Position numbers and translations under genes: made by a program. Of a DNA stretch of 64,000 bases, positions 1-64,000 are shown piece after piece. The notes under the pieces are model-generated. The model was not told where the DNA came from and did no database searches. It was given only the letters and a program-made list of their open reading frames with translations. Location of the stretch: the NCBI RefSeq assembly GCF_004341505.2, contig NZ_SLYP02000002.1, positions 1-64,000 of the forward strand, in the 5' to 3' direction. This stretch comes from Sphingomonas sp. JUb134 (GTDB lineage: Bacteria > Pseudomonadota > Alphaproteobacteria > Sphingomonadales > Sphingomonadaceae). Position 1 is the first letter of the stretch, and each line of letters opens with the position of its first letter.

Positions 1-1838
1 AGAACCTCACGTCGGGCATGACCCAGGCGAACAAGTTCGACGATCAGCCCAAGTTCAATTCGGGCTATTCGGTCGGCACGTTCACCAACGCCGACGGTGG
101 CGTGACGTACGGCTTCGCGGACGGGACCAACGCGTTCGATACCCGCCAGGGCATCTCGAACCTCGCATTCACGCCGACGCGGACCGCCGGGTTCGACAGC
201 AGCATGAGCCGGGCGCTCTCGGACGGGCAGACGCACACCCAGTCGCTCCGCAGCGCGGCATCGCAATCCTGGAACGCTACGGCGACGACGGCGACGGATC
301 TGTTGACGGCCGCTGAGCATCGGCGTGGTAGTTCGACCGAGACGGGGTCGGGGTTCAATAACAGCATCACCAGAATGACGGAGGCATCTCGGAGCCTTTC
401 CACCGGACTGAGCAATCGCTTTGGTCTTAGTGAGTCCGATGCACAGCAAGTCGCCCGTGCTTCGCAGACCACAGGCGACGCGAACGCCGGCATAGAAGTT
501 CTTAAGAAGTTGTGGGGCGTCACCGGAAGGGCTGGCCTCAGCGGTAAAATCGCATCGATCGCGACCGAAAATACGAACAGGACGCTGTCGGCCGATAACG
601 CCTACGGGGAATTACAAGACTACATTACAAAGGAAACTAACTCGACGCAGGCCCGGGCAGCACGCGACGAATTCATGCGTGAATCTAGCACGAGCGGAGA
701 TAGCGAGGTTCGGTCGCTGTCGCAGAAGCTGGGCGTCAGCGTCGGGGAATCGCGGTCGGCGTCGTTGGAAGCAACTCGAGCCGAAGAGACGTTCCAGCGG
801 GTCAGCAACGATGTCAGGGAGGCCTCGGCGCGGGGCTGGTCGCTCAATCGGAACGAGAGCCAGGAGTTTGTCGTGTATGCCCAGGAGCGGCTTCTCGGCG
901 ACGACACGCTGTCGCAGTTCGGGTGGACGCCAGGCATGGTCATGCCGCGCACGCCGCAACAGGAACAGGTGCGCGATATCCTGCTTGGCGAATTCATGGA
1001 GCGCCGCGTCGCATCGGTCCGCGACGAACTGGGTGTAAGCGTGCCTGAGCGTCTGTCGGGGCAGTTGCATGGCCCCGCATCGGCGACCCCGGGTGCGGTA
1101 AACCAATGGGGCAACCAGCGCGCAGCCGGTGTCAGGGCACAAGGACCGGACGTGTCGATCCGCGAAAGTTCGCGCGATCTCGACTTGGCCGGCAATGTCG
1201 CAGACGCGATCCCGAATGCGTCAGCGCGCATCACCCGTGGTGCATTCGAGGTCGGCAACGGTGTCGACGAGGCGAGAGGGACGGCGGGTCAGCTAGGTGA
1301 CCATGTCCAAGAGCGCAATGATGCGTGGATCACGACGACACTTCCCGGTGTTGAGGGCGCGCGCAACTGGGTCCGTGACAATCTCGGGATCGGAGCTGGC
1401 ACCAGCCATGTTTACGAAGTCCCGCGCGGTGAACGTGCGATGCTGCCGATTTCGGGGCGGCTGAGTTCGGGAATGGGTGGTCGGATCGACCCGGTCACTG
1501 GCGAGCCCGGACGGCATCACCGAGGGGTGGATATTGCCGCGCCAGCAGGGACGGAGATCCGCGCACCTGCATCGGGCCAGGTCATCCGAAACGACTTCCA
1601 GGCCAACGGGGCCGGCAATTATGTGGTCCTGCAGCACGGCGACGGGTCGCAGAGCAAATACTTCCACATGCAGGATCGGTCTGGCTTCCAGGTCGGCAGC
1701 ACGGTCGAAGCTGGGGCGGTGATCGGGCGTGTTGGCAGCACCGGGAAATCGACCGGTTCGCACCTTCATTATGAATTATGGAAGGATGGCGCTCCGGTCG
1801 ATCCGAGGCGGTTCCAGCTTAGGAATGGCCGGGAGTGA
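1..1838 (+). CDS. traG: TraG C-terminal part with M23 peptidase domain (partial)
   Basis: C-terminal part of a TraG-type mating-pair protein of an F-like type IV secretion system. The frame is open from the first bases and no start is visible, so the membrane-spanning N-terminal half lies outside the window. The roughly 610 visible residues are polar, Ser/Thr/Ala-rich and without strong membrane segments, as expected for a periplasmic tail. The last ~130 residues form an M23 (LytM-like) endopeptidase: the HxxxD zinc motif (His codon at 1518, Asp codon at 1530) and the HxH pair (HLHYE, codons 1761-1769) are present, so cleavage of peptidoglycan cross-links is predicted. The TraG name rests on this architecture plus traI and traD elsewhere in the window; the peptidase call is the firmer one. 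Confidence 0.8.
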   Translation, partial: NLTSGMTQANKFDDQPKFNSGYSVGTFTNADGGVTYGFADGTNAFDTRQGISNLAFTPTRTAGFDSSMSRALSDGQTHTQSLRSAASQSWNATATTATDLLTAAEHRRGSSTETGSGFNNSITRMTEASRSLSTGLSNRFGLSESDAQQVARASQTTGDANAGIEVLKKLWGVTGRAGLSGKIASIATENTNRTLSADNAYGELQDYITKETNSTQARAARDEFMRESSTSGDSEVRSLSQKLGVSVGESRSASLEATRAEETFQRVSNDVREASARGWSLNRNESQEFVVYAQERLLGDDTLSQFGWTPGMVMPRTPQQEQVRDILLGEFMERRVASVRDELGVSVPERLSGQLHGPASATPGAVNQWGNQRAAGVRAQGPDVSIRESSRDLDLAGNVADAIPNASARITRGAFEVGNGVDEARGTAGQLGDHVQERNDAWITTTLPGVEGARNWVRDNLGIGAGTSHVYEVPRGERAMLPISGRLSSGMGGRIDPVTGEPGRHHRGVDIAAPAGTEIRAPASGQVIRNDFQANGAGNYVVLQHGDGSQSKYFHMQDRSGFQVGSTVEAGAVIGRVGSTGKSTGSHLHYELWKDGAPVDPRRFQLRNGRE

Positions 1839-2073
1839 AGATGAAGGCGAAAGCCATTACTATTGCAATAAACACAAAGAAAAGCTTTGCATGTGAGTTG
1901 TCGCTCACTTCGGGTGGCTCAAATTCATCGTGTCTAGTGGCTTCAGCCAATGCCTCCCGGCCTACATGCGTCATTTGATCGTACATGTTGCTAGGATTGA
2001 TATATCCGTTTGAAGACGAGCCACCGATTGGGAACCGATCCCAGTCCATCTGGCCAGGTTCGTGGTTCAACAT
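1819..2073 (-). CDS. Small single-span membrane protein, unknown function
   Basis: An 84-residue protein with a polar, Asn/Asp-rich N-terminal two thirds and one hydrophobic segment near the C terminus (about residues 63-79, FFVFIAIVMAFAFIF). It is convergent with traG and overlaps its last 20 bases. A GGAAGGAGCG ribosome site lies just upstream of the ATG at 2073, which supports expression. I do not recognise the family. Position next to traG suggests a plasmid-transfer accessory protein, but that is inference only. Confidence 0.6.
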   Translation of the reverse strand: MLNHEPGQMDWDRFPIGGSSSNGYINPSNMYDQMTHVGREALAEATRHDEFEPPEVSDNSHAKLFFVFIAIVMAFAFIFTPGHS

Positions 2074-2189
2074 GGCCGCTCCTTCCTCAATCCGTGGCTG
2101 ACCGTGCTGGTCAGAATTAGGCTTGCAAAGCCTAGCATATCGGATTGAGTTTGGCGAGGATTTTCACCCGTACTGACGGAGTGGGCACG

Positions 2190-2546
2190 GTGGAGCAGGA
2201 CGGCGAAAACCCGCGCACGATCGAACGCTACGAGGCGCTGCTGCGCGAGCATCTGCTGTTCTACGATGCGCTGCGTCTGCGCGAGCGCCGGCCGAGGAGC
2301 GCGGCGCAGCGCCAGTTCCAGGACGTGGCGTGGGGGAAGGCCGCGCCGGTCACCGATCACGAGTGCGCCTATGTCTGGCACCTGAAGGCGCGCGGGATCG
2401 CGCCGTTCAACACGCCGGCGCCGGCACCGCATATCGACGACGTGATGGCCGGATTCGACGTCGGCGCGCGGCCGGTGAGTGGCGACGTCGGCACGAAATG
2501 GGATAATGCCTGGCGCGAGTATCGTGGTGGCCGGGAGTTCTTCTAA
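2190..2546 (+). CDS. Hypothetical protein upstream of SRAP gene
   Basis: About 118 residues, charged, without signal peptide or membrane segment. I chose the GTG at 2190 because an ACGGAG ribosome site lies 7 bases upstream; TTG at 2145 and GTG at 2181 in the same frame are alternatives. It ends 26 bases before the probable start of the SRAP gene and runs the same way, so the two are probably co-transcribed. No catalytic motif was recognised. Confidence 0.6.
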   Translation: MEQDGENPRTIERYEALLREHLLFYDALRLRERRPRSAAQRQFQDVAWGKAAPVTDHECAYVWHLKARGIAPFNTPAPAPHIDDVMAGFDVGARPVSGDVGTKWDNAWREYRGGREFF

Positions 2547-2572
2547 CCTGGGCACGATGAAGGAGCCGATCG

Positions 2573-3238
2573 ATCTGCAACCGATATCGCCTGAGCGCCA
2601 AACAGGCCGCGGTGATGCGGGCGGTCGGATTCGAGCCGCCTTATCCCGAGGACGAGACCTACCCGGTGCCGCGCGAGATCTTCCCGACGGGCAAGAAGAC
2701 AGCGCGCTACGGACTGGTCGTCAGGCGGGCAGGGGAGGGTAACCGTCCGCTCGAACCGGTCGCGATGGAATGGGGCTTCCCGACCAAGGTAGCGAGCAAG
2801 CGCGACCCGGCGGTCAAGCTGGACAAGTTCGTCACCAATGCGCGGAATCTCGCATCGTCGATGTGGAAGCCGTCGATCGCGAATCCCGATCGGCGCTGCC
2901 TGGTCCCGTTCACGCACTTCGCCGAGCCGCATCCCGACGGCGGGACGGGCGACGATGGCAAACCCCGCCAGATGTGGTTTTCGCTGCCCGACCAGCCCAT
3001 CGCCTTCTTCGCCGGTCTGTGGCGGCCGACCGAGCGCGGCGATGCCTATGCCTTCTGCACCACCTCTCCCAACGCCACCGTCGATCCCTGGCATCCCAAG
3101 GCAATGCCGGCGATCCTTCACCCTCGCGATTTCACGGCATGGCTCGACGGCAGCTATGAAGACGCCCTGAAGCTCGTCCGCCCCTATGAGGGCGAGATGA
3201 GCGCGCAGGAGGCAACTCCCGATGGCGGCGCGACGTGA
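2573..3238 (+). CDS. SRAP-family DNA-protein crosslink protein (YedK/HMCES-like), ATC start
   Basis: SRAP proteins cap abasic sites in single-stranded DNA through a thiazolidine bond made by the residue-2 cysteine. The first in-frame ATG/GTG (2612) would leave out that cysteine. Reading back gives ATC-TGC-AAC-CGA-TAT-CGC at 2573, encoding x-C-N-R-Y-R, the usual SRAP N terminus, with an AGGAG site 7 bases upstream and an in-frame stop at 2558. I therefore propose the rare start codon ATC at 2573 (221 residues). Downstream family landmarks are VAMEWGF, TNARNLASS, RCLVPFTHFAE with the catalytic Glu, and HPKAMPAIL with the catalytic His. The alternative is a start-codon mutation that has silenced the gene. 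Likely role: repair of DNA entering or replicating as single strand. Confidence 0.85.
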   Translation: MCNRYRLSAKQAAVMRAVGFEPPYPEDETYPVPREIFPTGKKTARYGLVVRRAGEGNRPLEPVAMEWGFPTKVASKRDPAVKLDKFVTNARNLASSMWKPSIANPDRRCLVPFTHFAEPHPDGGTGDDGKPRQMWFSLPDQPIAFFAGLWRPTERGDAYAFCTTSPNATVDPWHPKAMPAILHPRDFTAWLDGSYEDALKLVRPYEGEMSAQEATPDGGAT

Positions 3239-3282
3239 ACCGGGCTAAGGCCGGTCCAATCATTCACCACCGGGACGTGTTC

Positions 3283-3564
3283 ATGACGACGACATCCGAT
3301 CTGGCCGAACAGCTCTCCAATACCCATGGCCTCGCAAAGGCGGACGCCAGGAAGGTCATCGATGCGATCCTTGCGAACATCACCGCGGCTGTCGCGACCG
3401 GCGAGGAAGTCAGCCTCAACGGGTTCGGCAAGTTCAAGCTGAAGGACACCCCAGAGCGCCAGGGGCGCAACCCGTCGACGGGCGAGGCGATCACGATCGC
3501 GGCGTCACGCAAGCTGACGTTCGCGCCGGCGAAGGCGGTCCGCGATCGGATGAACGGCAAGTGA
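3283..3564 (+). CDS. HU-family DNA-binding protein
   Basis: A 93-residue HU/IHF-type protein that bends DNA as a dimer. It shows the N-terminal helical dimerisation region (DLAEQLSNTHGLAKADARK), the GFGKF turn, and the DNA-binding arm with GRNPSTGE and the conserved intercalating Pro, followed by the RKLTFAPAKAVRD C terminus. The ATG at 3283 gives the standard HU length; the frame stays open upstream to 3235. Plasmid HU copies may affect replication or transfer complexes, but nothing in the sequence shows which. Confidence 0.9.
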   Translation: MTTTSDLAEQLSNTHGLAKADARKVIDAILANITAAVATGEEVSLNGFGKFKLKDTPERQGRNPSTGEAITIAASRKLTFAPAKAVRDRMNGK

Positions 3565-3570
3565 TAAACG

Positions 3571-3594
3571 GGCCAGGGTTTTAGAACGCTGGCC
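3571..3594 (+). terminator. Possible hairpin terminator after HU gene
   Basis: GGCCAG (3571-3576) pairs with CTGGCC (3589-3594) across a 12-base AT-rich loop, 7 bases after the HU stop codon. There is no T-run after the stem, so termination is only a guess. Confidence 0.3.
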
Positions 3595-3611
3595 TAAACT
3601 GAGGGGACTTC

Positions 3612-3764
3612 ATGGCCGATACCGCAGCCGACTACCGCGCGAGGGCAGCGGCCGACCTTGCCGAGGCCCAGCAGCTCGTTCTGCCCCATGCTAGGGACCG
3701 TATGCTGCATTCGGCCGATCGCTGGTCGAAGATGGCTGATGCGGCCGATCGCCGTGTCCGGTAA
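3612..3764 (+). CDS. Small Ala/Arg-rich protein (50 aa)
   Basis: Begins at ATG 3612 with a GAGGGGA ribosome site 5 bases upstream. The product starts MADTAADYRARAAADLAEAQ and ends DRWSKMADAADRRVR, an amphipathic helical pattern I associate with short uncharacterised proteins common in sphingomonads. Function unknown. Its stop overlaps the probable GTG start of the next small gene. Confidence 0.5.
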   Translation: MADTAADYRARAAADLAEAQQLVLPHARDRMLHSADRWSKMADAADRRVR

Positions 3765-3933
3765 CGAAAGCACGACGGTCGCGCTCGACGTGGCTAACTG
3801 GTCAGCGGTCCAGGCAATGGTCGAGCGTCTCGACGACAGGGCTGTGATAGCGATCTACGAGCTGGCCGAAGGCGCTGGTCCGGTCGCGGACCTCGCGGCC
3901 GCACAGATGGAAAAACGCAACCTCGACTATTGA
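3754..3933 (+). CDS. Small hypothetical protein (59 aa)
   Basis: Starts at GTG 3754 (MSGNESTTVALD...), overlapping the preceding 50-residue gene by 11 bases; ATG 3739 in the same frame is an alternative. The product is acidic and mostly helical (WSAVQAMVERLDDRAVIAIYELAEG). No known motif. The overlap suggests a two-gene unit. Confidence 0.45.
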   Translation: MSGNESTTVALDVANWSAVQAMVERLDDRAVIAIYELAEGAGPVADLAAAQMEKRNLDY

Positions 3934-4060
3934 GCCAAGTTAAGAGTTCGGCCGCTGGTTAAGCCGCTGTTGCCAAGCCGGCACAAGCCACGTTCCTGTT
4001 GTTCCTGTCAGTTAGAGAAGACACGTTCTTCGCCAAGTAGACATGACACCGTCTGGTAGC

Positions 4061-4108
4061 AGCGGGGGCAGCGTGGAGCCATCCAAACAGCGCAGCGCTG
4101 CCCCCGCT
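4061..4108. repeat. 13-bp perfect inverted repeat
   Basis: AGCGGGGGCAGCG (4061-4073) and CGCTGCCCCCGCT (4096-4108) are exact inverted copies separated by 22 bases. It could form a strong hairpin. A role as terminator, recombination site or transfer origin cannot be told apart from sequence alone. Confidence 0.7.
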
Positions 4109-4191
4109 GATGCGATGAACTTGCGGCTCCTGCCCCCGGACCCGCTGCGCCAGCAGCGGGCTCGGTCACGCCAGTTTTCGAGCGCTCGAGC

Positions 4192-4259
4192 TTTCCCGAA
4201 ACTCCGTCTCCGACGCCGCATTTCGGGAAAAGGCAATCGGGAACATATTTCGGGAAAAT
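4192..4259. repeat. Cluster of TTTCGGGAAA sites, copy A
   Basis: TTTCCCGAAA at 4192-4201, then TTTCGGGAAA at 4221-4230 and 4248-4257. Bases 4219-4259 closely match the reverse complement of 51982-52022, including the 27-base spacing of the two sites and an AATCGGGAACA between them. Copy A is in the backbone; copy B is near the right end of the 41-kb unit. The function is not known to me; a protein-binding or recombination site is possible. Confidence 0.7.
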
Positions 4260-4449
4260 CAGCCCCGGACCCGCAAGGCGTAGCCGGTTTGCGACCCAGG
4301 ATCTCGATCGCCGTTCGTTTGAGGGAAAGGAGATGACCACCAAGCGGGGGCGTGGTAGCCCTCAGCTATGCCAGCACCGAAGCGCGACGCGCTTCGCACT
4401 CTATGCGTGGGAACCGCTGAGCCTCCGCCAAAGCAGGCGCGGGACCGGC

Positions 4450-4830
4450 CTATCTTGGTTGAGCGGCTTCCAACTGGCGCAGCAGCCGGTGAGCATCGAA
4501 CGGCTTGGGGAGGAAGGTGGTCTGAGGCGGTAGCTCGCTGTCCGGGATATGGAGATTGCCCGACACCACGAACAACACCGTCGGCGGAAACCGCTCGCGG
4601 ACGTAGTGGGCGAGCTTCACGCCATCCATCGAGCCCGGCATCTGCACGTCGGTCAGGACGGCGCGGACCTCCTTGTGGTGGTCGAGGATGCGGATCGCGT
4701 CGTCGGCGTTCTCGGCCTCGAACACCCGCCACCCGGCGGCCTCGAAGAAGTCCACCAGATCGAAGCGGATCAGGGCTTCGTCCTCCACGATCAGGATCGT
4801 CTTGGTGCCGATCGGCGTACTCTGGCCCAC
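4450..4830 (-). CDS. Single-domain response regulator
   Basis: A 126-residue receiver domain with no output domain. The acidic pair is at VEDEA (residues 15-18), the phospho-acceptor Asp at LTDVQMPG (residue 61) and the conserved Lys in LPKPF (residue 109). It starts 2 bases after the stop of the HWE kinase gene, so the kinase is its likely partner. CheY-like regulators paired with HWE kinases often act in stress or light signalling in alphaproteobacteria; the actual signal here is unknown. Confidence 0.9.
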   Translation of the reverse strand: MGQSTPIGTKTILIVEDEALIRFDLVDFFEAAGWRVFEAENADDAIRILDHHKEVRAVLTDVQMPGSMDGVKLAHYVRERFPPTVLFVVSGNLHIPDSELPPQTTFLPKPFDAHRLLRQLEAAQPR

Positions 4831-4832
4831 GC

Positions 4833-6614
4833 TTACTTCCCGGTCACGATTGCGGCGTCTCCGAGCCGCGCTTCCAACTGAAAAACCAAACCTTCCGGCC
4901 GGTAGTCGGTTGCGGCCTGCCCCCGGAAATATGATCGAAGCGACCGCTCGATGAGGGTGGACCCGAAACCCTTCCGTTTCGGTAACGATACTTCTGGCCC
5001 TCCCCGCTCCTCCCAGCGCAACGCGAAGCGGGCGTCGGCATCATCGCCTTCGACGGTCCAGGTCAACGCGACCGTCCCGTTGTCGTTGGACAGCGCGCCA
5101 TATTTGCTCGCGTTCGTCGCCAGTTCGTGAAGCGCGAGCGCGAAGGCCATCGTCACCTCCGGTTTGAGCGTCACCGAGGGTCCGTTGATCAGGATGCGCC
5201 GGCCGATCAGGCCATGGGGCGCGAGCGCGCGCTTCGTCAGTTCGCAAAGATCGGCTGACCGCCATGACTTGCCCGTCAGCACGTCCGTTGCCGCGCCGAG
5301 CGCCGCGAGGCGGGCGGACAGGTCATGGCTGGCCGTCTCGGTATCCGGCGCGTTGCGGAGCGTCTGCTGGGCGACGGACTGGATGACGGCCAGGACGTTC
5401 TTGAGGCGATGTGCCAGCTCGCCGTTCATGAGCTGCATGTCGTTCTCGACGCGCTTCCGCTCCCGGAAGTCTCGCGTCACCGTGCCGTAGCCAATCAGCG
5501 CGCCGTCCGCGTCGGTGATGGGGAACACCGAGTAGAGCGCGGGGATCGGCTCGCCCGTGCCGAAATGGCGGAAGTCGATCTCGCCCGCCCAATGACCATC
5601 GCGCGCGACGGCCGGCAGCACCTCGTTCGCGACCTTCGCAGCCTCCTCCGGCATCAGGAAGTCCGCGATGGACAGCGAGCCGGCATCCGCCCCCCCCTCC
5701 AGGCCCACCATCCGCCGGGCGGCGTCGTTGATGTAGAAGACGGTCCCGTCCGTCCGCACCATCCCCACGAAGTCGTTGCTGTTCTCCACCAAGCGCACGA
5801 AACGGTCGCGCTCCTCCTCGCTGGCGCGAAGGTCGCTGATATCGCGCGAGACGGACAGGATGCGTGCGGGCCGACCGTCCGCGCCGGGGATCGGGCTGAC
5901 CGCGACATGCCACCATTTGACCGTGCCCCGCATGGTCGCGGCTTGACCGATGAAGCTGCGGCTTTGCCCGGCCTTGGCGGCGGCAATGGCCGCTCGCGCT
6001 TCGTCATTGCCCTTGTCCCGCCAGAAGTCGGGCCAGGGGCACCCGGCGATGGCGTTGAAGTCGCTCACCTCCATCACCTTCTGCCCGCCTTCCGACATGA
6101 AGGTGAGACGGGCATCGAGATCGAGAATCTTGATGCAGTCGGTGGAGCTGGAAAGCACGCCCGAGAGGAAGGCTTCGCGTTCGGCGAACCGAGCCAACGC
6201 ATCATCCTTCTCCACGGTGAGCCGGCGCGCGCGCGCGAACGCGGCGCGCAGTTCGGCTGCGAAGACGGCGATCCCGGCCGCTACCAGCACGAACAGGATG
6301 CTGCCGATCCATTGGGCGTCCGTCAGCCACAGGGGCTCGCGCGCGTTCCCGATCGATAGGCCGGCGACGACCCCGGCAAGGACGCCGGCATAGACCCCCG
6401 ATCCCCTACCCAGCACGAGGCCGATCGCCAGCACGACCGGGATGAACAGCAGCCAGGGGACGATCGAGCTGATGACAAGCGCACGGAATAGTCCGACGAC
6501 GACGATCAGGACCGTCGCGGCGGCGTAGCGGGCTGGGGTGGAGATCGGATGGCGGAACGACCACGACAGCAGGCGATCGACAAAGGGCAAGGTCTTGGTG
6601 TTCGGCATGTCCAA
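4833..6614 (-). CDS. HWE-family sensor histidine kinase with two PAS domains
   Basis: A 593-residue membrane kinase. Residues ~30-125 hold several hydrophobic segments. A first PAS domain spans about 151-265 and a second about 273-388. The HWE H-box is ELAHRLKNVLAV with His402, followed by the N-box HELATNASKYGALS and the family W-x-E feature (LRWEERGGP). It should autophosphorylate and pass phosphate to the adjacent single-domain regulator downstream. The 5' side is bounded by an IS1202-type element, which may have moved or replaced its original promoter. Confidence 0.92.
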   Translation of the reverse strand: MDMPNTKTLPFVDRLLSWSFRHPISTPARYAAATVLIVVVGLFRALVISSIVPWLLFIPVVLAIGLVLGRGSGVYAGVLAGVVAGLSIGNAREPLWLTDAQWIGSILFVLVAAGIAVFAAELRAAFARARRLTVEKDDALARFAEREAFLSGVLSSSTDCIKILDLDARLTFMSEGGQKVMEVSDFNAIAGCPWPDFWRDKGNDEARAAIAAAKAGQSRSFIGQAATMRGTVKWWHVAVSPIPGADGRPARILSVSRDISDLRASEEERDRFVRLVENSNDFVGMVRTDGTVFYINDAARRMVGLEGGADAGSLSIADFLMPEEAAKVANEVLPAVARDGHWAGEIDFRHFGTGEPIPALYSVFPITDADGALIGYGTVTRDFRERKRVENDMQLMNGELAHRLKNVLAVIQSVAQQTLRNAPDTETASHDLSARLAALGAATDVLTGKSWRSADLCELTKRALAPHGLIGRRILINGPSVTLKPEVTMAFALALHELATNASKYGALSNDNGTVALTWTVEGDDADARFALRWEERGGPEVSLPKRKGFGSTLIERSLRSYFRGQAATDYRPEGLVFQLEARLGDAAIVTGK

Positions 6615-6706
6615 AGCTCAAATAGGGACATGAGCGCCCCCGCCCGCCCCCACACGCTGATAGCATGGTGCGAGCTGAGGGCGAGAGGTCCCGCAAGCCG
6701 GTAGGG

Positions 6707-8307
6707 TGTGGGGCTGCTTTTCCCGATCAACGATCGTTTTCGAGACGCTGGCGGGCACGCCATCCGGTCATCCCGTCTGCCGGCGGACATATTCGCCCAA
6801 GCCGCGGGCAACGAGCTCATCATCGGAAAGGCGAGGGCCTCGCTTCAGGCGCTGATTGCCCAGTTTGCGGCGATCCAACTTTGGCCCAGGGGGGACGGGC
6901 GAGGGGGCCTTGAACATCCCGCCGGGCTGAGCGGTACGGGCGGGCTCGTTGTTGTTGCGCTTCGCGTGGTGCGGCTGCACCTGCTGGATGGCGTGGGCGA
7001 GCGCCAAGGCAGCGTCGAGATGCTTGTTGTCGACCACCGGCGCCTGGTTCACCCGGCGCATCTTGTCGAAGACCCGATAGGGGAGCACCTCGCGCTCATG
7101 CTGGATCTCGAGCCGGCCATCAGGATACTCGCACACATCCACCTTCTTGCGGGCGAGACCCTGTGTGACCGGGGTCGGCTCCAGGATGAACATCGCCTTA
7201 TTGTAGTGGAGGGTGAGGGCACCGGTGACGGTGCGCTGCTCGCGCCAGACCATCTCGGCTTCGAGGTTCTCGTGGATGGCCAGCGGTCGGTGTAGATCGC
7301 GCGGGTCGAAGGGCGCCTTGGCGAACCGTTGGTTGTGCTGCGCCATGTAGGAGGGGAGGAAGGCGTTGGCTTGGTCGATGGTGTCGATGCGGTGAAGCCG
7401 CATCGCCTTGACGAGTCGATCCTGCAACGTGGCATTGGCGCGCTCCACGCGGCCCTTCGCCTGCGGCGAGTTCGCGCAGATCAGGTCGATATTCAGCCGT
7501 TCCAGCGCGCGTCCAAGATGGGTCATGCCGTCGCCGTTCGCCGAGGCCGTGTTGTTGCGGAACGCGCTGTGCTTGTCCGTATAGAAGGCGACCGGCTTAC
7601 CGTGCCGTTCGAGGTACGTCCGCGTCGCGCGCATGTAGGAGAAGGTGCTTTCGCTCTCGACCATCTCGAGGTGCATCAGTTCGCTCGTGGCGTCGTCGAT
7701 GAATACCAGGAGCGTGCATTGCGGGCCGCGGTCCTCGAACCACCAATGCTTCGAGCCGTCGACCTGGACCAGCTCGCCGCGACACTCGCGCCGATAGCGG
7801 GGTTGGTACGGGCGAGGGCGCCTGGCGGCGCGGTCTTTCCAAAGGCCGGCTTCCATCATGATCTGCCGCAGCGTCTCGCACGACAGGCCGAGGCCGTGGC
7901 GTTCGGCGAGATATTCGCGCGCGAGCGTCGGCCCGAAGTCGGCATAGTTTTCTCGCACCAGCGCGACCACCTCGGCGCGAAAGGCATCGCTGTAGCGCCG
8001 ATTGCTTGGCCGCCCGCGCTTGCGCGACACGAGGCCCGCAGCGCCTTCCTGTCGAAGGCGATCGAGCAGCCGGTAGATTTGCCGCCGCTGGAGGCCCAGC
8101 AGCTCCATCGCGTCCGGGATCCGGATTTCGCCACGGTCCAGCCGCATCAGCGTGTCGAACCGGCTCACCTCGGCAGCACTCATTGTCAGCACCGTCATCG
8201 CTTGCACATCCTCGCTGCCGAGGATGGCCATGACACCGGCGACCCGCTGGCACTCGTTGTGCCTTTTCTATCTAGCGGAGGAGTGTCATTTCTACTTAGC
8301 ACCTACA
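6707..8307 (-). mobile_element. IS1202-type (ISNCY) insertion sequence
   Basis: The transposase gene lies close to both proposed ends. The right end reads inward TGTAGGTGCTAAG from 8307 and carries two related subterminal motifs (TAGAAATGACAC, then TAGAAAAGGCAC). The left end is uncertain; the only TGT close to the stop codon is at 6707 and it does not match the right end well, so the left boundary may be degraded. Six bases outside the right end sits a dif-like site, in line with the reported preference of IS1202-family elements for dif/pdif sites. Confidence 0.6.
6768..8198 (-). CDS. IS1202-group (ISNCY) DDE transposase
   Basis: An N-terminal helix-turn-helix region (IPDAMELLGLQRRQIYRLL) is followed by a DDE core: Asp in VQVDGSKHWWF, Asp in FYTDKHSAF and Glu in AKGRVERANATLQD. 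A basic C-terminal tail follows. I prefer ATG 8198 (MTVLTMSAAEVSRFD) because a GAGG site precedes it; the frame extends to ATG 8231. The length fits the family and no internal stop is seen, so it may be active. Confidence 0.85.
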   Translation of the reverse strand: MTVLTMSAAEVSRFDTLMRLDRGEIRIPDAMELLGLQRRQIYRLLDRLRQEGAAGLVSRKRGRPSNRRYSDAFRAEVVALVRENYADFGPTLAREYLAERHGLGLSCETLRQIMMEAGLWKDRAARRPRPYQPRYRRECRGELVQVDGSKHWWFEDRGPQCTLLVFIDDATSELMHLEMVESESTFSYMRATRTYLERHGKPVAFYTDKHSAFRNNTASANGDGMTHLGRALERLNIDLICANSPQAKGRVERANATLQDRLVKAMRLHRIDTIDQANAFLPSYMAQHNQRFAKAPFDPRDLHRPLAIHENLEAEMVWREQRTVTGALTLHYNKAMFILEPTPVTQGLARKKVDVCEYPDGRLEIQHEREVLPYRVFDKMRRVNQAPVVDNKHLDAALALAHAIQQVQPHHAKRNNNEPARTAQPGGMFKAPSPVPPGPKLDRRKLGNQRLKRGPRLSDDELVARGLGEYVRRQTG

Positions 8308-8313
8308 CCTGTT

Positions 8314-8341
8314 TTGTTCGATAATAGTTCTTATGTTAAAT
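8314..8341 (+). other. dif/pdif-like XerC/XerD recombination site
   Basis: TTGTTCGATAA (8314-8324), a 6-bp spacer TAGTTC (8325-8330), then TTATGTTAAAT (8331-8341). The second arm is identical to the XerD arm of Escherichia coli dif; the first ends in ATAA like the XerC arm but is otherwise loose. The 11-6-11 layout is right. It lies 6 bases from the end of the IS1202-type element. Such a site could resolve plasmid multimers or move pdif modules. Confidence 0.6.
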
Positions 8342-8425
8342 CAATGGCTTAGCAGATTTCCGGCATCGTTCTTGCAGAGACTGACGTGGCTTTTTCGCAG
8401 CTAAGGCTTGCCAGTCAGTCGCGAG

Positions 8426-8875
8426 TTAGCCGCGCCGTCGTTCTCGCGCGCGAGCGTGTCGCGGATCTTCGTAAAGATCCTGCAGCGCGCGCAGCCGAAA
8501 CGCATTCCACCAGCGTTGCCAGCGATGCTCCTCGGCATCGTGGAGCATGTGACATCGCTGGCATAGCGCGGCGAGATTGCGCGGCGCGCTATTGCCAGGA
8601 TCATGATCCAGATGCGCGCAGGCCAGCACGACATAGGTGATCCGCACGACGTCGAGCGCGAAGAGGTCGCCGACCTTCACCCGTCGCCCCTCTCCCGATC
8701 GCCAGCATCGCGCTTCGCTATCCCACCAGCGCCCATCGCCCAGATGCGCGACGTGCCGAAGATGCGGTCGCCGGCAGCGTTCGCAGCGCCCTCCTGCCCG
8801 CACGAACCGGATCTGGTCCGACAGCAGCGGCCAGTCGATCGGGTACAGCCAGCGGTTTTCGGGGCGGATCGGCAT
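8426..8875 (-). CDS. HNH-type nuclease-like protein
   Basis: 149 residues. A CxxC pair (GGRCERCRRPHLRH) is followed by a compact HNH core: CAHLDHDPGNSAPRNLAALC then QRCHMLHD, giving zinc-binding cysteines and the conserved His-Asn-His series. Tryptophan/arginine-rich tail. It is divergent from umuD and shares an 83-base intergenic region with a LexA box, so it may be SOS-controlled. Substrate unknown. Confidence 0.75.
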   Translation of the reverse strand: MPIRPENRWLYPIDWPLLSDQIRFVRAGGRCERCRRPHLRHVAHLGDGRWWDSEARCWRSGEGRRVKVGDLFALDVVRITYVVLACAHLDHDPGNSAPRNLAALCQRCHMLHDAEEHRWQRWWNAFRLRALQDLYEDPRHARARERRRG

Positions 8876-8921
8876 CCATGACTCTATGAGTCATGCGAAA
8901 TGAGAACAAAAGGAAAATCTC

Positions 8922-8936
8922 GTTCCCTTCATGTTC
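8922..8936 (+). promoter_or_regulatory. Alphaproteobacterial LexA (SOS) box
   Basis: GTTC (8922-8925), exactly 7 bases, GTTC (8933-8936), the direct-repeat operator known for alphaproteobacterial LexA. It lies 22 bases before the umuD start codon and 46 bases before the divergent HNH gene. It predicts LexA repression of umuDC. Confidence 0.8.
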
Positions 8937-8958
8937 TTATCCAGCATATCATGCGCGC

Positions 8959-9405
8959 ATGTCCGCGTGTGTGATTCCCCTGTCCCAACCGATGCCGATC
9001 GCCGATCTGCCGCCAGCGTTTCGCCTGAGGGTGGTGAGCGCGGCCGGCGCTGGCTTCCCCTCGCCTGCCCAGGACTGGGAGGAAACCGCGATCGATCTCG
9101 TGGCGCTGCTGCGCCTCGACCGCGCCGCCAGCTTCGTGTTCCGGGTCAGCGGACAGTCCATGATCGACGCTGGAATCTATGATGACGACGTGGTGGTGGT
9201 CGATCGCGACGCCACGCCGGTTAGCGGCCGCATCGTCATCGCCGTGGTCGACGGGGGCTTCGTGATCCGCCAGTTGGTCTGGCGCGACGGCAAGCCGGTC
9301 CTCGAGGCCCGCAACGCGCGGATGCGCTACGACGCGGTGATCGCGGATGAGAGTGTCGAAGTGTGGGGCGTCGTCCGCGCCTCCGTGCGCAACCTGCAGG
9401 GCTGA
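8959..9405 (+). CDS. umuD: UmuD-like S24 protein with Lys-to-Arg change at the active site
   Basis: 148 residues from ATG 8959. UmuD is cut under RecA filaments and the product activates polymerase V. The cleavage region AGFPSPAQDW (after Ala31) and the catalytic Ser67 in SGQSM are present. The catalytic base, expected 37 residues after the Ser as in E. coli UmuD (Ser60/Lys97), is Arg104 (GGFVIRQL). This may abolish or slow self-cleavage. It is followed by umuC after 5 bases and preceded by a LexA box. Confidence 0.88.
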   Translation: MSACVIPLSQPMPIADLPPAFRLRVVSAAGAGFPSPAQDWEETAIDLVALLRLDRAASFVFRVSGQSMIDAGIYDDDVVVVDRDATPVSGRIVIAVVDGGFVIRQLVWRDGKPVLEARNARMRYDAVIADESVEVWGVVRASVRNLQG

Positions 9406-9410
9406 CCGCC

Positions 9411-10670
9411 ATGTGGGCGATCGCTGACGTCTCCAACTTCTATTGCTCGTCGGAGAGGGTATTCGACCCGTCGCTGCGCGATAAACCGCTCATCGTGCTG
9501 AGTAACGGGGACGGCTGCGCCATCGCGCGCTCCGAGGAGGCCAAGGCGCTGCACATCAAGATGGGTGCGCCGATGTTCAAGATTCGTGATATCGTCCGCG
9601 AGCATGGCATCCAATACCGCAGCAGTTCCTACGAATTGTATGCCGACATGAATCGTCGCTTCAATCAGGTCCTCGCCGAGCACAGTTGCACGGTCGAGGT
9701 GTACTCGATCGACGAATCGTTCTTTCGCCTGCCGGTGCTCCCGAACGGCCTGGGCGACGTGGCGGCCGCGCACCGCGTGATCGCGGCCGTCAAGCGTGCG
9801 ACGGGCCTGCCGATCCGCATCGGGCTTGGCCCGACCCGGACGCTGAGCAAGGTTGCCAACGCCCTCGCCAAGGCGTCGGAGAAGGTCTGGAAGGGCGTGG
9901 TCGACCTGCACGACATCGAGCTGCGGCGGCGCCTGTTCGCGCAATGGCCGGTCGAGGAGGTCTGGGGCATCGCGCGAGCGATGACCGAGCGGCTGCGACC
10001 GCTCGGCGTCAGGACGACGGCCGATCTTGCCGCCCTCCCCCCGGAGGTCGCGCGCGACGTGGGGACGGTGGTGCTGGAGCGGCTCGTGCGCGAGCTGAAC
10101 GGCGTCGAATGCACCGATTTCGAGCCGGAGCCGCCCCCGTCCAAGGCGACCGCGGTGACCCGCTGCTTCGGTGAGCCGGTGCGCGAGGTCGCGGCGCTGC
10201 GCGAGGCGATGGTGCGCCGCGCGGTCCGCGCGGCCGAGAAGATCCGCGCGCAGGATCTCGCTGCCACCCGCCTGATCGCCTTTGCCCACGGAAGCCGGTT
10301 CAAGCCCAACGCGCCGTCCGCCTCGCGCATAGCGCGGCTGTCGCCGGCGACCAATGATCCGCGCGTGATCGGCGGTATGGCGGGCCGCATGGCGGATGTC
10401 ATGTACGAAACTGGCGGCGTCTACACCAAGTGCGGCGTCATGCTCGAGGGGCTGGAGCCGATGACCGCGCACCAGGCCGACCTGTTCGCGGTGCCCGATC
10501 CGCGATCCCCTGCCCTGCTCGCCGCGATCGACGGGCTCAACGGGCGGTTCGGCCGCAACACGATGCGGCTTGCCTCCGAGGGCTTTGGCCAGAAGAGCTA
10601 CGACACCAAGCGTGCTTTCAAGAGCCCGTCCTGGACCACGCGGATCGATCAGGTGCCGATCGCGCGGTGA
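9411..10670 (+). CDS. umuC: Y-family translesion DNA polymerase (UmuC-like)
   Basis: 419 residues from ATG 9411. Polymerase core motifs are at the N terminus (WAIADVSNFYCSSERVFDP with the first catalytic Asp) and YSIDESFF with the second Asp-Glu pair; a helix-hairpin-helix thumb region follows (VWGIARAMTERLRPLGV) and a little-finger domain with the usual EPPPSKATAVTRCFG segment. It is probably the catalytic subunit of a plasmid-borne mutagenic repair polymerase acting with the upstream UmuD-like protein. Confidence 0.93.
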   Translation: MWAIADVSNFYCSSERVFDPSLRDKPLIVLSNGDGCAIARSEEAKALHIKMGAPMFKIRDIVREHGIQYRSSSYELYADMNRRFNQVLAEHSCTVEVYSIDESFFRLPVLPNGLGDVAAAHRVIAAVKRATGLPIRIGLGPTRTLSKVANALAKASEKVWKGVVDLHDIELRRRLFAQWPVEEVWGIARAMTERLRPLGVRTTADLAALPPEVARDVGTVVLERLVRELNGVECTDFEPEPPPSKATAVTRCFGEPVREVAALREAMVRRAVRAAEKIRAQDLAATRLIAFAHGSRFKPNAPSASRIARLSPATNDPRVIGGMAGRMADVMYETGGVYTKCGVMLEGLEPMTAHQADLFAVPDPRSPALLAAIDGLNGRFGRNTMRLASEGFGQKSYDTKRAFKSPSWTTRIDQVPIAR

Positions 10671-10672
10671 GA

Positions 10673-10981
10673 TCAATAGCGATAGCCTGCCTGCCGGCAG
10701 GCCGCTGCCAGCTTCATCACTCGCCCATCCTTCGCGCCGTACTGGCGCAACCGTGCGGAATAGCTGTCGCAATAGCTTTTCGCGCGAGCGGACAGTGGCA
10801 CCCCGTTCGGACCTCGCGCGGTCGCCGCCCCGCCCCGTTCGGCATAGCCACGAGCAGTCGCTGACTGAACCTGGGTGCGCGCTTGCGCGCCCAGATCGAC
10901 TGCGCCGGGCATGTCCTGCGCGCCGGCAGGGGTCGCGATCGCGAATATCCCGACCGTGAACACAGCAACCAGGCTACGCAT
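10673..10981 (-). CDS. Small secreted protein, unknown function
   Basis: 102 residues with a clear signal peptide (MRSLVAVFTVGIFAIATPAGA, cleavage likely after AGA-QD). The mature part is basic and Ala/Arg-rich with two cysteines (YCDSYSARL and LAAACRQAGY), which may form a disulfide. It ends 2 bases after the convergent umuC stop. No family recognised. Confidence 0.7.
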   Translation of the reverse strand: MRSLVAVFTVGIFAIATPAGAQDMPGAVDLGAQARTQVQSATARGYAERGGAATARGPNGVPLSARAKSYCDSYSARLRQYGAKDGRVMKLAAACRQAGYRY

Positions 10982-11081
10982 TCGATGTTCTCCCTCGAAT
11001 TTCCGTCAGGCCATCAACGATTTGGCGGCAGCATCGTGCCGGTCGCGGGAGCGATTATGGATACAGGCGGTTGTAGAGGTG

Positions 11082-11354
11082 ATGAACACGTCGACCGTAC
11101 CTTTCGCGCTCGCGGTCGATGACGTCCCGATCATCCTGATGGACATGACGCTGATCCTGGAGGACGCCGGCTTTCGCTGTCATGAGGCGATGGACGGCGA
11201 TACCGCGATCGTGCTGCTGGAGGAGCAGGCCGACAACACCATCCTGCTGTTCTCCGATGTCGAGATGCCGGGATCGATCAACGGCTTTGCGCTGGCGCGT
11301 CATGTCGCACAGCACTGGCCCTGGATCGAGATCGTGATCGCCAGCGGCAATATC
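11082..11354 (+). pseudogene. Response regulator, 5' part (split by the 41-kb unit)
   Basis: The first 91 codons of a single-domain receiver: acidic pair in AVDDVP, phospho-acceptor Asp59 in LFSDVEMPG. The frame is cut after AAT-ATC, which is the target duplication, at base 11354; read-through into the insert adds only CRRLQS. The missing part (conserved Lys107 in IPKPF and the C terminus) is at 52264-52422 in the same frame, so the intact gene encoded 143 residues. Function is lost because Asp and Lys are on separate fragments. Confidence 0.92.
11349..11354 (+). repeat. Target-site duplication, left copy (AATATC)
   Basis: AATATC directly precedes the TGTAGG end at 11355. The same six bases follow the CCTACA end at 52258-52263. 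Removing the insert and one copy restores an open reading frame through the regulator gene. Confidence 0.9.
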
Positions 11355-11520
11355 TGTAGGCGCTTGCAATCATAACGGCGCCTGCTCGCAAACAGCCAGA
11401 TTTTCTGCTCACGCTATCTGCCACTGGCGCGTGGCAACCTGCTCAAATTATCTGCCAGTGTGCTCGCCATTATCCGGCGCTGCTTGCAAACGAGGCGTCA
11501 TGCTCACGCTTTCTACCAGT
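11355..11520 (+). repeat. Left terminal inverted repeat of the 41-kb unit
   Basis: About 166 bp matching the reverse complement of 52090-52257, with roughly four in five bases equal by eye and one exact run of 32 bases (11405-11436). It contains a repeated TGCTYRC-type motif starting near 11361, 11383, 11406, 11440, 11461, 11481 and 11501, so mostly 20-23 bases apart, and a palindrome TGCCAC-N6-GTGGCA. These look like multiple transposase-binding sites. Confidence 0.85.
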
Positions 11521-11871
11521 GGGTTCTCCAAACCCGTCGCCGGCAGACGCTTTTGCGAAGCACGTTTTCAGAACAGTTCTGACAAGCGGCGGGCAGCAGA
11601 AATGCGGTGCGGTCATGGCCCGCCGGCAAGGTCGTCAGAAAGGAAGGCTTTTGCGAACAGCGGGTGGCGCATAGAGCGGGCACAGATATACGTTTACGAC
11701 TGAACCAGTCGAAGCGCGCTGGCCGCGACCGTCCCGAATGGGATCAATGGTCGGGATAGGATTCTCTTCATGCCCCAGCCGGTATAAAGGAACCGCCCCG
11801 ATCGTAGCGGCTGCGTCGTTATCCCGCCTACCCAACCCGTGGGCTCGACCTTCGGCCCAGCCGGGCCCGCC
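11521..11871. other. Non-coding stretch inside left end
   Basis: No gene is supported in these 351 bases. The only clear structure is the palindrome TCAGAACAGTTCTGA (11568-11582), two exact 7-bp arms around a central A, which could be an operator or a relic of an insertion-sequence end. Confidence 0.5.
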
Positions 11872-11994
11872 TCAACGTGGCCCGTCGACTGCGATGACCG
11901 CGGCGTCGTCTAGCTGGAACCGGCCAAAGTCGTCGTCGCCCCATAACGAACGCTCCAGCCGGCCGACAAGCCGGATCGGCTTCCCGGTCGGCAT
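11872..11994 (-). CDS. Possible 40-aa protein, unknown
   Basis: ATG 11994 opens MPTGKPIRLVGRLERSLWGD and ends AAVIAVDGPR. The composition is protein-like, but there is no clear ribosome site and no recognised motif. It may be the end of a longer truncated gene, since the frame is open a little upstream. Confidence 0.25.
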   Translation of the reverse strand: MPTGKPIRLVGRLERSLWGDDDFGRFQLDDAAVIAVDGPR

Positions 11995-12016
11995 TGACCC
12001 ATAAGGCAGCGAGTAT

Positions 12017-12496
12017 TCATGGTTTTGCGTCGAGGGAGCCGATCATAGGCAGGAATACGGCACAACCCGTTTCCTTGCAGGAAAGATCAAGCACCAGGTT
12101 CTTCCCCGATCCGTCGTTCCGCCCAGCAAACGTCCACAGAAGGCTGCGGCGCTCGGGATAGTTCGGGTCGGCGACACGGTAGGAAGCTACGCCTGCGGGG
12201 CGGCCGTCGAGCGTGAGCTGATCCGCTTTGTAGTTGGTCCCGGAGCTCGCGATCGGCAGCGCCGATCCTCGGCCTGTCACTGTGAACATGCCTTCGTAGC
12301 CCGGCCCGCGCAGCAGGAACACCGGATCGTCTACCGGGTCCTTTCCCGCCTTCAGAGTCGCATCTGATGGAATGGCGACCGTGCAGCACGAAGGGATCCC
12401 GACCGACTTCCAGCCGGCCGGGACCTCGGGTTGCGGTGCGTTCGGCGAGCAGGACACTAGCAGCAATCCCGCTACCGACCACACCGCGACCCTCAT
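12017..12496 (-). CDS. Predicted lipoprotein, unknown function
   Basis: 159 residues from ATG 12496, beginning MRVAVWSVAGLLLVSC: a type II signal with lipobox LVSC, so an outer-envelope lipoprotein is predicted. The mature part contains a Cys-Cys pair (GIPSCCTVAIP) and beta-rich segments. Its start follows the metalloprotease stop after one base, so the two are translationally coupled; a partner or inhibitor of that protease is possible but unproven. Confidence 0.65.
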   Translation of the reverse strand: MRVAVWSVAGLLLVSCSPNAPQPEVPAGWKSVGIPSCCTVAIPSDATLKAGKDPVDDPVFLLRGPGYEGMFTVTGRGSALPIASSGTNYKADQLTLDGRPAGVASYRVADPNYPERRSLLWTFAGRNDGSGKNLVLDLSCKETGCAVFLPMIGSLDAKP

Positions 12497-12497
12497 A

Positions 12498-13016
12498 TCA
12501 CCGCACTCCGTAGGCGTTGCGAAGCGCTGTCGTCTCCGTCGAGCACGGGGTGCGACGCACCACGCCCGCCGGCTGACTATAGTGCATGACGCACGCCGTG
12601 TTGTTGGCTTCACCGAAGCCCAAAGCATGGCCGAGCTCATGCGTCATGGTCGACTCATAATCAAACGAGCCGGAAGGAGGGCTCGACCGAGTAGACGGGC
12701 AATGGAACCGCCCACCCGACTCATCGCCATAATACCAGAGGTAATCGGCCTTCACGATCACGTCTGCCTGGGTGATGGTCGATCCGCTGGTCCACAGGTT
12801 GGTCGACGCGAGGGCGGTCGAGTTGGTGGGATAGCCGTCCTCCACGGTCACGATCTGAGCCGTGGTCTCGGTCCCTCGCGTGGTGGTCAGGTTATTCGCC
12901 GCGTCCCACTGATAGTAGAAGCGCGACCCTTGAGCGTTCCAGTTGCTGACCGCTCGCCCGAGGGCAGGGTCGCAGCCCGCCGGCATGGCGATGTGCAGGT
13001 ACACCGACTTGGTAGG
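12498..13016 (-). pseudogene. Matrixin-like zinc metalloprotease, 5'-truncated
   Basis: The C-terminal ~170 residues of a secreted metalloprotease. The zinc motif is THELGHALGFGE, i.e. HExGH with Glu at the usual third-His place, followed by a Met-turn-like CVMHYS. No signal peptide can be read: the frame continues past about 13016 only as antisense of the TraA fragment on the other strand, so the natural 5' end was lost at that junction. Several cysteines remain. Probably inactive or unexpressed unless driven by chance sequences. Confidence 0.7.
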
Positions 13017-13019
13017 GAC

Positions 13020-13637
13020 ATGTTCGCGGGCTTCCGGCCCAAGCCTGCCGCCACGCCGGAGAAGGCACCTACCCCGGATCGTGCTGGCGCGGCGAGCGGC
13101 GGCAAGCCGGATCAGGCCAGGGCGATCGAACGCTATGCGCGGGCGTCGGCCGACATAGGCCGGATGCGCGCGCAGGAGCTGCCGGTGCTGCCGCATCAGG
13201 AGAGCGCGTTGCGCCGCGCCGGCGAGGCGCTGGACCAGGTGCGGCCCGATGCTGCGCGCGACCTCGCTTCCGCGTTCCGTCGCGATCCTGGGCTGATCGG
13301 GCAGGCGGCGGAGGGCAAGACCGGCGGCGCGGTGCGCGCGATGGCCGAGGAGCGCCGGGTGCGGCTCGACTCCGACGCGCGCGCCGACCGGTTTGTGGAG
13401 AGTTGGCGGGGACTGGCGCGCGAGCGGGCAGGCGGCGACCAGGTCCGGGCCGAGAAGGCTACCACGCGCATGGGCGCGATGGCCGAGGGCCTGCGCCGGG
13501 ACCCTGAGCTGGCGAAGGCGCTGGAGCGCCGCGCGCCCGAGCTGGAGCTGAAACTGGAGCGCGGCCGGAGCATCGAGAAATCGCTGGAGCAGTCGATCGG
13601 GATCGGCCGCGAGCGCGACAGGGGCATGAGCCTATAA
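13020..13637 (+). pseudogene. C-terminal fragment of a Ti-type TraA relaxase
   Basis: 205 codons from ATG 13020 (MFAGFRPKPA) resembling the tail of sphingomonad TraA/MobQ relaxase-helicases: RAIERYARASADIGRMRAQE, LPVLPHQESALRRAGEALD and the closing SIGIGRERDRGMSL. The relaxase and helicase domains are missing, so it cannot nick DNA. It is followed 11 bases later by a DUF6118 gene, its usual neighbour, showing that a piece of a MobQ-type plasmid was captured. The 5' break coincides with the truncated metalloprotease. Confidence 0.7.
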
Positions 13638-13648
13638 GGGGATGACGT

Positions 13649-14356
13649 GTGACGGATGAAGAAGGGCCGAATGAAGCCGCACAGGCGTTCGAAGAGCTGC
13701 GCGCCGAGGTGACGCTGATGCGCCGTGCCGTCGAGCGGCTGACGGCCGAGCGCATGGAGGTGCCGGAACCGCCCGACTATTCCGAGACGTTAGGCGTGAT
13801 CGCCAACAACATCACCGCCACCGCGCAGCGCGTCGATATGCTGGTCAAAAGCCCGATGCTGGCGATGACGCCCGAGCTATTGGCGGGACGGATCACCGCG
13901 GCGGCAAGCACGGCGCGCCAGGAAGACCGGCAGACGATCGCTACGGCGCGCACCGGCCTGGAGGACGTGACGCGCCAGCTTCACAGCTATGTCGTGTCGG
14001 CGCGGCGTGGCGATGAGCAGAACCGCTGGCTGATGTGGAGCGCGATCGGCGGGATTGTGGTCGGCATGATCCTGTGGGCGGTGTTCGCCGGCATTGTCGC
14101 GCGCGCCGTGCCCGCGAGCTGGCAATGGCCGGAGAAGATGGCGGCACGCTCGCTCGACCTGCCGATGTGGGAAGGCGGCCAGCGCCTCATGCGGGCAAGC
14201 GCGCCCGACGCTTTCGCCAACATCGCCGCGGGTGATCGAATTGTGACCGCCAATCGTGAGGTGCTGGAGGCGTGTCAGAAGCGCGCCAACAAGACAGGAA
14301 AATCGGTGCAGTGCACCGGCACGGTCGAGCCAGTAGGCAAAGAGGCTCGTAAGTGA
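13649..14356 (+). CDS. DUF6118-like membrane protein (TraA neighbour)
   Basis: 235 residues from GTG 13649 with AGGGG upstream. An acidic coiled N-terminal region (EAAQAFEELRAEVTLMRRAV) is followed by one membrane span (about residues 132-152, SAIGGIVVGMILWAVFAGIV) and a cytoplasmic or periplasmic tail. It sits directly after the TraA tail as in many sphingomonad plasmids. A role in mobilisation is inferred from context only. Confidence 0.65.
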   Translation: MTDEEGPNEAAQAFEELRAEVTLMRRAVERLTAERMEVPEPPDYSETLGVIANNITATAQRVDMLVKSPMLAMTPELLAGRITAAASTARQEDRQTIATARTGLEDVTRQLHSYVVSARRGDEQNRWLMWSAIGGIVVGMILWAVFAGIVARAVPASWQWPEKMAARSLDLPMWEGGQRLMRASAPDAFANIAAGDRIVTANREVLEACQKRANKTGKSVQCTGTVEPVGKEARK

Positions 14357-14423
14357 GGGTAATCGTCTTGCAATCCGTATTACAAGGCAATACCAGAACA
14401 TACATGGTACGCCGGAGAGGCAT

Positions 14424-14591
14424 ATGGCAGACGATATCGTTGTAACAGTGCGGGTGCCGAAGAAGCTCGCGCAAAAGGCACGGCAAGTTGCTGATAGTCG
14501 TGACGAAACAGTGAGTCAGGTCATCCGGCGAGGCTTGCGTGGCTATGTGGGTCGCGCGCCAAAATCGATTAAGAATGAGGACGCAGCCTAA
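14424..14591 (+). CDS. Ribbon-helix-helix DNA-binding protein (55 aa)
   Basis: Begins MADDIVVTVRVPKKLAQKAR, the beta strand plus first helix of a CopG/Arc-type ribbon-helix-helix, then SRDETVSQVIRRGLRGYV as second helix. Its TAA stop overlaps the ATG of the MT-A70 methylase (TAATG at 14589-14593), so translation is coupled. It is most likely a regulator of the restriction-modification genes, standing where a controller protein would be. Confidence 0.75.
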   Translation: MADDIVVTVRVPKKLAQKARQVADSRDETVSQVIRRGLRGYVGRAPKSIKNEDAA

Positions 14592-15277
14592 TGTCAGAAT
14601 CCAAGCGCAAGGCGTCCAAGAAGTCACCGGATTATAGTCCGGCAGCTATGGATCTGTTGAACGTCGCAGGGGGCGGCAATTTCAGAACAGTACTGGCGGA
14701 TCCGCCGTGGCAGTTTCAAAACCGTACCGGGAAGGTGGCACCCGAGCACCGCCGCCTAAACCGCTACGGGACAATGACGCTGGACGAGATTTGCGAGCTA
14801 CCGGTGCAGGAGTGCGTTGCGCCAACCGCCCACCTCTACCTGTGGGTGCCTAATGCGCTCTTGCCGGACGGCTTGCGTGTAATGCGGGAATGGGGCTTTG
14901 AGTATAAATCCAACATCGTATGGCGGAAGATCCGCAAGGATGGCGGATCTGATGGTCGGGGCGTGGGATTCTATTTCCGCAACGTTACAGAACTGATCCT
15001 ATTTGGCGTCCGGGGCAAGAACGCCCGCACGCTTGATCCGGGTCGGACACAGGTGAACTATCTTGAGAGCCGCAAGCGGGAGCACAGCCGTAAGCCTGAC
15101 GAGCAATATCCGCTGATTGAGGAATGCAGCCCCGGCCCGTTCTTGGAGATGTTCTCGCGTGGAACGCGGCCGGATTGGACCGTATGGGGCAACCAGGCGG
15201 ACGAGGAATATACCCCTTCCTGGCCGACGTATGCCCATCACTCTAGGGCTGGGCTGGTGGCGGAAGCGGCTGAATAG
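14591..15277 (+). CDS. MT-A70 family N6-adenine DNA methyltransferase
   Basis: 228 residues. The catalytic motif DPPW is at residues 37-40 (TVLADPPWQF), followed by the MT-A70 landmarks HLYLWVPNALLPDGL, WGFEYKSNIVWRK and a C-terminal RGTRPDWTVWGNQ. It is predicted to protect the recognition site of the convergent BglII-type restriction gene, whose 3' end overlaps it by 35 bases. The target sequence cannot be read from the gene. Confidence 0.88.
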   Translation: MSESKRKASKKSPDYSPAAMDLLNVAGGGNFRTVLADPPWQFQNRTGKVAPEHRRLNRYGTMTLDEICELPVQECVAPTAHLYLWVPNALLPDGLRVMREWGFEYKSNIVWRKIRKDGGSDGRGVGFYFRNVTELILFGVRGKNARTLDPGRTQVNYLESRKREHSRKPDEQYPLIEECSPGPFLEMFSRGTRPDWTVWGNQADEEYTPSWPTYAHHSRAGLVAEAAE

Positions 15278-16112
15278 GCTCAGCAAGGATCTCCTGCTCC
15301 TCCTCGCCCTCGGCGATGGCGCCCACGTCGAGATGCTCATCGAAAGTGACGATTGAGCTGGGTAGTCCAATGAGGAGGAGCGGGCATGGATTGCCGACGC
15401 CGCGGTGCACGCGATCTTCTAGCTTTCGCCAATGGGTCGTGGCGGCCCCATATTTATCCTTCACGAAACTAAGCGACCAAGCGTCTGCAAAGGTCGCGCC
15501 GCCTGCTCGCATACGCCGAGCAACATCGGCCTTCTGCCGGGGGGTGGGCGTCAGTCCCAAAGATCCAAGGTCATCACTCGACTCCAGACCCCGCTCGGTT
15601 GCAAACCGGCGGACGAGCTGCACCATGTCGTCCTGTAGGCTCGATCCCCGCGTGACAATCACGCCAACGCTGATCGCCCCCTCCGCGTGCAGCCGCTTAA
15701 AGTTCTCCAGGTCGCGGTCGAAGAATGGATCCTTGTTGTTCCACTCGATTTCGAGCGCGATGACGCGGCCATCGGCGAAGGTACGGACATGATCGACCTC
15801 ATGGGAGATCGACTCCCTTTGGACGCCGTTGATGCGCTTTTCGATCGTGAAATTGACCTTGTGCCAGCCCAGCTCGGCCAAGGCGCGCCGGAGACGCTGA
15901 GTGCCCTTTGTCTCGCCTCCACCCGAGCCGATGATCTCCTCAATTGGGATGGATAGCGCGCCGAGCGCCGCTTCCAACTCCCCGATCGCGTCGGGAAAAT
16001 CGACGCTCAGGATGGCCGTGGCATGGCTGTGAAACTCAATTTGGAAGCCGCGAGCGGCCAGATCTTCAAACATGCTCGTCCAAGAGTCGCTTCTGATGCG
16101 CCCAGGTGCCAT
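15243..16112 (-). CDS. BglII/BstYI-type restriction endonuclease
   Basis: 289 residues from ATG 16112; the frame continues to 16178 but that would overlap the divergent neighbour. Segment HEVDHVRTFADGRVIALEIE matches the BstYI/BglII active-site layout, giving candidate metal ligands Asp107, Glu121 and Glu123, and it is followed by WNNKDPFFDRDLENFKRLH and a VGVIVTRG strand. Family members cut GATC-centred sites such as AGATCT or RGATCY. The C terminus has an added tail with PLLLIGLPS then an acidic stretch. It pairs with the MT-A70 gene in a type II system. Confidence 0.85.
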   Translation of the reverse strand: MAPGRIRSDSWTSMFEDLAARGFQIEFHSHATAILSVDFPDAIGELEAALGALSIPIEEIIGSGGGETKGTQRLRRALAELGWHKVNFTIEKRINGVQRESISHEVDHVRTFADGRVIALEIEWNNKDPFFDRDLENFKRLHAEGAISVGVIVTRGSSLQDDMVQLVRRFATERGLESSDDLGSLGLTPTPRQKADVARRMRAGGATFADAWSLSFVKDKYGAATTHWRKLEDRVHRGVGNPCPLLLIGLPSSIVTFDEHLDVGAIAEGEEEQEILAEPIQPLPPPAQP

Positions 16113-16139
16113 AGATTGCCGGGCTAGGGCGAGGCCCCT

Positions 16140-16631
16140 ATGCTCACCGAGGCGATTGCGCACGAGAGGATTGGCCACCTATCCGACTTTGCCGGCAAGC
16201 GGGTAGAGCGGTGGTGGGTGGATGCCCTGTTTCTCGCACTAGATCGTCTCATTGAGGATAGGGAGCTGGACGGAGAGCGCGTCAGCCCTGAGCGCTACGG
16301 CTCCCTATTGGGGCGATCGAGCTTCGCCCAAATTGCGGGTGCCCGCAGCTTGGAGAAGGATCTTGCGACCAAGCACCTAGTCGCCCTCTACACCGCTTGT
16401 GGCGGTAGAGAGCGCTTTTCCGATCAGCACGTCCGTGAGCGGACGGAACTGACCATACCCGATGTTCAATGGTTTGCCGCTAACGACAATCGACCCCAGG
16501 GAGCTGTGCATCCCTCAAATCCACGGTTCACTACCCGCTCTGCTGAGGCCTTGGCGGGCGATTTTACATTGGAGGATCTGGGCTTCATCTTCGTTCCTTC
16601 GTCACTACGACGAAGCCCAGATCCTCCTTAA
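16140..16631 (+). CDS. Hypothetical protein beside the restriction gene
   Basis: 163 residues, divergent from the endonuclease gene with a start only 27 bases away. Charged and helical (ERIGHLSDFAGKRVERWWVD, LALDRLIEDRELDGE). The 3' end is unusual: the last codons lie in a 16-bp inverted repeat (16571-16627), which also suggests that the natural C terminus may have been altered. I do not recognise the family; an accessory role in the restriction system is only suggested by position. Confidence 0.55.
   Translation: MLTEAIAHERIGHLSDFAGKRVERWWVDALFLALDRLIEDRELDGERVSPERYGSLLGRSSFAQIAGARSLEKDLATKHLVALYTACGGRERFSDQHVRERTELTIPDVQWFAANDNRPQGAVHPSNPRFTTRSAEALAGDFTLEDLGFIFVPSSLRRSPDPP
16571..16627. 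repeat. 16-bp perfect inverted repeat
   Basis: GGAGGATCTGGGCTTC (16571-16586) and GAAGCCCAGATCCTCC (16612-16627) are exact inverted copies around a 25-base loop that itself contains TTCGTC/GACGAA. It could be a terminator for the preceding gene or a recombination scar; there is no T-run. Confidence 0.8.
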
Positions 16632-16640
16632 ATCACAACC

Positions 16641-16787
16641 TCAAATCTGTGCCATTGGTGCTGACGGCGGACACGCGACCTTGGTGAGCTTCGAATCCGT
16701 GCCCGCGGACTTGAACGCGAACGCGGCCCCGGCTGCCGCGGTGCTGGCGACGGCCGCTCCAACGAGCACCTTCTGCTTCGTGTCCAT
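16641..16787 (-). CDS. Small exported or membrane-anchored peptide (48 aa)
   Basis: MDTKQKVLVGAAVASTAAAA begins a signal-like hydrophobic segment, followed by a short polar tail with one Cys. Its ATG overlaps the stop of the tandem-ABM gene by one base (TGATG), so it is translated from the same message. Function unknown. Confidence 0.45.
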   Translation of the reverse strand: MDTKQKVLVGAAVASTAAAGAAFAFKSAGTDSKLTKVACPPSAPMAQI

Positions 16788-17461
16788 CAGACTGTCCCTC
16801 TCTCAAGGGGCCGCGCGACCGACGTGTTCCTGCTCGTCCTCTCCTCATCACCAGCGGATGCAATCTTGAACGCCAAGATTTGTGCGCGGTGGATCTGGGG
16901 AGGCTCGGCGAACAGCGAAGCAGCGCTTCCGGATAGCGCCGTGCCGATTTCGCCCGACAGATGCGTCTCGCGCCCTGCCTCGTCGGCGAAGGTATCGAGG
17001 ATGGCGAACCGAGTCTTTCCGAGACGCAGAGCGTACCACGACAGGGTGCCAGGCTCCCGCTCCACGGCCGATCGGGCTCCTTGGAGGAAGCGGGCAACCT
17101 CTTCCTCCGCACCGTCCCGTGCTTCAAGCGGAACATGCAGGGCCAAGCGCGGCAGGGCGTCCGCCGCCGGCACCTTGAGGGCGAGGATGTCGGCCGGCTC
17201 GATCTCCGGCAATCCGTTGAGGATGGTGAAGGTCTTCACGACCAGCGCCCGGCCGACCGTGCCGAACAGATGCTTCAGCCGGCCGGCATTGCCGGGGAAG
17301 GTATCGAAGATGGCGAAGTCGGCGGGGCCAAAGCGCAGCGCGTACCAGTGCCGCGTGTCCTGCTCATGCTCGACCGGCTCCAGCGCACCCCGGAGGAATT
17401 CAGCGGCATCTTCCTGGTGGGTCGGCCCGGCTTCAATGCCTACGAACAGTGCCTTGTGCAT
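16787..17461 (-). CDS. Tandem ABM-domain protein (quinol monooxygenase-like)
   Basis: 224 residues with two similar halves. Each has the antibiotic-biosynthesis-monooxygenase pattern: an opening strand, HWYALRFGPADFAIFDTFP in the first half and SWYALRLGKTRFAILDTFA in the second, then an H-x-x-G segment. ABM folds act in cofactor-free oxidation of quinols or as unknown stress proteins. It lies between restriction genes and redox enzymes. The tandem layout points to a monomeric pseudo-dimer. Confidence 0.75.
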   Translation of the reverse strand: MHKALFVGIEAGPTHQEDAAEFLRGALEPVEHEQDTRHWYALRFGPADFAIFDTFPGNAGRLKHLFGTVGRALVVKTFTILNGLPEIEPADILALKVPAADALPRLALHVPLEARDGAEEEVARFLQGARSAVEREPGTLSWYALRLGKTRFAILDTFADEAGRETHLSGEIGTALSGSAASLFAEPPQIHRAQILAFKIASAGDEERTSRNTSVARPLERGTV

Positions 17462-17514
17462 CTTTTCTCTCCTTGTTCCGATGGTAGCGCCTCGAGCTCC
17501 ACGGAAGGCGTCCT

Positions 17515-17693
17515 GGGCCTAAATCATGGGAAGTTCGCGCGGCCGGGCGCCGACAGCCCGTTCGGCCAGGGCGACTTCCCCGGCCCGCGCACCCCTGGCG
17601 GGCGCGTGCTGGAGGAGATCGCGGCCAGCCACGGCGCGACCGCACGCCAAGTGGCGCTTCGCTTCCTGGTGCGTCGGCCATCGCTGTTCGCTA
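17515..17693 (+). pseudogene. Aldo/keto reductase C-terminal remnant
   Basis: A short stretch reading FGQGDFPGPRTPGGRVLEEI, then HGATARQVALRFLVRRPSLF, typical of the C-terminal third of aldo/keto reductases. It has no start or catalytic residues and breaks off where an IS5-type inverted-repeat end begins (17694-17713). A deletion remnant. Confidence 0.7.
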
Positions 17694-17713
17694 TGGTCAA
17701 CGAGTCCTGACCC
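17694..17713 (-). repeat. Solitary IS5-type inverted-repeat end
   Basis: TCAACGAGTCCTGACCC ending at 17713 matches the inverted end of the IS5-family element found in chrA (40888 onwards), and it is followed by TA, the target duplication used there. No transposase accompanies it, so it is a scar of a former copy joined to the aldo/keto reductase remnant. Confidence 0.7.
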
Positions 17714-17743
17714 TAGGTCTGCCGACATACTTGGTCGCAAGCT

Positions 17744-17788
17744 GATCGACACCGCCGCTACACGTGCTCCAAAGCGGCGGTGTCGATC
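17744..17788. repeat. 16-bp perfect inverted repeat
   Basis: GATCGACACCGCCGCT (17744-17759) pairs exactly with 17773-17788 around a 13-base loop. It lies 39 bases past the 3' end of the alcohol-dehydrogenase-like gene and may act as its terminator, although no T-run follows. Confidence 0.75.
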
Positions 17789-17826
17789 GGCATCGATAAG
17801 CGTCCTGTTCCCGGTTATTCCGCCAA

Positions 17827-19002
17827 TCAACCGTGCGGGCGCATAACAACCTTGATCACACCTTCTTCCTTGTCGCGGAATTTAGCGTACATTTCTGGCG
17901 CGTCTTCAAGACTGGCCGGGTGGGTGATCACGAAGCTGGGGTCGATCGCGCCCGCGACGATTTTTTCCAGCAACGGTCTAGTATAGCGCTGCACGTGGGT
18001 TTGGCCGAGCTTGATCGTTAGTCCTTTGTTCATCGCTGCACCGATCGGAAGCTTGTCACCCATCCCGACGTAGACGCCGGGCACGGAGACCGTGCCGCCC
18101 TTGCGGCAGCTCATGATCGCCTGCCGCAGGACGTGGACGCGATCAGTGGCGAGCATCATGCTTGCCTTCACCTTGTCCATGACCGCGTCCGCCGCCCCGT
18201 GCGCGGCCGCCTCGCAGCCGACAGCATCGATGCAGCTGTCGGGGCCCCGGCCCTTGGTTCGCGCCTGCAGCTCGTCGTAGACATCGGTTTCGGCGAAGTT
18301 AATCGTCTCAGCGCCACCGGCCTCCGCCATGGCGAGTCGCTCGGGCACCTCGTCGATCGCGATCACGCGGCCGGCGCCCATCATCAGCGCGGAGCGGATG
18401 GCGAACTGGCCGACCGGACCGCAGCCCCAGATCGCGACGGTGTCGCCATGCTCGATCTGCGCATTCTCGGCGGCCATGTAGCCGGTCGGGAAGATATCCG
18501 ATAGGAAGAGGGCCTGCTCGTCGGTAACGTTGTCGGGAATCTTGATCGGACCGACATCCGCCATCGGCACGCGGAGATACTCCGCCTGACCGCCGCAGTA
18601 GCCGCCCAGCATGTGGCTGAAGCCGAACAGCCCGGCGGGCGAATGGCCCATCGCCTTGGCGGCCATCTCGGCGTTCGGATTGGTCCGATCGCAGGCCGCA
18701 AACAGACCCTTCTTGCAGAACCAGCAATCGCCGCAGCTGATCGTGAACGGCACCACCACCCGGTCCCCGATCTTGAGGTTGGTGACCTCGGACCCGAGCG
18801 CCACGACCTCGCCCATGTTCTCGTGGCCGAGGATGTCGCCGGCCTCCATGGTGGGCTGGTAGCCATCCAGCAGGTGAAGGTCCGACCCGCAGATCGCGCA
18901 GGCGGTTACTTTGATGATCGCATCGCGCGGGTGCTTGATCTCGGGATCCGCAACGGTGTCGACGCGGACATCGCCTTTACCGTGCCAGCATAGTGCGCGC
19001 AT
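17827..19002 (-). CDS. Zinc-dependent alcohol/formaldehyde dehydrogenase-like protein
   Basis: 391 residues of the medium-chain dehydrogenase family. Catalytic zinc ligands are in [14 protein letters not shown] and [10 protein letters not shown]; the structural zinc loop is [15 protein letters not shown]; the NAD-binding Rossmann motif is [11 protein letters not shown]. The long central insertion and the segment [15 protein letters not shown] are typical of the glutathione-independent formaldehyde dehydrogenase-like subgroup. It oxidises alcohols or aldehydes in the cytoplasm; substrate not certain. Nearby katE suggests a detoxification island. Confidence 0.88.
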
Positions 19003-19101
19003 GTCGTTTCCTCATCTGAGTGCATGTCCCTGTCGTCAGGGCCATGTCTATGACGCTCAACGCCTTGAGCCGCGGCATGGGTCCCTGTCCATTTGATTCG
19101 T

Positions 19102-19401
19102 TTACATCAACGAGCGGCCGTAAAACGGCCGTACGGCCAGCGGGTTGAACGCAGACGGCATGCCCGGCTTGAAAGCCAGCAAGATAATGAAGTGGGTCGC
19201 CCAGGCCGTGCAGCCGGCCGACACGATGGTGATAGGTTCTCACAGGCTGCGCGTCTTCCGCCCTGAGCGTATGGCATGGTCGGCCAGGGCAAAGGACGCA
19301 TAGATTCCGCAGAGGCAAACCAGGCCGGCGAGCAGCACCAACCACAGATCGTGGTCGTGCCGGACGCAGTCGAAAACCTGTACGACCTGGGAGTACATCA
19401 T
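19102..19401 (-). pseudogene. MHYT-domain sensor remnant with in-frame stop
   Basis: From ATG 19401 the frame reads HDHDLWLVLLAGLVCLCG, has a TGA at 19240-19242, then continues in the same frame as GCTAWATHFIILLAFKPGMP to a TAA at 19102. WATHF-(I)-x-L and the paired membrane spans are typical of MHYT signalling domains, normally followed by GGDEF/EAL or kinase modules. Those are missing, so this is a decayed N-terminal fragment. Confidence 0.7.
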
Positions 19402-19675
19402 GCTCGGCTAACGGCAAGGCGTTAAGACATCTCCAACCGGCTCATATCGGCTTTCCCTGGCTGTGATCCAGGACCAAGGAAGCCGCAGTCGGGTTCTGCG
19501 CAGCCATGAACACTTACGTTGCCGAGCCCGCGCCTGTCGTCCGAACCGGCGACCATGCTCGACTGACATAACTTGATTTCGGTCCTCCGGGTCGGTTCCC
19601 AGTCGCTACAAAGATTTATGCCTCGCATCGCCGTGGCGCTGGTGGCATTAAGGGCATGATCGGAGGATTACGTCC

Positions 19676-21844
19676 ATGGCACGCAAGAGCATCAAAAGCG
19701 ACGCGGTGAAACTCAAGGGCGAGACGGCCAAGAAGGCACCGCCGCTGCCGGCGGGTGCCGACCAGCCGACGAACTATGCCGAGCAGCAGGGCCATGGCGG
19801 CGAAACCCGCCAGACGACCTCGGACGCGGCACTTACCATGACCACGCAGCAGGGCATCCCGATCGCGGACGCCCAGAACAGTCTCAAGGCGGGTCTGCGG
19901 GGCCCCACGCTGCTCGAGGACTTCATCCTCCGCGAAAAGATCTTCCATTTCGATCACGAGCGCATCCCGGAGCGCGTCGTCCACGCACGCGGCTATGGCG
20001 CGCACGGCGTGTTCGAGCTGACCGACAGTCTGGCCGACTACACCCGCGCCGACGTGCTGAGCACGGTCGGGCAGCAGACGGAGGTGTTCGTCCGCTTCTC
20101 AACGGTAGCGGGCAACAAGGGCTCGCGCGATCTGGCGCGCGACGTGCGCGGCTTCGCCGTCAAGATGTACACGAAGCAGGGCAACTGGGACATCGTCGGC
20201 AACAACATCCCGGTGTTCTTCATCCAGGATGCCATCAAGTTCCCCGATCTGGTCCATGCGGCTAAGCAGGAGCCCGACCGGGCGTTCCCCCAGGCGCAAA
20301 CCGCACACGACAATTTCTGGGATTTCGCCAGCCTCACCCCGGAAGCCTGGCACATGATCATGTGGATCATGTCCGATCGCACGATCCCCCGCTCCTTCCG
20401 CACGATGGAGGGCTTCGGCGTCCACAGCTTCCGCCTGGTGAACGCGGAAGGCAGGTCGACCTTCGTCAAGTTCCACTGGAAGCCGCGCCAGGGGCTCCAG
20501 TCGGTGCTGTGGAACGAAGCGGTCAAGATCAGCGGCGCCGATCCCGACTATCATCGCCGCGATCTCTGGGAGGCGATCGAGAGCGGTGACTTCCCGCAAT
20601 GGGATCTCGGCGTCCAGCTGTTCGATCAGGAAACCGCCGACAAGCTTCCCTTCGACCATCTCGACTCGACCAAGCTCATCCCCGAGGAGGACGTGCCGGT
20701 CCGCATCGTCGGTACGCTCACGCTTAATCGCAACGTCGACAACTTCTTCGCCGAAACCGAGCAGGTCGCCTACTGCACGCAGAACATCGTGCCGGGCATC
20801 GACTTCAGTGACGACCCGCTGCTGCACGGCCGCAACTTCTCCTATCTCGATACCCAGCTGAAGCGGCTCGGCAGCCCGAACTTCACCCACCTGCCGATCA
20901 ATGCCCCGCGCTGTCCGGTGATGAACTTCCAGCAGGACGGCCACATGGCGATGCGCAATCCGAAGGGGCGCGTGAACTATGAGCCGAACAGCTGGGGCGC
21001 GGAAGGCGGTCCGCGCGAGAACGCGGAGATCGGCTTCACCAGCTTCCCCGCCGAGGTTCAGGGGACTAAGCAGCGGGTTCGGTCCGAAACCTTTGCCGAT
21101 CATTACAGCCAGGCGCGGCAGTTCTATCTCAGCCAGCAGCCGATCGAGCAGAAGCACATCGGCGACGCGCTGGTGTTCGAGCTGTCGAAGGTAGATCGTG
21201 TCGACATCCGGGCCCGGGCGGTCAGCCACCTGCGCAACATCGACGAGGATCTCGCCGCTACCGTTGCGGACGGGCTCGGCCTTGACCTGCCGGACGCCGC
21301 CAAGGCGGCCAAGCCGACGCTAGACCTGCCGACATCGTCGGCGCTCTCGATCGTCGCCAACGGCCCGGCGAATTTCGCCGGGCGAAAGATGGGCCTGCTG
21401 CTGACCGATGGGTCGAGCGCCGAGCTGTTCAATGCGCTGACGAAGGCGCTGGAAGCCGAAGGCGCGGTCTGGGAGGTGGTCGCGCCGAAGATCGGCGGGG
21501 TCACGCTCGACGACGGCACCAAGGTCGCGGCCAAGCAGAAGATCGACGGCGGACCTTCGGTCCTGTTCGATGCCGTCGCGGTGCTCCCGTCCGAGGAGGG
21601 GGTTGCGATGCTCGCCAAGGATGCGGCCTCCAAGGACTTCGTGGCGGACGCGTTCGGCCACTGCAAGTTCATCGGCTACACCGATGCAGCCGCCACGTTG
21701 TTCGACGCTTCTCGGGTGCCGGAGCTTGACGATGGCTTCGTAGCCCTAAGCAAGAGCAAGGACGTCAAGGCGTTCGTCACGACCTGTCGTGACCTCAGGT
21801 TCTGGGCTCGGGAGATGAAGGTCGATCTCGACGCGGCGGCCTGA
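19676..21844 (+). CDS. katE: Large-subunit catalase (HPII/KatE)
   Basis: 722 residues, the length of large-subunit catalases. Catalytic His103 is in RVVHARG, the distal Asn in [11 protein letters not shown] (Asn176) and the heme-ligand Tyr390 in [11 protein letters not shown]-terminal flavodoxin/DJ-1-like domain follows (from about residue 570, [18 protein letters not shown]). It breaks hydrogen peroxide to water and oxygen in the cytoplasm. A GGAGGA ribosome site precedes ATG 19676. It is single-gene, with a strong hairpin terminator 12 bases downstream. Confidence 0.97.
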
Positions 21845-21855
21845 CGACCCTGGCG

Positions 21856-21884
21856 GGAGCGGCAGGTGGACGTCCTGCCGCTCC
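21856..21884 (+). terminator. Hairpin terminator of katE
   Basis: GGAGCGGCAGG (21856-21866) and CCTGCCGCTCC (21874-21884) form an exact 11-bp stem with a 7-base loop, 12 bases after the katE stop. Only a short ACTT follows, so it may be a GC-rich terminator that works from both sides, also ending the convergent methyltransferase operon. Confidence 0.7.
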
Positions 21885-21939
21885 ACTTAACGGCAAGCCT
21901 CATATCGCACGGACGTGGGACGTGCTGCCTCGCTCGCGT

Positions 21940-22533
21940 TCAACGGGATCGGGTCATACCATCGCGGGCCGCGGTAACGACCCAGCGGCCGGTGCGGCCC
22001 GCGGTGCGAACCGTCCAACAACGCCCGGTCTCTGCGAGGAACCGGGCGTGGATCCCTGCCGCATGCTGGACGAAATCGTAGAAATCAATCCTGTGGTGCG
22101 CGAGCACGATGATGCCGCCTGGGCGCAGGCGAGCGGCCATCTCACGCGCAACCCGGGCCATCTCTCGCGCTGAGAGGTAATACAGGATCTCGGCGATCAC
22201 GATCACGTCATAGACGAGACGTGGCGGTCGACCGGGGAGCACGAGCAGCGATGCGCACGCACGAGGCCAGGCGGCAACGGCGCGTGCCGTCAGGTCGACC
22301 CCCTCCCTCGTGCCCTCGGTCGCATCGAGGCGCAACGCCATCCTCGCGATCGCGGCACTGTTGGATCCGTTGCCGCTGGCCAGCTCCAGCACCCGTCCGA
22401 CCGGTCGGTGACCTATCGCGTGCAGGATCGCGGCACGCTTCACCGCCTCGTCACGGGCGGTGAAGGTGCGCCAGGGATCGTCGTCGCCGGCGAACTTGGC
22501 GGCGAACCCGGCAAGATCGATCGGGCTCGTCAC
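21940..22533 (-). CDS. SAM-dependent methyltransferase (NodS-like)
   Basis: 197 residues. The SAM-binding glycine motif is VLELASGNGSNSAA, preceded by a conserved N-terminal block and followed by YDVIVIAEILYYL and LRPGGIIVLAHHR, the layout of NodS-like class I methyltransferases. It is the last gene of a four-gene operon and overlaps the PIG-L gene by 4 bases. It may methylate the amino group freed by the deacetylase upstream, by analogy with Nod-factor modification; this is inference. Confidence 0.8.
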   Translation of the reverse strand: MTSPIDLAGFAAKFAGDDDPWRTFTARDEAVKRAAILHAIGHRPVGRVLELASGNGSNSAAIARMALRLDATEGTREGVDLTARAVAAWPRACASLLVLPGRPPRLVYDVIVIAEILYYLSAREMARVAREMAARLRPGGIIVLAHHRIDFYDFVQHAAGIHARFLAETGRCWTVRTAGRTGRWVVTAARDGMTRSR

Positions 22534-23183
22534 TTCGAACCCGGCCGGTAGCGCTCGACCGGACGAGCAAAGGCCGCAAGCTCGTGTCTCGCGATCGTGA
22601 AGCCTGCTGGATCATCGGAAACGGCGCCGAGCTGCGTCCGGTAGACGCGGATCAGCGACCGCTTAACCGGAACTCCTCCGGGCACAGCGATGCGCCATGC
22701 CGGTCCGGACCTGTCCGGGCGAGGCGGCCACACGCGGTAGGTCAGCCGACCGGCGCCACCCGGGCATCGGGCGACGGCCGCTGCTACGGCGCGGTGATCG
22801 GGATGGTCGTCATCGCAGGCCGGTCCGACGATGAGATCGAGATCCCGGCATCGTGCGACCTGGCGGCGCAGCGCGCGATAACAGCGTCCCGGGATCGAGG
22901 GCAACTGGCCATCGGGCAAATTGAGGAACGAGACGTCGCCAGCAACGATGCCGAGACGACGTAGCGCATGAAGGCTCTCACGCTGGCGCGCCGCGACCAG
23001 TCGCGCTCTCGGCCATTGTCGGCTGCCCCGGTGAGACGCGGCACCATCGGTCACGACCGCAACCCGGACCCGAGCTCCATGGCGGCGAAGCCGCGCAATG
23101 AGGCCTGCCGCGCCGATGACCTCGTCATCCGGGTGCGGGGCGATCACCAGCGCGACACGTACGTTTCGCAGCGGGATCCTCAC
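22530..23183 (-). CDS. PIG-L/LmbE-family deacetylase
   Basis: 217 residues. The zinc-binding motif PHPDDEV (IAPHPDDEVIGAAG) and the second ligand site DDHPDH are intact. Such enzymes remove acetyl groups from N-acetylglucosamine-type sugars. It overlaps both neighbours by 4 bases (ATGA), so it belongs to one tightly coupled operon. Confidence 0.88.
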   Translation of the reverse strand: MRIPLRNVRVALVIAPHPDDEVIGAAGLIARLRRHGARVRVAVVTDGAASHRGSRQWPRARLVAARQRESLHALRRLGIVAGDVSFLNLPDGQLPSIPGRCYRALRRQVARCRDLDLIVGPACDDDHPDHRAVAAAVARCPGGAGRLTYRVWPPRPDRSGPAWRIAVPGGVPVKRSLIRVYRTQLGAVSDDPAGFTIARHELAAFARPVERYRPGSK

Positions 23184-24166
23184 AGAATGGGGTCGAGGAT
23201 GTGCTCGGCGACAGCCTGGCCGACGCGAAAGCGATGCGCGTCGGGCGCAGGCTGGCGCAGGTACACCATGAGATCGGCGATCTTTGCCGCCAGCGGATGC
23301 GATAGGAACAATCCCTGCAGCCCCACCGCCTCCTGCGCGATCGTCAGGGCGCGCTCGGCAGAGCCGGCGATCGATAGCCGCGCAGCGGACACCCGGGCGA
23401 GGCGTTCCGCATCCGTCCCGCTGAACCAGGCGCCCGCCGTGTCGCGGATGCTCGCCGCTGCACCCTGGGCAAGCAGGAACAGGTCGGCGAGGCGCGATGC
23501 CTGGAACGGATCGGAAGCGCGCTCGTGGGTGGTCAGGTGGTCACGCACTGCATCGAGCAGGCCGGCGATGCCCCCGGCATGAACCGCGGCGAAGCGCAGC
23601 GCGCCTCCGCTGAAGAACGGCTCCCGCGCATAGCTGCCGGGCTCGCCGATACGGCCGTCTTCACGGATCACAGAGCCGGACCAGCGCACCAGATGTGTCT
23701 CCGAGCGCTGCATGCCGATCGTCTGCCACCACTCCCGATCGATGGCAGGCGGATCGGCATCCAGGTCGAGCAGGAGCAGCTGCGGCCCGCGTTCGCTATC
23801 CGCAGTTACCAGCGCGTGAGTCAGTATCCCCGCCCCCGATGCATAGCCCTTGCCGCCGGTCAGCCGTCCGCCGGTAAGCACCAGCGACTCACCCGGCAGG
23901 CCCGCATTCCACACACCCAGCATCGCTCCCGCAGCGATCCGCGCCCGCAACGCAGCGACCTGGGACGACGTGCCGTATCGAAACACGATTTGCACCGCAT
24001 CGACATGCCCCTCCAGCAGGCGCCCGATGGGGAGATCCCGGCGTCCCGCAGCGTAAAGAGGGCGGAGCAGGTCCAGATATGCCTCGGGCGTCGTCGGATC
24101 GCCGGCGGGGTCGGTCACCCACCCTGCCGCGACGATCGCATGGCGCAGAGCTTTGGTCGTCGTCAT
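23180..24166 (-). CDS. Acyl-CoA dehydrogenase-like protein
   Basis: 328 residues from ATG 24166 (MTTTKALRHAIV). The middle segment resembles the acyl-CoA dehydrogenase beta domain (AGLPGESLVLTGGRLTGGKG) and the C-terminal half the helical domain (RLSIAGSAERALTIAQEAVG). It is shorter than standard members and the catalytic Glu cannot be placed with certainty. Coupled to the glycosyltransferase upstream and PIG-L gene downstream by 4-base overlaps. Confidence 0.72.
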   Translation of the reverse strand: MTTTKALRHAIVAAGWVTDPAGDPTTPEAYLDLLRPLYAAGRRDLPIGRLLEGHVDAVQIVFRYGTSSQVAALRARIAAGAMLGVWNAGLPGESLVLTGGRLTGGKGYASGAGILTHALVTADSERGPQLLLLDLDADPPAIDREWWQTIGMQRSETHLVRWSGSVIREDGRIGEPGSYAREPFFSGGALRFAAVHAGGIAGLLDAVRDHLTTHERASDPFQASRLADLFLLAQGAAASIRDTAGAWFSGTDAERLARVSAARLSIAGSAERALTIAQEAVGLQGLFLSHPLAAKIADLMVYLRQPAPDAHRFRVGQAVAEHILDPIL

Positions 24167-25203
24167 ACCGCCTGCTCGCAAAGCTGGTGCTCGAGCGTTG
24201 CCAGGGCATGCTCGGCCTCGGCGAGGGTGACGTCGGGTATATCGGGCAGCGCCGGCACGACACGCATGGCGAACGCCTCTGCGTTGGGGCAGTCGCGCGC
24301 GACGCCGATCACATGGTCACCGGTCAATCCGATACGGTCGCCGAAGCGAGCTGCGACAAAGGAATCGGGGAGCCCGGCCCAAATGCGGCGCGCCTCCGCC
24401 TGCTGTCGGTATTGCCATGCCGCCCCTCGGGGATGCGGCATTGAGGGTGCCCCGTGATGGTCGATGGCACTGAGCGCAGCCGCCATGCCGCCCGGCGCCC
24501 GGCCGAGCCGCCGTGAGGAGGTCGCAACCACCATGCCGGGATCGCGGCGCACGCGAAACCCGGCGCGCCCGGCATCGTCGAGCAGGGCGGCGTCCTCGCC
24601 GCATGGCACCGGCTGGAAGCCACCCAGCGCCTGATAGGCTCCGGGTCGGAAGGCCATGTTGGCGCCTCCCGAGCAGTGGGAGCCGGTCGGACTGTCCCAC
24701 GGAACGGGGTCGACCGATCGTCGGTAGGCGTGAAGCCGATCGAGGTAGCGCTCGACCCTCCCCTGCACCGGATCCCGCTCCGCTGCGATCCGGACGATTC
24801 GCCCGGCGACAAGGTCGGCCGAGGCCAGGCCCTGCAGTGCCGCCCTGACCCAATCGGCACGGGGCTGGCTGTCGGCGTCGGTCGTCAGGAGAATACCGTG
24901 GGGCGTGCTCGCCGCATGATGCAGGCCGAGGGCGATGGCGGCCCGGCGTGCACGACCGGCATTGGCATCAGGGGACGGGTCTCCCTGAGCCACCGTGAAC
25001 GGAAGGGCCATGCGACCAGCATGCTCGAGTATTACCTGCTCGCTCGCATCCGAGCAATTATCAAGGAGGAAGAACACGGCAGCCTCGACGTCGCCCAGGT
25101 CCAGTCGCTCGATCGCCTCCAGCAACTTCGGTAACGCAGTCTCCTCGTTGCGGACCGGAACACAGATCGCAGCTGACACAGGTCGCAACGGCACCCCCAC
25201 CAT
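24163..25203 (-). CDS. Family 2 glycosyltransferase
   Basis: 346 residues from ATG 25203 (MVGVPLRPVSAAICVPVRNE). The nucleotide-sugar fold shows VPVRNEETALPKLLEAI, LLDNCSDASEQV and the metal-binding DxD in LTTDADSQPRADW, then the acceptor-side segment GGANMAFRPGAYQALGG and GEDAALL. It is the first gene of the operon. Together with deacetylase, acyl-CoA dehydrogenase and methyltransferase it suggests synthesis of a modified aminosugar compound; the product is unknown. Confidence 0.85.
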   Translation of the reverse strand: MVGVPLRPVSAAICVPVRNEETALPKLLEAIERLDLGDVEAAVFFLLDNCSDASEQVILEHAGRMALPFTVAQGDPSPDANAGRARRAAIALGLHHAASTPHGILLTTDADSQPRADWVRAALQGLASADLVAGRIVRIAAERDPVQGRVERYLDRLHAYRRSVDPVPWDSPTGSHCSGGANMAFRPGAYQALGGFQPVPCGEDAALLDDAGRAGFRVRRDPGMVVATSSRRLGRAPGGMAAALSAIDHHGAPSMPHPRGAAWQYRQQAEARRIWAGLPDSFVAARFGDRIGLTGDHVIGVARDCPNAEAFAMRVVPALPDIPDVTLAEAEHALATLEHQLCEQAV

Positions 25204-25231
25204 CGGTTTCGCAGGACCGGCGACCCTGCCT

Positions 25232-25315
25232 TGCAGGACTGTAGGTGATAAACGCCGGTTTCGATAGCTGCTCGCGGTGATGCAAGATGCCAGATCGTCA
25301 TGCAGGACTATAGGT
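25232..25315. repeat. Two near-identical 15-bp direct repeats upstream of the glycosyltransferase operon
   Basis: TGCAGGACTGTAGGT (25232-25246) and TGCAGGACTATAGGT (25301-25315) differ at one base and are 69 bases apart, in the region upstream of the GT2 start codon. They may be regulator-binding sites for the operon. Confidence 0.5.
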
Positions 25316-25355
25316 TTGCCCGGTTTCAACCGAGATATCGGCGTCGGGTAGGTAG

Positions 25356-25538
25356 CCGTCGAAGTTCGCGCCGCGCACCTACAAGCTGCTGTTCGACATG
25401 GCAGGCTACCCGGATGCGAAGGCGGTGCCATTCTTCCCCGAGATCGATCCCGTGTTCCGCGTCACCGACCCTGCCGCGCACTACCATGTGCCGGTCGTGG
25501 TCAGCCCCTTCGGCTACTCCACCTACAGGGGCAATTGA
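25356..25538 (+). pseudogene. 5-hydroxyisourate hydrolase C-terminal fragment
   Basis: About 60 codons reading TYKLLFDMAGYP, then HYHVPVVVSPFGYSTYRGN and a stop. The C-terminal YRG(S/N) tetrapeptide and HYHVP are signatures of transthyretin-like hydroxyisourate hydrolases of purine breakdown. The N-terminal half is missing, with no start codon, so it is a remnant. Confidence 0.75.
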
Positions 25539-25545
25539 TCACCGA

Positions 25546-25956
25546 TCACGCCTCGATCCCTGCCTGGTGCATCGGCTTATAGAGCTCGTGCTCAAGCGAC
25601 CGCAGGTAGCGGTCGAGGCGCTCTACCAGTGTTGCGACGTCCGCAGCATAGGCTGGGACGTTCGAAGCTATCGCGTTGCTGCTCCAACGCCGTATGTGGT
25701 CGGAGTAGCGTAGCCGAAGCTCGCGATCCTCTTCCATGATCCGCTCGTAAGTCGGCATCTGGTCGGCGAAATAGCCTCGAGCCTCCTTGTTCCAGCCCTG
25801 CTGTGTAGGCAGATGCTCCCGTACCGCATTGGCCAGGTTCATTCGTAGCCGGCCGAGGTCGGTAAGCGGAGGTCCAGCCCTGACGCAGTCACGAAGTGCG
25901 TAGGCAGCGGCGCGGATCGCCTCGTGGGAGCGCCTGCTATCATCGGGCCTCATCAT
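25546..25956 (-). CDS. Hypothetical helical protein (136 aa)
   Basis: Charged, all-helical appearance (NLANAVREHLPTQQGW, YERIMEEDRELRLRYSDHIR, LVERLDRYLRSLEHELYKPM). No signal peptide. Starts at ATG 25956 or 25953. It could be a four-helix bundle, but the metal-ligand pattern of hemerythrins is not clear. It stands alone between the hydrolase remnant and an IS3 element. Confidence 0.6.
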   Translation of the reverse strand: MMRPDDSRRSHEAIRAAAYALRDCVRAGPPLTDLGRLRMNLANAVREHLPTQQGWNKEARGYFADQMPTYERIMEEDRELRLRYSDHIRRWSSNAIASNVPAYAADVATLVERLDRYLRSLEHELYKPMHQAGIEA

Positions 25957-26086
25957 CTCGTTCTACTCGCCATCATCTTACTAGCCGTCATTGCTGGCGC
26001 GCCGCGCGCCGATCATGGCCGTCTGAGCTGCCCCCTTCTGAGTGGTCCATCGACTATTACAGTCTGGACCAAGGAAGGGACGACGA

Positions 26087-26365
26087 ATGCCTTCGAAGAA
26101 GCACAAGCCCGAGGAGATTATCGGGAAGCTGCGTGAGGTTGAGATCATGCTGGGCCAGGGCGGGACGACGGCTGAGGCGTGCCGGCGGATCGCGGTCAGC
26201 GAGCAGACCTATTACCGCTGGCGCAAGGAATATGGTGGCCTGAAGACGGATCAGGCTCGGCGGATGAAGGATCTGGAGAAGGAGAACGCCCGGCTTCGGC
26301 GTGCGATTTCGGATCTGACGCTCGACAAGCTGATCTTGCAGGAGGCGGCAAAGGGAAACTTCTGA
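26087..26365 (+). CDS. IS3-family OrfA (helix-turn-helix)
   Basis: 92 residues from ATG 26087: MPSKKHKPEEIIGKLREVEI, a helix-turn-helix (EACRRIAVSEQTYYRWRKEY) and a leucine-zipper-like tail (LEKENARLRRAISDLTLDKL). It is the DNA-recognition half of the transposase, made alone or fused to OrfB by frameshifting. Intact, but its OrfB partner is broken. Confidence 0.92.
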   Translation: MPSKKHKPEEIIGKLREVEIMLGQGGTTAEACRRIAVSEQTYYRWRKEYGGLKTDQARRMKDLEKENARLRRAISDLTLDKLILQEAAKGNF

Positions 26366-26601
26366 GCCCCGCACGGCGCCGGCGCTGCATCGATCATGTC
26401 CGGGACGTGCTGGATGTATCCGAGCGGCGGGTGTGCCGCGTGCTCGGCCAGCACCGGTCGACGCAGCGCAAGGTGCCGTGCGGGGCAGATGACGAAGAGG
26501 CGCTGACCGAGGACATCATCGCTTTGGCCAGGCAGTACGGCCGTTACGGCTATCGCCGGGTGACGGCACTGCTGCATGCGGCCGGCTGGTCGGTGAACCA
26601 C

Positions 26602-27907
26602 ATGGCGTAATCAGGAGCGGTGCTCGTTGGGATAGCCTGTCGTCCCCTGAAGAGGAGGACGGAAGATGACCTGCTATGTTGGCCTAGATGTGTCGATGAA
26701 GGAGACCGCGATCTGCGTCGTGGACGAAACGGGCGATCGCATATGGGACGGTAAGTCGCGAACGGACCCGGACGCTATTGCGGCCGTGCTGGCGCGGAGG
26801 GCCGCAGGAGCCGTGAGGATCGGTATCGAGACGGGCCCGATGACCGTGTGGTTGTGGCACGCATTGACCGAGCGAGAGCTGCCGGTGGTGTGTCTTCATG
26901 CCAGGCATGCTGCGGCAGCGCTGAAGCTGCAGATGAACAAGACGGACCGCAACGACGCGTTTGGGTTGGCACGGCTGGTCCGCTCGGGCTGGTACCGGCC
27001 GGTCGCTGTTCGCTCGATGGATACGCACCGGTTGCGTGCGCTCCTGATCACGCGAGACCAGCTGGTCGGCATGAGCACCGCGCTCATCAACAAGATACGC
27101 GGCCTGGCGAAGACTTTCGGCATTCTGGTCGGACCCGGAAAGGGTGGCACCTTCGAACGTCAGGTCCGGGCAACGCTGCCGGACGATCCGGTGGTCGCCG
27201 CACTGTTCGAGAGCCTACTGGCGATGCTGAGCACATTGCGGGAGCAACAGCTTGCCATTGCCAAGCAGCTCGGCCGGGTTGCCCGGCAAAGCGGCGCCTG
27301 CCGCTTGATGATGACGATGCCCGGCGTCGGACCGCTGACGGCCGTCAGCTTCATGACCACCATCGAGGATCCTCACCGGTTCCGACGCTCGCAGGATGTC
27401 GGCGCCTATCTCGGTCTCACTCCGCGTCGCTACCAGTCGGGCGAGGTCGACATCAACGGCCGCATCTCCAAGTGCGGAGATCGTCTCACCCGCAAGCTGC
27501 TGTTCGAAGCGGCCAATGTCATGCTGTCGCGGACCTCGCAGGCGTCGGCGCTGAAGGACTGGGCTGCCGCCATCGGCCGGAGATCGGGCTTCTGGAAGGC
27601 GCGCGTTGCGCTGGCCCGCAAGCTGGCGGTGATCCTGCACCGGATGTGGATCGACGGGCGAGGCTTTGACCCAAAGGTGACTGCCATGGCCTGATATCTG
27701 CTTTCCGAGCTGCCGCCCCGCCAGGGTGCGGCCACGGCCATCTCGTGACCCGCTTCGTGACCATCTGGAACACGGGAACCACATCGAGAGGCCGGCGATC
27801 TGGCGCCATGCTGAGGCTGGACCCGTCCTGACCTCGAAGACGACAACGATGCGCAAAAGAAGATCGACTACGAGCACCTTGGCAAACGGCTTGACCGATT
27901 AGACGAT
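26602..27907 (+). mobile_element. IS110-family element 1, within IS3 orfB
   Basis: About 1.3 kb between the two orfB pieces; boundaries are fixed to within a base or two by the continuous OrfB frame. Non-coding DNA is about 63 bases before the gene and 213 bases after it, so the long non-coding end is at the 3' side, where IS1111-type elements carry their guide (bridge) RNA. Confidence 0.8.
26666..27694 (+). CDS. IS110-family transposase 1
   Basis: 342 residues. RuvC-like DEDD residues: Asp in YVGLDVSMKE, Glu in IGIETGP and the Asp pair in KTDRNDAFGLA. The C-terminal transposase_20 domain has PGVGPLTAVSF and the catalytic Ser in RRYQSGEVD. It appears complete. AGAGGAGG precedes the ATG. Confidence 0.92.
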   Translation: MTCYVGLDVSMKETAICVVDETGDRIWDGKSRTDPDAIAAVLARRAAGAVRIGIETGPMTVWLWHALTERELPVVCLHARHAAAALKLQMNKTDRNDAFGLARLVRSGWYRPVAVRSMDTHRLRALLITRDQLVGMSTALINKIRGLAKTFGILVGPGKGGTFERQVRATLPDDPVVAALFESLLAMLSTLREQQLAIAKQLGRVARQSGACRLMMTMPGVGPLTAVSFMTTIEDPHRFRRSQDVGAYLGLTPRRYQSGEVDINGRISKCGDRLTRKLLFEAANVMLSRTSQASALKDWAAAIGRRSGFWKARVALARKLAVILHRMWIDGRGFDPKVTAMA

Positions 27908-28464
27908 AAACGGGTGGAACGGATCTGGCGACGCGAGGGGCTGAAGGTGCCGCAGCGCCAGCCGAAACGCGGCCGGTTATGGCTGAACGATGGCTCGTGC
28001 ATCCGGTTGCGGCCGGAGTATCCGGGGCATGTCTGGGCTTACGACTTCGTCGAGGAACGCACCCATGACGGACGCAAGTTCCGCATCCTTACCATTATCG
28101 ACGAGGCGAGCAGGGAGTGCCTGGCACTCGTCGTCGCGCGCCAGCTCAAACACGAAGACGTACTGGCAGCGCTGGCCGAGTTGTTCATCGAGCGTGGTCC
28201 GCCCGCGCATATCAGGTCGGACAACGTCCTATGTCTGGAAGCAGCGGCGGGTTTTGGCCAGCAGATATCCATGCGCCGACAACCATCGGCGCGGCATGCA
28301 ATCTGAGCCAGATGGCTTCCACCGTCAACGGGATCGCTCCCTGCCATAGCAAACACAGGATCCAGCGGCGCCGGGGCGGCCGTGGTCCTCACCATCCTTA
28401 AAACGAGATACGCACCCAGGTGGAAGGCCCGAACATTATCTACAGGGTCGCTCGACGAGCGCCC

Positions 28465-29736
28465 TCACGGCACTTGCAGAGAGGGGTCCTTCCACCTGGC
28501 ATCCGACCGTTCGAGGAACGGCCGGTACTCTGTCCCCGTCTTGACGACGGCGTGAGCCACGCGCGCCATCTTGGCGGTGAGCGCCGTCATCGCCTTGCGG
28601 CGACGGTCGGCATCGTCCGCGTGCCCGGCGGTGTACCGTCCGAGCTTGTCACGGAAACTGTTGTCGCGCTGACGCGCGGCGACCTGGGCAGCCATCCAGA
28701 AGGTGCGGCGCAGACGCGCGTTGCCGTACTTGGACAGCTTGGTGCGGCCACGAAACGTGCCTGACTGGCACGTTGCGAGATCGAGGCCGCAGAACTTCAG
28801 GAACTGTCGATGATGGTTGAAGCGACGCAAATCACCGGCCTCGGCCAGAATGGTCAGCGCGTTAATCGGACCAATGCCCGGAATGTTGCGCAGCAGCTTA
28901 TAATCAACATGCTCGGCCAGCCTGTCATGGGCAAGCCGCTCTATCTCGTCACGCTGGTGGATGAGGCTGCGTCCCTGCGCGATGACCATGCGGAACATGG
29001 TAATTGCTGCCGAATCCTCCGGGACCGGCAGAGCCACCGAAGCGCAGGCCGTTTCGTATATGTCATTGACAAGACGGGCCTTGGAAACCTTGCGGCCGAT
29101 GAGAGGCCAGGCAGCTGCCGAGAATGCCCCAGCGTCGAGCGCGGTGATGCTGGCAGGAGTGGGGAACCGCTCGATGAGCGCGAGAAACCAGTCGGACCGG
29201 CTGTTGCCTGCGAAGCGGGCGATCTCGGGGAAGTACAGCGGCAGGTAGTGGGTCAGGATGCGGTGCCAGGTCTGCGTCTTCATCCTAGAGATCGTTTCGT
29301 GGGTCTTCGAGAGTTCCTGCAGGTCATTGATGCCCGCGGCGAGAGGATCGACGTAGCGCTGCGTCGCACCGATCCGCAGCATGTGCAGGATGACCTGCGC
29401 GTCCTTGGGGTCGTTCTTGTCCCAGCCATTGTGCAGCGCCTCGCGCGTTCTGGCGAGCGCGACCGACGAGATGAGGCGCAGCTCGAACCCTGCCGTCAGC
29501 AGCCGATGTGCCAGCGTGCGATGGTAATTACCCGTCGCCTCGAACCCGACAATGATAGGGCGCCCGATGGCAGCGAGTTTTTCGGCAAAGCCGTCATAGT
29601 CCTGCCTGGTTGCCATGACGGTCATCCGCCGGCGCCGGCCGCCTTCCGGTCGCTCGATGAGAACCTCCTGCCGGCTCTTGGACATATCGATAGCTACCAG
29701 CACGGCGCCGGCAGGCGTAGAGGTGAGCTTGGTCAT
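28465..29736 (-). CDS. IS110-family transposase 2
   Basis: 423 residues. DEDD residues: Asp in LVAIDMSKSRQE, Glu in GFEATGNYH, Asp pair in KNDPKDAQV. Transposase_20 domain: IPGIGPINALTIL, then the catalytic Ser in CQSGTFRGRTKLSKYGN. Complete and longer than element 1's enzyme; not closely related to it. Confidence 0.92.
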   Translation of the reverse strand: MTKLTSTPAGAVLVAIDMSKSRQEVLIERPEGGRRRRMTVMATRQDYDGFAEKLAAIGRPIIVGFEATGNYHRTLAHRLLTAGFELRLISSVALARTREALHNGWDKNDPKDAQVILHMLRIGATQRYVDPLAAGINDLQELSKTHETISRMKTQTWHRILTHYLPLYFPEIARFAGNSRSDWFLALIERFPTPASITALDAGAFSAAAWPLIGRKVSKARLVNDIYETACASVALPVPEDSAAITMFRMVIAQGRSLIHQRDEIERLAHDRLAEHVDYKLLRNIPGIGPINALTILAEAGDLRRFNHHRQFLKFCGLDLATCQSGTFRGRTKLSKYGNARLRRTFWMAAQVAARQRDNSFRDKLGRYTAGHADDADRRRKAMTALTAKMARVAHAVVKTGTEYRPFLERSDARWKDPSLQVP

Positions 29737-29804
29737 GGTCGGTCAGCCTCCAAAGTGTTGTCTCGACAACCTCACTTTAGATACCTGCTGACCGGTCATG
29801 GCTT

Positions 29805-29852
29805 GCCCTGATGAAGCCTGCGGCCGCTACGCGGCCTTGTCTTCATCAGGGC
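29805..29852 (-). ncRNA. Candidate structured RNA (bridge RNA region) of IS110 element 2
   Basis: GCCCTGATGAAG (29805-29816) and CTTCATCAGGGC (29841-29852) form an exact 12-bp stem with a GC-rich inner part. It lies in the 5' non-coding end of element 2, where IS110-group elements encode the guide RNA. The stem is seen; RNA function is inferred. Confidence 0.4.
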
Positions 29853-30394
29853 CATAGCGGCTCCCAAACCAGCGCTTCCCAATGTGCTATGGCAGCGAGT
29901 TCATCGCCGCCGCCGTCCAGACCTGGCTCAGGCAGATCGGCGTGAAGACGCTCTACATCGCCCCGGGCTCGCCATGGGAGAACGGCTACAACGAGAGCTT
30001 CAACGGCTCGCTGCGGGATGAGCTGCTGAACGGCGAGATCTTCTACACCCTCGCTGAAGCCAGGGTGCTGATCGAGGCGTGGCGGCGTCACTACAACACT
30101 GTCCGACCGCACAGCAGCCTCGGCTATCGACCACCCGCCCCGGAAGCGGCGACACCGCCATTGCCGGCCTCCGGTTCCGCTTCGCTCCACCTCCGACCGG
30201 CAATGGCGGCGGAGACGACAATGCACTAACTATCAACCCGGACCACCCGGTGGGGGCTGCTCATAATCACCACTCCTCGGCGGTCACCCCCTTTCCCTCA
30301 AACGATGGTGAAATGGGAAAGCCTGCGGCTTCTCAGAAACCGTCGTTCACTCAGGTTTCAAGAATCCCGAAGCAGATCGCCAGCGCCTCTCGAT

Positions 30395-31720
30395 CTATCT
30401 CGGAAGCCGTATGGTGACACCGAAGGCCCGCTCGGATCGGGACAGAAGGGCATCGCCGCCATGACCAATGGCAACGGCGCGAACTAGGGCAAGGCCCAGC
30501 CCATGTCCGTCAGTGGTGCGTGACGCCTCGGCGCGCGCGAAACGCTGAAACAGGCGTTTTGCATCAGCGGGGGCAACGCCCGGGCCGTCATCCTCCAGCG
30601 TCACTTCAATCGCATCCTGCGTCGCCGTCGCGGCCAGCGTCGCTTTGGTGCCGGGCGGCGTGTGGCGCAACACGTTCTCCAACAGGTTCGACAATGCCTG
30701 CGCGAGCAGGCGTCGGTCGCCCTCGATATGCAGTCCGGGCATGACGTCGATCGTCAGCGTATGGCCGGCGGCCTCGAAGTCGGGACGATAAGTTTCGGCC
30801 ATGTCCTCCAGCAGCGCCGACAGATCGACCGCTCCCAACGCTCGACGTTCAGCCAACCCTTCGACCTCGGCGATGCGCAGCAGCGCGGCGAATATCTCCA
30901 GCAGATCGTCGGCTTGCCGCCGTGCCGCCTCGATCGCGTCTGTGTCCCCGGCCGCCGCGCGATCAAGCTGGTTGCACAGGCGGGTAAGGGGGGTGCGTAG
31001 GTCGTGCGCCACGTCGGTCGACACCTGCCGAAGATTATCCATCAGCGCGGCGATGCGGTCGAGCATCCGGTTAAGCGTGGAGGCAAGGCGATCGAACTCG
31101 CTGTCCGATCCGTCGCGCGGCACCCGCTGCGTCAGGTCGCCGGCGATGATCGCCTGCGCGGTGGCATCGATGCGCGACAGGCGACGCCGGGTCAGCCATC
31201 CGACCAACACCGCCGCGCCGATCCCCAGCGCCAGCATCGCCGCCAGCGCGATCGCGAACAGCGACGCCAGCGTCCGGTCGATCGCTGCGAGGTCGCGCCT
31301 GTCGGCGATGACGACCAACATCCCGCCGGACAGCGGCGTCGCGAGCGCCTGACCGACGCCGGTATTGTTGCCGCGTCGGAAGCCGAAATGCTCCTGATAG
31401 CCTGGCTCGACCGGCGTCAGCGGACTGATCGTCGCGGCGATCGGCCGCCCGGCGCGGTCGACGAGCAGATAGTCGAGGCTCGCTTCGTTGCGGGCGTCCT
31501 CGCGCAAGCGGATTGCATCCGCCACACCCGCCAGGCCGCCTTCGCGCACCTCGGCTATCAGCGCGCGAGTCTCGACCGCGACACGGTGGTCCAGCTGCTC
31601 CTCCAGCGCCTCGTGCGTCACCTCATAGGCGACGGCGCCGATCGCCAGCGTCGCGGCGCTGAACGCCAGCGCGACCAGCACGACGATGCCGAAGGTCGAG
31701 CGCCACAGCCGTGCGAGCAT
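30395..31720 (-). CDS. Metal-efflux-linked sensor histidine kinase
   Basis: 441 residues. Two membrane spans (about 12-32 and 152-175) enclose a ~115-residue periplasmic sensor; then HAMP, the H-box DVAHDLRTPLTRL with His239, an N-box (LLENVLRHTPPG), DDGPGV and GHGLGLALV. It starts one base before the stop of its regulator, as the last gene of the operon MFP-RND-OMP-regulator-kinase. A CusS/CzcS-like role in sensing metal in the periplasm is likely. Confidence 0.9.
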   Translation of the reverse strand: MLARLWRSTFGIVVLVALAFSAATLAIGAVAYEVTHEALEEQLDHRVAVETRALIAEVREGGLAGVADAIRLREDARNEASLDYLLVDRAGRPIAATISPLTPVEPGYQEHFGFRRGNNTGVGQALATPLSGGMLVVIADRRDLAAIDRTLASLFAIALAAMLALGIGAAVLVGWLTRRRLSRIDATAQAIIAGDLTQRVPRDGSDSEFDRLASTLNRMLDRIAALMDNLRQVSTDVAHDLRTPLTRLCNQLDRAAAGDTDAIEAARRQADDLLEIFAALLRIAEVEGLAERRALGAVDLSALLEDMAETYRPDFEAAGHTLTIDVMPGLHIEGDRRLLAQALSNLLENVLRHTPPGTKATLAATATQDAIEVTLEDDGPGVAPADAKRLFQRFARAEASRTTDGHGLGLALVRAVAIGHGGDALLSRSERAFGVTIRLPR

Positions 31721-32398
31721 CTATTCGCCCCGGATCATGTAGCCGGCACCGCGCACCGTCTCGATCGCATCGGCGTCGAAACCGGCGTTGAGCTTGGAGC
31801 GCAGGCGGCTCAGATGCGTCTCGACAATGTTGGTCTTCGGATCGAAATCGAAATCCCATACCCGCTCCAGCAGCATGGTGCGGGTCATCACCCGGCGCGG
31901 GTTGCGCATCAGCTCGGCGAGCAGCGCGAACTCGCGCGGTTGCAGGGTGACGCGACGGCCGTCGCGCTCGACGGTGCGGCGATGCAGGTCGAGGACGATA
32001 TCGCCGACCCGGAGCAGATGGGTGTCATCGCCGCGTGGTGCTGGCCGGCGCGCCAGCGCATTAAGGCGGGCGGCCAGCTCGGAGAAGGCGAAGGGCTTGA
32101 CCAGATAGTCGTCGGCACCGCCCTCCAGCCCCTCGACGCGATCGGCGATCCCGCCGACCGCGGTCAGCATCAGGACCGGGGTCGCATCGCCGGCCGCGCG
32201 CATCGCCTTCACCAGCGCCAGCCCGTCGAGGCCGGGCAGCATACGGTCGACCACGATCGCATCGAACCCGCCGCCGGTCGCCTGGAACAGCCCGTCGCGG
32301 CCGTCCTCGCTCACCGCGACCTGGTGCCCGGCCTGGCCAAGCCCCTGCGCCACGAAGGCGCGGGTGTCGGCATCATCCTCGACGATCAATATCCGCAT
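31721..32398 (-). CDS. OmpR-family response regulator of the RND operon
   Basis: 225 residues from ATG 32398. Receiver: VEDDADT, Asp51 in VVDRMLPG, Lys101 in LVKPF. Winged-helix DNA-binding domain from about residue 125: LTLQPREF-type core, RTMLLERVWDFDFDP and VETHLSRLRSKL. It probably activates the promoter upstream of the MFP gene in response to metal through the adjacent kinase. Confidence 0.93.
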   Translation of the reverse strand: MRILIVEDDADTRAFVAQGLGQAGHQVAVSEDGRDGLFQATGGGFDAIVVDRMLPGLDGLALVKAMRAAGDATPVLMLTAVGGIADRVEGLEGGADDYLVKPFAFSELAARLNALARRPAPRGDDTHLLRVGDIVLDLHRRTVERDGRRVTLQPREFALLAELMRNPRRVMTRTMLLERVWDFDFDPKTNIVETHLSRLRSKLNAGFDADAIETVRGAGYMIRGE

Positions 32399-32405
32399 CG
32401 CCCGA

Positions 32406-33782
32406 CTATCGCGTAGCGGCGTTGGTTCGCCAACCGCCACCCAGCGCGCGGAACAGCGCGACCTCGTTCTGCGACACCGCCAGATCGGACTGGACCTGTT
32501 GCAGCGTCGCCGATGCGGTCGCGCGCTGCGCATCGACCTGGAGCAGGCCAGGCGCGTCGCCGAGGCGGACACGGGCACCCGCGCGGCGCGCATAGGCCTG
32601 CGCCTCGCGCGCGGCGGTCGCCAGATCGCGGTTTCGGCGCGTCTCAGCGTCGTAGTTCGCCAGCGCCGTCTCGACCTCGCGCAGCGCGCGCAGCACCGCC
32701 ACGTCCCACCCGGCCAATGCCGCGCGCTCGGTCGCGCGGGCCTGTTCCAGCCTTGCGCGCGCCGGTGCCTGGTTGGGGAAGGCCCAGCTGACGAGCGGCG
32801 TCACCGCCGCGCTGATCCCGCCGGACAGCAGCCCCACCGCGCCACCCAGATTGACGCGAGGGTAAAGGTCCGCACGCGCCACGCCGATCCGCGCGGCAGC
32901 GGCGGCAAGGCGGCGCTCCGCCTCGCGGACGTCGGGACGGCGCAGCAGCAGCGCGGTTCCGTCACCGACCGGTGCCGCCCCGCGCAGGCGGGGCGCGGCG
33001 GTGCAGGCGAAGCGGTAGGCGCGGGCCTCGGCGGGTGGGCGGCCTTGCAGCGTCGCGAGCCGGTACAGCGCATTGGCACGCTGGGCCTCGAACGGGGCGA
33101 TGGCGGCGCGGGTGGCGGCAGCGATCGTCGCGACCTGCGACACCTCCAGCGGCGACACCTCGCCGGCGCGCAACTGCTCGCGCACCAGCCCGACCGATCG
33201 ATCCTGCGCCGCGGCGACCTCCCGCGCGGTCGCGAGGGCGCGGGTCGATCCGCACAGATCGACATAGGCCAGCACGGTATCGGCGACGACCGCGACGCGC
33301 AGTCCGTCGACGACGGCCGCTTGCGCCTCGGCATCAGCGCCCGCCGCGGTCGCGGCCGAGCGCAGTCGGCCGAACACGTCGAGATCCCAGCTCGCGGTCG
33401 CGGCGATATCGTAATCCGTCGTCGGCACGTTGCCCGACGCGCTCGGCTGTCCGGCGGGATTGTCGACGCCGAGCGCACTCTCGATCGTCGTCTGCGGCAG
33501 CCGCGCCGCCCGAGCCTGCCGTAATGCGGCGCGTGCGCCGTCAAGATTGGCATAGGCAACGCGCAGGTCGGCGTTGGCTGCCAGTGCCGATCGGACCAGT
33601 CCGTCTAGAACAGGATCGTCGTAGAGCCGCCACCAGTCGTCGGGCACCGGCGCGATCGATGCCACGGGAAGCCGGGTGAAGTCGCCGGTCGCGCTGGGCG
33701 GCGCGATCGTCGGCGGGGGTGTCGGCACACCCATGCAGGCGGAGGCGAGCAGGGCGACGGCGGGGGCCAGGCGACGGATCAT
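32406..33782 (-). CDS. NodT-family outer-membrane efflux lipoprotein
   Basis: 458 residues from ATG 33782. Lipoprotein signal [16 protein letters not shown], then two outer-membrane-efflux repeats (DDWWRLYDDPVLDGLVRSAL in the first, RRPDVREAERRLAAAAARIG in the second). It is the TolC-like exit duct of the tripartite pump. Its ATG overlaps the RND stop (ATGA). Confidence 0.92.
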   Translation of the reverse strand: MIRRLAPAVALLASACMGVPTPPPTIAPPSATGDFTRLPVASIAPVPDDWWRLYDDPVLDGLVRSALAANADLRVAYANLDGARAALRQARAARLPQTTIESALGVDNPAGQPSASGNVPTTDYDIAATASWDLDVFGRLRSAATAAGADAEAQAAVVDGLRVAVVADTVLAYVDLCGSTRALATAREVAAAQDRSVGLVREQLRAGEVSPLEVSQVATIAAATRAAIAPFEAQRANALYRLATLQGRPPAEARAYRFACTAAPRLRGAAPVGDGTALLLRRPDVREAERRLAAAAARIGVARADLYPRVNLGGAVGLLSGGISAAVTPLVSWAFPNQAPARARLEQARATERAALAGWDVAVLRALREVETALANYDAETRRNRDLATAAREAQAYARRAGARVRLGDAPGLLQVDAQRATASATLQQVQSDLAVSQNEVALFRALGGGWRTNAATR

Positions 33783-36700
33783 GCCAGCACCTCCTTGGGT
33801 GCGGCGGCAGGCGGCACGGCGCGCTCCTCGCCGTAGCGGGCATAGAGCGCGGGCAGCAGCAGCAGGTTGAGCGCGGTCGAGGAGATGAGGCCGCCCAGGA
33901 TCACGATCGCCATCGGATGCTCGATCTCGTGCCCCGGCGCGTTGCCCGCGACGATCAGCGGCACCAGCGCGAGGCCGGCGCAGGCGGCGGTCATGAGGAT
34001 CGGCACCAGACGCTCTTCCGCGCCGCGCAGCACCAGTTCGCGGCCGAAGGTCATCCCCTCGTGGCGTTCGAGATGCTGATAGTGCGATAGCAGCATGATG
34101 CCGTTGCGCGCGGCGATGCCGATGACGGTGACGAACCCGACCAGCGACCCCAGCGATAGCACCCCGCCGGTCAGCGCGACCGCGACCACGCCCCCGACCA
34201 GCGCGAAGGGCAGGCTGACGGCGACCAGCGCGGTGATGCGGCGCGAGCGGAACTCCATCCAGACCAGCAGCAGGATGCCGACAAGGCATAGCGCGCCGAT
34301 GCTCCAGAGCCGGCCGCGCGATTCCTTCAGCGCGGCATATTCGCCCAGCACCTGCGGGTGATAGCCGGTCGCGAACGGCACCTTCGCAACCGCGGCGTCA
34401 ACCGCCTGCGCCACGGTGCCGAGGTCCGCGCCAGCGACGTTCATCGTCACGTCGAGGCGGCGCTGGCCGTTCTCGCGCTTCACCTCATTGGGCGCGGGCG
34501 CGATCTCGATATCGGCGATATCACCGAGCCGCACCGGCGCGCCGGTGACGGGTGCCTGGATCATCAGGTCGCGGAGCGCATGGACGCTGTTCCGCACCTT
34601 GGGCTCGCCCCACACCGCCACGTCGAACGCGCGCTGGTCGCGGTAGATTTCGCCGACCTTGGCCTGCGCGACCAGCACCTGCGCCTGCCGGCGAACCTCA
34701 CCGGCAGTCAGGCCGAGCCGCGCCAGTTCGGCAGGCCGCGGGCGGATGCGGATTTGCGGGACCAGCACCTGGCTCTCCAGCTTCAGGTCGGACACGCCCT
34801 GGATACCGCCGATCGCGTCGCGGACACGCACTCCCGCGGCGCGAAGTTCGGCCTGGTCGGGGCCATAGATGCGCACGACGATCGTCGCGCCGGCACCCGT
34901 CAGCACCTCCTTGATCCGCTCGCGCAGGTAGGTCAGCACGTCGCGGTAGAGGCCGGGATAGCCCTCGACCACCTCCTTGATCCGCTTCACCGACACATCG
35001 TAATCGGCATCCTCGTCGAGGCTGATCCACAATTCGGTGAAGTTGGGACCGACCACCTCGTCGGCCTGCTCGGCGCGACCGATATGCGCGCCGAAGTTAC
35101 GAACACCGGGGATGCTGCGCAGTTCCTTCGACGCGCGGATCGTGATCCGGTCCATCGCCTCGATCGACGTGCCCGGCTTCTCAACGAAGTGCATCAGGAA
35201 GTCGGTTTCGCGGAAGTCGGGAAGGAACTGATCCTTGAAGGTCGCATAGCCGACACCCGCCAGCATCAGCCCGCCCGCGACGATCCCTACCGCCAGCACC
35301 GGCCGCCCGACGACGCGCGGCAGGAAGCCGACATAGCGACGCTTCAGCCCGGCGACGATGCGGGTGTCGCGCTCCTCGGTCAGCGGCGCGTTCGGCAGGA
35401 GCAGCAGGCACATCGCCGGCGTGACGGTCAGCGCGACCAGCAGCGACATGCCGATCGCCAGCACATAGGCGATGGCGAGCGGCTGGAAGAAGGTGCCGGC
35501 CACCCCGCCGAGGAAGAAGATCGGCACGAACACAAGCATCACGATCAGCGAGGCGAACACCACCGCCGAGCGCACTTCCAGCGACGCGGCCAGCACCACC
35601 GCGAAGGCCGGCTTCGGATCGGCGGACTCGCGGTTCAGCCGCAGGCGGCGCGCGATATTCTCCACGTCGATGATCGCGTCGTCGACCACCTCGCCCAGCG
35701 CGATGACGAGGCCGGCGATGATCATCACGTTGATCGTCGCGCCCGACCACAGCAGCATCAGCCCGGCGCCGAGCAGCGACAGCGGGATCGCGACGAGGCT
35801 GATCGTCGCCTGCCGCCAGTCGCGGGTGAACAGGAACAGCACCGCCGCGACCAGTGCGCAGCCGATCATCAGCGCGCGTGTCAGGTTGTCAATCGAGCGT
35901 TCGATGAAGGTCGCGGGCCGGAAGATGGTCGTGTCGACCTTCACGTCCTTCAAGCCCGGCTTCAGCTCGGCGAACGCGGCCTCGACCGCGCGGGTCAGCT
36001 CCAGCGTGTTGGCGGTCGGCTGTTTCTCGACGATCAGCATGATGCCGGGACCGTCGTCGATGATGGCGTTGCCGATCGGTGCATTGAAGCCGTCGACCAC
36101 GCGCGCGACGTCGCCGATCCGAACCGGTGCCTCGCCCGCCTGCTTGACGATCGCCCGGGCGAGGTCGGCGGCGGTCTGGACGGTGCCGGTCTGCTGGACC
36201 GCGAGCCGCTGGTTGGGTGTGTCGACGAAGCCGCCGCCCCCGACCAAAACCGCGTCGCCGGCCGCGGCGCGGACCTCCGCCAGCGTCACGCCGGACGCAC
36301 GCAGACGATCGGGATCGACCAGCACCTGCAATTGCCGGTCGCGCTGCCCCCAGACCGCGACGTTGGCGACGCCGGGGACCGCCATCAGCCGTGGCCGGAT
36401 CGTCCAGCGGACCAGCTCGGACAATTGCATCTGATCGAGTTTCGTCGACGACAGTCCGACCTTCATCGCGCGACTGGTCGAGGACAGTGGCGGCATGAGG
36501 ACGGGCTGTCGTGCCGCAAGCGGCAGGCGTGGCTGCACCTGGGCGATGCGCTCGCCGACCATCTGGCGCGCGCGGATCACGTCGGAGCCGCGCTCGAACA
36601 GGATCTGCACCGACGACAGGCCCAGCACCGATTTGGAGCGAAGCGTCATCAGGCCGGGGACACCGTTGACCGCGGTCTCGATCGGCACCGTCACCAGGCT

Positions 36701-36886
36701 CTCGACCTCCTCGGTCGACAGGCCCGGTGCCTCGGTCTGGATTTCCACCATCGGCGGTGCGAACTCGGGGAACACGTCGAGCGGCACGTCGCGCCCGGCA
36801 CGGACCCCGAGCACCACCAGCAGCGCGGCGAGCGCGAGAACGAGGACGCGCTGCGCCAGCGCGAAATGGACGAGCCGGCCGAGCAT
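33779..36886 (-). CDS. Heavy-metal efflux RND transporter (CusA/CzcA family)
   Basis: 1,035 residues from ATG 36886. Inner-membrane proton-driven pump with N-terminal span, two large periplasmic loops and twelve helices. N-terminal [20 protein letters not shown] is typical of heavy-metal RND pumps. The fourth-helix proton-relay motif is [15 protein letters not shown], unlike the DFGLIVDGAVIIVEN of the second pump at 44144-47365, so the two probably carry different metals. Cotranscribed with MFP and OMP. Confidence 0.92.
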
Positions 36887-37863
36887 CAGTGCGCCGCCCC
36901 GAACTCGGTGCCGAACAACTCCGCCGTACCATCGGTCACGACCTGCGCGCCGGCGGACAGTCCGCGCGCCAACAGCGCCCGTCCGCCGCTCTCCGATACC
37001 ACCTCGACACGCTGCCGGACGAAGGTGTCGGGCGCGGTCTTCTGATAGACCCACTCGCCGCCATGAATGTCGCGCAGGATTGCGGCAGACGGCACCGACA
37101 GGCCCTCGGTCTGCCCGGCGAGCGGCAGGTCGACCGACACGCGCTGGCCGACCTGGAAAGCCCGGTCGCGATTGTCGACCGCGTAATAGAGGTCGACGGT
37201 GCCGGCGACGGTGTTGGCCGAAGGCGGTGCCTGCACCGGGCGCGCCGAGCGGGGCGCACCGCCATCGCCAAGAGGGCGGACCGTAGCGGAGGCTTCGCGT
37301 CGCACCTCGCCCATGTCGCTGCCGAACACCGATGCGCGCACCCACAGCACGGGTTGCGCGCCAAGCGAGGCGACCGCCGGCCCGAGCAGCCGGCGCTGCT
37401 GCCGCGCCGCGTCCAATGCGGCCTGCGCCGCGGTCAGAGCCGCCGCGGCCTCGTCACGCGCACGCACGCTGCCCGCTTCCTCACGCACCAGGCTCGCGGC
37501 GCGATCGAGAGCGATCCGCGCAAGCCGCGCCTGCGCCGTGGCACGCGCCAGTTCGGCATCTGCCGCGGCCTGCTGGCTGCCGATCTGCTGGAGGTTGGTT
37601 GTCGAATTGACCGGCACGCCGTTGGCGCTGATCGGCGGCACGACAATCTCGCCTGCCACTTCGCGCGTCGCCGTGGCCGATCCGCCATCCACCCGCGCAA
37701 GCGCGATGCCCAACCGCTGCTGCGCCTGCGGGGTCAGGGTCAGCTTCAACAGCTCGCTCTCATGCGCGATCGTCTCGGCATGGGCAGGCGGTGCGGGCGG
37801 CTTGGCAGCCTTCTCGTCGCAACCGGCAAGCAGGATCGGGATCAGAAGGAAGGTCTGGCGCAT
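36886..37863 (-). CDS. Periplasmic adaptor (membrane fusion protein) of the RND pump
   Basis: 325 residues. Lipoprotein signal MRQTFLLIPILLAGC, a coiled-coil hairpin (ADAELARATAQARLARIALD) and beta-barrel/membrane-proximal domains (VGQRVSVDLPLAGQTEGLSV). It links the RND pump to the outer-membrane duct. First gene of the operon; its stop overlaps the RND start by one base. Confidence 0.9.
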   Translation of the reverse strand: MRQTFLLIPILLAGCDEKAAKPPAPPAHAETIAHESELLKLTLTPQAQQRLGIALARVDGGSATATREVAGEIVVPPISANGVPVNSTTNLQQIGSQQAAADAELARATAQARLARIALDRAASLVREEAGSVRARDEAAAALTAAQAALDAARQQRRLLGPAVASLGAQPVLWVRASVFGSDMGEVRREASATVRPLGDGGAPRSARPVQAPPSANTVAGTVDLYYAVDNRDRAFQVGQRVSVDLPLAGQTEGLSVPSAAILRDIHGGEWVYQKTAPDTFVRQRVEVVSESGGRALLARGLSAGAQVVTDGTAELFGTEFGAAH

Positions 37864-37998
37864 CGTGACGGCTTAGTCACGAAAGCATGGGCGCTGCTGG
37901 AGCCGACTATACAAAGTCCCAATGTAGCTGGTCATTCACGAGTTTCGATTTGAATTTGATGCTTCGACCTGATGATCGTCGGCCCCGGGGGTGCGCGT

Positions 37999-38784
37999 AT
38001 GGAGAGAGTCGACGTGACGAGAGAGCATCCCGCCCGTAAAGTCGCCGAAATCACCCTCGGCTTTTGGCTGGCCAAGGTCGTCGCCACGACATTGGGTGAG
38101 GTTGCGGGTGACGCCATCGCCCAGACGCTGAACCTGGGCTACGTCGCCGGGCTTGCCATCACGCTGGGCCTGCTAGCGGCGTTCCTCGTCGCGCAGGTTC
38201 GTGCCGATCGCTATCGTCCTTTTCTGTTCTGGGCGACGATCGTCGGTACGACCACGGCGGGAACCGAAATAGCCGACCTGTCGACCCACACCCTCAACCT
38301 TGGCTATAACGTGACGTCGGCCATCCTTTTCGGCGGCATGTTGCTGACCCTCGGTATTTGGTATCTCAGGCGGGGCACCTGTGACGTGAGCGCGGTGGTC
38401 GACCGTGAGAGCGAGTTGTTTTTCTGGGGCGCCGTTCTGTTCTCGAACAGCCTCGGCACGGCGTTCGGCGATGGACTCGTCTATGTTTTCGGCCTCACAT
38501 ATACCACGGGATCGCTGGTCTGCATGGCTGTGATCGGCGCGGTTTTGCTTTTGCACTATGTTGCCCGGATCAACGCGGCATTTATATTCTGGGCGGCATT
38601 CGTCTTCACCAGGCCGTTCGGCGCCGACTTCGGGAATTTGCTCACGAAGGAAGCCGCCAAGGGCGGTTTTGGCCTCAACACGTTTGCGACTGCCTTGGTC
38701 TGCGTCCTGCTGCTTGCTGGCATTGTCGTGTGTTTCGAACGCCGGCAGCACCTTGTTGATGGACGTGGCCGCAGCCCAGCCTGA
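37999..38784 (+). CDS. COG4705-type integral membrane protein
   Basis: 261 residues from ATG 37999 (ATG 37972 is an in-frame alternative). About eight hydrophobic segments with repeated, internally similar units: LAKVVATTLGEVAGDAIAQ, TIVGTTTAGTEIADLSTHT, FSNSLGTAFGDGLVYVFG and TRPFGADFGNLLTKE. These repeats mark the uncharacterised COG4705 family often found near metal-resistance genes. It is divergent from the RND operon and so may share its metal-responsive control region (37864-37998). Confidence 0.8.
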   Translation: MERVDVTREHPARKVAEITLGFWLAKVVATTLGEVAGDAIAQTLNLGYVAGLAITLGLLAAFLVAQVRADRYRPFLFWATIVGTTTAGTEIADLSTHTLNLGYNVTSAILFGGMLLTLGIWYLRRGTCDVSAVVDRESELFFWGAVLFSNSLGTAFGDGLVYVFGLTYTTGSLVCMAVIGAVLLLHYVARINAAFIFWAAFVFTRPFGADFGNLLTKEAAKGGFGLNTFATALVCVLLLAGIVVCFERRQHLVDGRGRSPA

Positions 38785-39022
38785 ACAACTAAGCGGAGAG
38801 GCCGCCAGCGTACCTCCTAACTGATCCCATTTCTCGATTGGGATCGAATTGCGGGAATCGAAATCGCTTCTCGAAACTCGTCGGCTACGAGAATTGGGAC
38901 AGTGGCGACGGTGATTGACATCGCACGGTGAGCATGGCTGATTAAGCGTATGGGGATGGCGATGTCCCCACGAGGCGTCAGCCAGAGAATCGCGTCCAGC
39001 ACGAACACGCAAGGGACGCGTC

Positions 39023-39847
39023 ATGCCTGCTCCAAACGCTATAACACCGGACAAACTTGCCCGCCTTGTCGCATCGCCCCGCGCGCCGCGTATCATCGAT
39101 CTGCGCGACGGACCGACAGAAGCCATTCCGGGATCACTGTTTCCAGTTCTCCTTGATCCGACCCAATGGGGATATGCCTCCGGGTCATCAGCGGTCCTCA
39201 TCGACACCGATGGTAGTGGTCTGGCAGTTGCAGCGGCCGCCATTCTTCGCAGCGAGGGTGTAGCGGCCGAAGTCTTGGACGGCGGGTTCGCCGCATGGGC
39301 GGCAAGCGGGTTGCCTACCGTTTCCCTGGTCCATCTGCCGCCACGACATGACGATGGCCAAACATGGTGGGTCACACGAGCGCGGCCCAAGGTCGATCGC
39401 ATCGCCTGTCCCTGGCTGATCCGACGGTTCGTCGATCCGCAGGCCCGCTTCTTGTTCGTCGCGCCCGGTGACGTGCTGACCGTCGCCAAGCAACAACAGG
39501 CCGAGCCGTTCGACGTCGCGGACGAAGGCGTATTCTGGAGCCATCGCGGCGAGCGTTGCACCTTCGACATCATGGTCGAGGCCTTCGGCCTCGACGCGCA
39601 CGAACCGCTGGTCCGCCTCGCGACGATCGTGCGGGGCGCCGATACCGATCGGCTCGACCTTGTGCCCGAGGCTGCTGGACTGCTCGCCATCTCGCTTGGC
39701 CTGTCGCGTATCCACAGTGACGATCACGCCCAGCTCGAAGCCGGCATGGCGGTATACGATGCGCTCTATCGCTGGTGCCGTGACGCGCAGGGCGAGAAGC
39801 ACAACTGGTCCTCGCATCAGCCGGCGCGCGGGAAGGTGTCGTCATGA
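39023..39847 (+). CDS. Rhodanese-ChrB fusion, chromate-resistance protein
   Basis: 274 residues. An N-terminal rhodanese-like domain (PRIIDLRDGPTEAIPGS...AAEVLDGGFAAWAASGLP), but the active-site Cys position is replaced by a non-cysteine residue, so sulfur transfer is doubtful. A C-terminal ChrB domain follows (VTRARPKVDRIACPWLIRRF...VFWSHRGERCTFDIMVEAF). It precedes chrA with a 4-base overlap, so it is probably a chromate-sensing or regulatory partner. Confidence 0.85.
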   Translation: MPAPNAITPDKLARLVASPRAPRIIDLRDGPTEAIPGSLFPVLLDPTQWGYASGSSAVLIDTDGSGLAVAAAAILRSEGVAAEVLDGGFAAWAASGLPTVSLVHLPPRHDDGQTWWVTRARPKVDRIACPWLIRRFVDPQARFLFVAPGDVLTVAKQQQAEPFDVADEGVFWSHRGERCTFDIMVEAFGLDAHEPLVRLATIVRGADTDRLDLVPEAAGLLAISLGLSRIHSDDHAQLEAGMAVYDALYRWCRDAQGEKHNWSSHQPARGKVSS

Positions 39848-40904
39848 CCGCGGTGACAGCCGACGTCGCGACGCCGACGCGCCCGGAACCGGTCACGCTC
39901 GGCCAGGCCTTCTGGGTCTGGCTGCGCATCGCGATGCTCTCGTTCGGCGGTCCTGCCGGACAGATCGCGGTAATGCACCGCATCCTCGTCGACGAAAAAC
40001 GCTGGATCGGGGAGCAGCGGTTCCTGCACGCCCTCAACTATTGCATGTTGCTGCCAGGGCCAGAGGCGCAACAGCTCGCCACATACATCGGCTGGCTGAT
40101 GCACCGGACGAAGGGCGGCATCGTCGCCGGCGTGCTGTTCGTTATTCCCGGCGCGGTCGCGATCATGGCGCTGAGCTGGGTCTATGTCCTCTACGGTCGC
40201 GTCGGTATCGTCTCGGCGCTGTTCTTCGGCCTCAAGTGCGCGGTATTGGCCGTCGTGCTTCAGGCGGTCGTGCGGATCGGCGGACGGGCGCTCAAGTCGA
40301 CGCCGGCAAGGGCGCTTGCCGCGCTGGCGTTCGTCCTGATCTTCTTCGCCGGCGCGCCGTTTCCGCTGATCGTGCTGGGTGCCGGCCTCATCGGATGGTG
40401 GTCGACCCGGCAAGGCAGCACGGCCTTCAGGGGCGGAGGGCACGGCGCGTCCAAGGGCACGATCGTAGCCGACGCGGATACACTACTCGGCGAAGAGCTG
40501 CCCGCCCATGCCCGGCCGACATGGGCTGAGACGGTCCGCACAGCGCTGGTCTGGCTGGCTCTCTGGCTCGTGCCGGTCGCGGCGCTGTTGATCGCGCTCG
40601 GTCCCGATGACGTGTTCAGCCGCATCGCGACCTTCTTCTCGACGATGGCGATGGTGACGTTCGGCGGGGCCTATGCCGTCCTCGCCTATGTCGCGCAGCA
40701 GGCGGTCGAGAATTATGGCTGGCTGGGGCCGAAGGAGATGCTGGACGGTCTTGGCATTGCGGAGACGACGCCTGGGCCGCTCATCATGGTCCTGCAATTC
40801 GTCGGCTTCCTCGGCGCCTATCGCGGGTCCACCGGGCTGTCCCCGCTGTTGGCTGGGACGCTCGGCGGGCTGCTCGCGACCTGGGTAGGGTCAGGACTCG
40901 TTGA

Positions 40905-41337
40905 TCACAGCCAGAAGATGACGGTGGCAGCGAGGGCGATGGCGGAGAAGAAGGCCGTAGGGCAGCGATCGTAGCGGGTGGCGACGCGGCGCCAGTCTTT
41001 GAGGCGGCCGAACATGATCTCGATGCGGCTGCGGCGCCGATAGCGGCGCTTATCGTACCGGACGGGCTCGTTGCGCGACCTGCGGCCTGGGATGCAAGGC
41101 TGGATGCCCTTGGCCTGAAGAGCGTCCCTGAACCAGTCGGCGTCGTAGCCGCGGTCGCCGAGCAGCCACTGCGCTTTTGGCAGGTCGTCCAGCAGCGCGG
41201 CCGCACCGGTGTAGTCGCTGACCTGACCGGCGGTCATGAAGAAGCTCAAGGGGCGACCGTTCGCGTCGGCGACGGCATGGAGCTTGGTGTTCATGCCGCC
41301 TTTCGTGCGTCCGATCAGGCGGCCGAGATCCCCCTTT
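40905..41337 (-). pseudogene. IS5-family transposase, 3' part (OrfB)
   Basis: Reads GDLGRLIGRTKGGMNTKLHA, then LLGDRGYDADWFRDAL and the catalytic Glu region RRYRRRSRIEIMFGRLKDWR. Its upstream partner is at 42690-43015 on the far side of the IS1111-type insertion. Confidence 0.82.
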
Positions 41338-42689
41338 ATGGATGGCTCGCCCCTTATCTGAACCGTTGTTGCTTCACGACAGCGGGTCGTTTGCGGAAGG
41401 AGCGAAGGTCATGGACATTTCTGTGCTCGGGATCGATCTTGGCAAGAACAGCTGCAGCGTGGTTGGGCTGGACGCAATTGGCAAGGTTGTCGTCCGCCGA
41501 CGAATGCGGCGCGAGACAGTCATCACCTACGCGGCGACCTTGCCGGCCTGCGTTGTGGCGATGGAGGCCTGCTGCGGTGCGCATCACATGGGACGTGCCT
41601 TGGCGCGACAAGGCCATGCGGTACGATTGATGTCGCCGGAATACGTCCGCCCTTACGTCAAGGCGCAGAAAAACGATGATCGTGATGCCGAGGCGATCGC
41701 CGAGGCGGCGACACGGCCGACTATGCGGTTTGTCGAGCTAAAGACCGAGGAGCAACTCGACATGCAGACGCTCCATCGTATCCGTGACCAGCTTGTCGGA
41801 GACCGCACCTCCCTGATGAACCAGATCAGGAGCCTCCTCCTCGAACGCGGTTACATCGTCCCACAGGGGCGTGCAAAGCTTGCCCTTCGGCTGGGTGAGA
41901 TGCTGGATGGTGACGAACCGGTACTCGGCTCCCGCATTCACCGGCTGGTGAGCGACATGCGCCTGCGCTGGAGCGCGCTCGACGAACGGATCGCAGATCT
42001 CGATGCCGAGTTCACCGATGCGGCTCGGGCGGATGAACGGACACGGCGATTGCTGACCATTCCCGGCATCGGTGCGCTTAATGCCACTGCGCTGGTGGCA
42101 GCGATCGGGGATGCCCGGACCTTCGGGCGCGGGCGCGACCTTGCCGCATGGCTGGGCTTGGTGCCGCGGCAGGCAACGACCGGAGGCAAGCCGCGGTTGC
42201 TCGGTATCACCAAACGTGGGAGCCGTTACCTGCGCAAGAACCTGATCCAAGGTGCGCGTGCGTCCCTGCCGGTCATGAGCAAGAGCGATACGCGACTTGG
42301 CGCCTGGCTGCGCGGTCTCCTCTCACGTTCTCATCACAACACCGTCGTGGTGGCATTGGCCGCCAAGATGGCGCGTATCGTGTGGGCGCTGCTGCGACAC
42401 GAGCGCACCTACGATCCGGTTGCACAAGCAGCCTGAACAAGCTCGGCCGGCGCGCCTTGCGCCAGCTAAATGATGTCTGCGGGAGGTGAGTGAAAGATGG
42501 CCTGACAGTCGACCGGTGTCCCGGAACCCTATGGCTAAAAATGGCACTCGATGCCGGCCCCTTTATGAGGACCAGGACGCGCGGATCTCCATCTTGGCCA
42601 ACAACCTCGTGTTGGAAGGCCGGATACGTTTTCGCAGACTGCTCAGAACATCAGACACAAACCGCTTGCCGACGGGGCGAGCCATACGT
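41338..42689 (+). mobile_element. IS1111-type (IS110-family) element 3, within the IS5 element
   Basis: Subterminal inverted repeats ATGGCTCGCCCC at 41342-41353 and, inverted, at 42674-42685 mark the ends, as in the IS1111 group. It sits exactly in the A/G run joining IS5 orfA and orfB. Non-coding DNA is ~70 bases upstream and ~250 bases downstream of the gene; the 3' stretch is where the guide RNA of IS1111 elements lies. Confidence 0.85.
41411..42436 (+). CDS. IS110-family (IS1111 group) transposase 3
   Basis: 341 residues from ATG 41411 with AAGGAGCGAAGG upstream. DEDD residues: Asp in VLGIDLGKNSC, Glu in AMEACCGAHH, Asp pair in KNDDRDAEAI. In the C-terminal domain the motif is PRQATTGGKPRL, with Thr where the catalytic Ser is usually found (STGGK). 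The enzyme otherwise looks complete; activity is uncertain. Confidence 0.9.
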   Translation: MDISVLGIDLGKNSCSVVGLDAIGKVVVRRRMRRETVITYAATLPACVVAMEACCGAHHMGRALARQGHAVRLMSPEYVRPYVKAQKNDDRDAEAIAEAATRPTMRFVELKTEEQLDMQTLHRIRDQLVGDRTSLMNQIRSLLLERGYIVPQGRAKLALRLGEMLDGDEPVLGSRIHRLVSDMRLRWSALDERIADLDAEFTDAARADERTRRLLTIPGIGALNATALVAAIGDARTFGRGRDLAAWLGLVPRQATTGGKPRLLGITKRGSRYLRKNLIQGARASLPVMSKSDTRLGAWLRGLLSRSHHNTVVVALAAKMARIVWALLRHERTYDPVAQAA

Positions 42690-43015
42690 TTTACCCGCAG
42701 GCTCGATGCCGTGCGGTGCGCCTTCAGGTAGGTCGCGTCGATCATCACCGTTTTGGGTTCGGCGCCCACCGCAGCCAGACCTTCCATGATGCGCGTGAAC
42801 ACGCCTGCCTCACCCCAGCGCTTCCAGCGGTTGTACAGCGTCTTGTGCGGGCCGTACGCGCCAGGAGCATCGCGCCAGCGCAGCCCGTTGCGGTTGACGA
42901 ACACGATGCCGCTCAGCACCCGCCGGTCATCCACTCGAGGCTTGCCGTGGCTCTTCGGAAAGAACGGCCGCAGCCGCTCCATCTGCTCATCCGTTAGCCA
43001 AAACAGGTCGCTCAT
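42690..43015 (-). pseudogene. IS5-family transposase, 5' part (OrfA)
   Basis: Reads MSDLFWLTDEQMERLRPFFP, then RVLSGIVFVNRNGLRWRDAP and the first catalytic Asp in VMIDATYLKAHRTASSLRVK, where IS5 sequence stops and the IS1111-type element begins. The stop codon reached further on is inside the insert. Confidence 0.85.
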
Positions 43016-43427
43016 CCCGGTCTCCTCGCGGAGCCTGAATCAGATCGCGACGCTCATATCAATGGGTCCTGACCCTAACGTTCGTGCCGTGTTTCCTGTG
43101 GATCTTCCTCGGTGCGCCCTTCATCGAGCGACTGCGCGGTAACGCTGCCGTCGCGGGCGCGCTGTCGGCGATCACCGCGGCGGTCGTGGGCGTCGTACTC
43201 AACCTCGCGGTGTGGTTCGCGCTGCATACGCTGTTTCGCGAAACGACGATGGTGGCAGCAGGGCCGTTCCGCTTCGATGCGCCGGTGCTGACCAGCATCG
43301 ATCCGGCCGCCTTCGTCCTCTCGCTGGGCGCAGCCTACGCGATCTTCATGACGCGGGCGGGGGTCATCACGACCCTGCTGGCGACGTCGGCTGTGGGGCT
43401 GGCGCTTTATGGGCTTGGGGTAATCCG

Positions 43428-44147
43428 ATGAATAGCGGAGAGAAGTCGATGGATGCGATCGATCGTCGTGCGGCGCTGGGTCTGGGGATCGCAGCGGGTG
43501 CCGCCTCGTTGGGCGGGCCTGTGGCCGCACAAGCTCCTGCCAACCCGGCGCCAGCCTTCACGCCCCGGCCGCTACCGTTCGATGCAGCAACGCTTCCCGG
43601 GCTGTCCGCCAAGCTGCTGACCAGCCACCACGACAACAACTATATTGGTGCGGTCAAGCGCCTCGGAGCGATCAAGGCCGAGTTTGCCAGGCTCGACCCG
43701 ATGACGGCACCGGGCTTCACGCTCAACGGGCTGAAGCGTGAGGAGCTGATCGCCTGGAACTCGATGATCCTGCACGAAATCTATTTCGCGGGCTTGGGCG
43801 GTGCTTCGCGGCCGGGCGCACGGCTTTCGCAGGCGATCGAACGCGACTTCGGCAGCCATGCGCGCTGGGCGGCCGAGTTTACCGGCATGGGCAAGGCGCT
43901 GGCTGCCGGGTCGGGATGGGTATTGCTCACCTGGAGCGAACGGGACGGGCGTCTGACGAACCAATGGGCTGCCGATCATACGATGACGCTGGCAGGGGGA
44001 ACGCCGCTTCTGGCGCTCGACATGTACGAACACGCCTATGCGATCGACTATGGCGCGAAGGCCGGCGATTACGTTGATACGTACATGAAGGTGCTGAGCT
44101 GGGATGCTGCCAGTCGCCGGTTCGAGCGACTGGCGGCACCGATCTAG
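43428..44147 (+). CDS. Exported Fe/Mn superoxide dismutase
   Basis: 239 residues from ATG 43428 (ATG 43449 is an alternative giving a shorter leader). The leader DRRAALGLGIAAGAASLGGP has a twin-arginine start and AQA-type cleavage, so export through Tat is likely. Metal ligands: His in LLTSHHDNNYIG, His in MILHEIYFAG, Asp and His in LALDMYEHAYAIDYG. It removes superoxide in the periplasm. The ATG overlaps the chrA stop (ATGA), linking chromate reduction stress to superoxide removal. Confidence 0.9.
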   Translation: MNSGEKSMDAIDRRAALGLGIAAGAASLGGPVAAQAPANPAPAFTPRPLPFDAATLPGLSAKLLTSHHDNNYIGAVKRLGAIKAEFARLDPMTAPGFTLNGLKREELIAWNSMILHEIYFAGLGGASRPGARLSQAIERDFGSHARWAAEFTGMGKALAAGSGWVLLTWSERDGRLTNQWAADHTMTLAGGTPLLALDMYEHAYAIDYGAKAGDYVDTYMKVLSWDAASRRFERLAAPI

Positions 44148-47100
44148 GCAAGGACTGGTTCGGCCACCTTGCGGCGTCGCTGAAAACGCGACGCCCATGC
44201 GGTGATCGCCGGCAGCACCAGCAGCGTCAGCGCGGTCGACGTGATGAGGCCGCCGATGACGACCGTGGCGAGCGGGCGCTGCACCTCCGCACCCGTGCCG
44301 GTGGCGAGCGCCATCGGTACGAAGCCGAGCGACGCAACCAGCGCCGTCATCAGAACCGGACGAACCCGCTCCATCGCACCATCGGCGATAGCCCGATCAT
44401 CGTCCTCGCCTTCCTCGCGGTGCTTGCGGATCGCGCCCATCATGACGAGGCCGTTGAGGACCGCGACGCCCGACAACGCGATGAACCCGACTGCGGCAGT
44501 GATCGAGAAGGGAATGCCGCGCAGCAGCAGGGCGAAGACGCCGCCCGCGAGCGCCATCGGCACCGCGGAGAAGACGATCAGCGCGGGGATGAAGCCGCCA
44601 AGCGCCATGTAGAGCAGCGCATAGATCGCCAAGAAGCAGATCGGCACCACCAGCATCAGGCGAAGCCGCGCCGATTGCAGACTCTCGAAGGTGCCGCCCC
44701 AACCGGTATACATGCCGGCAGGAAGCGGCATCGCATCAATGCGGGCTTCGGCTTCCTTGACGAAGCCGCCAAGGTCGCGTCCACGCACATTGACCTGAAC
44801 GGTCATCATGCGCTTGCCGTTCTCGCGGCTGATCTGATTCAACCCTTGCGTATAATTGAACCGCGCCACCTCGCGCAGCGGGATCGAGCGCGCGGTCTGT
44901 CCCTCGGGCGTCGGCAGCATGACCGGGATCGCGCCCAGCGTATCGATGTCGTCACGCTGCGCGTCGGGCAGGCGCACCACCACCGAGAAGCGCCGATCGC
45001 CCTCGAATAACAGCCCGGCTTCCCGGCCGCCCAGCGCGGCCGAGACGGTGTTCGCCACCTCCTCGACCGAGAGGCCAAGCCGTCCGGCAGCCTGGCGGTC
45101 GATCTGCACGTCGAAGGTGGGGGCGCCGTCCGTCTGCTCGACGCTGACGTCGCCCGCGCCCGGGATGGTGCGCACCGCATTGGCGATCTTCTGGGCCTGT
45201 GCGGTCATTGCATCGAGGTCGTCGCCATAGAGCTTGATCGCCACGTCGGCGCGGACGCCGGCGATCAGCTCGTTGAAGCGCATCTGGATCGGCTGCTGGA
45301 TTTCGGTCCGGTTGCCGATGACCCCCTTCATCCGCTCCTCGATGCGGGCGATGATATCCTCCTTGGTCTTTACCTCCGCCGGCCATTCGCTTTCCGGCTT
45401 GGGAATGACATAGGTGTCCGACGAGTTGGGCGGCATGGGATCGGTGCCGAGGTCGGCGTTGCCGTTCTTGGAGAAGACCAGCGCCACCTCCGGCAGCGTC
45501 TTCAACGCATCCTCGATCCGCATCTGCATCTGCGTCGACTGGTCGATCGAGGCCGAGGGCACGCGGAAGTTGGTGACGGTGATGTCCTTCTCGTCGAGCT
45601 GCGGCATGAACTCCTCGCCGAGGAAGCCGAAGCAGAACACCGCCGCGACGAACACGCCGGCACCGGCCGTGATGAAGGGCAACGGTCGGGCGATCGCCTT
45701 GCCCAGCAGCGGCGCATACCGCTCCTTGAACCAGCGGATCGGCTTCACCTCCGTTTCGCTGACCCGGCCCTTGATAAGGATCACGATCATCGCCGGCACG
45801 AAGGTCAGCGACAGGACGAAGGCGCAGGCCAGCGCGATCATCAGCGTCGTCGCCATCGGCGAGAACGTCTTTCCCTCGACGCCCTGGAACGTGAGCAGCG
45901 GGACGAAGACGAGGAAGATGATAAGCTGGCCGAAGACGGTCGGCCGGATCATCTCCTTCGCCGATGCGGCGGTCGTCTCAAGGCGCTCGTCCAGCGTCAG
46001 CAGGCGGTTCTCGGCGTGCTGGCGCTCGGCGAGGTGGCGCAGCGCATTCTCGACGATGATGACCGCCCCGTCGACGATCAGGCCGAAGTCGAGCGCGCCC
46101 AGGCTCATCAGATTGCCGGATACGCCCAGCGCATTCATGCCCGATGCCGTCATCAGCATCGTGATCGGAATGACCGCGGCGGTGATGAGCGCGGCGCGGA
46201 CGTTGCCGAGCAACAGGAACAGGACGACGATGACGAGCAACGCGCCCTCGATCAGGTTTTTCTCGACCGTCGCGATCGTCGCGTTGACCAGCTTCGAGCG
46301 GTTATAGACGGGTTCGGCGAATACATCGGGCGGCAGCGTCCGGTTGACCTGTTCCAGCTTCTCTCCGACCGCGGTCGCGACGATGCGGCTGTTCTCGCCT
46401 ACCAGCATCAGCACGGTCGAGATGACCGCCTCCGATCCCATGCGGCTGCCCGACCCGGTGCGGACCGCACCACCGATCATCACTTGCCCGACGTCCTTGA
46501 CCCGCACGGGCACGCCGTTGCGGGTGGCGACGACCGCCTCCTGGATGTCCTCGATCGACTTCAGGCGGGCATCGGCGCGAACCAGAAAGCTCTCGCCGGC
46601 GCGGCGCACATAGTTCGAGCCTGCCGAGACGTTCGCCCGCTCCATCGCATCGGCCAGCTCGGTGATCGAGATGCCGTAGGAGGCGAGCGCATTGAGGTTG
46701 GGTTCGATCAGATACTGTTTGACATAACCGCCATTGGAATCGACCCCGGCAACGCCCTTCACGTTGCGCATCTGCGGCCGGATGATCCAGTCCTGCACCG
46801 TGCGCAGATAGGCAGCCTTGGCGAGTTCGGTGGTCAGCCGCTCGCCCTCCGGCGTCAGATAGCTGCCGTCCGACTGCCAGCCCGGCTGACCATCGACCGT
46901 CTTCACGCCCTTGCCGTCCGGGTGACGGAAGGCGATCGAGTAGAAGAAGATCTCGCCGAGGCCGGTGCTGAGCGGCGCGAGGTTGGGTTGCACGCCTGCC
47001 GGCAGGCTGTCCTTCGCCTGGGCGAGCCGTTCCGTGACCTGCGCCCTCGCGAAGTAGATGCTGGTCGCGTCGGTGAAGACCGCCGTCACCTGGCTGAAGC

Positions 47101-47365
47101 CGTTGCGCGAGAAGGAGCGCGTCATCTCCAGCCCGGGGATGCCCGCCAATGCCGTCTCGACGGGGAACGTCACCTGCTTTTCGACATCGACCGGGCCGAG
47201 CGAGGGGACGAAGGTGCTGATCTGCACCTGACGGTTGGTGACGTCTGGCACCGCGTCGATCGGCAGCTTGGTGATCTGCCATGCCCCGAACGCGACGACG
47301 ACGAGGGTCAGGAACGCGACCAGCCATCGGAGGCGAACCGATGTCGAAAGGATGCGCTCGATCAT
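44144..47365 (-). CDS. czcA: CzcA-type heavy-metal RND transporter
   Basis: 1,073 residues. N-terminal TKLPIDAVPDVTNRQVQIST and VEKQVTFPVETALAGIPGLE are typical of CzcA. The fourth-helix motif DFGLIVDGAVIIVEN carries the proton-relay Asp residues of the Co/Zn/Cd class. It is the last gene of the operon MFS - small protein - czcC - czcB - czcA; its start overlaps the czcB stop by 4 bases and its end overlaps the convergent superoxide dismutase by 4. Confidence 0.95.
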   Translation of the reverse strand: MIERILSTSVRLRWLVAFLTLVVVAFGAWQITKLPIDAVPDVTNRQVQISTFVPSLGPVDVEKQVTFPVETALAGIPGLEMTRSFSRNGFSQVTAVFTDATSIYFARAQVTERLAQAKDSLPAGVQPNLAPLSTGLGEIFFYSIAFRHPDGKGVKTVDGQPGWQSDGSYLTPEGERLTTELAKAAYLRTVQDWIIRPQMRNVKGVAGVDSNGGYVKQYLIEPNLNALASYGISITELADAMERANVSAGSNYVRRAGESFLVRADARLKSIEDIQEAVVATRNGVPVRVKDVGQVMIGGAVRTGSGSRMGSEAVISTVLMLVGENSRIVATAVGEKLEQVNRTLPPDVFAEPVYNRSKLVNATIATVEKNLIEGALLVIVVLFLLLGNVRAALITAAVIPITMLMTASGMNALGVSGNLMSLGALDFGLIVDGAVIIVENALRHLAERQHAENRLLTLDERLETTAASAKEMIRPTVFGQLIIFLVFVPLLTFQGVEGKTFSPMATTLMIALACAFVLSLTFVPAMIVILIKGRVSETEVKPIRWFKERYAPLLGKAIARPLPFITAGAGVFVAAVFCFGFLGEEFMPQLDEKDITVTNFRVPSASIDQSTQMQMRIEDALKTLPEVALVFSKNGNADLGTDPMPPNSSDTYVIPKPESEWPAEVKTKEDIIARIEERMKGVIGNRTEIQQPIQMRFNELIAGVRADVAIKLYGDDLDAMTAQAQKIANAVRTIPGAGDVSVEQTDGAPTFDVQIDRQAAGRLGLSVEEVANTVSAALGGREAGLLFEGDRRFSVVVRLPDAQRDDIDTLGAIPVMLPTPEGQTARSIPLREVARFNYTQGLNQISRENGKRMMTVQVNVRGRDLGGFVKEAEARIDAMPLPAGMYTGWGGTFESLQSARLRLMLVVPICFLAIYALLYMALGGFIPALIVFSAVPMALAGGVFALLLRGIPFSITAAVGFIALSGVAVLNGLVMMGAIRKHREEGEDDDRAIADGAMERVRPVLMTALVASLGFVPMALATGTGAEVQRPLATVVIGGLITSTALTLLVLPAITAWASRFQRRRKVAEPVLA

Positions 47366-48522
47366 TCCTCGCCTCCCACGTTCTTTTCGAGTTCGGCCTT
47401 GATGAGGAAGGCGTTGGTCGTGGCGATCTGCGTGCCCGCGCTAATACCTTCGGCAACGGCGACCATGCCGCCAGAGCGGTTGGCAATGCGGATAGGCTGC
47501 GCCTTGAACCCCTGCGGCGTCCGGACAAACACCACCGTCCTATCGCCCAGCGTCTGCACGGCATCCTGTGGGACCATGACGCCGCCCTTGGTCGCACCGC
47601 CGCTGGCCAGGATGCGCGCCTGGACGAGCTGTCCGGGTGCGAGCGTGCTGGTGCCGGCGGTCGGCGTCACCACGATCGTCGCGGTGCGCGACTGCGGATC
47701 AACGACGCCTGTTGCGGCACGGACCCGGCCTTCAATGGTGCGGCCATCACTGGTGCTCAGCTCGACCCGATCGCCGGTGCGGACCCGCATGGCATCGGCC
47801 GGGGGCACGTTGGCGGTGATCTGGAATCGACGCGGATCGGCGACCCGGAACAGCTCGGTTTCCGCCGCGACATACTGGCCGAGATTGGCAGCAGCAGCAG
47901 TCACACGGCCGGCGATCGGGCTGATGATCGCCACGGAGCGTCCGTCGCCGGTAACACGCGCGGCGCCTGCCGCGGCGCTGGCACGGCGCGCGTCGGCCTG
48001 AGCCACCGCGAGGTTGGCCTGTGCGGCCTCGTAGTCGGCACGGGGACTGACGCCCTGTGCGAGCAAGGTCCGTTCGCGCGCGAGCTGGCGCTGGGCGAGC
48101 GTCACGCGCGCCGATGCCGATGAACGGTCGGCCGCGATCTGCGAGGCGTCCCGGCTTTCGACCAGGGCGAGTGTCTGGCCTGCCCGGACAGGATCGCCGA
48201 TCCGCGAGAAGATGCGCGTGATCGTCCCCGGTGCGCGGGCCGTCAGCAACGCTTCCGCGTCCGGTGTGGCCTCAACCGTCGCGGAGGCGATGACAGCAGC
48301 ATCCAGCTCGCCTGAAGCGGCAGGGGCGACGGTGATCTGCGACGTCGCAATAGCTTGCGGCGTGATGACCAGCCTGTCGTTCGACGCTGCCGGTGTGGCG
48401 GCTTCTGTCGGGGCCGGTGTCGGAACAGGTGCCTGGGTGAGGCGTGCGACGCCGAAACCGAGCGCGGCAGCCGCGACCAGCCCGATGGCGGCCCCGGCAT
48501 AGAGACGATGTTTTCCGGTCAT
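47362..48522 (-). CDS. czcB: CzcB-type periplasmic adaptor
   Basis: 386 residues. N-terminal membrane anchor (LYAGAAIGLVAAAALGFGVA), coiled-coil hairpin (RVTLAQRQLARERTLLAQGV) and lipoyl/beta-barrel domains (RAPGTITRIFSRIGDPVRAGQ). It bridges CzcA and CzcC. It overlaps both neighbours by 4 bases. Confidence 0.92.
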   Translation of the reverse strand: MTGKHRLYAGAAIGLVAAAALGFGVARLTQAPVPTPAPTEAATPAASNDRLVITPQAIATSQITVAPAASGELDAAVIASATVEATPDAEALLTARAPGTITRIFSRIGDPVRAGQTLALVESRDASQIAADRSSASARVTLAQRQLARERTLLAQGVSPRADYEAAQANLAVAQADARRASAAAGAARVTGDGRSVAIISPIAGRVTAAAANLGQYVAAETELFRVADPRRFQITANVPPADAMRVRTGDRVELSTSDGRTIEGRVRAATGVVDPQSRTATIVVTPTAGTSTLAPGQLVQARILASGGATKGGVMVPQDAVQTLGDRTVVFVRTPQGFKAQPIRIANRSGGMVAVAEGISAGTQIATTNAFLIKAELEKNVGGEE

Positions 48523-49778
48523 TGGACCGCTTCTCCGGTGATGCTGAGGCCCGACAGGCGGGCAAGGTTGGCGCGGGCGTCGAGACGCGCGATGTCGGCG
48601 TCGAGGATGACGCCTCGGGCGGCGCCGAGATTGTGACGGGCGGCAAGCAGTTCGATCAGCGGTGCCTTGCCCGCCTCATAGGCGATACGTGCAAGGCGAT
48701 ACGCCTCCTCGGCGGTCCGCATCGTTCGCTGTGCGGCTACCGCGCGCGTATCGGCGGCCTGCACGAGGACGAAAGCGGCCCGCGCGCCGGTCTCCGCTTC
48801 GAGCCGCGCCGCTGCGGCGCGGGCTTCGGCTCCCTGAAGATCGGCACGGGCTGCATCGATATTGCCCCGGTTGCGATCGAAGAACGGCAGCGGCACCGAT
48901 ACCCCGGCGACGACGGCGGGGCCGCTGGCGACGCGAAGCTGGCGAACGCCAAGCTGCGCCGTGATGTTGGGAACAGCAAGCCGTTGCTGTACCGTAACGG
49001 CTCTTGCAGCTGCCTCCCGTTCCGCTTCCGCGACCTTGACCGTCGTTGCCTGCATCGGATCGACCGGTCCGCTCGACGGTCGCGCGTTCATCCGATCGAG
49101 CAGGGATTCCCCAACCCCGGTGAACGTCGTCGGGGAACCTGCCAAGCCTGAAAGCCGCGCGAGCGCCGCTGTCTTCTGGGCACGCGCGACTTCAAGATCG
49201 GCTTCGAGGGTCGCGAGTTCGGTTTCCGCCTGAAGCTGGCGCAACCGTGCTTCCTTGCCGGCACCGACAAGGGCGCGAGCGACCTTCAGGTCGGCGGTCG
49301 CCTCCTCCACCTCGTCCTCGGCGAGCGCGATCCGGCGTTCCGCTACCTCGGCACTCGCATAGGCGCGCGCCAGTTCAGTGGCGAAGAGCAGACGGCCATC
49401 GCGGTTCCGTGCTTGCGCCGCGGCGATGCCCGCCTCCCCGGCCGCGATCCGGGCGGAACGCTTGCCCCCCAGCTCAATCGGCTGATCGATCTGGAAGGTG
49501 GTCTGCTGCTGATTGCGCGCGTTGTTCTGCAAGTCGCCGGCGAAGTTCTCGGCGTAGACGTTGATGAAGGGATTGGGCCGCGCGCGCGCCTGTTCGGCAA
49601 GGCCTTGCGCGCGGGCCACGTCCGCATCGAGGGCGGTCACGCGCGGAGCCGTCTGCGCCTGACGCAGGAGCTGGGCGAAGGGTGGTGCCGTCTGCGCACC
49701 GGCCGTGCCGATGGGGCACAGCATTACGAGCATACCGGCCAGCGCAAGCCTGCGCTGCCGGCGACTGGGGCCGTTCAT
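48519..49778 (-). CDS. czcC: CzcC-type outer-membrane efflux protein
   Basis: 419 residues from ATG 49778. Signal peptide (LALAGMLVMLCPIGTAGAQ), then two outer-membrane-efflux repeats with the coiled-coil helices typical of TolC-like proteins (RPNPFINVYAENFAGDLQ; FFDRNRGNIDAARADLQGAE). The exit duct of the Czc pump. Confidence 0.92.
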   Translation of the reverse strand: MNGPSRRQRRLALAGMLVMLCPIGTAGAQTAPPFAQLLRQAQTAPRVTALDADVARAQGLAEQARARPNPFINVYAENFAGDLQNNARNQQQTTFQIDQPIELGGKRSARIAAGEAGIAAAQARNRDGRLLFATELARAYASAEVAERRIALAEDEVEEATADLKVARALVGAGKEARLRQLQAETELATLEADLEVARAQKTAALARLSGLAGSPTTFTGVGESLLDRMNARPSSGPVDPMQATTVKVAEAEREAAARAVTVQQRLAVPNITAQLGVRQLRVASGPAVVAGVSVPLPFFDRNRGNIDAARADLQGAEARAAAARLEAETGARAAFVLVQAADTRAVAAQRTMRTAEEAYRLARIAYEAGKAPLIELLAARHNLGAARGVILDADIARLDARANLARLSGLSITGEAVQ

Positions 49779-49831
49779 GATCTTCTTCCTGCAAAGGTGA
49801 GCTTGGTGGCGCGGTTGGCGCCGGTGCCGGC

Positions 49832-50173
49832 TCAGGCTCGTGGAGGTCGAAGAAACTCTGCGGGGTCGATCCCTCCGGGCAGACGAGCGGTGCCGATCAT
49901 CCATTGCCGGTCGGCAACGAGGATCATCCGCTCGGACGGGAGCGCCCCGTCAAACGCTACCCAATGCCCTGTCGCGTGCGCCAACACATGGATCGGTGCA
50001 TCGGGATCGGATTTCTCGGGCGTATCGTGGCTATGCTCGATCACTGACGCATGGATCGCATCGTCGTCATGGACGATCGCATTGTGCCACCCCGACAGGC
50101 CGATCAGGCCGAGCATGGCGACGAGCGCCAGCACGGCGCCCAGCAGCGCGGATCGAGGATGACGCATAGGCAT
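49832..50173 (-). CDS. Small His/Asp-rich exported protein of the czc operon
   Basis: 113 residues from ATG 50173 (MPMRHPRSALLGAVLALVAM). A hydrophobic leader or anchor is followed by a periplasmic part rich in His and Asp (HNAIVHDDDAIHASVIEHSH), a plausible metal-binding stretch. It lies between the MFS gene and czcC in the same direction. A periplasmic metal chaperone is a reasonable guess; similar small genes often start czc operons. Confidence 0.65.
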   Translation of the reverse strand: MPMRHPRSALLGAVLALVAMLGLIGLSGWHNAIVHDDDAIHASVIEHSHDTPEKSDPDAPIHVLAHATGHWVAFDGALPSERMILVADRQWMIGTARLPGGIDPAEFLRPPRA

Positions 50174-50214
50174 TCTGCCGAAACTACGCTGACCGCCTGT
50201 AACGGACAAGCGCA

Positions 50215-51540
50215 TCACCGGTTCGGCCACTTCGGATGACGGCGATCGATCACGAAAGCATGATCGCCCTTGGCGTGCTCTGCGTGGTGGGGATCGTCGG
50301 CGGGTAGATCGGCATGGTCATGCGGAATGACGTCCGGATCATGCGCCGGCCATAGGCGAAGCGCCGCGACGACGCCGATCGCGGACAGCGCCGCCATGCC
50401 GACGAAGGCCGCGCTCATGCTGACGCGAGCGCCCAACTGTCCGACGAGCGGATAGCAGATCAGCCAGCACACATGGCTGAGTGCGAACTGCGCCGCGAAC
50501 AGGGCGGGCCGGTCCTCGGCATTGGCCGATCGGCGAAGAAGTCGTCCGGACGGCGTGAGGCTTGCGGAGTAGGCGACGCCCATGACCAGCCAGCCCGCCA
50601 GCAGGACGTGCCAATAGGCAGCGCCCGGCGTCATCGTCGCGCTGATCGCGGCGAGCGCCGCGAGCGTGATCGTCAGCACGGCAGCGGCGACGATCATCAC
50701 CGTGCGATCGGCGATCCTGTCCAATACCCGCGGCAGGGTCAGCGCCGCGGTGATCGAGCCGCCTCCGAAGGCGGCGAGCGTCAGTGCGACATCGCGCTGG
50801 CTCAGGCCCAGGCCCTTCACGATGACGACGGTGTTGACGATGACCATCGCGCTCGCGGCAGCGGCGCTGAGCGTCAGGGCCAGCAGTCCGCGCAGGCGCG
50901 GCGTCCTGAGGTAGATGCGCGTTCCCCGCGTCGTTTTGTCGTAAATGCCGCCCTGATCCTCGACTGGTGCGGGCCGGGGCAGGACCGTCGAGACGACGAG
51001 CAGCGCCGAAGCGATGAAGCCGATCGCCGTGCCCGAGAACAACCAGTGATAGCTCATCACCGTCAGCAGGCCGGCCGCAAGGATGGGGCTGGTCAGGCTC
51101 TCCATGTCATAGGCGAGACGCGACAGCGACAGGGCGCGGGTATAGTCACGCTCATCCGGCAAAACGTCCGCGATGGTCGCCTGAAACGTCGGCGTGAACG
51201 CGGCCGACGCCGATTGCAGGACGAAGATCAGGACATAGACCTGCCAGACCTGGTTCACGAACGGCAGGCAGATCGCCACGGCCGCGCGGATCGCATCCAT
51301 GCTGACAAGCAACGCCCGCCGGGGTACGCGGTTGGCGAACGCTCCGGCGATCGGGGCGACGCCGATATAGGCGACCATCTTGATCGCGAGCGCCGTGCCC
51401 AGCACGGCCCCGGCGCTGCCACCAGCGATGTCATAAGCCAGCAGTCCCAGCGCAACGGTCGCAAGTCCCGTCCCGATCAATGCGATGATCTGGGCGAGAA
51501 ACAGATGACGGTAAGTCCGGTTTGCCAGGACGCTGAGCAT
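50215..51540 (-). CDS. MFS exporter with His-rich C terminus (NreB-like)
   Basis: 441 residues, twelve predicted spans; the MFS loop 2-3 motif region is GAFANRVPRRALLVSMDAIR. The cytoplasmic tail is His/Asp-rich (HDPDVIPHDHADLPADDPHH), as in NreB-type nickel exporters. The start codon lies 12 bases from an RcnR-type operator, so it should be induced by the metal sensed by the divergent regulator, most likely Ni or Co. Confidence 0.85.
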   Translation of the reverse strand: MLSVLANRTYRHLFLAQIIALIGTGLATVALGLLAYDIAGGSAGAVLGTALAIKMVAYIGVAPIAGAFANRVPRRALLVSMDAIRAAVAICLPFVNQVWQVYVLIFVLQSASAAFTPTFQATIADVLPDERDYTRALSLSRLAYDMESLTSPILAAGLLTVMSYHWLFSGTAIGFIASALLVVSTVLPRPAPVEDQGGIYDKTTRGTRIYLRTPRLRGLLALTLSAAAASAMVIVNTVVIVKGLGLSQRDVALTLAAFGGGSITAALTLPRVLDRIADRTVMIVAAAVLTITLAALAAISATMTPGAAYWHVLLAGWLVMGVAYSASLTPSGRLLRRSANAEDRPALFAAQFALSHVCWLICYPLVGQLGARVSMSAAFVGMAALSAIGVVAALRLWPAHDPDVIPHDHADLPADDPHHAEHAKGDHAFVIDRRHPKWPNR

Positions 51541-51551
51541 GGACGCCTCAT

Positions 51552-51591
51552 ATCCCCCTAGGGGGATGCCGTCTATCCCCCTGGGGGGATA
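51552..51591. promoter_or_regulatory. Two RcnR/CsoR-type operators
   Basis: ATCCCCCTAGGGGGAT (51552-51567) and ATCCCCCTGGGGGGAT (51575-51590) are near-identical palindromes 23 bases apart, between the divergent MFS and regulator genes. Dyads with G5-6/C5-6 arms and AT edges are the known operator form of the RcnR/CsoR/FrmR family. Confidence 0.88.
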
Positions 51592-51628
51592 CTCGACAAC
51601 ATCGGTGCCGGCATCCTACATTGAGGGC

Positions 51629-51898
51629 ATGTCTCATAACGCGCACTCCAGCCACCCGGCGATCATCAAGCGCCTGAACCGCGCAGCGGGTCATCTGCGC
51701 AGCATCGTCGGGATGATCGAGGAAGAGCGGCCATGCGTCGACATCGCCCAGCAGCTCCAGGCCGTCGAAAGCGCGATTGCCAGCGCCAAGCGCGCGCTCA
51801 TCAACGACCATATTGACCACTGCCTCGTTCATGCCGAGGAAGGTGAAGGGACGAAGGTTGCGGTCGAGCAGTTTCGGGCGATTTCGAAATACTGGTGA
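51629..51898 (+). CDS. RcnR/FrmR-family metal-responsive repressor
   Basis: 89 residues from ATG 51629, all-helical. Sensor residues by position: His3, Cys36 (ERPCVDIAQQL), His61 and His64 in NDHIDHCLV. Cys36-His61 spacing matches RcnR/FrmR. RcnR senses Ni/Co; FrmR senses formaldehyde. The neighbouring metal exporters favour a metal sensor, which would repress the MFS-czc operon and its own gene through the two operators. Confidence 0.88.
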   Translation: MSHNAHSSHPAIIKRLNRAAGHLRSIVGMIEEERPCVDIAQQLQAVESAIASAKRALINDHIDHCLVHAEEGEGTKVAVEQFRAISKYW

Positions 51899-51981
51899 CG
51901 CGGCACTCCGCTTTCCCGATTGGGAAGGTCGCGTGGGACGGCTGACGGCGGGAAGGCGCGCTCGATGGCAACGAGGGCGCC

Positions 51982-52022
51982 ATTTTCCCGAAATGTGTTC
52001 CCGATTGGCTTTTCCCGAAACT
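51982..52022. repeat. TTTCGGGAAA site cluster, copy B
   Basis: TTTCCCGAAA at 51984-51993 and 52011-52020, 27 bases apart as in copy A (4221-4257), with about 37 of 41 bases equal by eye in inverted orientation. A related TTCCC-N4-GGGAA sits at 51912-51925. It lies inside the right end of the 41-kb unit, 67 bases from the terminal inverted repeat. Confidence 0.7.
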
Positions 52023-52089
52023 GCCCGGTGCAGATGGAGAAACGGGACAACCTATGGCCGTCTGATCGACCTCCCCTTGGCGGTCGAAG

Positions 52090-52257
52090 CTGTTGGCAGA
52101 TAACGTGAGTGCGACGCCTCGTTTGCGAGCAGCGCCGGATGATGGCGAGCACATTGGCAGCTAATTCGAGCACGGTGCCACGCGCCAGTGGCAGATAGCG
52201 TGAGCAGGAAATAGCGCTGTTGGCGAGCAGACACCGCTACGATTGCAAGCCCCTACA
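52090..52257 (-). repeat. Right terminal inverted repeat of the 41-kb unit
   Basis: Read inward from 52257 it begins TGTAGGGGCTTGCAATC and follows the left repeat for about 168 bp, including the same TGCTYRC motif series and the TGCCAC-N6-GTGGCA palindrome. Similarity stops near 52090. Confidence 0.85.
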
Positions 52258-52263
52258 AATATC
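52258..52263 (+). repeat. Target-site duplication, right copy (AATATC)
   Basis: AATATC directly follows the CCTACA end and matches 11349-11354. Confidence 0.9.
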
Positions 52264-52422
52264 CGTCCCAATCCGGGTGACATGCCCGAGAAGGCGACGT
52301 TCATCCCGAAGCCCTTCTCGGCTGCGATCGTCCACGAGCACCTCCGCAGGACGCTGCCTGACGGCAAGAAGCCCGCGCCGCTGAAGAATGCGGTGACGAC
52401 GCCGGTTCAGCCGGGAGCCTGA
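52264..52422 (+). pseudogene. Response regulator, 3' part
   Basis: 52 codons plus stop reading RPNPGDMPEKATFIPKPFSA, with the conserved receiver Lys in IPKPF, then a short Pro/Ala tail. Joined after codon 91 of the fragment at 11082-11354 it gives a complete receiver. The similar regulator at 4450-4830 shows the same TTFLPKPF element. Confidence 0.92.
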
Positions 52423-52811
52423 GCCACCCCTGCCGAGGCGAGCAACTGCGCGTCGGTCGCGTCGCGGTTGTCGATCCACCATTTGGCGTCCGCGATGCCG
52501 AGCAGCGCCGCGCCGGTTTCGACGCTATCGAGAGGTTGATCCTTGCGCAGCAAGGCGATCCGTTTCGCGCGAATGGTCGTTGCCCAGCTGACCTGTCGTT
52601 CCGAGCCGTTGAGCGGCGCCAGCGACAGATGGGCAACGGCTTGTTGCGAGGCCGCGGCGTCGCGCTCGTTCTCTTCCTGGCGCTGCTTGCGGTAGCACGC
52701 GCCGCAGACCGTCGTGCGCAGCCAGGTGGCCTTGCGCTCCTGCTGCGACGCGAACCCGGCAATGAAATGGGTTTGCTCATGGCCGCAGGTGTGGGTGATG
52801 CGATGGTCCAT
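52407..52811 (-). CDS. Hypothetical Cys/His protein (134 aa)
   Basis: The N terminus has a possible zinc site (ITHTCGHEQTHFIAGF, then VCGACYRKQRQEE); the rest is helical and charged (WWIDNRDATDAQLLASAGV). Convergent with the broken response regulator, overlapping its last 16 bases. Last gene of the leftward backbone operon. No family recognised. Confidence 0.65.
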   Translation of the reverse strand: MDHRITHTCGHEQTHFIAGFASQQERKATWLRTTVCGACYRKQRQEENERDAAASQQAVAHLSLAPLNGSERQVSWATTIRAKRIALLRKDQPLDSVETGAALLGIADAKWWIDNRDATDAQLLASAGVAQAPG

Positions 52812-52907
52812 GACGTTCAGCCTGTCATATGGGCCGGATTTGTTCCAGCGGGATTGAGTCGAGCCGTTCGGTTCCGGCGACCGATGCTCGCGGCATGAAG
52901 ATGGCGA

Positions 52908-53399
52908 TCACGACCCGAGTGGGCTGCTCATCACCAGCACGGTCGCGCGCGCGATCGGCGCCGGCGCTACGCCGGCTCTGAAGGGGGCGACCGCCCCCCA
53001 CCGCAGCGACTTGGCGACGGGGCGATAGCTGACCGGATGGATGCCATCCCGGCTCGGTTGCGCCCGCAGCGGGATGACGGTGTCGCCGAAACGTGCCGCG
53101 ATCGACGTGACAATGGATGACGCGCGCAGGTCGTAGGGGGCAAGCCAGGCCACCTTGACGGCGGTGGTTCGCCGCCTGAGCGCAAGAAGGTTGGTTGGGA
53201 GCGCCGGACTGGCGGCATCGTTCGACCCGAGTGCGATGAGGGCGACGGTGGCGGCCGAAGCGCCCCTCACCCGCCGCTCGATCTCGGCCGAACCGGCACC
53301 CACGCGCGCATGAACCTCGCAGCGTATGCCCTGTGCTGCCAATGCCTGCGCCGTGCCGACCGCGGTGCTGTCGCCCAGGATCAGGCAGAAGGGAATCAT
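52908..53399 (-). CDS. SGNH/GDSL-type hydrolase
   Basis: 163 residues from ATG 53399. The N-terminal LILGDSTAVG carries the nucleophile Ser of SGNH hydrolases, ALIALGSNDA the third block, and SRDGIHPVSY the catalytic Asp-x-x-His. Esterase or peptidoglycan/sugar deacylase activity is possible. Its start overlaps the upstream gene by 4 bases. A short member of the family. Confidence 0.75.
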   Translation of the reverse strand: MIPFCLILGDSTAVGTAQALAAQGIRCEVHARVGAGSAEIERRVRGASAATVALIALGSNDAASPALPTNLLALRRRTTAVKVAWLAPYDLRASSIVTSIAARFGDTVIPLRAQPSRDGIHPVSYRPVAKSLRWGAVAPFRAGVAPAPIARATVLVMSSPLGS

Positions 53400-53893
53400 G
53401 GCCGACCAGCCTGATGGGCAAGCGGTTTTCGTGGAGTGGTCATGTCGCCGTAGGCAAGTAGCCCGAAGATGGCGACAGCACAGCCGGCGATGCCGAACGC
53501 TGCGCGTGCCAGCCCGATCAGCCGCGCCTTGCGACCCTTGCGAAGGTGGTTCCACCCTCGATCGAGCGAGGTACGCCAGGACAGCCAGCCATCGCCGATA
53601 TCGCTCGCGCCGAACATCGCGATGGGGATCGCGACGGCCAGCATGATATGCCGGATGTCGGCGCGGGCGATCACGATGGCGAGAAAGGTCGCGACCAGAA
53701 TGAACAGCGCGATGGCGTTGATGACGCTGTAGAGCGGGCGCAGCCGAAAGATCCGACGCGAGGGCGCAGCGAGGTAGCGCACGATCGGACGGCGGCAGGT
53801 GTCGCAGACCAGCATGTGCTGCCCCAGCGGCCAGCGGCGCATCGCCTCATGGCAATACGGGCATTCGGGCCGGGGCAGGCTGATCATATTCAT
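53396..53893 (-). CDS. Zinc-ribbon membrane protein
   Basis: 165 residues from ATG 53893. An N-terminal zinc ribbon (CPYCHEAM...LVCDTCRRPI) is followed by three or four membrane spans (VINAIALFILVATFLAIVIA; IMLAVAIPIAMFGA; AAFGIAGCAVAIFGLLAYG). Overlaps both neighbours by 4 bases. Function unknown. Confidence 0.7.
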   Translation of the reverse strand: MNMISLPRPECPYCHEAMRRWPLGQHMLVCDTCRRPIVRYLAAPSRRIFRLRPLYSVINAIALFILVATFLAIVIARADIRHIMLAVAIPIAMFGASDIGDGWLSWRTSLDRGWNHLRKGRKARLIGLARAAFGIAGCAVAIFGLLAYGDMTTPRKPLAHQAGRP

Positions 53894-55044
53894 GCGACGT
53901 GGCCGACCCTGATCGCATCGGGAAGTGCAGCCCGGATCACGTCGGCGACGTCGGGCACGCAGATCCAGTTGGAGAATCTCGGGTTCCAGATCGCCTTGCC
54001 CTTGCACAACGCGGAAAGAACCTCCCTGCCGATCTCATCGTCGCGCGCGGCCCTGAATGCGATGCGGCCATCTGGCAGTGTCCGCTCGACGATCCCGGCG
54101 CATACCTCGATAGGTGCGCCCGCCTTGACGGGAACCGCCTTGGCAGGGGGCGATACCTCCAAAACGGTGCATTCAACCGCTACCGATGTGGAGGGACTTT
54201 GCGCCGGATGAACAGTGACAGGCTCTGCCTCGACGTACGGCGGCAATTCCGGCACAGACGCGGCCTGGACGATGGGCATGTTGATCGGCCCAGACGGGTC
54301 GCCGGTATGAGACGTATCGGCGGCGTCCGTGCTGTCAGGAACGATGCCGAGGCGGGTATAGATATCGCCCTCCTGGACATGGTCGGCGATGAGCTGGTCG
54401 GCGATCTCGACCATCTGCGCGGCGGTGACGCCGGTCGAAAACATTCGTCCCAGGGGCGATGACCCGCCGAACGGCACCCAGGCTTTGTAAAGGTTGTCGC
54501 ATTTGTAGATCGGCTCGTCGCTGCCGATTTTGGAACGGTCGATCATCGCGGTGGGCGGAACGGACACGAATACGCCGACCTCCGCGAACGCCCTGTCATG
54601 CCCTTTTCGCTTCAGCCACGCCTGCAGCACCTTGCGTTGTCGTTTGGCCTGTTCGACCGGATTGGGGATGTTCTGCGGCTGACGTTGCGAGCGATACCAG
54701 ACCATCCATTCGCCATGCTCGTTCTTCGAGATCCGGCCAGAGTAGTTCTTGGATTCGAAGATCGAGGCGGTGCGCGACGCCCGCGACAGCAGGATATGAT
54801 CGAACTGCGCGAACCCGCCCTGCCCGTCCGGCAGGCGCAGATCGTGGATAAGCAGGTTGCGGTCGTTGTCAGGCCCGAATTGGTGATCGAGCATATAGGC
54901 GGTCTCGCGCTCGCCCCGCATCCCCTGGCGATGGTTCCGCACCGTCGATCGCACGCGCTCGGGGAGAGCCGCGAACTCGTCGGACGCCATCACTTCGTCG
55001 GCAAATGCGATCTCGGCCGCGCGGGTCGATTTCTTGCGGATCAT
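53890..55044 (-). CDS. NERD-domain protein
   Basis: 384 residues. A nuclease-related (NERD) domain lies at about 43-165: GMRGERETAYML, FAQFDHILLS and SIFESKNYSGRI, giving the E...D...ExK-like catalytic residues of the restriction-nuclease fold. The C-terminal part contains a Pro-rich linker and a small domain (AIWNPRFSNWICVPDVADV). It is predicted to act on nucleic acids in the cytoplasm. Its place in the operon after traI suggests a transfer-related or establishment role. Confidence 0.85.
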   Translation of the reverse strand: MIRKKSTRAAEIAFADEVMASDEFAALPERVRSTVRNHRQGMRGERETAYMLDHQFGPDNDRNLLIHDLRLPDGQGGFAQFDHILLSRASRTASIFESKNYSGRISKNEHGEWMVWYRSQRQPQNIPNPVEQAKRQRKVLQAWLKRKGHDRAFAEVGVFVSVPPTAMIDRSKIGSDEPIYKCDNLYKAWVPFGGSSPLGRMFSTGVTAAQMVEIADQLIADHVQEGDIYTRLGIVPDSTDAADTSHTGDPSGPINMPIVQAASVPELPPYVEAEPVTVHPAQSPSTSVAVECTVLEVSPPAKAVPVKAGAPIEVCAGIVERTLPDGRIAFRAARDDEIGREVLSALCKGKAIWNPRFSNWICVPDVADVIRAALPDAIRVGHVA

Positions 55045-55898
55045 CGTTTCGGCGTTCCCGGATTTGGCTGCGGCAGCGGTTGAACCGCCTGCGCCGGTAG
55101 CGGCGCGGAGGCGGGAGGCACCATTGCGGGCGGCTTGGCCGGCACCAGCCTCGCCTCGAGCCGTGGCCGTGCATCCTCGATCAGCTTGCGGAACGCATCG
55201 AGCGTCGCCAGCGTGGTGATCTTGCCGATGTCGGTCGAGGCGTAGCTTCCACCGAGCGCACCCACGCCAAGGCCGAGCAACAGCCCACCGCCCACGACGC
55301 CGATATCCTTCTTGCGCGCCGACCCGCTGGCGACCGCTTCCTGGATGCCGGTGTTCACGTCGACCAGCGTCATCAGCACCTGGCTTTCGAGTGTCTTCGA
55401 CTTGAGCCCGACCGCCCCGCCGAACACACCGCCGACCCCGCCCCCGCTCTCACGCGACTTGGCGTCGGAATAGACCACCTTCACCTCGATCAGATAATCC
55501 GCCTTGGTGACAGGCCGGGTTGTGGCAGTCCCGCCATTGATCGCGCGTTCGCGTTCGAGCGCGCTGAACGCCTCGCCGCGATCGGCGACGCGGAAGCAAT
55601 TGGATCGCGCGATCATCAGCTTGACCAGTGGCAGCGCGTCGACGCGCGCGGTCGAACCGCCGTTCTGCATCTCCGCCATGCGCATGAGCGCCTGCAGTTG
55701 CGGCGACAGGCCATCGGCCGGGTTGGCGGCCTTCTCCTCAACCAGCGCGGCAACGCCGAGCGGCACCTGGCATTGCGGCACGGCGGTCGTCTCGTCGACG
55801 CCGGTGCCGCCCTGCCCCAGCTTCTGGGCGTGGGCCATTGAAGGTGTGACGGCCGCGAGCGCGGCCGTCACGACGAGCATGCGGGTGCGATCAAGCAC
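55041..55898 (-). CDS. CsgG/HfaB-like exported protein
   Basis: 285 residues from GTG 55898, which gives a proper basic n-region before the signal (MLVVTAALAAVTPSMAHAQ); ATG 55880 is the alternative. The mature part resembles CsgG-type assembly proteins: ADYLIEVKVVYSD, a Gly-rich stretch (GGGVGGVFGGAVG), LVDVNTGIQEAVASGSARK and a Gly-rich loop. No lipobox Cys is present, unlike CsgG. A Pro-rich tail follows. Overlaps its neighbours. Confidence 0.65.
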   Translation of the reverse strand: MLDRTRMLVVTAALAAVTPSMAHAQKLGQGGTGVDETTAVPQCQVPLGVAALVEEKAANPADGLSPQLQALMRMAEMQNGGSTARVDALPLVKLMIARSNCFRVADRGEAFSALERERAINGGTATTRPVTKADYLIEVKVVYSDAKSRESGGGVGGVFGGAVGLKSKTLESQVLMTLVDVNTGIQEAVASGSARKKDIGVVGGGLLLGLGVGALGGSYASTDIGKITTLATLDAFRKLIEDARPRLEARLVPAKPPAMVPPASAPLPAQAVQPLPQPNPGTPKR

Positions 55899-56220
55899 CG
55901 GCGCCCGCCTTCTTCGCATGCGCTGCGGGATCGCAGATCCCGGCACGCTCCTCGTCCGCCGCAACTTTCTTCGCGGCTTCGTCACAGTCCTTGCAGTCGG
56001 GACAGTCCGCGCAGTCCTTGCATTTGCCGTTGTGAAGCGCGTGCGCGCGATAGCGCGCCTTCTTCGCCTCGACCTCGCGCGCGGCATCGGTGCCGGCATG
56101 ACTTCCGGCGAAGCTCGCCATCGCGAGCAGGACCGGCGCCGACGACTGCGCGCTGGCGGCCGACGGCAAGGCCACGGAGAGGGCGGCAAGCCCCAGCGCG
56201 GCGATCATCTTCAGTTTCAT
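55891..56220 (-). CDS. Exported Cys-cluster protein
   Basis: 109 residues with a signal peptide (MKLKMIAALGLAALSVALP...ASA). The mature chain holds a tight cysteine run CKDCADCPDCKDC (six... spacing CxxCxxCxxCxxC), followed by an acidic/basic helix and a further Cys. Such spacing suggests metal binding in the periplasm. It directly precedes the CsgG-like gene. I do not recognise a named family. Confidence 0.7.
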   Translation of the reverse strand: MKLKMIAALGLAALSVALPSAASAQSSAPVLLAMASFAGSHAGTDAAREVEAKKARYRAHALHNGKCKDCADCPDCKDCDEAAKKVAADEERAGICDPAAHAKKAGAGA

Positions 56221-56246
56221 CGTGTGTACTCCTTCCCTGGCCGTTT

Positions 56247-56456
56247 TCAGAAGAAACCGTTGCGTCGGCCGTCGCGACGGTCATCGTGGCGGGCGCTGCT
56301 GTCGCCCAGCGCCGAGCGCCGGACCTCCAGCTCAACCCCGTCCCCCTTGCGGCGAATGCGGACATCCTGCGGGGCGATGTTGTTGCGCTTCGCCCAGCGG
56401 TCTGCGTCGGCATCCGAGCCGAACTCGCCCATTTCCTCGAAATCCCAGTTGCTCAT
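56247..56456 (-). CDS. Small acidic/basic protein (69 aa)
   Basis: Begins MSNWDFEEMGEFGSDADADR (acidic) and ends with an Arg-rich tail (SSARHDDRRDGRRNGFF). Middle part NNIAPQDVRIRRKGDGVELE looks like a short beta unit. It lies 26 bases upstream of the Cys-cluster gene in the same direction. Unknown function. Confidence 0.55.
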   Translation of the reverse strand: MSNWDFEEMGEFGSDADADRWAKRNNIAPQDVRIRRKGDGVELEVRRSALGDSSARHDDRRDGRRNGFF

Positions 56457-56547
56457 GTCTCCTGTCCCGGTTGATCGCCGTGCCGGCGCGCGGGGGCCGG
56501 TCCTGGCGGTGCGATGCGAAATCCCCGCGCGTGGATGAAGGACAGTG

Positions 56548-57309
56548 TCACTGGATCGAGGCCGGTTTGGCGGCGATGCGCCGGACCACGAGATTGCTGT
56601 CGGCCCCCAGACGAAGATCGAGCGTGTGCCCGACCCGTCGCGTGAACAGCATCACGCCGGCAACCTCGTCGTGCAGCGTGCCCTTGCCGAAGAAGGTCCG
56701 AGAATCTGCCCATTCGCGGCCGTGGATGAAGCGGACGCGATATTGGCCGAGCGGGGCTGGCACGGTGACACGCTCGAAGGCGCGGACATAGACCGACAGC
56801 CGGTTCTTCGCCGTCGCCGGATCGAGCAGCTGGACGATGCTATTGTCTGCCGCACCCTGAATGGTCAGGTGGCTTCTGACGGTTCGCAGGTCGACGCTGG
56901 AGGAGACGGCGACCGTTCCCGATTCCGGAAAACCGGTGTTCGTCCCCACGATTGACGCGAACAGGCTGGAGGTTGCGCGCTTGATCTGGCCCTGCCCGGC
57001 CCAGGCCGCAAGGACCAGTGCGATGGCAACACCGACGCCCAGCGCCTGCCAGTAAGGGGCCGGCGTGAAGCGCGGGCGGGGCCGCCATCGACCGCGCTGA
57101 TAATCGTGGCCCCTGTTCCTGGCTTCGAACCACGACCCTTTCGATCCGCCAGATATCCAGCTCGCGCTCCCCAGCGGCACCGATTTCCTGAACCCGAAGC
57201 GGTTCAGCTCGACCCGTGCCTTGCGATCGTTCCATTGCGTCGCACCGGGATCGAGCCCCTGCCGCTTGCGGTAGCGATCGCGCATATAGTCGCGATCATC
57301 GATGCCCAT
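56548..57309 (-). CDS. DRDYM-motif membrane protein (253 aa)
   Basis: Starts at ATG 57309 with MGIDDRDYMRDRYRKRQGLD. One membrane span (YWQALGVGVAIALVLAAWAG) follows a basic cytoplasmic part; the C-terminal ~130 residues are a beta-rich periplasmic domain (VRSHLTIQGAADNSIVQLLD; FIHGREWADSRTFFGKGTL) that resembles retropepsin-like or DUF domains only vaguely. The N-terminal DRDYM motif is shared with the gene at 58017-58343. Confidence 0.6.
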   Translation of the reverse strand: MGIDDRDYMRDRYRKRQGLDPGATQWNDRKARVELNRFGFRKSVPLGSASWISGGSKGSWFEARNRGHDYQRGRWRPRPRFTPAPYWQALGVGVAIALVLAAWAGQGQIKRATSSLFASIVGTNTGFPESGTVAVSSSVDLRTVRSHLTIQGAADNSIVQLLDPATAKNRLSVYVRAFERVTVPAPLGQYRVRFIHGREWADSRTFFGKGTLHDEVAGVMLFTRRVGHTLDLRLGADSNLVVRRIAAKPASIQ

Positions 57310-58069
57310 CGACCACCTCCATCGACTGCGAGGGGAGAGCCAGGGGAAACACGTCCATTCTGGACAGCATCGCGTGATCGCGCAGCGAGGCCTCGACGGC
57401 GACAACCTCGCTCGAAGTCAGTCCAGGTTCGCGTCGTACGAACAGGATGGTCGACGCCGATCCTGCCAGCCAGCGCGCGATGGAGATCCTGGGCATCAGC
57501 CGGTCGTGGTCGGCGAAAGCGTGGGTCGCTCGTCGCACGCCGGCCAGCACGGTCATTCCCCAACGCAGGGCGTGACCGTTTCCAGAATCGTGTCCCGCCG
57601 CCTCTGCGACGGCTTCCGGCGGGAGATCCCGTATCAGATCGCGGACGGCCGAAAGGGTCGCACCAGGTTCATCGCCGGCATGCTGGATCGCGCGGAGCAG
57701 CACATAGCGCGAAGCGCAGGTGTAGCCCGAGCAAACGTCAGGATCGTCGGGAAGGAACGCTTCGATCGCGGACGAGCGTGCATAGTCGCTCGGATGGTCT
57801 GCGAAGAAGTCCCAGTTGCCGCGCGCGGGGTCGATCAGCTGGTCGCGGACCTGGTCGGCGAGTTCGGCGATCGCGTCGCCATCGCCGAATACCGCGAGCC
57901 GGCCCCCGTCACCGGCGCGGACCGCTTCAAGCGCCGCTGCCGTCAGATCCGCGGTTTCGGCGATCGTGAGGGTCGCGTGCGTCGGCTCGGGTTGGCGCCG
58001 GAAGCGAAAAGGGAAACTACCGTCCACCGGGCGTACCTTGGGTTGCGGGCGGAACGAAAATTCCACCAT
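57296..58069 (-). CDS. Hypothetical protein (257 aa)
   Basis: Soluble, helical, acidic protein without signal peptide (TIAETADLTAAALEAVRAGD; DLIRDLPPEAVAEAAGHDSG). Overlaps the genes on both sides by 14 and 53 bases, which supports translation as part of the operon. No motif recognised. Confidence 0.6.
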   Translation of the reverse strand: MVEFSFRPQPKVRPVDGSFPFRFRRQPEPTHATLTIAETADLTAAALEAVRAGDGGRLAVFGDGDAIAELADQVRDQLIDPARGNWDFFADHPSDYARSSAIEAFLPDDPDVCSGYTCASRYVLLRAIQHAGDEPGATLSAVRDLIRDLPPEAVAEAAGHDSGNGHALRWGMTVLAGVRRATHAFADHDRLMPRISIARWLAGSASTILFVRREPGLTSSEVVAVEASLRDHAMLSRMDVFPLALPSQSMEVVDGHR

Positions 58070-58343
58070 CGGTGTGGAGCGACGCGCTGACGATTCCGCA
58101 TCCGACCGCCCAGGCGAAGGTGAAAGCCGCCACCACGGCCGCCAGGAGCCCCGCCTGACGCAGCCGGCGCGTCAGGGGGACGAGCACGCGCGGCGCGGTT
58201 GACCGTGGCTCCACGGGCTTCCTGCGGGCCTGTTGGAGATGCTCGGACGCGCCCTCGATCGCGTCGCAGGGCGGCGTGTCGAGCCGCGAGGTCCGACCGA
58301 TGCGGGGAGGCCCGTGCATATAGTCGCGGTCGGCGAGGCTCAT
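58017..58343 (-). CDS. DRDYM-motif membrane protein (108 aa)
   Basis: Starts MSLADRDYMHGPPRIGRTSR, has a Pro/Arg-rich linker and one membrane span (LLAAVVAAFTFAWAVGCGIV) near the C terminus. The start motif matches that of the protein at 56548-57309, pointing to a shared N-terminal targeting or binding function. Overlaps neighbours. Confidence 0.6.
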   Translation of the reverse strand: MSLADRDYMHGPPRIGRTSRLDTPPCDAIEGASEHLQQARRKPVEPRSTAPRVLVPLTRRLRQAGLLAAVVAAFTFAWAVGCGIVSASLHTDGGIFVPPATQGTPGGR

Positions 58344-58582
58344 CGTGCTGGCTCGGACCGGACCCGGAGGGCACGCAGCGCGCGGGTGAGCGGCAGGAGT
58401 AAGACGTAGGTCAGGCCGAAAATCGCGGCCATCGCAAGCGTTTCGCCGCCCCAGTCGAGCGCATCGTCGCGCCGCGCGAGCTGGCTGCATTGCGTGAGCG
58501 TATGAGTGTCGAGGTCGCAGGCGTGCCAGTGCTTGGTGGCGATCACCTGGTCCCAGGTCGGTGGTGATGTGGTCATGCTCAT
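58340..58582 (-). CDS. Small membrane protein after traI (80 aa)
   Basis: One or two hydrophobic segments (TLAMAAIFGLTYVLLLPLTR) after a polar N-terminal part with Cys and His residues. Its ATG overlaps the traI stop by 3 bases. Unknown function. Confidence 0.6.
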   Translation of the reverse strand: MSMTTSPPTWDQVIATKHWHACDLDTHTLTQCSQLARRDDALDWGGETLAMAAIFGLTYVLLLPLTRALRALRVRSEPAR

Positions 58583-61500
58583 AGCTCCAGTCCGATGTCC
58601 TTTTCGGGGTAGGGAAGTTCAGGCCCTTTGGGCTCGACCGGGACGCTGAACCGGGAGAGGTCGAGCGAGGGATCGGTACGGATGTCGATCTTGCCGCCGG
58701 TCGAGGGGCGGGCTGTATCTGCGCTCGGCTCGCCTCCGACTTTCTCCGGTCCGCGATCGAGGTCGGGCGGCAGCGAAGGGTTGAACGTCTCGCCCGCGCC
58801 GGCTTTCGTGGCTGCGCCGGCAGCGCCGCGATCGGGGTCGATCGACAGCGCGCCGGTGGTCTCGAGCGCCGAGGTCTTGTTGCCCTCGTTGCGCTCGATC
58901 GCGGCGGTCAGCTTCTCGCGGTCGTCGGTGAACAGCTGGATGTCGTCGCGGACGCGCGTGACGGTGACGTTGAACAGCCGCTGGTTGGAGAGGTTCGATT
59001 CCCTGTGGCTCATCACCGCGATCGCGGTGTCGGTGGTGATGCCCTGCGCCGCGTGCATGTTGAGCGCGTAGGCGAGGCTGATCCGCTCCATCATCGGATC
59101 GCCCGCCTTCAGCTCGTGGAGGGTGCCGTCGCTCGCCTCCACCTTGATCCCCGACGGGTCGGCCGAGACGACGCGGGCGATATCGTTGTTGTTGAGGCCG
59201 CGGTCCTTGTCGTTCTGGGTCCAGCGGATCTTGTCGCCCTCATGCAGCTTGATCTGCTCGCGCTGGGCGAGCTGCATCGCGTCGGTCTTGTCGACCGGCG
59301 ATATCTTCTGCGGATCGAAGGTCCGTACCCGGTTGCCGATCTGGACCTGAACGCGCCCCTTCGCGTCGACGCCGAGCACGTCATAGGTGCCGGGGCTGAG
59401 GCCGAGCTCGCGCATGGCATGGCGCAGGTCGATCACCTGGCCGGGCTTATAGGTATGCGCGTAGCGGAGTTCCTCGCGCGTGACGTTGACCTTGTCGAGG
59501 ACCGGGGTGACGACGCCGTCCCCTTTCAACGTGCCCTCCGCGGCGAGGCCGTCCTGGATGCGCACGTTGAGCTCTGCGCGCGCGACGCGGCCCGACGAGA
59601 ACATCGCGGTGGTCTCGCGCTGTTCGGGGGTTAGGCCCAGCCAGTGTTCGGCCGCGGCCTTCACATGCTCGGGGTTGGCGGTGACCTTGTCGCCGAGCAT
59701 CGCCATCGCCTCGCGCACCTCGCCGCGGTTGGTCAGCGCGGCGACGGTGCGCAGCTGCTCGGTGCGCTGGCGCAGATTCTCGTCCATCCGCGCCAGCGTG
59801 ATCCCGCCGGCCTGCGCGAGCGCGAACGCCTTGCCGGCGTCGACCGCGGTGATCTGCTGGCGATCGCCGATCATCAGGAAGCGATCGACGCCGAGCGCAT
59901 TGGCGATGCCGACCAGGTGCTTCATCTGCTCCGAGCCGACCATCGAGGCTTCGTCGAGGATGAGCGTGGTGCCGGCGAGCGCGTCTCGCGCGCCGTCATA
60001 GCCCGCGCCCTTCCCAGCGAGCGCGTGGCGGGCATAGCTGTGGACGAACGAGGACACGGTGCGGCTCTCGATGCCGGCTTCGGCGCCGAGACGATCGGCG
60101 GTCGCCTTCATGAGCGCGAGACCGACCACCTTGCCGCCTTCCTGCTCGACATTGCGCGCGACGCTCGCCAGCATGGTCGACTTGCCGGCGCCCGAGACGC
60201 CCTGGACCGCGACGATGCGATCGGCGGAAGTGAGCGCCATCGTCGCGGCCGCCATCTGCCCTGCATTGAGTTCCTTGTCGCCCGATGCGGCGTTGATCCG
60301 CTCGATAACGGTGTCGGCGGAGACGATCACCCGCCCCTCCCCCTTGCCGCGCTCGATCTCTGCAAGGATGCCGCGCTCCGTCGCGAGCGCCTCGGGCGTC
60401 GTGACATGGGTGACGACGCTGTCGATCCGGTCATCCTTGCCCGGAATCAGCTTCTCGTTGCGGATGAGCTCGGAGACGCGCGCGTCGACATGCGCGGCGG
60501 TGACACCCTTCAGCCCGAGGTCGAGCGCGGTCCTGGTGATGTCCGGCACCGCGAACGCGGCTTCGCGTTGGGCATGGATGCGGATCGCGGAGGCGACGGC
60601 GTGCTGGGCGCGCAGATCCACCGGCGCGATGCGCAGCCGGTCGAGGCCGCTGGCGACGAGCGGATCGGCGGGTCGGAATAACTCGCCCAGGCTTTCGCGG
60701 AGATTGGCCAGGACGTCACCGAGGCGCTCCATCGGTCGTGGCTGGGCATCGAGGCCGCTGGCGCCAGCACGCTCGCGCGCGGCATCGACCAGCGCCTTGC
60801 CGTCGAACCCGAGCGCGGCCGCCCGGTCGCGCCACTCCTGACGCAGGGCATCGCGATCCTCGACGTTCAGCTTGGCGTCGCGGGTATTGTTGGTCACCTT
60901 GCGCAACGCCTCGGCGGAGGTGACACCGAGTTCGCCGGCTTTCGCCAGGATATCGGCGCGCCGCTGGCTGAAGGTGTCGATCACCTGCTTGGGCACGCCG
61001 GCGATCTCGAACTGGCCGTGCTTGCCGGTGACGCTGGTCTCGTAGCCGATCTTCGCCAGCTCGGCGCGAAACTGCGCGTGGTAGGCCGCGCCGATGGTCG
61101 TGTTGTTCTTCCACAGCTGCTGGTTGTGGAGCGCCTGCCATGCCCCGTTCGCCATCTTGGTCATGTTGGCGATCAGGACATGGATGTGGCCCTGTGGATC
61201 GAGCGCGCGACTCGTGTCGTGCTGGAACAGCGCATAGACGAGGTTGCCGGTTCGCACCGCATCCCCTGACCTGGACTGATCGTAGGTGCGGCCTTCGGCG
61301 AAGGTCTTCTCGACCCATCCCATCGTCGCCTTTACGGCGTTCATATGCGCGGTGAGGACACGGGTGTCGCCAGCGACATAGGCCATTACGCTGGCGGACT
61401 TCGGCATCGAGAAGGTCAGGTCGACACCGAGCCTGCGACCCTCGACCTGCCCGACCTTTTCGCCATCGGGCATCTCGCCGTTGAGGATCTTCTCGAAGTC

Positions 61501-61653
61501 TTCCTTGGTCACCTCGCCCTTGAGGCCAAGGTCGGCCGCGCCCACCCCGCCCCAGGCGGTCGCCTCGGACGAATGCTCGGCGGTGTAGTAATCGTCCTTG
61601 GCGAAATACTGCGCCGCGCCGGAGGCGGACTTGACGGAAGCGATCGACAGCAT
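58579..61653 (-). CDS. traI: MobF relaxase-helicase TraI
   Basis: 1,024 residues. N-terminal TrwC-type relaxase: nicking tyrosines Tyr22/Tyr23 in AKDDYYTAEH and metal-binding His145, His156 and His158 (LFQHDTSR; DPQGHIHVLIAN). C-terminal superfamily 1 helicase: Walker A GVSGAGKST (485-493), Walker B ILDEAS (565-570), GDRQQ and a C-terminal VTVTRVRDDIQLF motif. It nicks the transfer origin, stays bound to the 5' end and unwinds the strand. A Pro/Glu-rich tail follows. It lies 3 bases after traD. Confidence 0.97.
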   Translation of the reverse strand: MLSIASVKSASGAAQYFAKDDYYTAEHSSEATAWGGVGAADLGLKGEVTKEDFEKILNGEMPDGEKVGQVEGRRLGVDLTFSMPKSASVMAYVAGDTRVLTAHMNAVKATMGWVEKTFAEGRTYDQSRSGDAVRTGNLVYALFQHDTSRALDPQGHIHVLIANMTKMANGAWQALHNQQLWKNNTTIGAAYHAQFRAELAKIGYETSVTGKHGQFEIAGVPKQVIDTFSQRRADILAKAGELGVTSAEALRKVTNNTRDAKLNVEDRDALRQEWRDRAAALGFDGKALVDAARERAGASGLDAQPRPMERLGDVLANLRESLGELFRPADPLVASGLDRLRIAPVDLRAQHAVASAIRIHAQREAAFAVPDITRTALDLGLKGVTAAHVDARVSELIRNEKLIPGKDDRIDSVVTHVTTPEALATERGILAEIERGKGEGRVIVSADTVIERINAASGDKELNAGQMAAATMALTSADRIVAVQGVSGAGKSTMLASVARNVEQEGGKVVGLALMKATADRLGAEAGIESRTVSSFVHSYARHALAGKGAGYDGARDALAGTTLILDEASMVGSEQMKHLVGIANALGVDRFLMIGDRQQITAVDAGKAFALAQAGGITLARMDENLRQRTEQLRTVAALTNRGEVREAMAMLGDKVTANPEHVKAAAEHWLGLTPEQRETTAMFSSGRVARAELNVRIQDGLAAEGTLKGDGVVTPVLDKVNVTREELRYAHTYKPGQVIDLRHAMRELGLSPGTYDVLGVDAKGRVQVQIGNRVRTFDPQKISPVDKTDAMQLAQREQIKLHEGDKIRWTQNDKDRGLNNNDIARVVSADPSGIKVEASDGTLHELKAGDPMMERISLAYALNMHAAQGITTDTAIAVMSHRESNLSNQRLFNVTVTRVRDDIQLFTDDREKLTAAIERNEGNKTSALETTGALSIDPDRGAAGAATKAGAGETFNPSLPPDLDRGPEKVGGEPSADTARPSTGGKIDIRTDPSLDLSRFSVPVEPKGPELPYPEKDIGLEL

Positions 61654-61656
61654 CGG

Positions 61657-64000
61657 CTACATCCCCATGTCCATGTCGTCATCGATCTCCGGCGAATGAT
61701 CCGGGCCGTGATGACGATGGTGGTGATCGGGGTCGCGCTGCGTCGCAAACCCATCGCGCAATTCGCGGGTCGCCTGGTCCTCGTGGCGATCGGCATCACC
61801 GCGATCGGACCGGCTTTCCGGGGCATGGCGTGACGCCTCGCCGCGCGTCGGATCCACCCCGCTCTGCGGACCCGCACGGTTCTCGATCAGGGACATGCCC
61901 ATGCCGCCGAGTTGGGCATCCAGACTGGATGAACCTCCCGTCACAGGCTTGGAAGGTTCGCCCCCGACCCTCGTTGCGGCATCCGACGCGCGGACGGCAT
62001 CGACGCCGGTCGGGCTGCTGGCGACGCCCTTGCCGGTTATCTGATCGATCACCACCGGCAGCGACCCGGTGACCTCCATCGCCGCAGCCGCCTTTTCAGC
62101 CTCGCTACGCGGCTTCTCGGGCTGCGAGGCGGTCAGGTCCGGCTCTTGCCTTTCCTTCGCCTCCACGCCCCCCACAGGCCGTGTGGGGGTATGCTCGCGG
62201 CCACCCTCACCCCCCTCATCCGCGCCATTGTTCCGGGTGTTCTGACGACGCCGGTCTTCCGGCGAGACGTATTCGGTAGGCTTGAAGTTCTTGCGGGGCA
62301 CCGCCCCCGGCGCGACCTCGGCATAGGAGCGGTATTTGAGTTCGATCCGCGCAGCGGGAAATCCATCGGGAAACTTCACGAAGCCGTGGAGCGACGGCAG
62401 GTTGTTGATGTCGTCGGGGATGACCAGCGGCTCGATCGCCGTGCGAGGCGTGAGGGTCGAGGCGTCGCGGGTGTTGTTGTAGCCGTAGCTGTAGGCCTCA
62501 TCCATCTGGCGGACCTCGCGGCTGCCGATGAACTCGGAGCACTTTTCGGCTGTGGTTCGATCGGCGGTGGCGAGGATCAGCTTGGTGCGCGCAAGTCCGG
62601 TGAGCGCGGTCGCGTTCTGCAAGCCATAGGTCGCGACCAGCTTGTCGAACGAGTGGATCCCAAGGACGAACGCACCGCCGAAGTTGCGGGCCGACTGGAG
62701 GCCATGCTCGATACCAGGAAGCGCGTGAAGCGCATGGACTTCGTCAAACAGATACCAGGTCCGCAGGTCACGGGTCTTGGGCAGGCGCATGAGGTTGTTG
62801 ACGGCCAGATCGATCCACAGCGTGAACAGACCGCGGGTCATCTCGAGGTCGTTGTACGAGCCGGTGATGAACATGATCGAGCCGTCGCGATTGTCGGTCG
62901 CGATCCAGTCGCGGATCGAGAAGGCGGGCGGGCCGCCCGGGACAGGGTCCGGCATGAAGCGTAGCGCCTGTCCGTTGACGTTCAGAACCGAGCGGATCGA
63001 TTCCGCCATGCGGGCGGCTTTCTCGGTCGTCAGCGGGGCGGCGATGGTGTCATCGAGCTTGGCGTTGATCGACTTCAGATCGGCCTGCATCAGGTGGTGC
63101 GCGATCGCGGCGTTGTTCGCCTCACCCATCTCTTGAAGCTTCAGGCACATCTCGATGAAGAGCATCCGCGCGGCGTTCTGCCAGAACGGTTCCTTGTCGT
63201 CGGGATGCGAGGGAATGAGGGCCGATGCGGCCGAAACGAAGTCGGCATAGTTGCGGCATTCGTCGAACAGCGTCCACGGCGCGCAACGCTCGTCCATAGG
63301 GTTGAGAATGACGTCGGTTTCTGGGTTGTAGAACGTCTCCACGAACACGCCGGTCAGGTCAAAGATGACCGCGCGATGACCGCGCGCGCGAAGCTGCGAG
63401 ACGTGGCTGCGCAGCTGGGTCGTCTTGCCGGTGCCGGTGGTGCCGATGAGCATGGTATGGCTCTGTTCGAGCCGCCACGGATAGGGGATGCCGGCGATCG
63501 TGTATGGAACGTGGATGCCCCGGTCGATCCGATCGAGGATCGGAGCCTTGGCGACGAGTTCGGGGACGTACGGCGGATCGTGTTCGGCGCACTCGGTGCG
63601 GAACTTGCGTCGGTTGTGGCCGCTGACAGTTTTGACGAGCACGTCACGCTCGACCAACAGGGCGCCGCGGTTGTGGCGTTCCTGGAGCATGTCGCTGCCG
63701 CGCTTGTTTGCCCACATGATGAACCACATGATGATCGGTGCTGCGATGAAGGCCGACATGACGAGTGTCGTCAGGAAGATCTTGACCGTCTTCGCCCAGG
63801 CATGAACGACATGGGGTTCGTAGGGGACGTAGCCGATCGGAACCTTGGTCACGATGCCGTTTGGCAAGGTCAGGTTGATGAGGTGGAATTTGTCCCCGCC
63901 GACCCACGTCCAGATGGCGGAATAGAGCTTCATCAGGTCGAGCTGGAATTCATGCTCGGCGAGGCCCAGCCAGACGAAGATATTGAACAGGACGATGAAC
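61657..64000 (-). CDS. traD: Type IV coupling protein TraD (N terminus outside window)
   Basis: The frame continues past the right edge, so the protein is partial; ATG 63933 lies inside it and the upstream codons encode a first membrane span, followed by a second (FLTTLVMSAFIAAPIIMWFI). ATPase motifs: Walker A MLIGTTGTGKTTQL and Walker B WYLFDEVHAL. The C-terminal ~190 residues are disordered and end in a His-rich tail (DPDHHHRHHGPDH) then DDDMDMGM, which may contact the relaxosome. It pumps the TraI-DNA complex to the secretion channel. Confidence 0.95.
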   Translation of the reverse strand, partial: FIVLFNIFVWLGLAEHEFQLDLMKLYSAIWTWVGGDKFHLINLTLPNGIVTKVPIGYVPYEPHVVHAWAKTVKIFLTTLVMSAFIAAPIIMWFIMWANKRGSDMLQERHNRGALLVERDVLVKTVSGHNRRKFRTECAEHDPPYVPELVAKAPILDRIDRGIHVPYTIAGIPYPWRLEQSHTMLIGTTGTGKTTQLRSHVSQLRARGHRAVIFDLTGVFVETFYNPETDVILNPMDERCAPWTLFDECRNYADFVSAASALIPSHPDDKEPFWQNAARMLFIEMCLKLQEMGEANNAAIAHHLMQADLKSINAKLDDTIAAPLTTEKAARMAESIRSVLNVNGQALRFMPDPVPGGPPAFSIRDWIATDNRDGSIMFITGSYNDLEMTRGLFTLWIDLAVNNLMRLPKTRDLRTWYLFDEVHALHALPGIEHGLQSARNFGGAFVLGIHSFDKLVATYGLQNATALTGLARTKLILATADRTTAEKCSEFIGSREVRQMDEAYSYGYNNTRDASTLTPRTAIEPLVIPDDINNLPSLHGFVKFPDGFPAARIELKYRSYAEVAPGAVPRKNFKPTEYVSPEDRRRQNTRNNGADEGGEGGREHTPTRPVGGVEAKERQEPDLTASQPEKPRSEAEKAAAAMEVTGSLPVVIDQITGKGVASSPTGVDAVRASDAATRVGGEPSKPVTGGSSSLDAQLGGMGMSLIENRAGPQSGVDPTRGEASRHAPESRSDRGDADRHEDQATRELRDGFATQRDPDHHHRHHGPDHSPEIDDDMDMGM

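Follow-up and report, generated by a model that had tools for sequence, protein, structure and literature searches.

According to the available excerpts of two sources, IS481-family members carry TGT...ACA ends (PMC11406308), and the majority of them generate a 6-bp target site duplication (TSD; PMC10045372). TnRErm46, an IS481-family unit transposon of Rhodococcus equi described in the excerpt of PMC6794481, is like the unit analyzed here in its TGT-type ends, its cargo and its 6-bp duplication NCTAGN with a central TA, but unlike it in being 6.9 kb long and in carrying its own IS481 transposase. Its genes include an ABC ATPase and a putative nucleotide kinase with an AAA motif, and the gene listing in that excerpt contains no recombinase. 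Tn402/Tn5053 and the TnsA-less Tn7-like transposons combine a DDE transposase, an AAA+ partner, a resolvase and TGT/ACA ends, as does the family described below with its putative AAA+ partner, and arrayed transposase-binding sites are a feature of Tn402/Tn5053/Tn7-like elements according to the title of a paper cited there (excerpts of PMC8649781, PMC11406308). The transposase of ISAzs36 (Azospirillum sp. B510, annotated as IS481-like) is 61% identical to that of a rhizobial member of this family; a recombinase gene precedes it and an AAA ATPase gene follows it, as in the family, whereas the 41-kb unit has no such genes. ISAzs36 is listed on Salmonella plasmids (excerpt of PMC12393075), and an IS481-like tnpA is named in an excerpt about a transposon derived from ISPa40, which itself is a Tn3-family element (PMC9952335).

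The window, that is, the whole 64-kb stretch of Sphingomonas sp. JUb134 DNA that was analyzed, lies on a sphingomonad plasmid and holds a transposon-type unit of 40,903 bp (11355-52257), which starts with TGTAGG, finishes with CCTACA and is a real insertion. The first-pass annotation had proposed these coordinates, ends and AATATC flanks, all of which prove exact to the base, together with inverted ends of about 167 bp and a 6-bp target duplication. Indeed, the two ends are identical in inverted orientation at 141/164 terminal bp (86%), whereas among 20,000 inverted 164-nt pairs drawn at random from the window none matched at more than 74 positions, and a repeat search with a 14-base seed found no other inverted repeat of at least 40 nt in the 64 kb. 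AATATC lies on both sides of the unit and is present only once at the empty site. Tn3-family elements have a Tn3 transposase and GGGG-type ends; membership of that family was rejected, the ends being TGTAGG and no Tn3 transposase being present among the unit's ORFs scanned with Pfam.

The gene split by the unit encodes a 143-aa response regulator (Pfam Response_reg) and, as had been claimed, is whole where the unit is absent. Three related sequences carry the intact gene with one AATATC, namely S. hankookensis plasmid pSZ.B2R2_1 (L015, 44226-44657), S. echinoides (L107) and one contig of Sphingomonas sp. 3P27F8 (L154), and their response-regulator proteins are identical. The contig (411,323 bp) closes with 22,620 bases that repeat its initial 22,620 with zero mismatches, and the plasmid is therefore probably circular, with a size of about 388.7 kb; a further left-end copy at C2:400058 was discarded as an assembly artefact of this overlap. 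That the overlap makes one extra end copy speaks for reading the whole unit as an artefact or chance arrangement, in which two end copies around unrelated DNA were joined by recombination or misassembly. The exact TSD and the empty sites argue against this, and both junctions are also found in S. jejuensis and TPD3018; with the same junctions in independent genomes this reading is largely refuted, and we regard it as extremely improbable.

Table 1. Features of the insertion and its surroundings (window coordinates).
Feature	Position	Strand	Basis
Empty GATACA site	11060..11065		Occupied in pSZ.B2R2_1 and S. echinoides by a second unit whose end is of the same kind
Response-regulator gene, 5' part	11082..11354	+	Sequence; comparison with empty site
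Left TSD, AATATC	11349..11354		Sequence; lone AATATC at empty site in pSZ.B2R2_1, L107 and L154
Left terminal inverted repeat, TGTAGG start	11355..11523	+	Repeat comparison
Remainder of conserved left block	11524..11744	+	Comparison with relatives
Variable segment: relaxase-like remnant (by eye), DUF6118 gene, MT-A70 methylase, BglII-family endonuclease	12612..16275		Pfam
Zn-dependent alcohol dehydrogenase, catalase, methyltransferase, PIG-L deacetylase, glycosyltransferase block	16276..25496		Pfam
IS cluster, two IS110-family transposase genes (26666-27694 +, 28465-29736 -)	26001..30309 (limits approximate)		Pfam; limits from matches with relatives
Histidine kinase, response regulator, outer-membrane channel, RND efflux pump	30395..37345	-	Pfam
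DUF347 protein, ChrB, ChrA (chromate)	37972..40974	+	Pfam
IS block: IS110-family transposase (41342-42436), DUF4096 fragment	40888..43075		Pfam
CzcA/CzcB/CzcC-type RND metal efflux operon	44144..49904	-	Pfam; relatives annotated CusA/CzcA family
MFS transporter	50215..51540	-	Pfam
Metal-sensitive repressor (Trns_repr_metal)	51539..51898	+	Pfam
Right conserved block, including terminal inverted repeat 52094-52257	51914..52257	-	Comparison with relatives
Right TSD, AATATC	52258..52263		Sequence
Response-regulator gene, 3' part	52264..52422	+	Sequence; comparison with empty site

The unit has the ends of a widespread IS481-type family, in which a full member brings three genes, for a DDE transposase, an ExeA/TnsC-like ATPase and a serine recombinase; TGT...ACA ends and a 6-bp TSD, here AATATC, are the IS481-family features that the unit displays. 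These ends are not an unknown class but part of an IS481-type group. The first-pass annotation knew of no named element with such ends, and the 13-mer TGTAGGCGCTTGC indeed appears in no paper of the literature searched, but the group does have a named relative in ISAzs36. The transposase of a full relative is nearest to IS481 in NCBIfam, with a score below the cut-off (NF033577, E 1.1e-17, 64 bits, cut-off 224), and the helper family is large: of 7,999 candidates that were scored, 3,046 are relatives of the transposase at E <= 1e-10. The predicted structure of the transposase is poor (mean pLDDT 58, catalytic core mostly <50), and its profile gave six weak matches to PDB sequences, the best being a retroviral integrase (E 0.029). 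For the ATPase, the profile hits among PDB sequences lay in the P-loop region of ABC and other ATPases, and its predicted model is no closer to TnsC than to Cdc6/ORC proteins. No TniQ/TnsD gene is annotated among the neighbours of the three-gene modules that were looked at; one module adjoins a separate Tn7-like set.

In a genome scan, TA-centred hexamers adjoined 73/74 family ends (background 2%). Exact 6-bp TSDs flank 13/24 family elements and a 5-bp TSD flanks one, while the flanks do not match in 9/24, nor in 10/12 mini-elements; replicative rearrangement would explain the non-matching flanks. The 6-bp TSD of the unit differs from that of Tn402/Tn5053, which is 5 bp. The left end carries six TGCT(C/T) motifs with a spacing of 20-34 bp, which we propose to be a transposase-binding array, and the block that adjoins it is probably a res site: positions 11524-11600 (77 bp) resemble what lies 13 bp upstream of the recombinase gene in the family, and the dyad TCAGAAC.A.GTTCTGA is present at 11568-11582. 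The family members L013 and L098 yielded no match to the res-like block.

No trace of the DDE transposase, ATPase or recombinase of the end family was detected in the 64-kb window (best transposase E 0.06), and the host genome holds no close relative of the family transposase or ATPase. With family ends and a TSD and without the family transposase, the unit is a transposase-less derivative and probably non-autonomous, and since it lacks a transposase of its end family it most likely moves only with enzymes from a helper element. The metal-efflux, chromate, catalase and restriction genes listed by the first-pass annotation are present (Pfam), but its expectation that movement would spread a multi-resistance island was overstated, as neither a transposase for these ends in the unit nor a close relative in the host was found; recent movement in this host is unsupported because no helper for the ends was found there. 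The host genome (G000) contains two copies of a cousin IS of ~3.07 kb with ends TGTAAACGCTCGCGC, one of them with a 6-bp TSD (CACGAG), and a transposase 33% identical to the family transposase over part of its length. Both copies hold transposase, recombinase and, by eye, ATPase-like genes, the recombinase is 55-56% identical to that of the family, and the ends are of the TGT...ACA form, all of which could favour its acting on the window ends. We find such action very improbable, however: the end sequence differs, its one known target has no central TA, and no similarity could be detected between its ATPase-like protein and the ATPase of the family. As the origin of the window ends the cousin IS was ruled out, its ends being different.

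The best explanation, which we hold to be quite probable, is a non-autonomous transposon of the IS481-type family that would undergo replicative transposition with help in trans. Helper proteins of a full member would bind both arrayed ends, a TnsC/MuB-like AAA+ ATPase being the putative partner of the transposase in full members. The unit would be joined via a cointegrate to a 6-bp TA-centred target, which would thereby be duplicated, and the serine recombinase would then act on the res-like block next to the left end to resolve the cointegrate. Recombination and IS insertion would swap the cargo enclosed by the conserved end blocks, even once the unit had inserted at the AATATC site. These results suggest that large resistance cargo can pass between sphingomonad plasmids without its own transposase; annotation based on transposase genes would overlook such units, for which the conserved end blocks, the TA-centred target and the res-like site offer sequence handles.

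The insertion site is common to S. jejuensis, 3P27F8, Ant H11 and TPD3018, and the interiors, compared over the parts readable in draft contigs that break inside the unit, differ in the restriction segment and immediately inward of the right end. Thus, of the original proposal of a single event, the transposon insertion stands, but the arrival of the full 41 kb in one transposition is less certain, as the interiors differ at the shared site. The genomes of gentR, S. jejuensis and 3P27F8 lack the variable segment (12612-16275) at the corresponding point, and gentR has a 99.6% identical counterpart of 16276-25496 behind the same left end. The IS block at 40888-43075 is missing from a TPD3018 contig in which its flanks are joined. 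Since 49912-51926 is found at 100% on another TPD3018 contig, the different right-end neighbour in this genome may be a second unit or an assembly join. We note a recurrent breakpoint at 51914-51924 and a motif at 11732 and 51914, to which no recombinase could be linked.

Units with family ends and without the family transposase also occur as non-autonomous, MITE-like mini-elements of 789/793 bp, 1,251 bp (BrnTA) and 3.9 kb (SulP), the last with the same end blocks and other cargo; the present unit differs from them by its 40.9 kb and its resistance cargo. On pISP3, the inner element contains further long reading frames.

A timing that would fit the family assignment, and that we consider evenly balanced, is one in which a smaller element (ends, res block and less cargo) inserted first, much of the 41 kb being added later through IS insertion and homologous exchange between the end blocks of co-resident units. 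The differing readable interiors of the same insertion in the four genomes point to this order, as do the identical end blocks around other cargo in the SulP units, but the start of the left half is found behind the same end at other sites, and in S. abaci (L155) the stretch 45477-52257, right end included, recurs at another site; blocks therefore do move with their end. That full members have ends of the same kind, and that the res-like block is still present in the unit, could also mean that the unit once had its own transposase, ATPase and recombinase, lost after arrival by internal deletion or cargo replacement. We consider this unlikely, as no remnant of the three genes is present in the window and the same end blocks, likewise gene-less, are found elsewhere in SulP and mini units, suggesting that the genes were lost before this insertion took place.

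For the helper-dependent transposon that we favour, a tentative and rather speculative extension is that sphingomonad plasmids share a gene-less chassis, composed of a left block (end and res, ~390 bp) and a right block (~340 bp), on which cargo of <1 kb to 40 kb would be loaded or swapped at fixed edges and which a widespread transposase-ATPase-recombinase element would move in trans. If true, the chassis would be a helper-dependent cargo delivery system and not a set of decayed transposons. In the 41-kb unit, the proposed cargo edges would be marked by TCCCGA(A/T)TGGGA.

The first-pass annotation had read this region as one transposed unit with inverted ends, a target duplication and an interrupted gene; the ends, the duplication and the interrupted gene were all recovered. 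When inverted, the two ends are identical at 141 of the 164 terminal bp (the best value among 20,000 random inverted pairs was 74), and the AATATC duplication adjoins both 11355 and 52257. The gene split by the unit encodes a 143-aa response regulator, and the annotation had suggested looking for it whole, at an empty site, on related plasmids. It is intact in S. hankookensis pSZ.B2R2_1, whose empty junction reads GGCAATATCCGTCCC. S. echinoides (L107) and a single 3P27F8 contig (L154) have the same junction, and the 143-aa protein is identical in the three sequences. Next to the site, pSZ.B2R2_1 is 100% identical to window positions 52258–57765, where the fetched stretch stops, and 99.3% identical to 11060–11357.

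Features of the unit and related sequences in the window
Feature	Position	Observation
Unit	11355–52257	AATATC on either side
Left block	11355–11744	includes the terminal inverted repeat
Putative res site	11524–11600	includes a dyad with 7-bp arms
TCCCGA(A/T)TGGGA	11732 and 51914	inner edges of both end blocks; no third copy in the window on either strand
Left-hand segment	12612–16275	
Alcohol dehydrogenase/catalase block	16276–25496	
IS block	40888–43075	
Right-hand cargo	43076–51913	
Right block	51914–52257	includes the terminal inverted repeat
39-mer of right block	51982–52020	near-identical inverted copy in the backbone at 4221–4259

Approximately 290 bp upstream of the empty site, at GATACA, another unit whose ends are of this type is present in pSZ.B2R2_1, S. 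echinoides and 3P27F8, with both junctions visible in the first two and only the right junction in 3P27F8; this point is unoccupied in the window. Both copies of its duplication are GATACA in S. echinoides, and one copy in pSZ.B2R2_1 carries a point difference (GATGCA). The right end of this unit (L107; L015, the pSZ.B2R2_1 locus, at 44203) retains only ~20–27 bp of terminal sequence.

Insertion at AATATC was observed with both junctions in S. jejuensis (G055) and TPD3018, and with one junction in Ant H11 (right) and a second 3P27F8 contig (left). 3P27F8 thus holds both the empty and the occupied state, perhaps on two replicons. Contigs of TPD3018 (L135, L157), labelled 'Arthrobacter sp.', carry sphingomonad plasmid DNA at 99.96%, which suggests mislabelling or contamination. 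Judging from these draft contigs, in which interiors are seen in part, the interior differs among contigs occupied at the same AATATC site. The left-hand segment is missing from S. jejuensis and 3P27F8, and TPD3018 has it up to a contig end at 15612. The inner neighbour of the right block is common to S. jejuensis and Ant H11, with another in TPD3018 and a third in the window, and no near-identical match to the right-hand cargo was found in S. jejuensis or Ant H11. Speaking against such a difference, TPD3018 holds 43076–49310 and 49912–51926 at 99–100% on contigs without a link to the insertion, and an assembly join or the presence of a second unit may therefore account for the different neighbour at its right end. 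One of these contigs has the chromate genes continuing straight across the position of the IS block.

Portions of the unit also occur elsewhere. The gentR sequence has the alcohol dehydrogenase/catalase block (99.6% identical) behind the left end, at GGTAGA; the left end with the initial 1.5–2.9 kb of this block (the full extent visible in 8-kb loci) was found in S. abaci (GGTAGA), S. panni (GCTACT) and S. echinoides (AGTAGG). At another site, S. abaci (L155) carries a 98.8% copy of 45477–52257, including the right end. A scaffold deposited as 'Bacteriophage sp.' (L056, MT838032.1) shares the terminal 164 bp with the window at 100% identity, and the right block at 99%; given these matches, the scaffold may be a piece of a plasmid or of a transposon.

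Left end matches were found in 60 of 72,556 plasmid records, mainly from sphingomonads and rhizobia with a few others (e.g. Serratia, Erwinia), and in 13 of 397 host-family genomes (E <= 0.001, several weak). No recognised description of these ends or of this unit was found in the accessible parts of the open-access literature. Full members encode a transposase (550–567 aa; nearest NCBIfam model IS481, under the curated cut-off), an ATPase (325 aa) and a serine recombinase (198 aa). The Agrobacterium pC element carries transposase, ATPase, phosphonate-transport and phosphonate-dehydrogenase genes, with no recombinase annotated inside it. In a Pseudomonas plasmid (L038, NZ_MH547561.1), the trio adjoins a Tn7-like tns gene set. 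Small units with family ends were also seen: a 1,251-bp unit with an exact target duplication and a BrnT/BrnA toxin-antitoxin pair inside (L050, NZ_CP060038.1 10525–11775), and a 789/793-bp mini-element (L012 922–1710, L106, L111, L115, L117, L124, L126, L128, L137, L138, L145, L160, L161). The latter has a single annotated gene (86 aa) in pDE7, and its flanks are identical there and in 2 of 12 genome loci.

Tblastn searches of the window for the transposase, ATPase and recombinase gave nothing better than E 0.06. The host genome has partial transposase matches in two places (33%), one ATPase match (28%) and 15 serine-recombinase matches, the best of which (56%) belongs to a cousin IS whose ends differ from those of the unit. 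Movement of the unit would thus be helper-dependent. Ten loci were searched for the putative res site. Five of them (L123, L039, L097, L014, L109) have a 77–85% identical counterpart located 13 bp before the start codon of the recombinase gene, and in three others (L012, L128, L131) it lies beside an end, as in the window; L013 and L098 gave no match.

The predicted structure of the ATPase (mean pLDDT 74.7) can be aligned with those of TnsC and MuB, but Cdc6/ORC scores are equal or higher. No TnsA gene is annotated in the transposase-ATPase-recombinase modules seen; because of this, the transposase type and the recombinase, a cointegrate route would be the likeliest. Such reasoning has been published for Tn7-like elements (PMC8649781).

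Among 24 elements, a count that leaves out two comparisons of spare ends only, 13 had an exact 6-bp duplication, one had 5 bp, one had 6 bp with a mismatch and nine had none; all 11 distinct exact hexamers had a central TA. A genome scan, which detects only ends with an exact 20-base pattern and leaves truncated ends out of the count, yielded 62 stretches, in which 74 ends are full and have a flank of six bases. TA was central in 73 of these (45 of 46 distinct hexamers), versus a TA dinucleotide share of 2.0% in the scanned stretches. Both flanks were readable in 14 of 16 end pairs and identical in 3 of the 14; replicative transposition that inverts or deletes neighbouring DNA in the same replicon would be expected to leave flanks that are TA-centred but do not match. 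As for the host plasmid (C2 of G000, the host genome), its contig ends (1–22620 and 388704–411323) overlap by 22,620 identical bases, so that the plasmid is probably a circle whose overlap was left uncollapsed.
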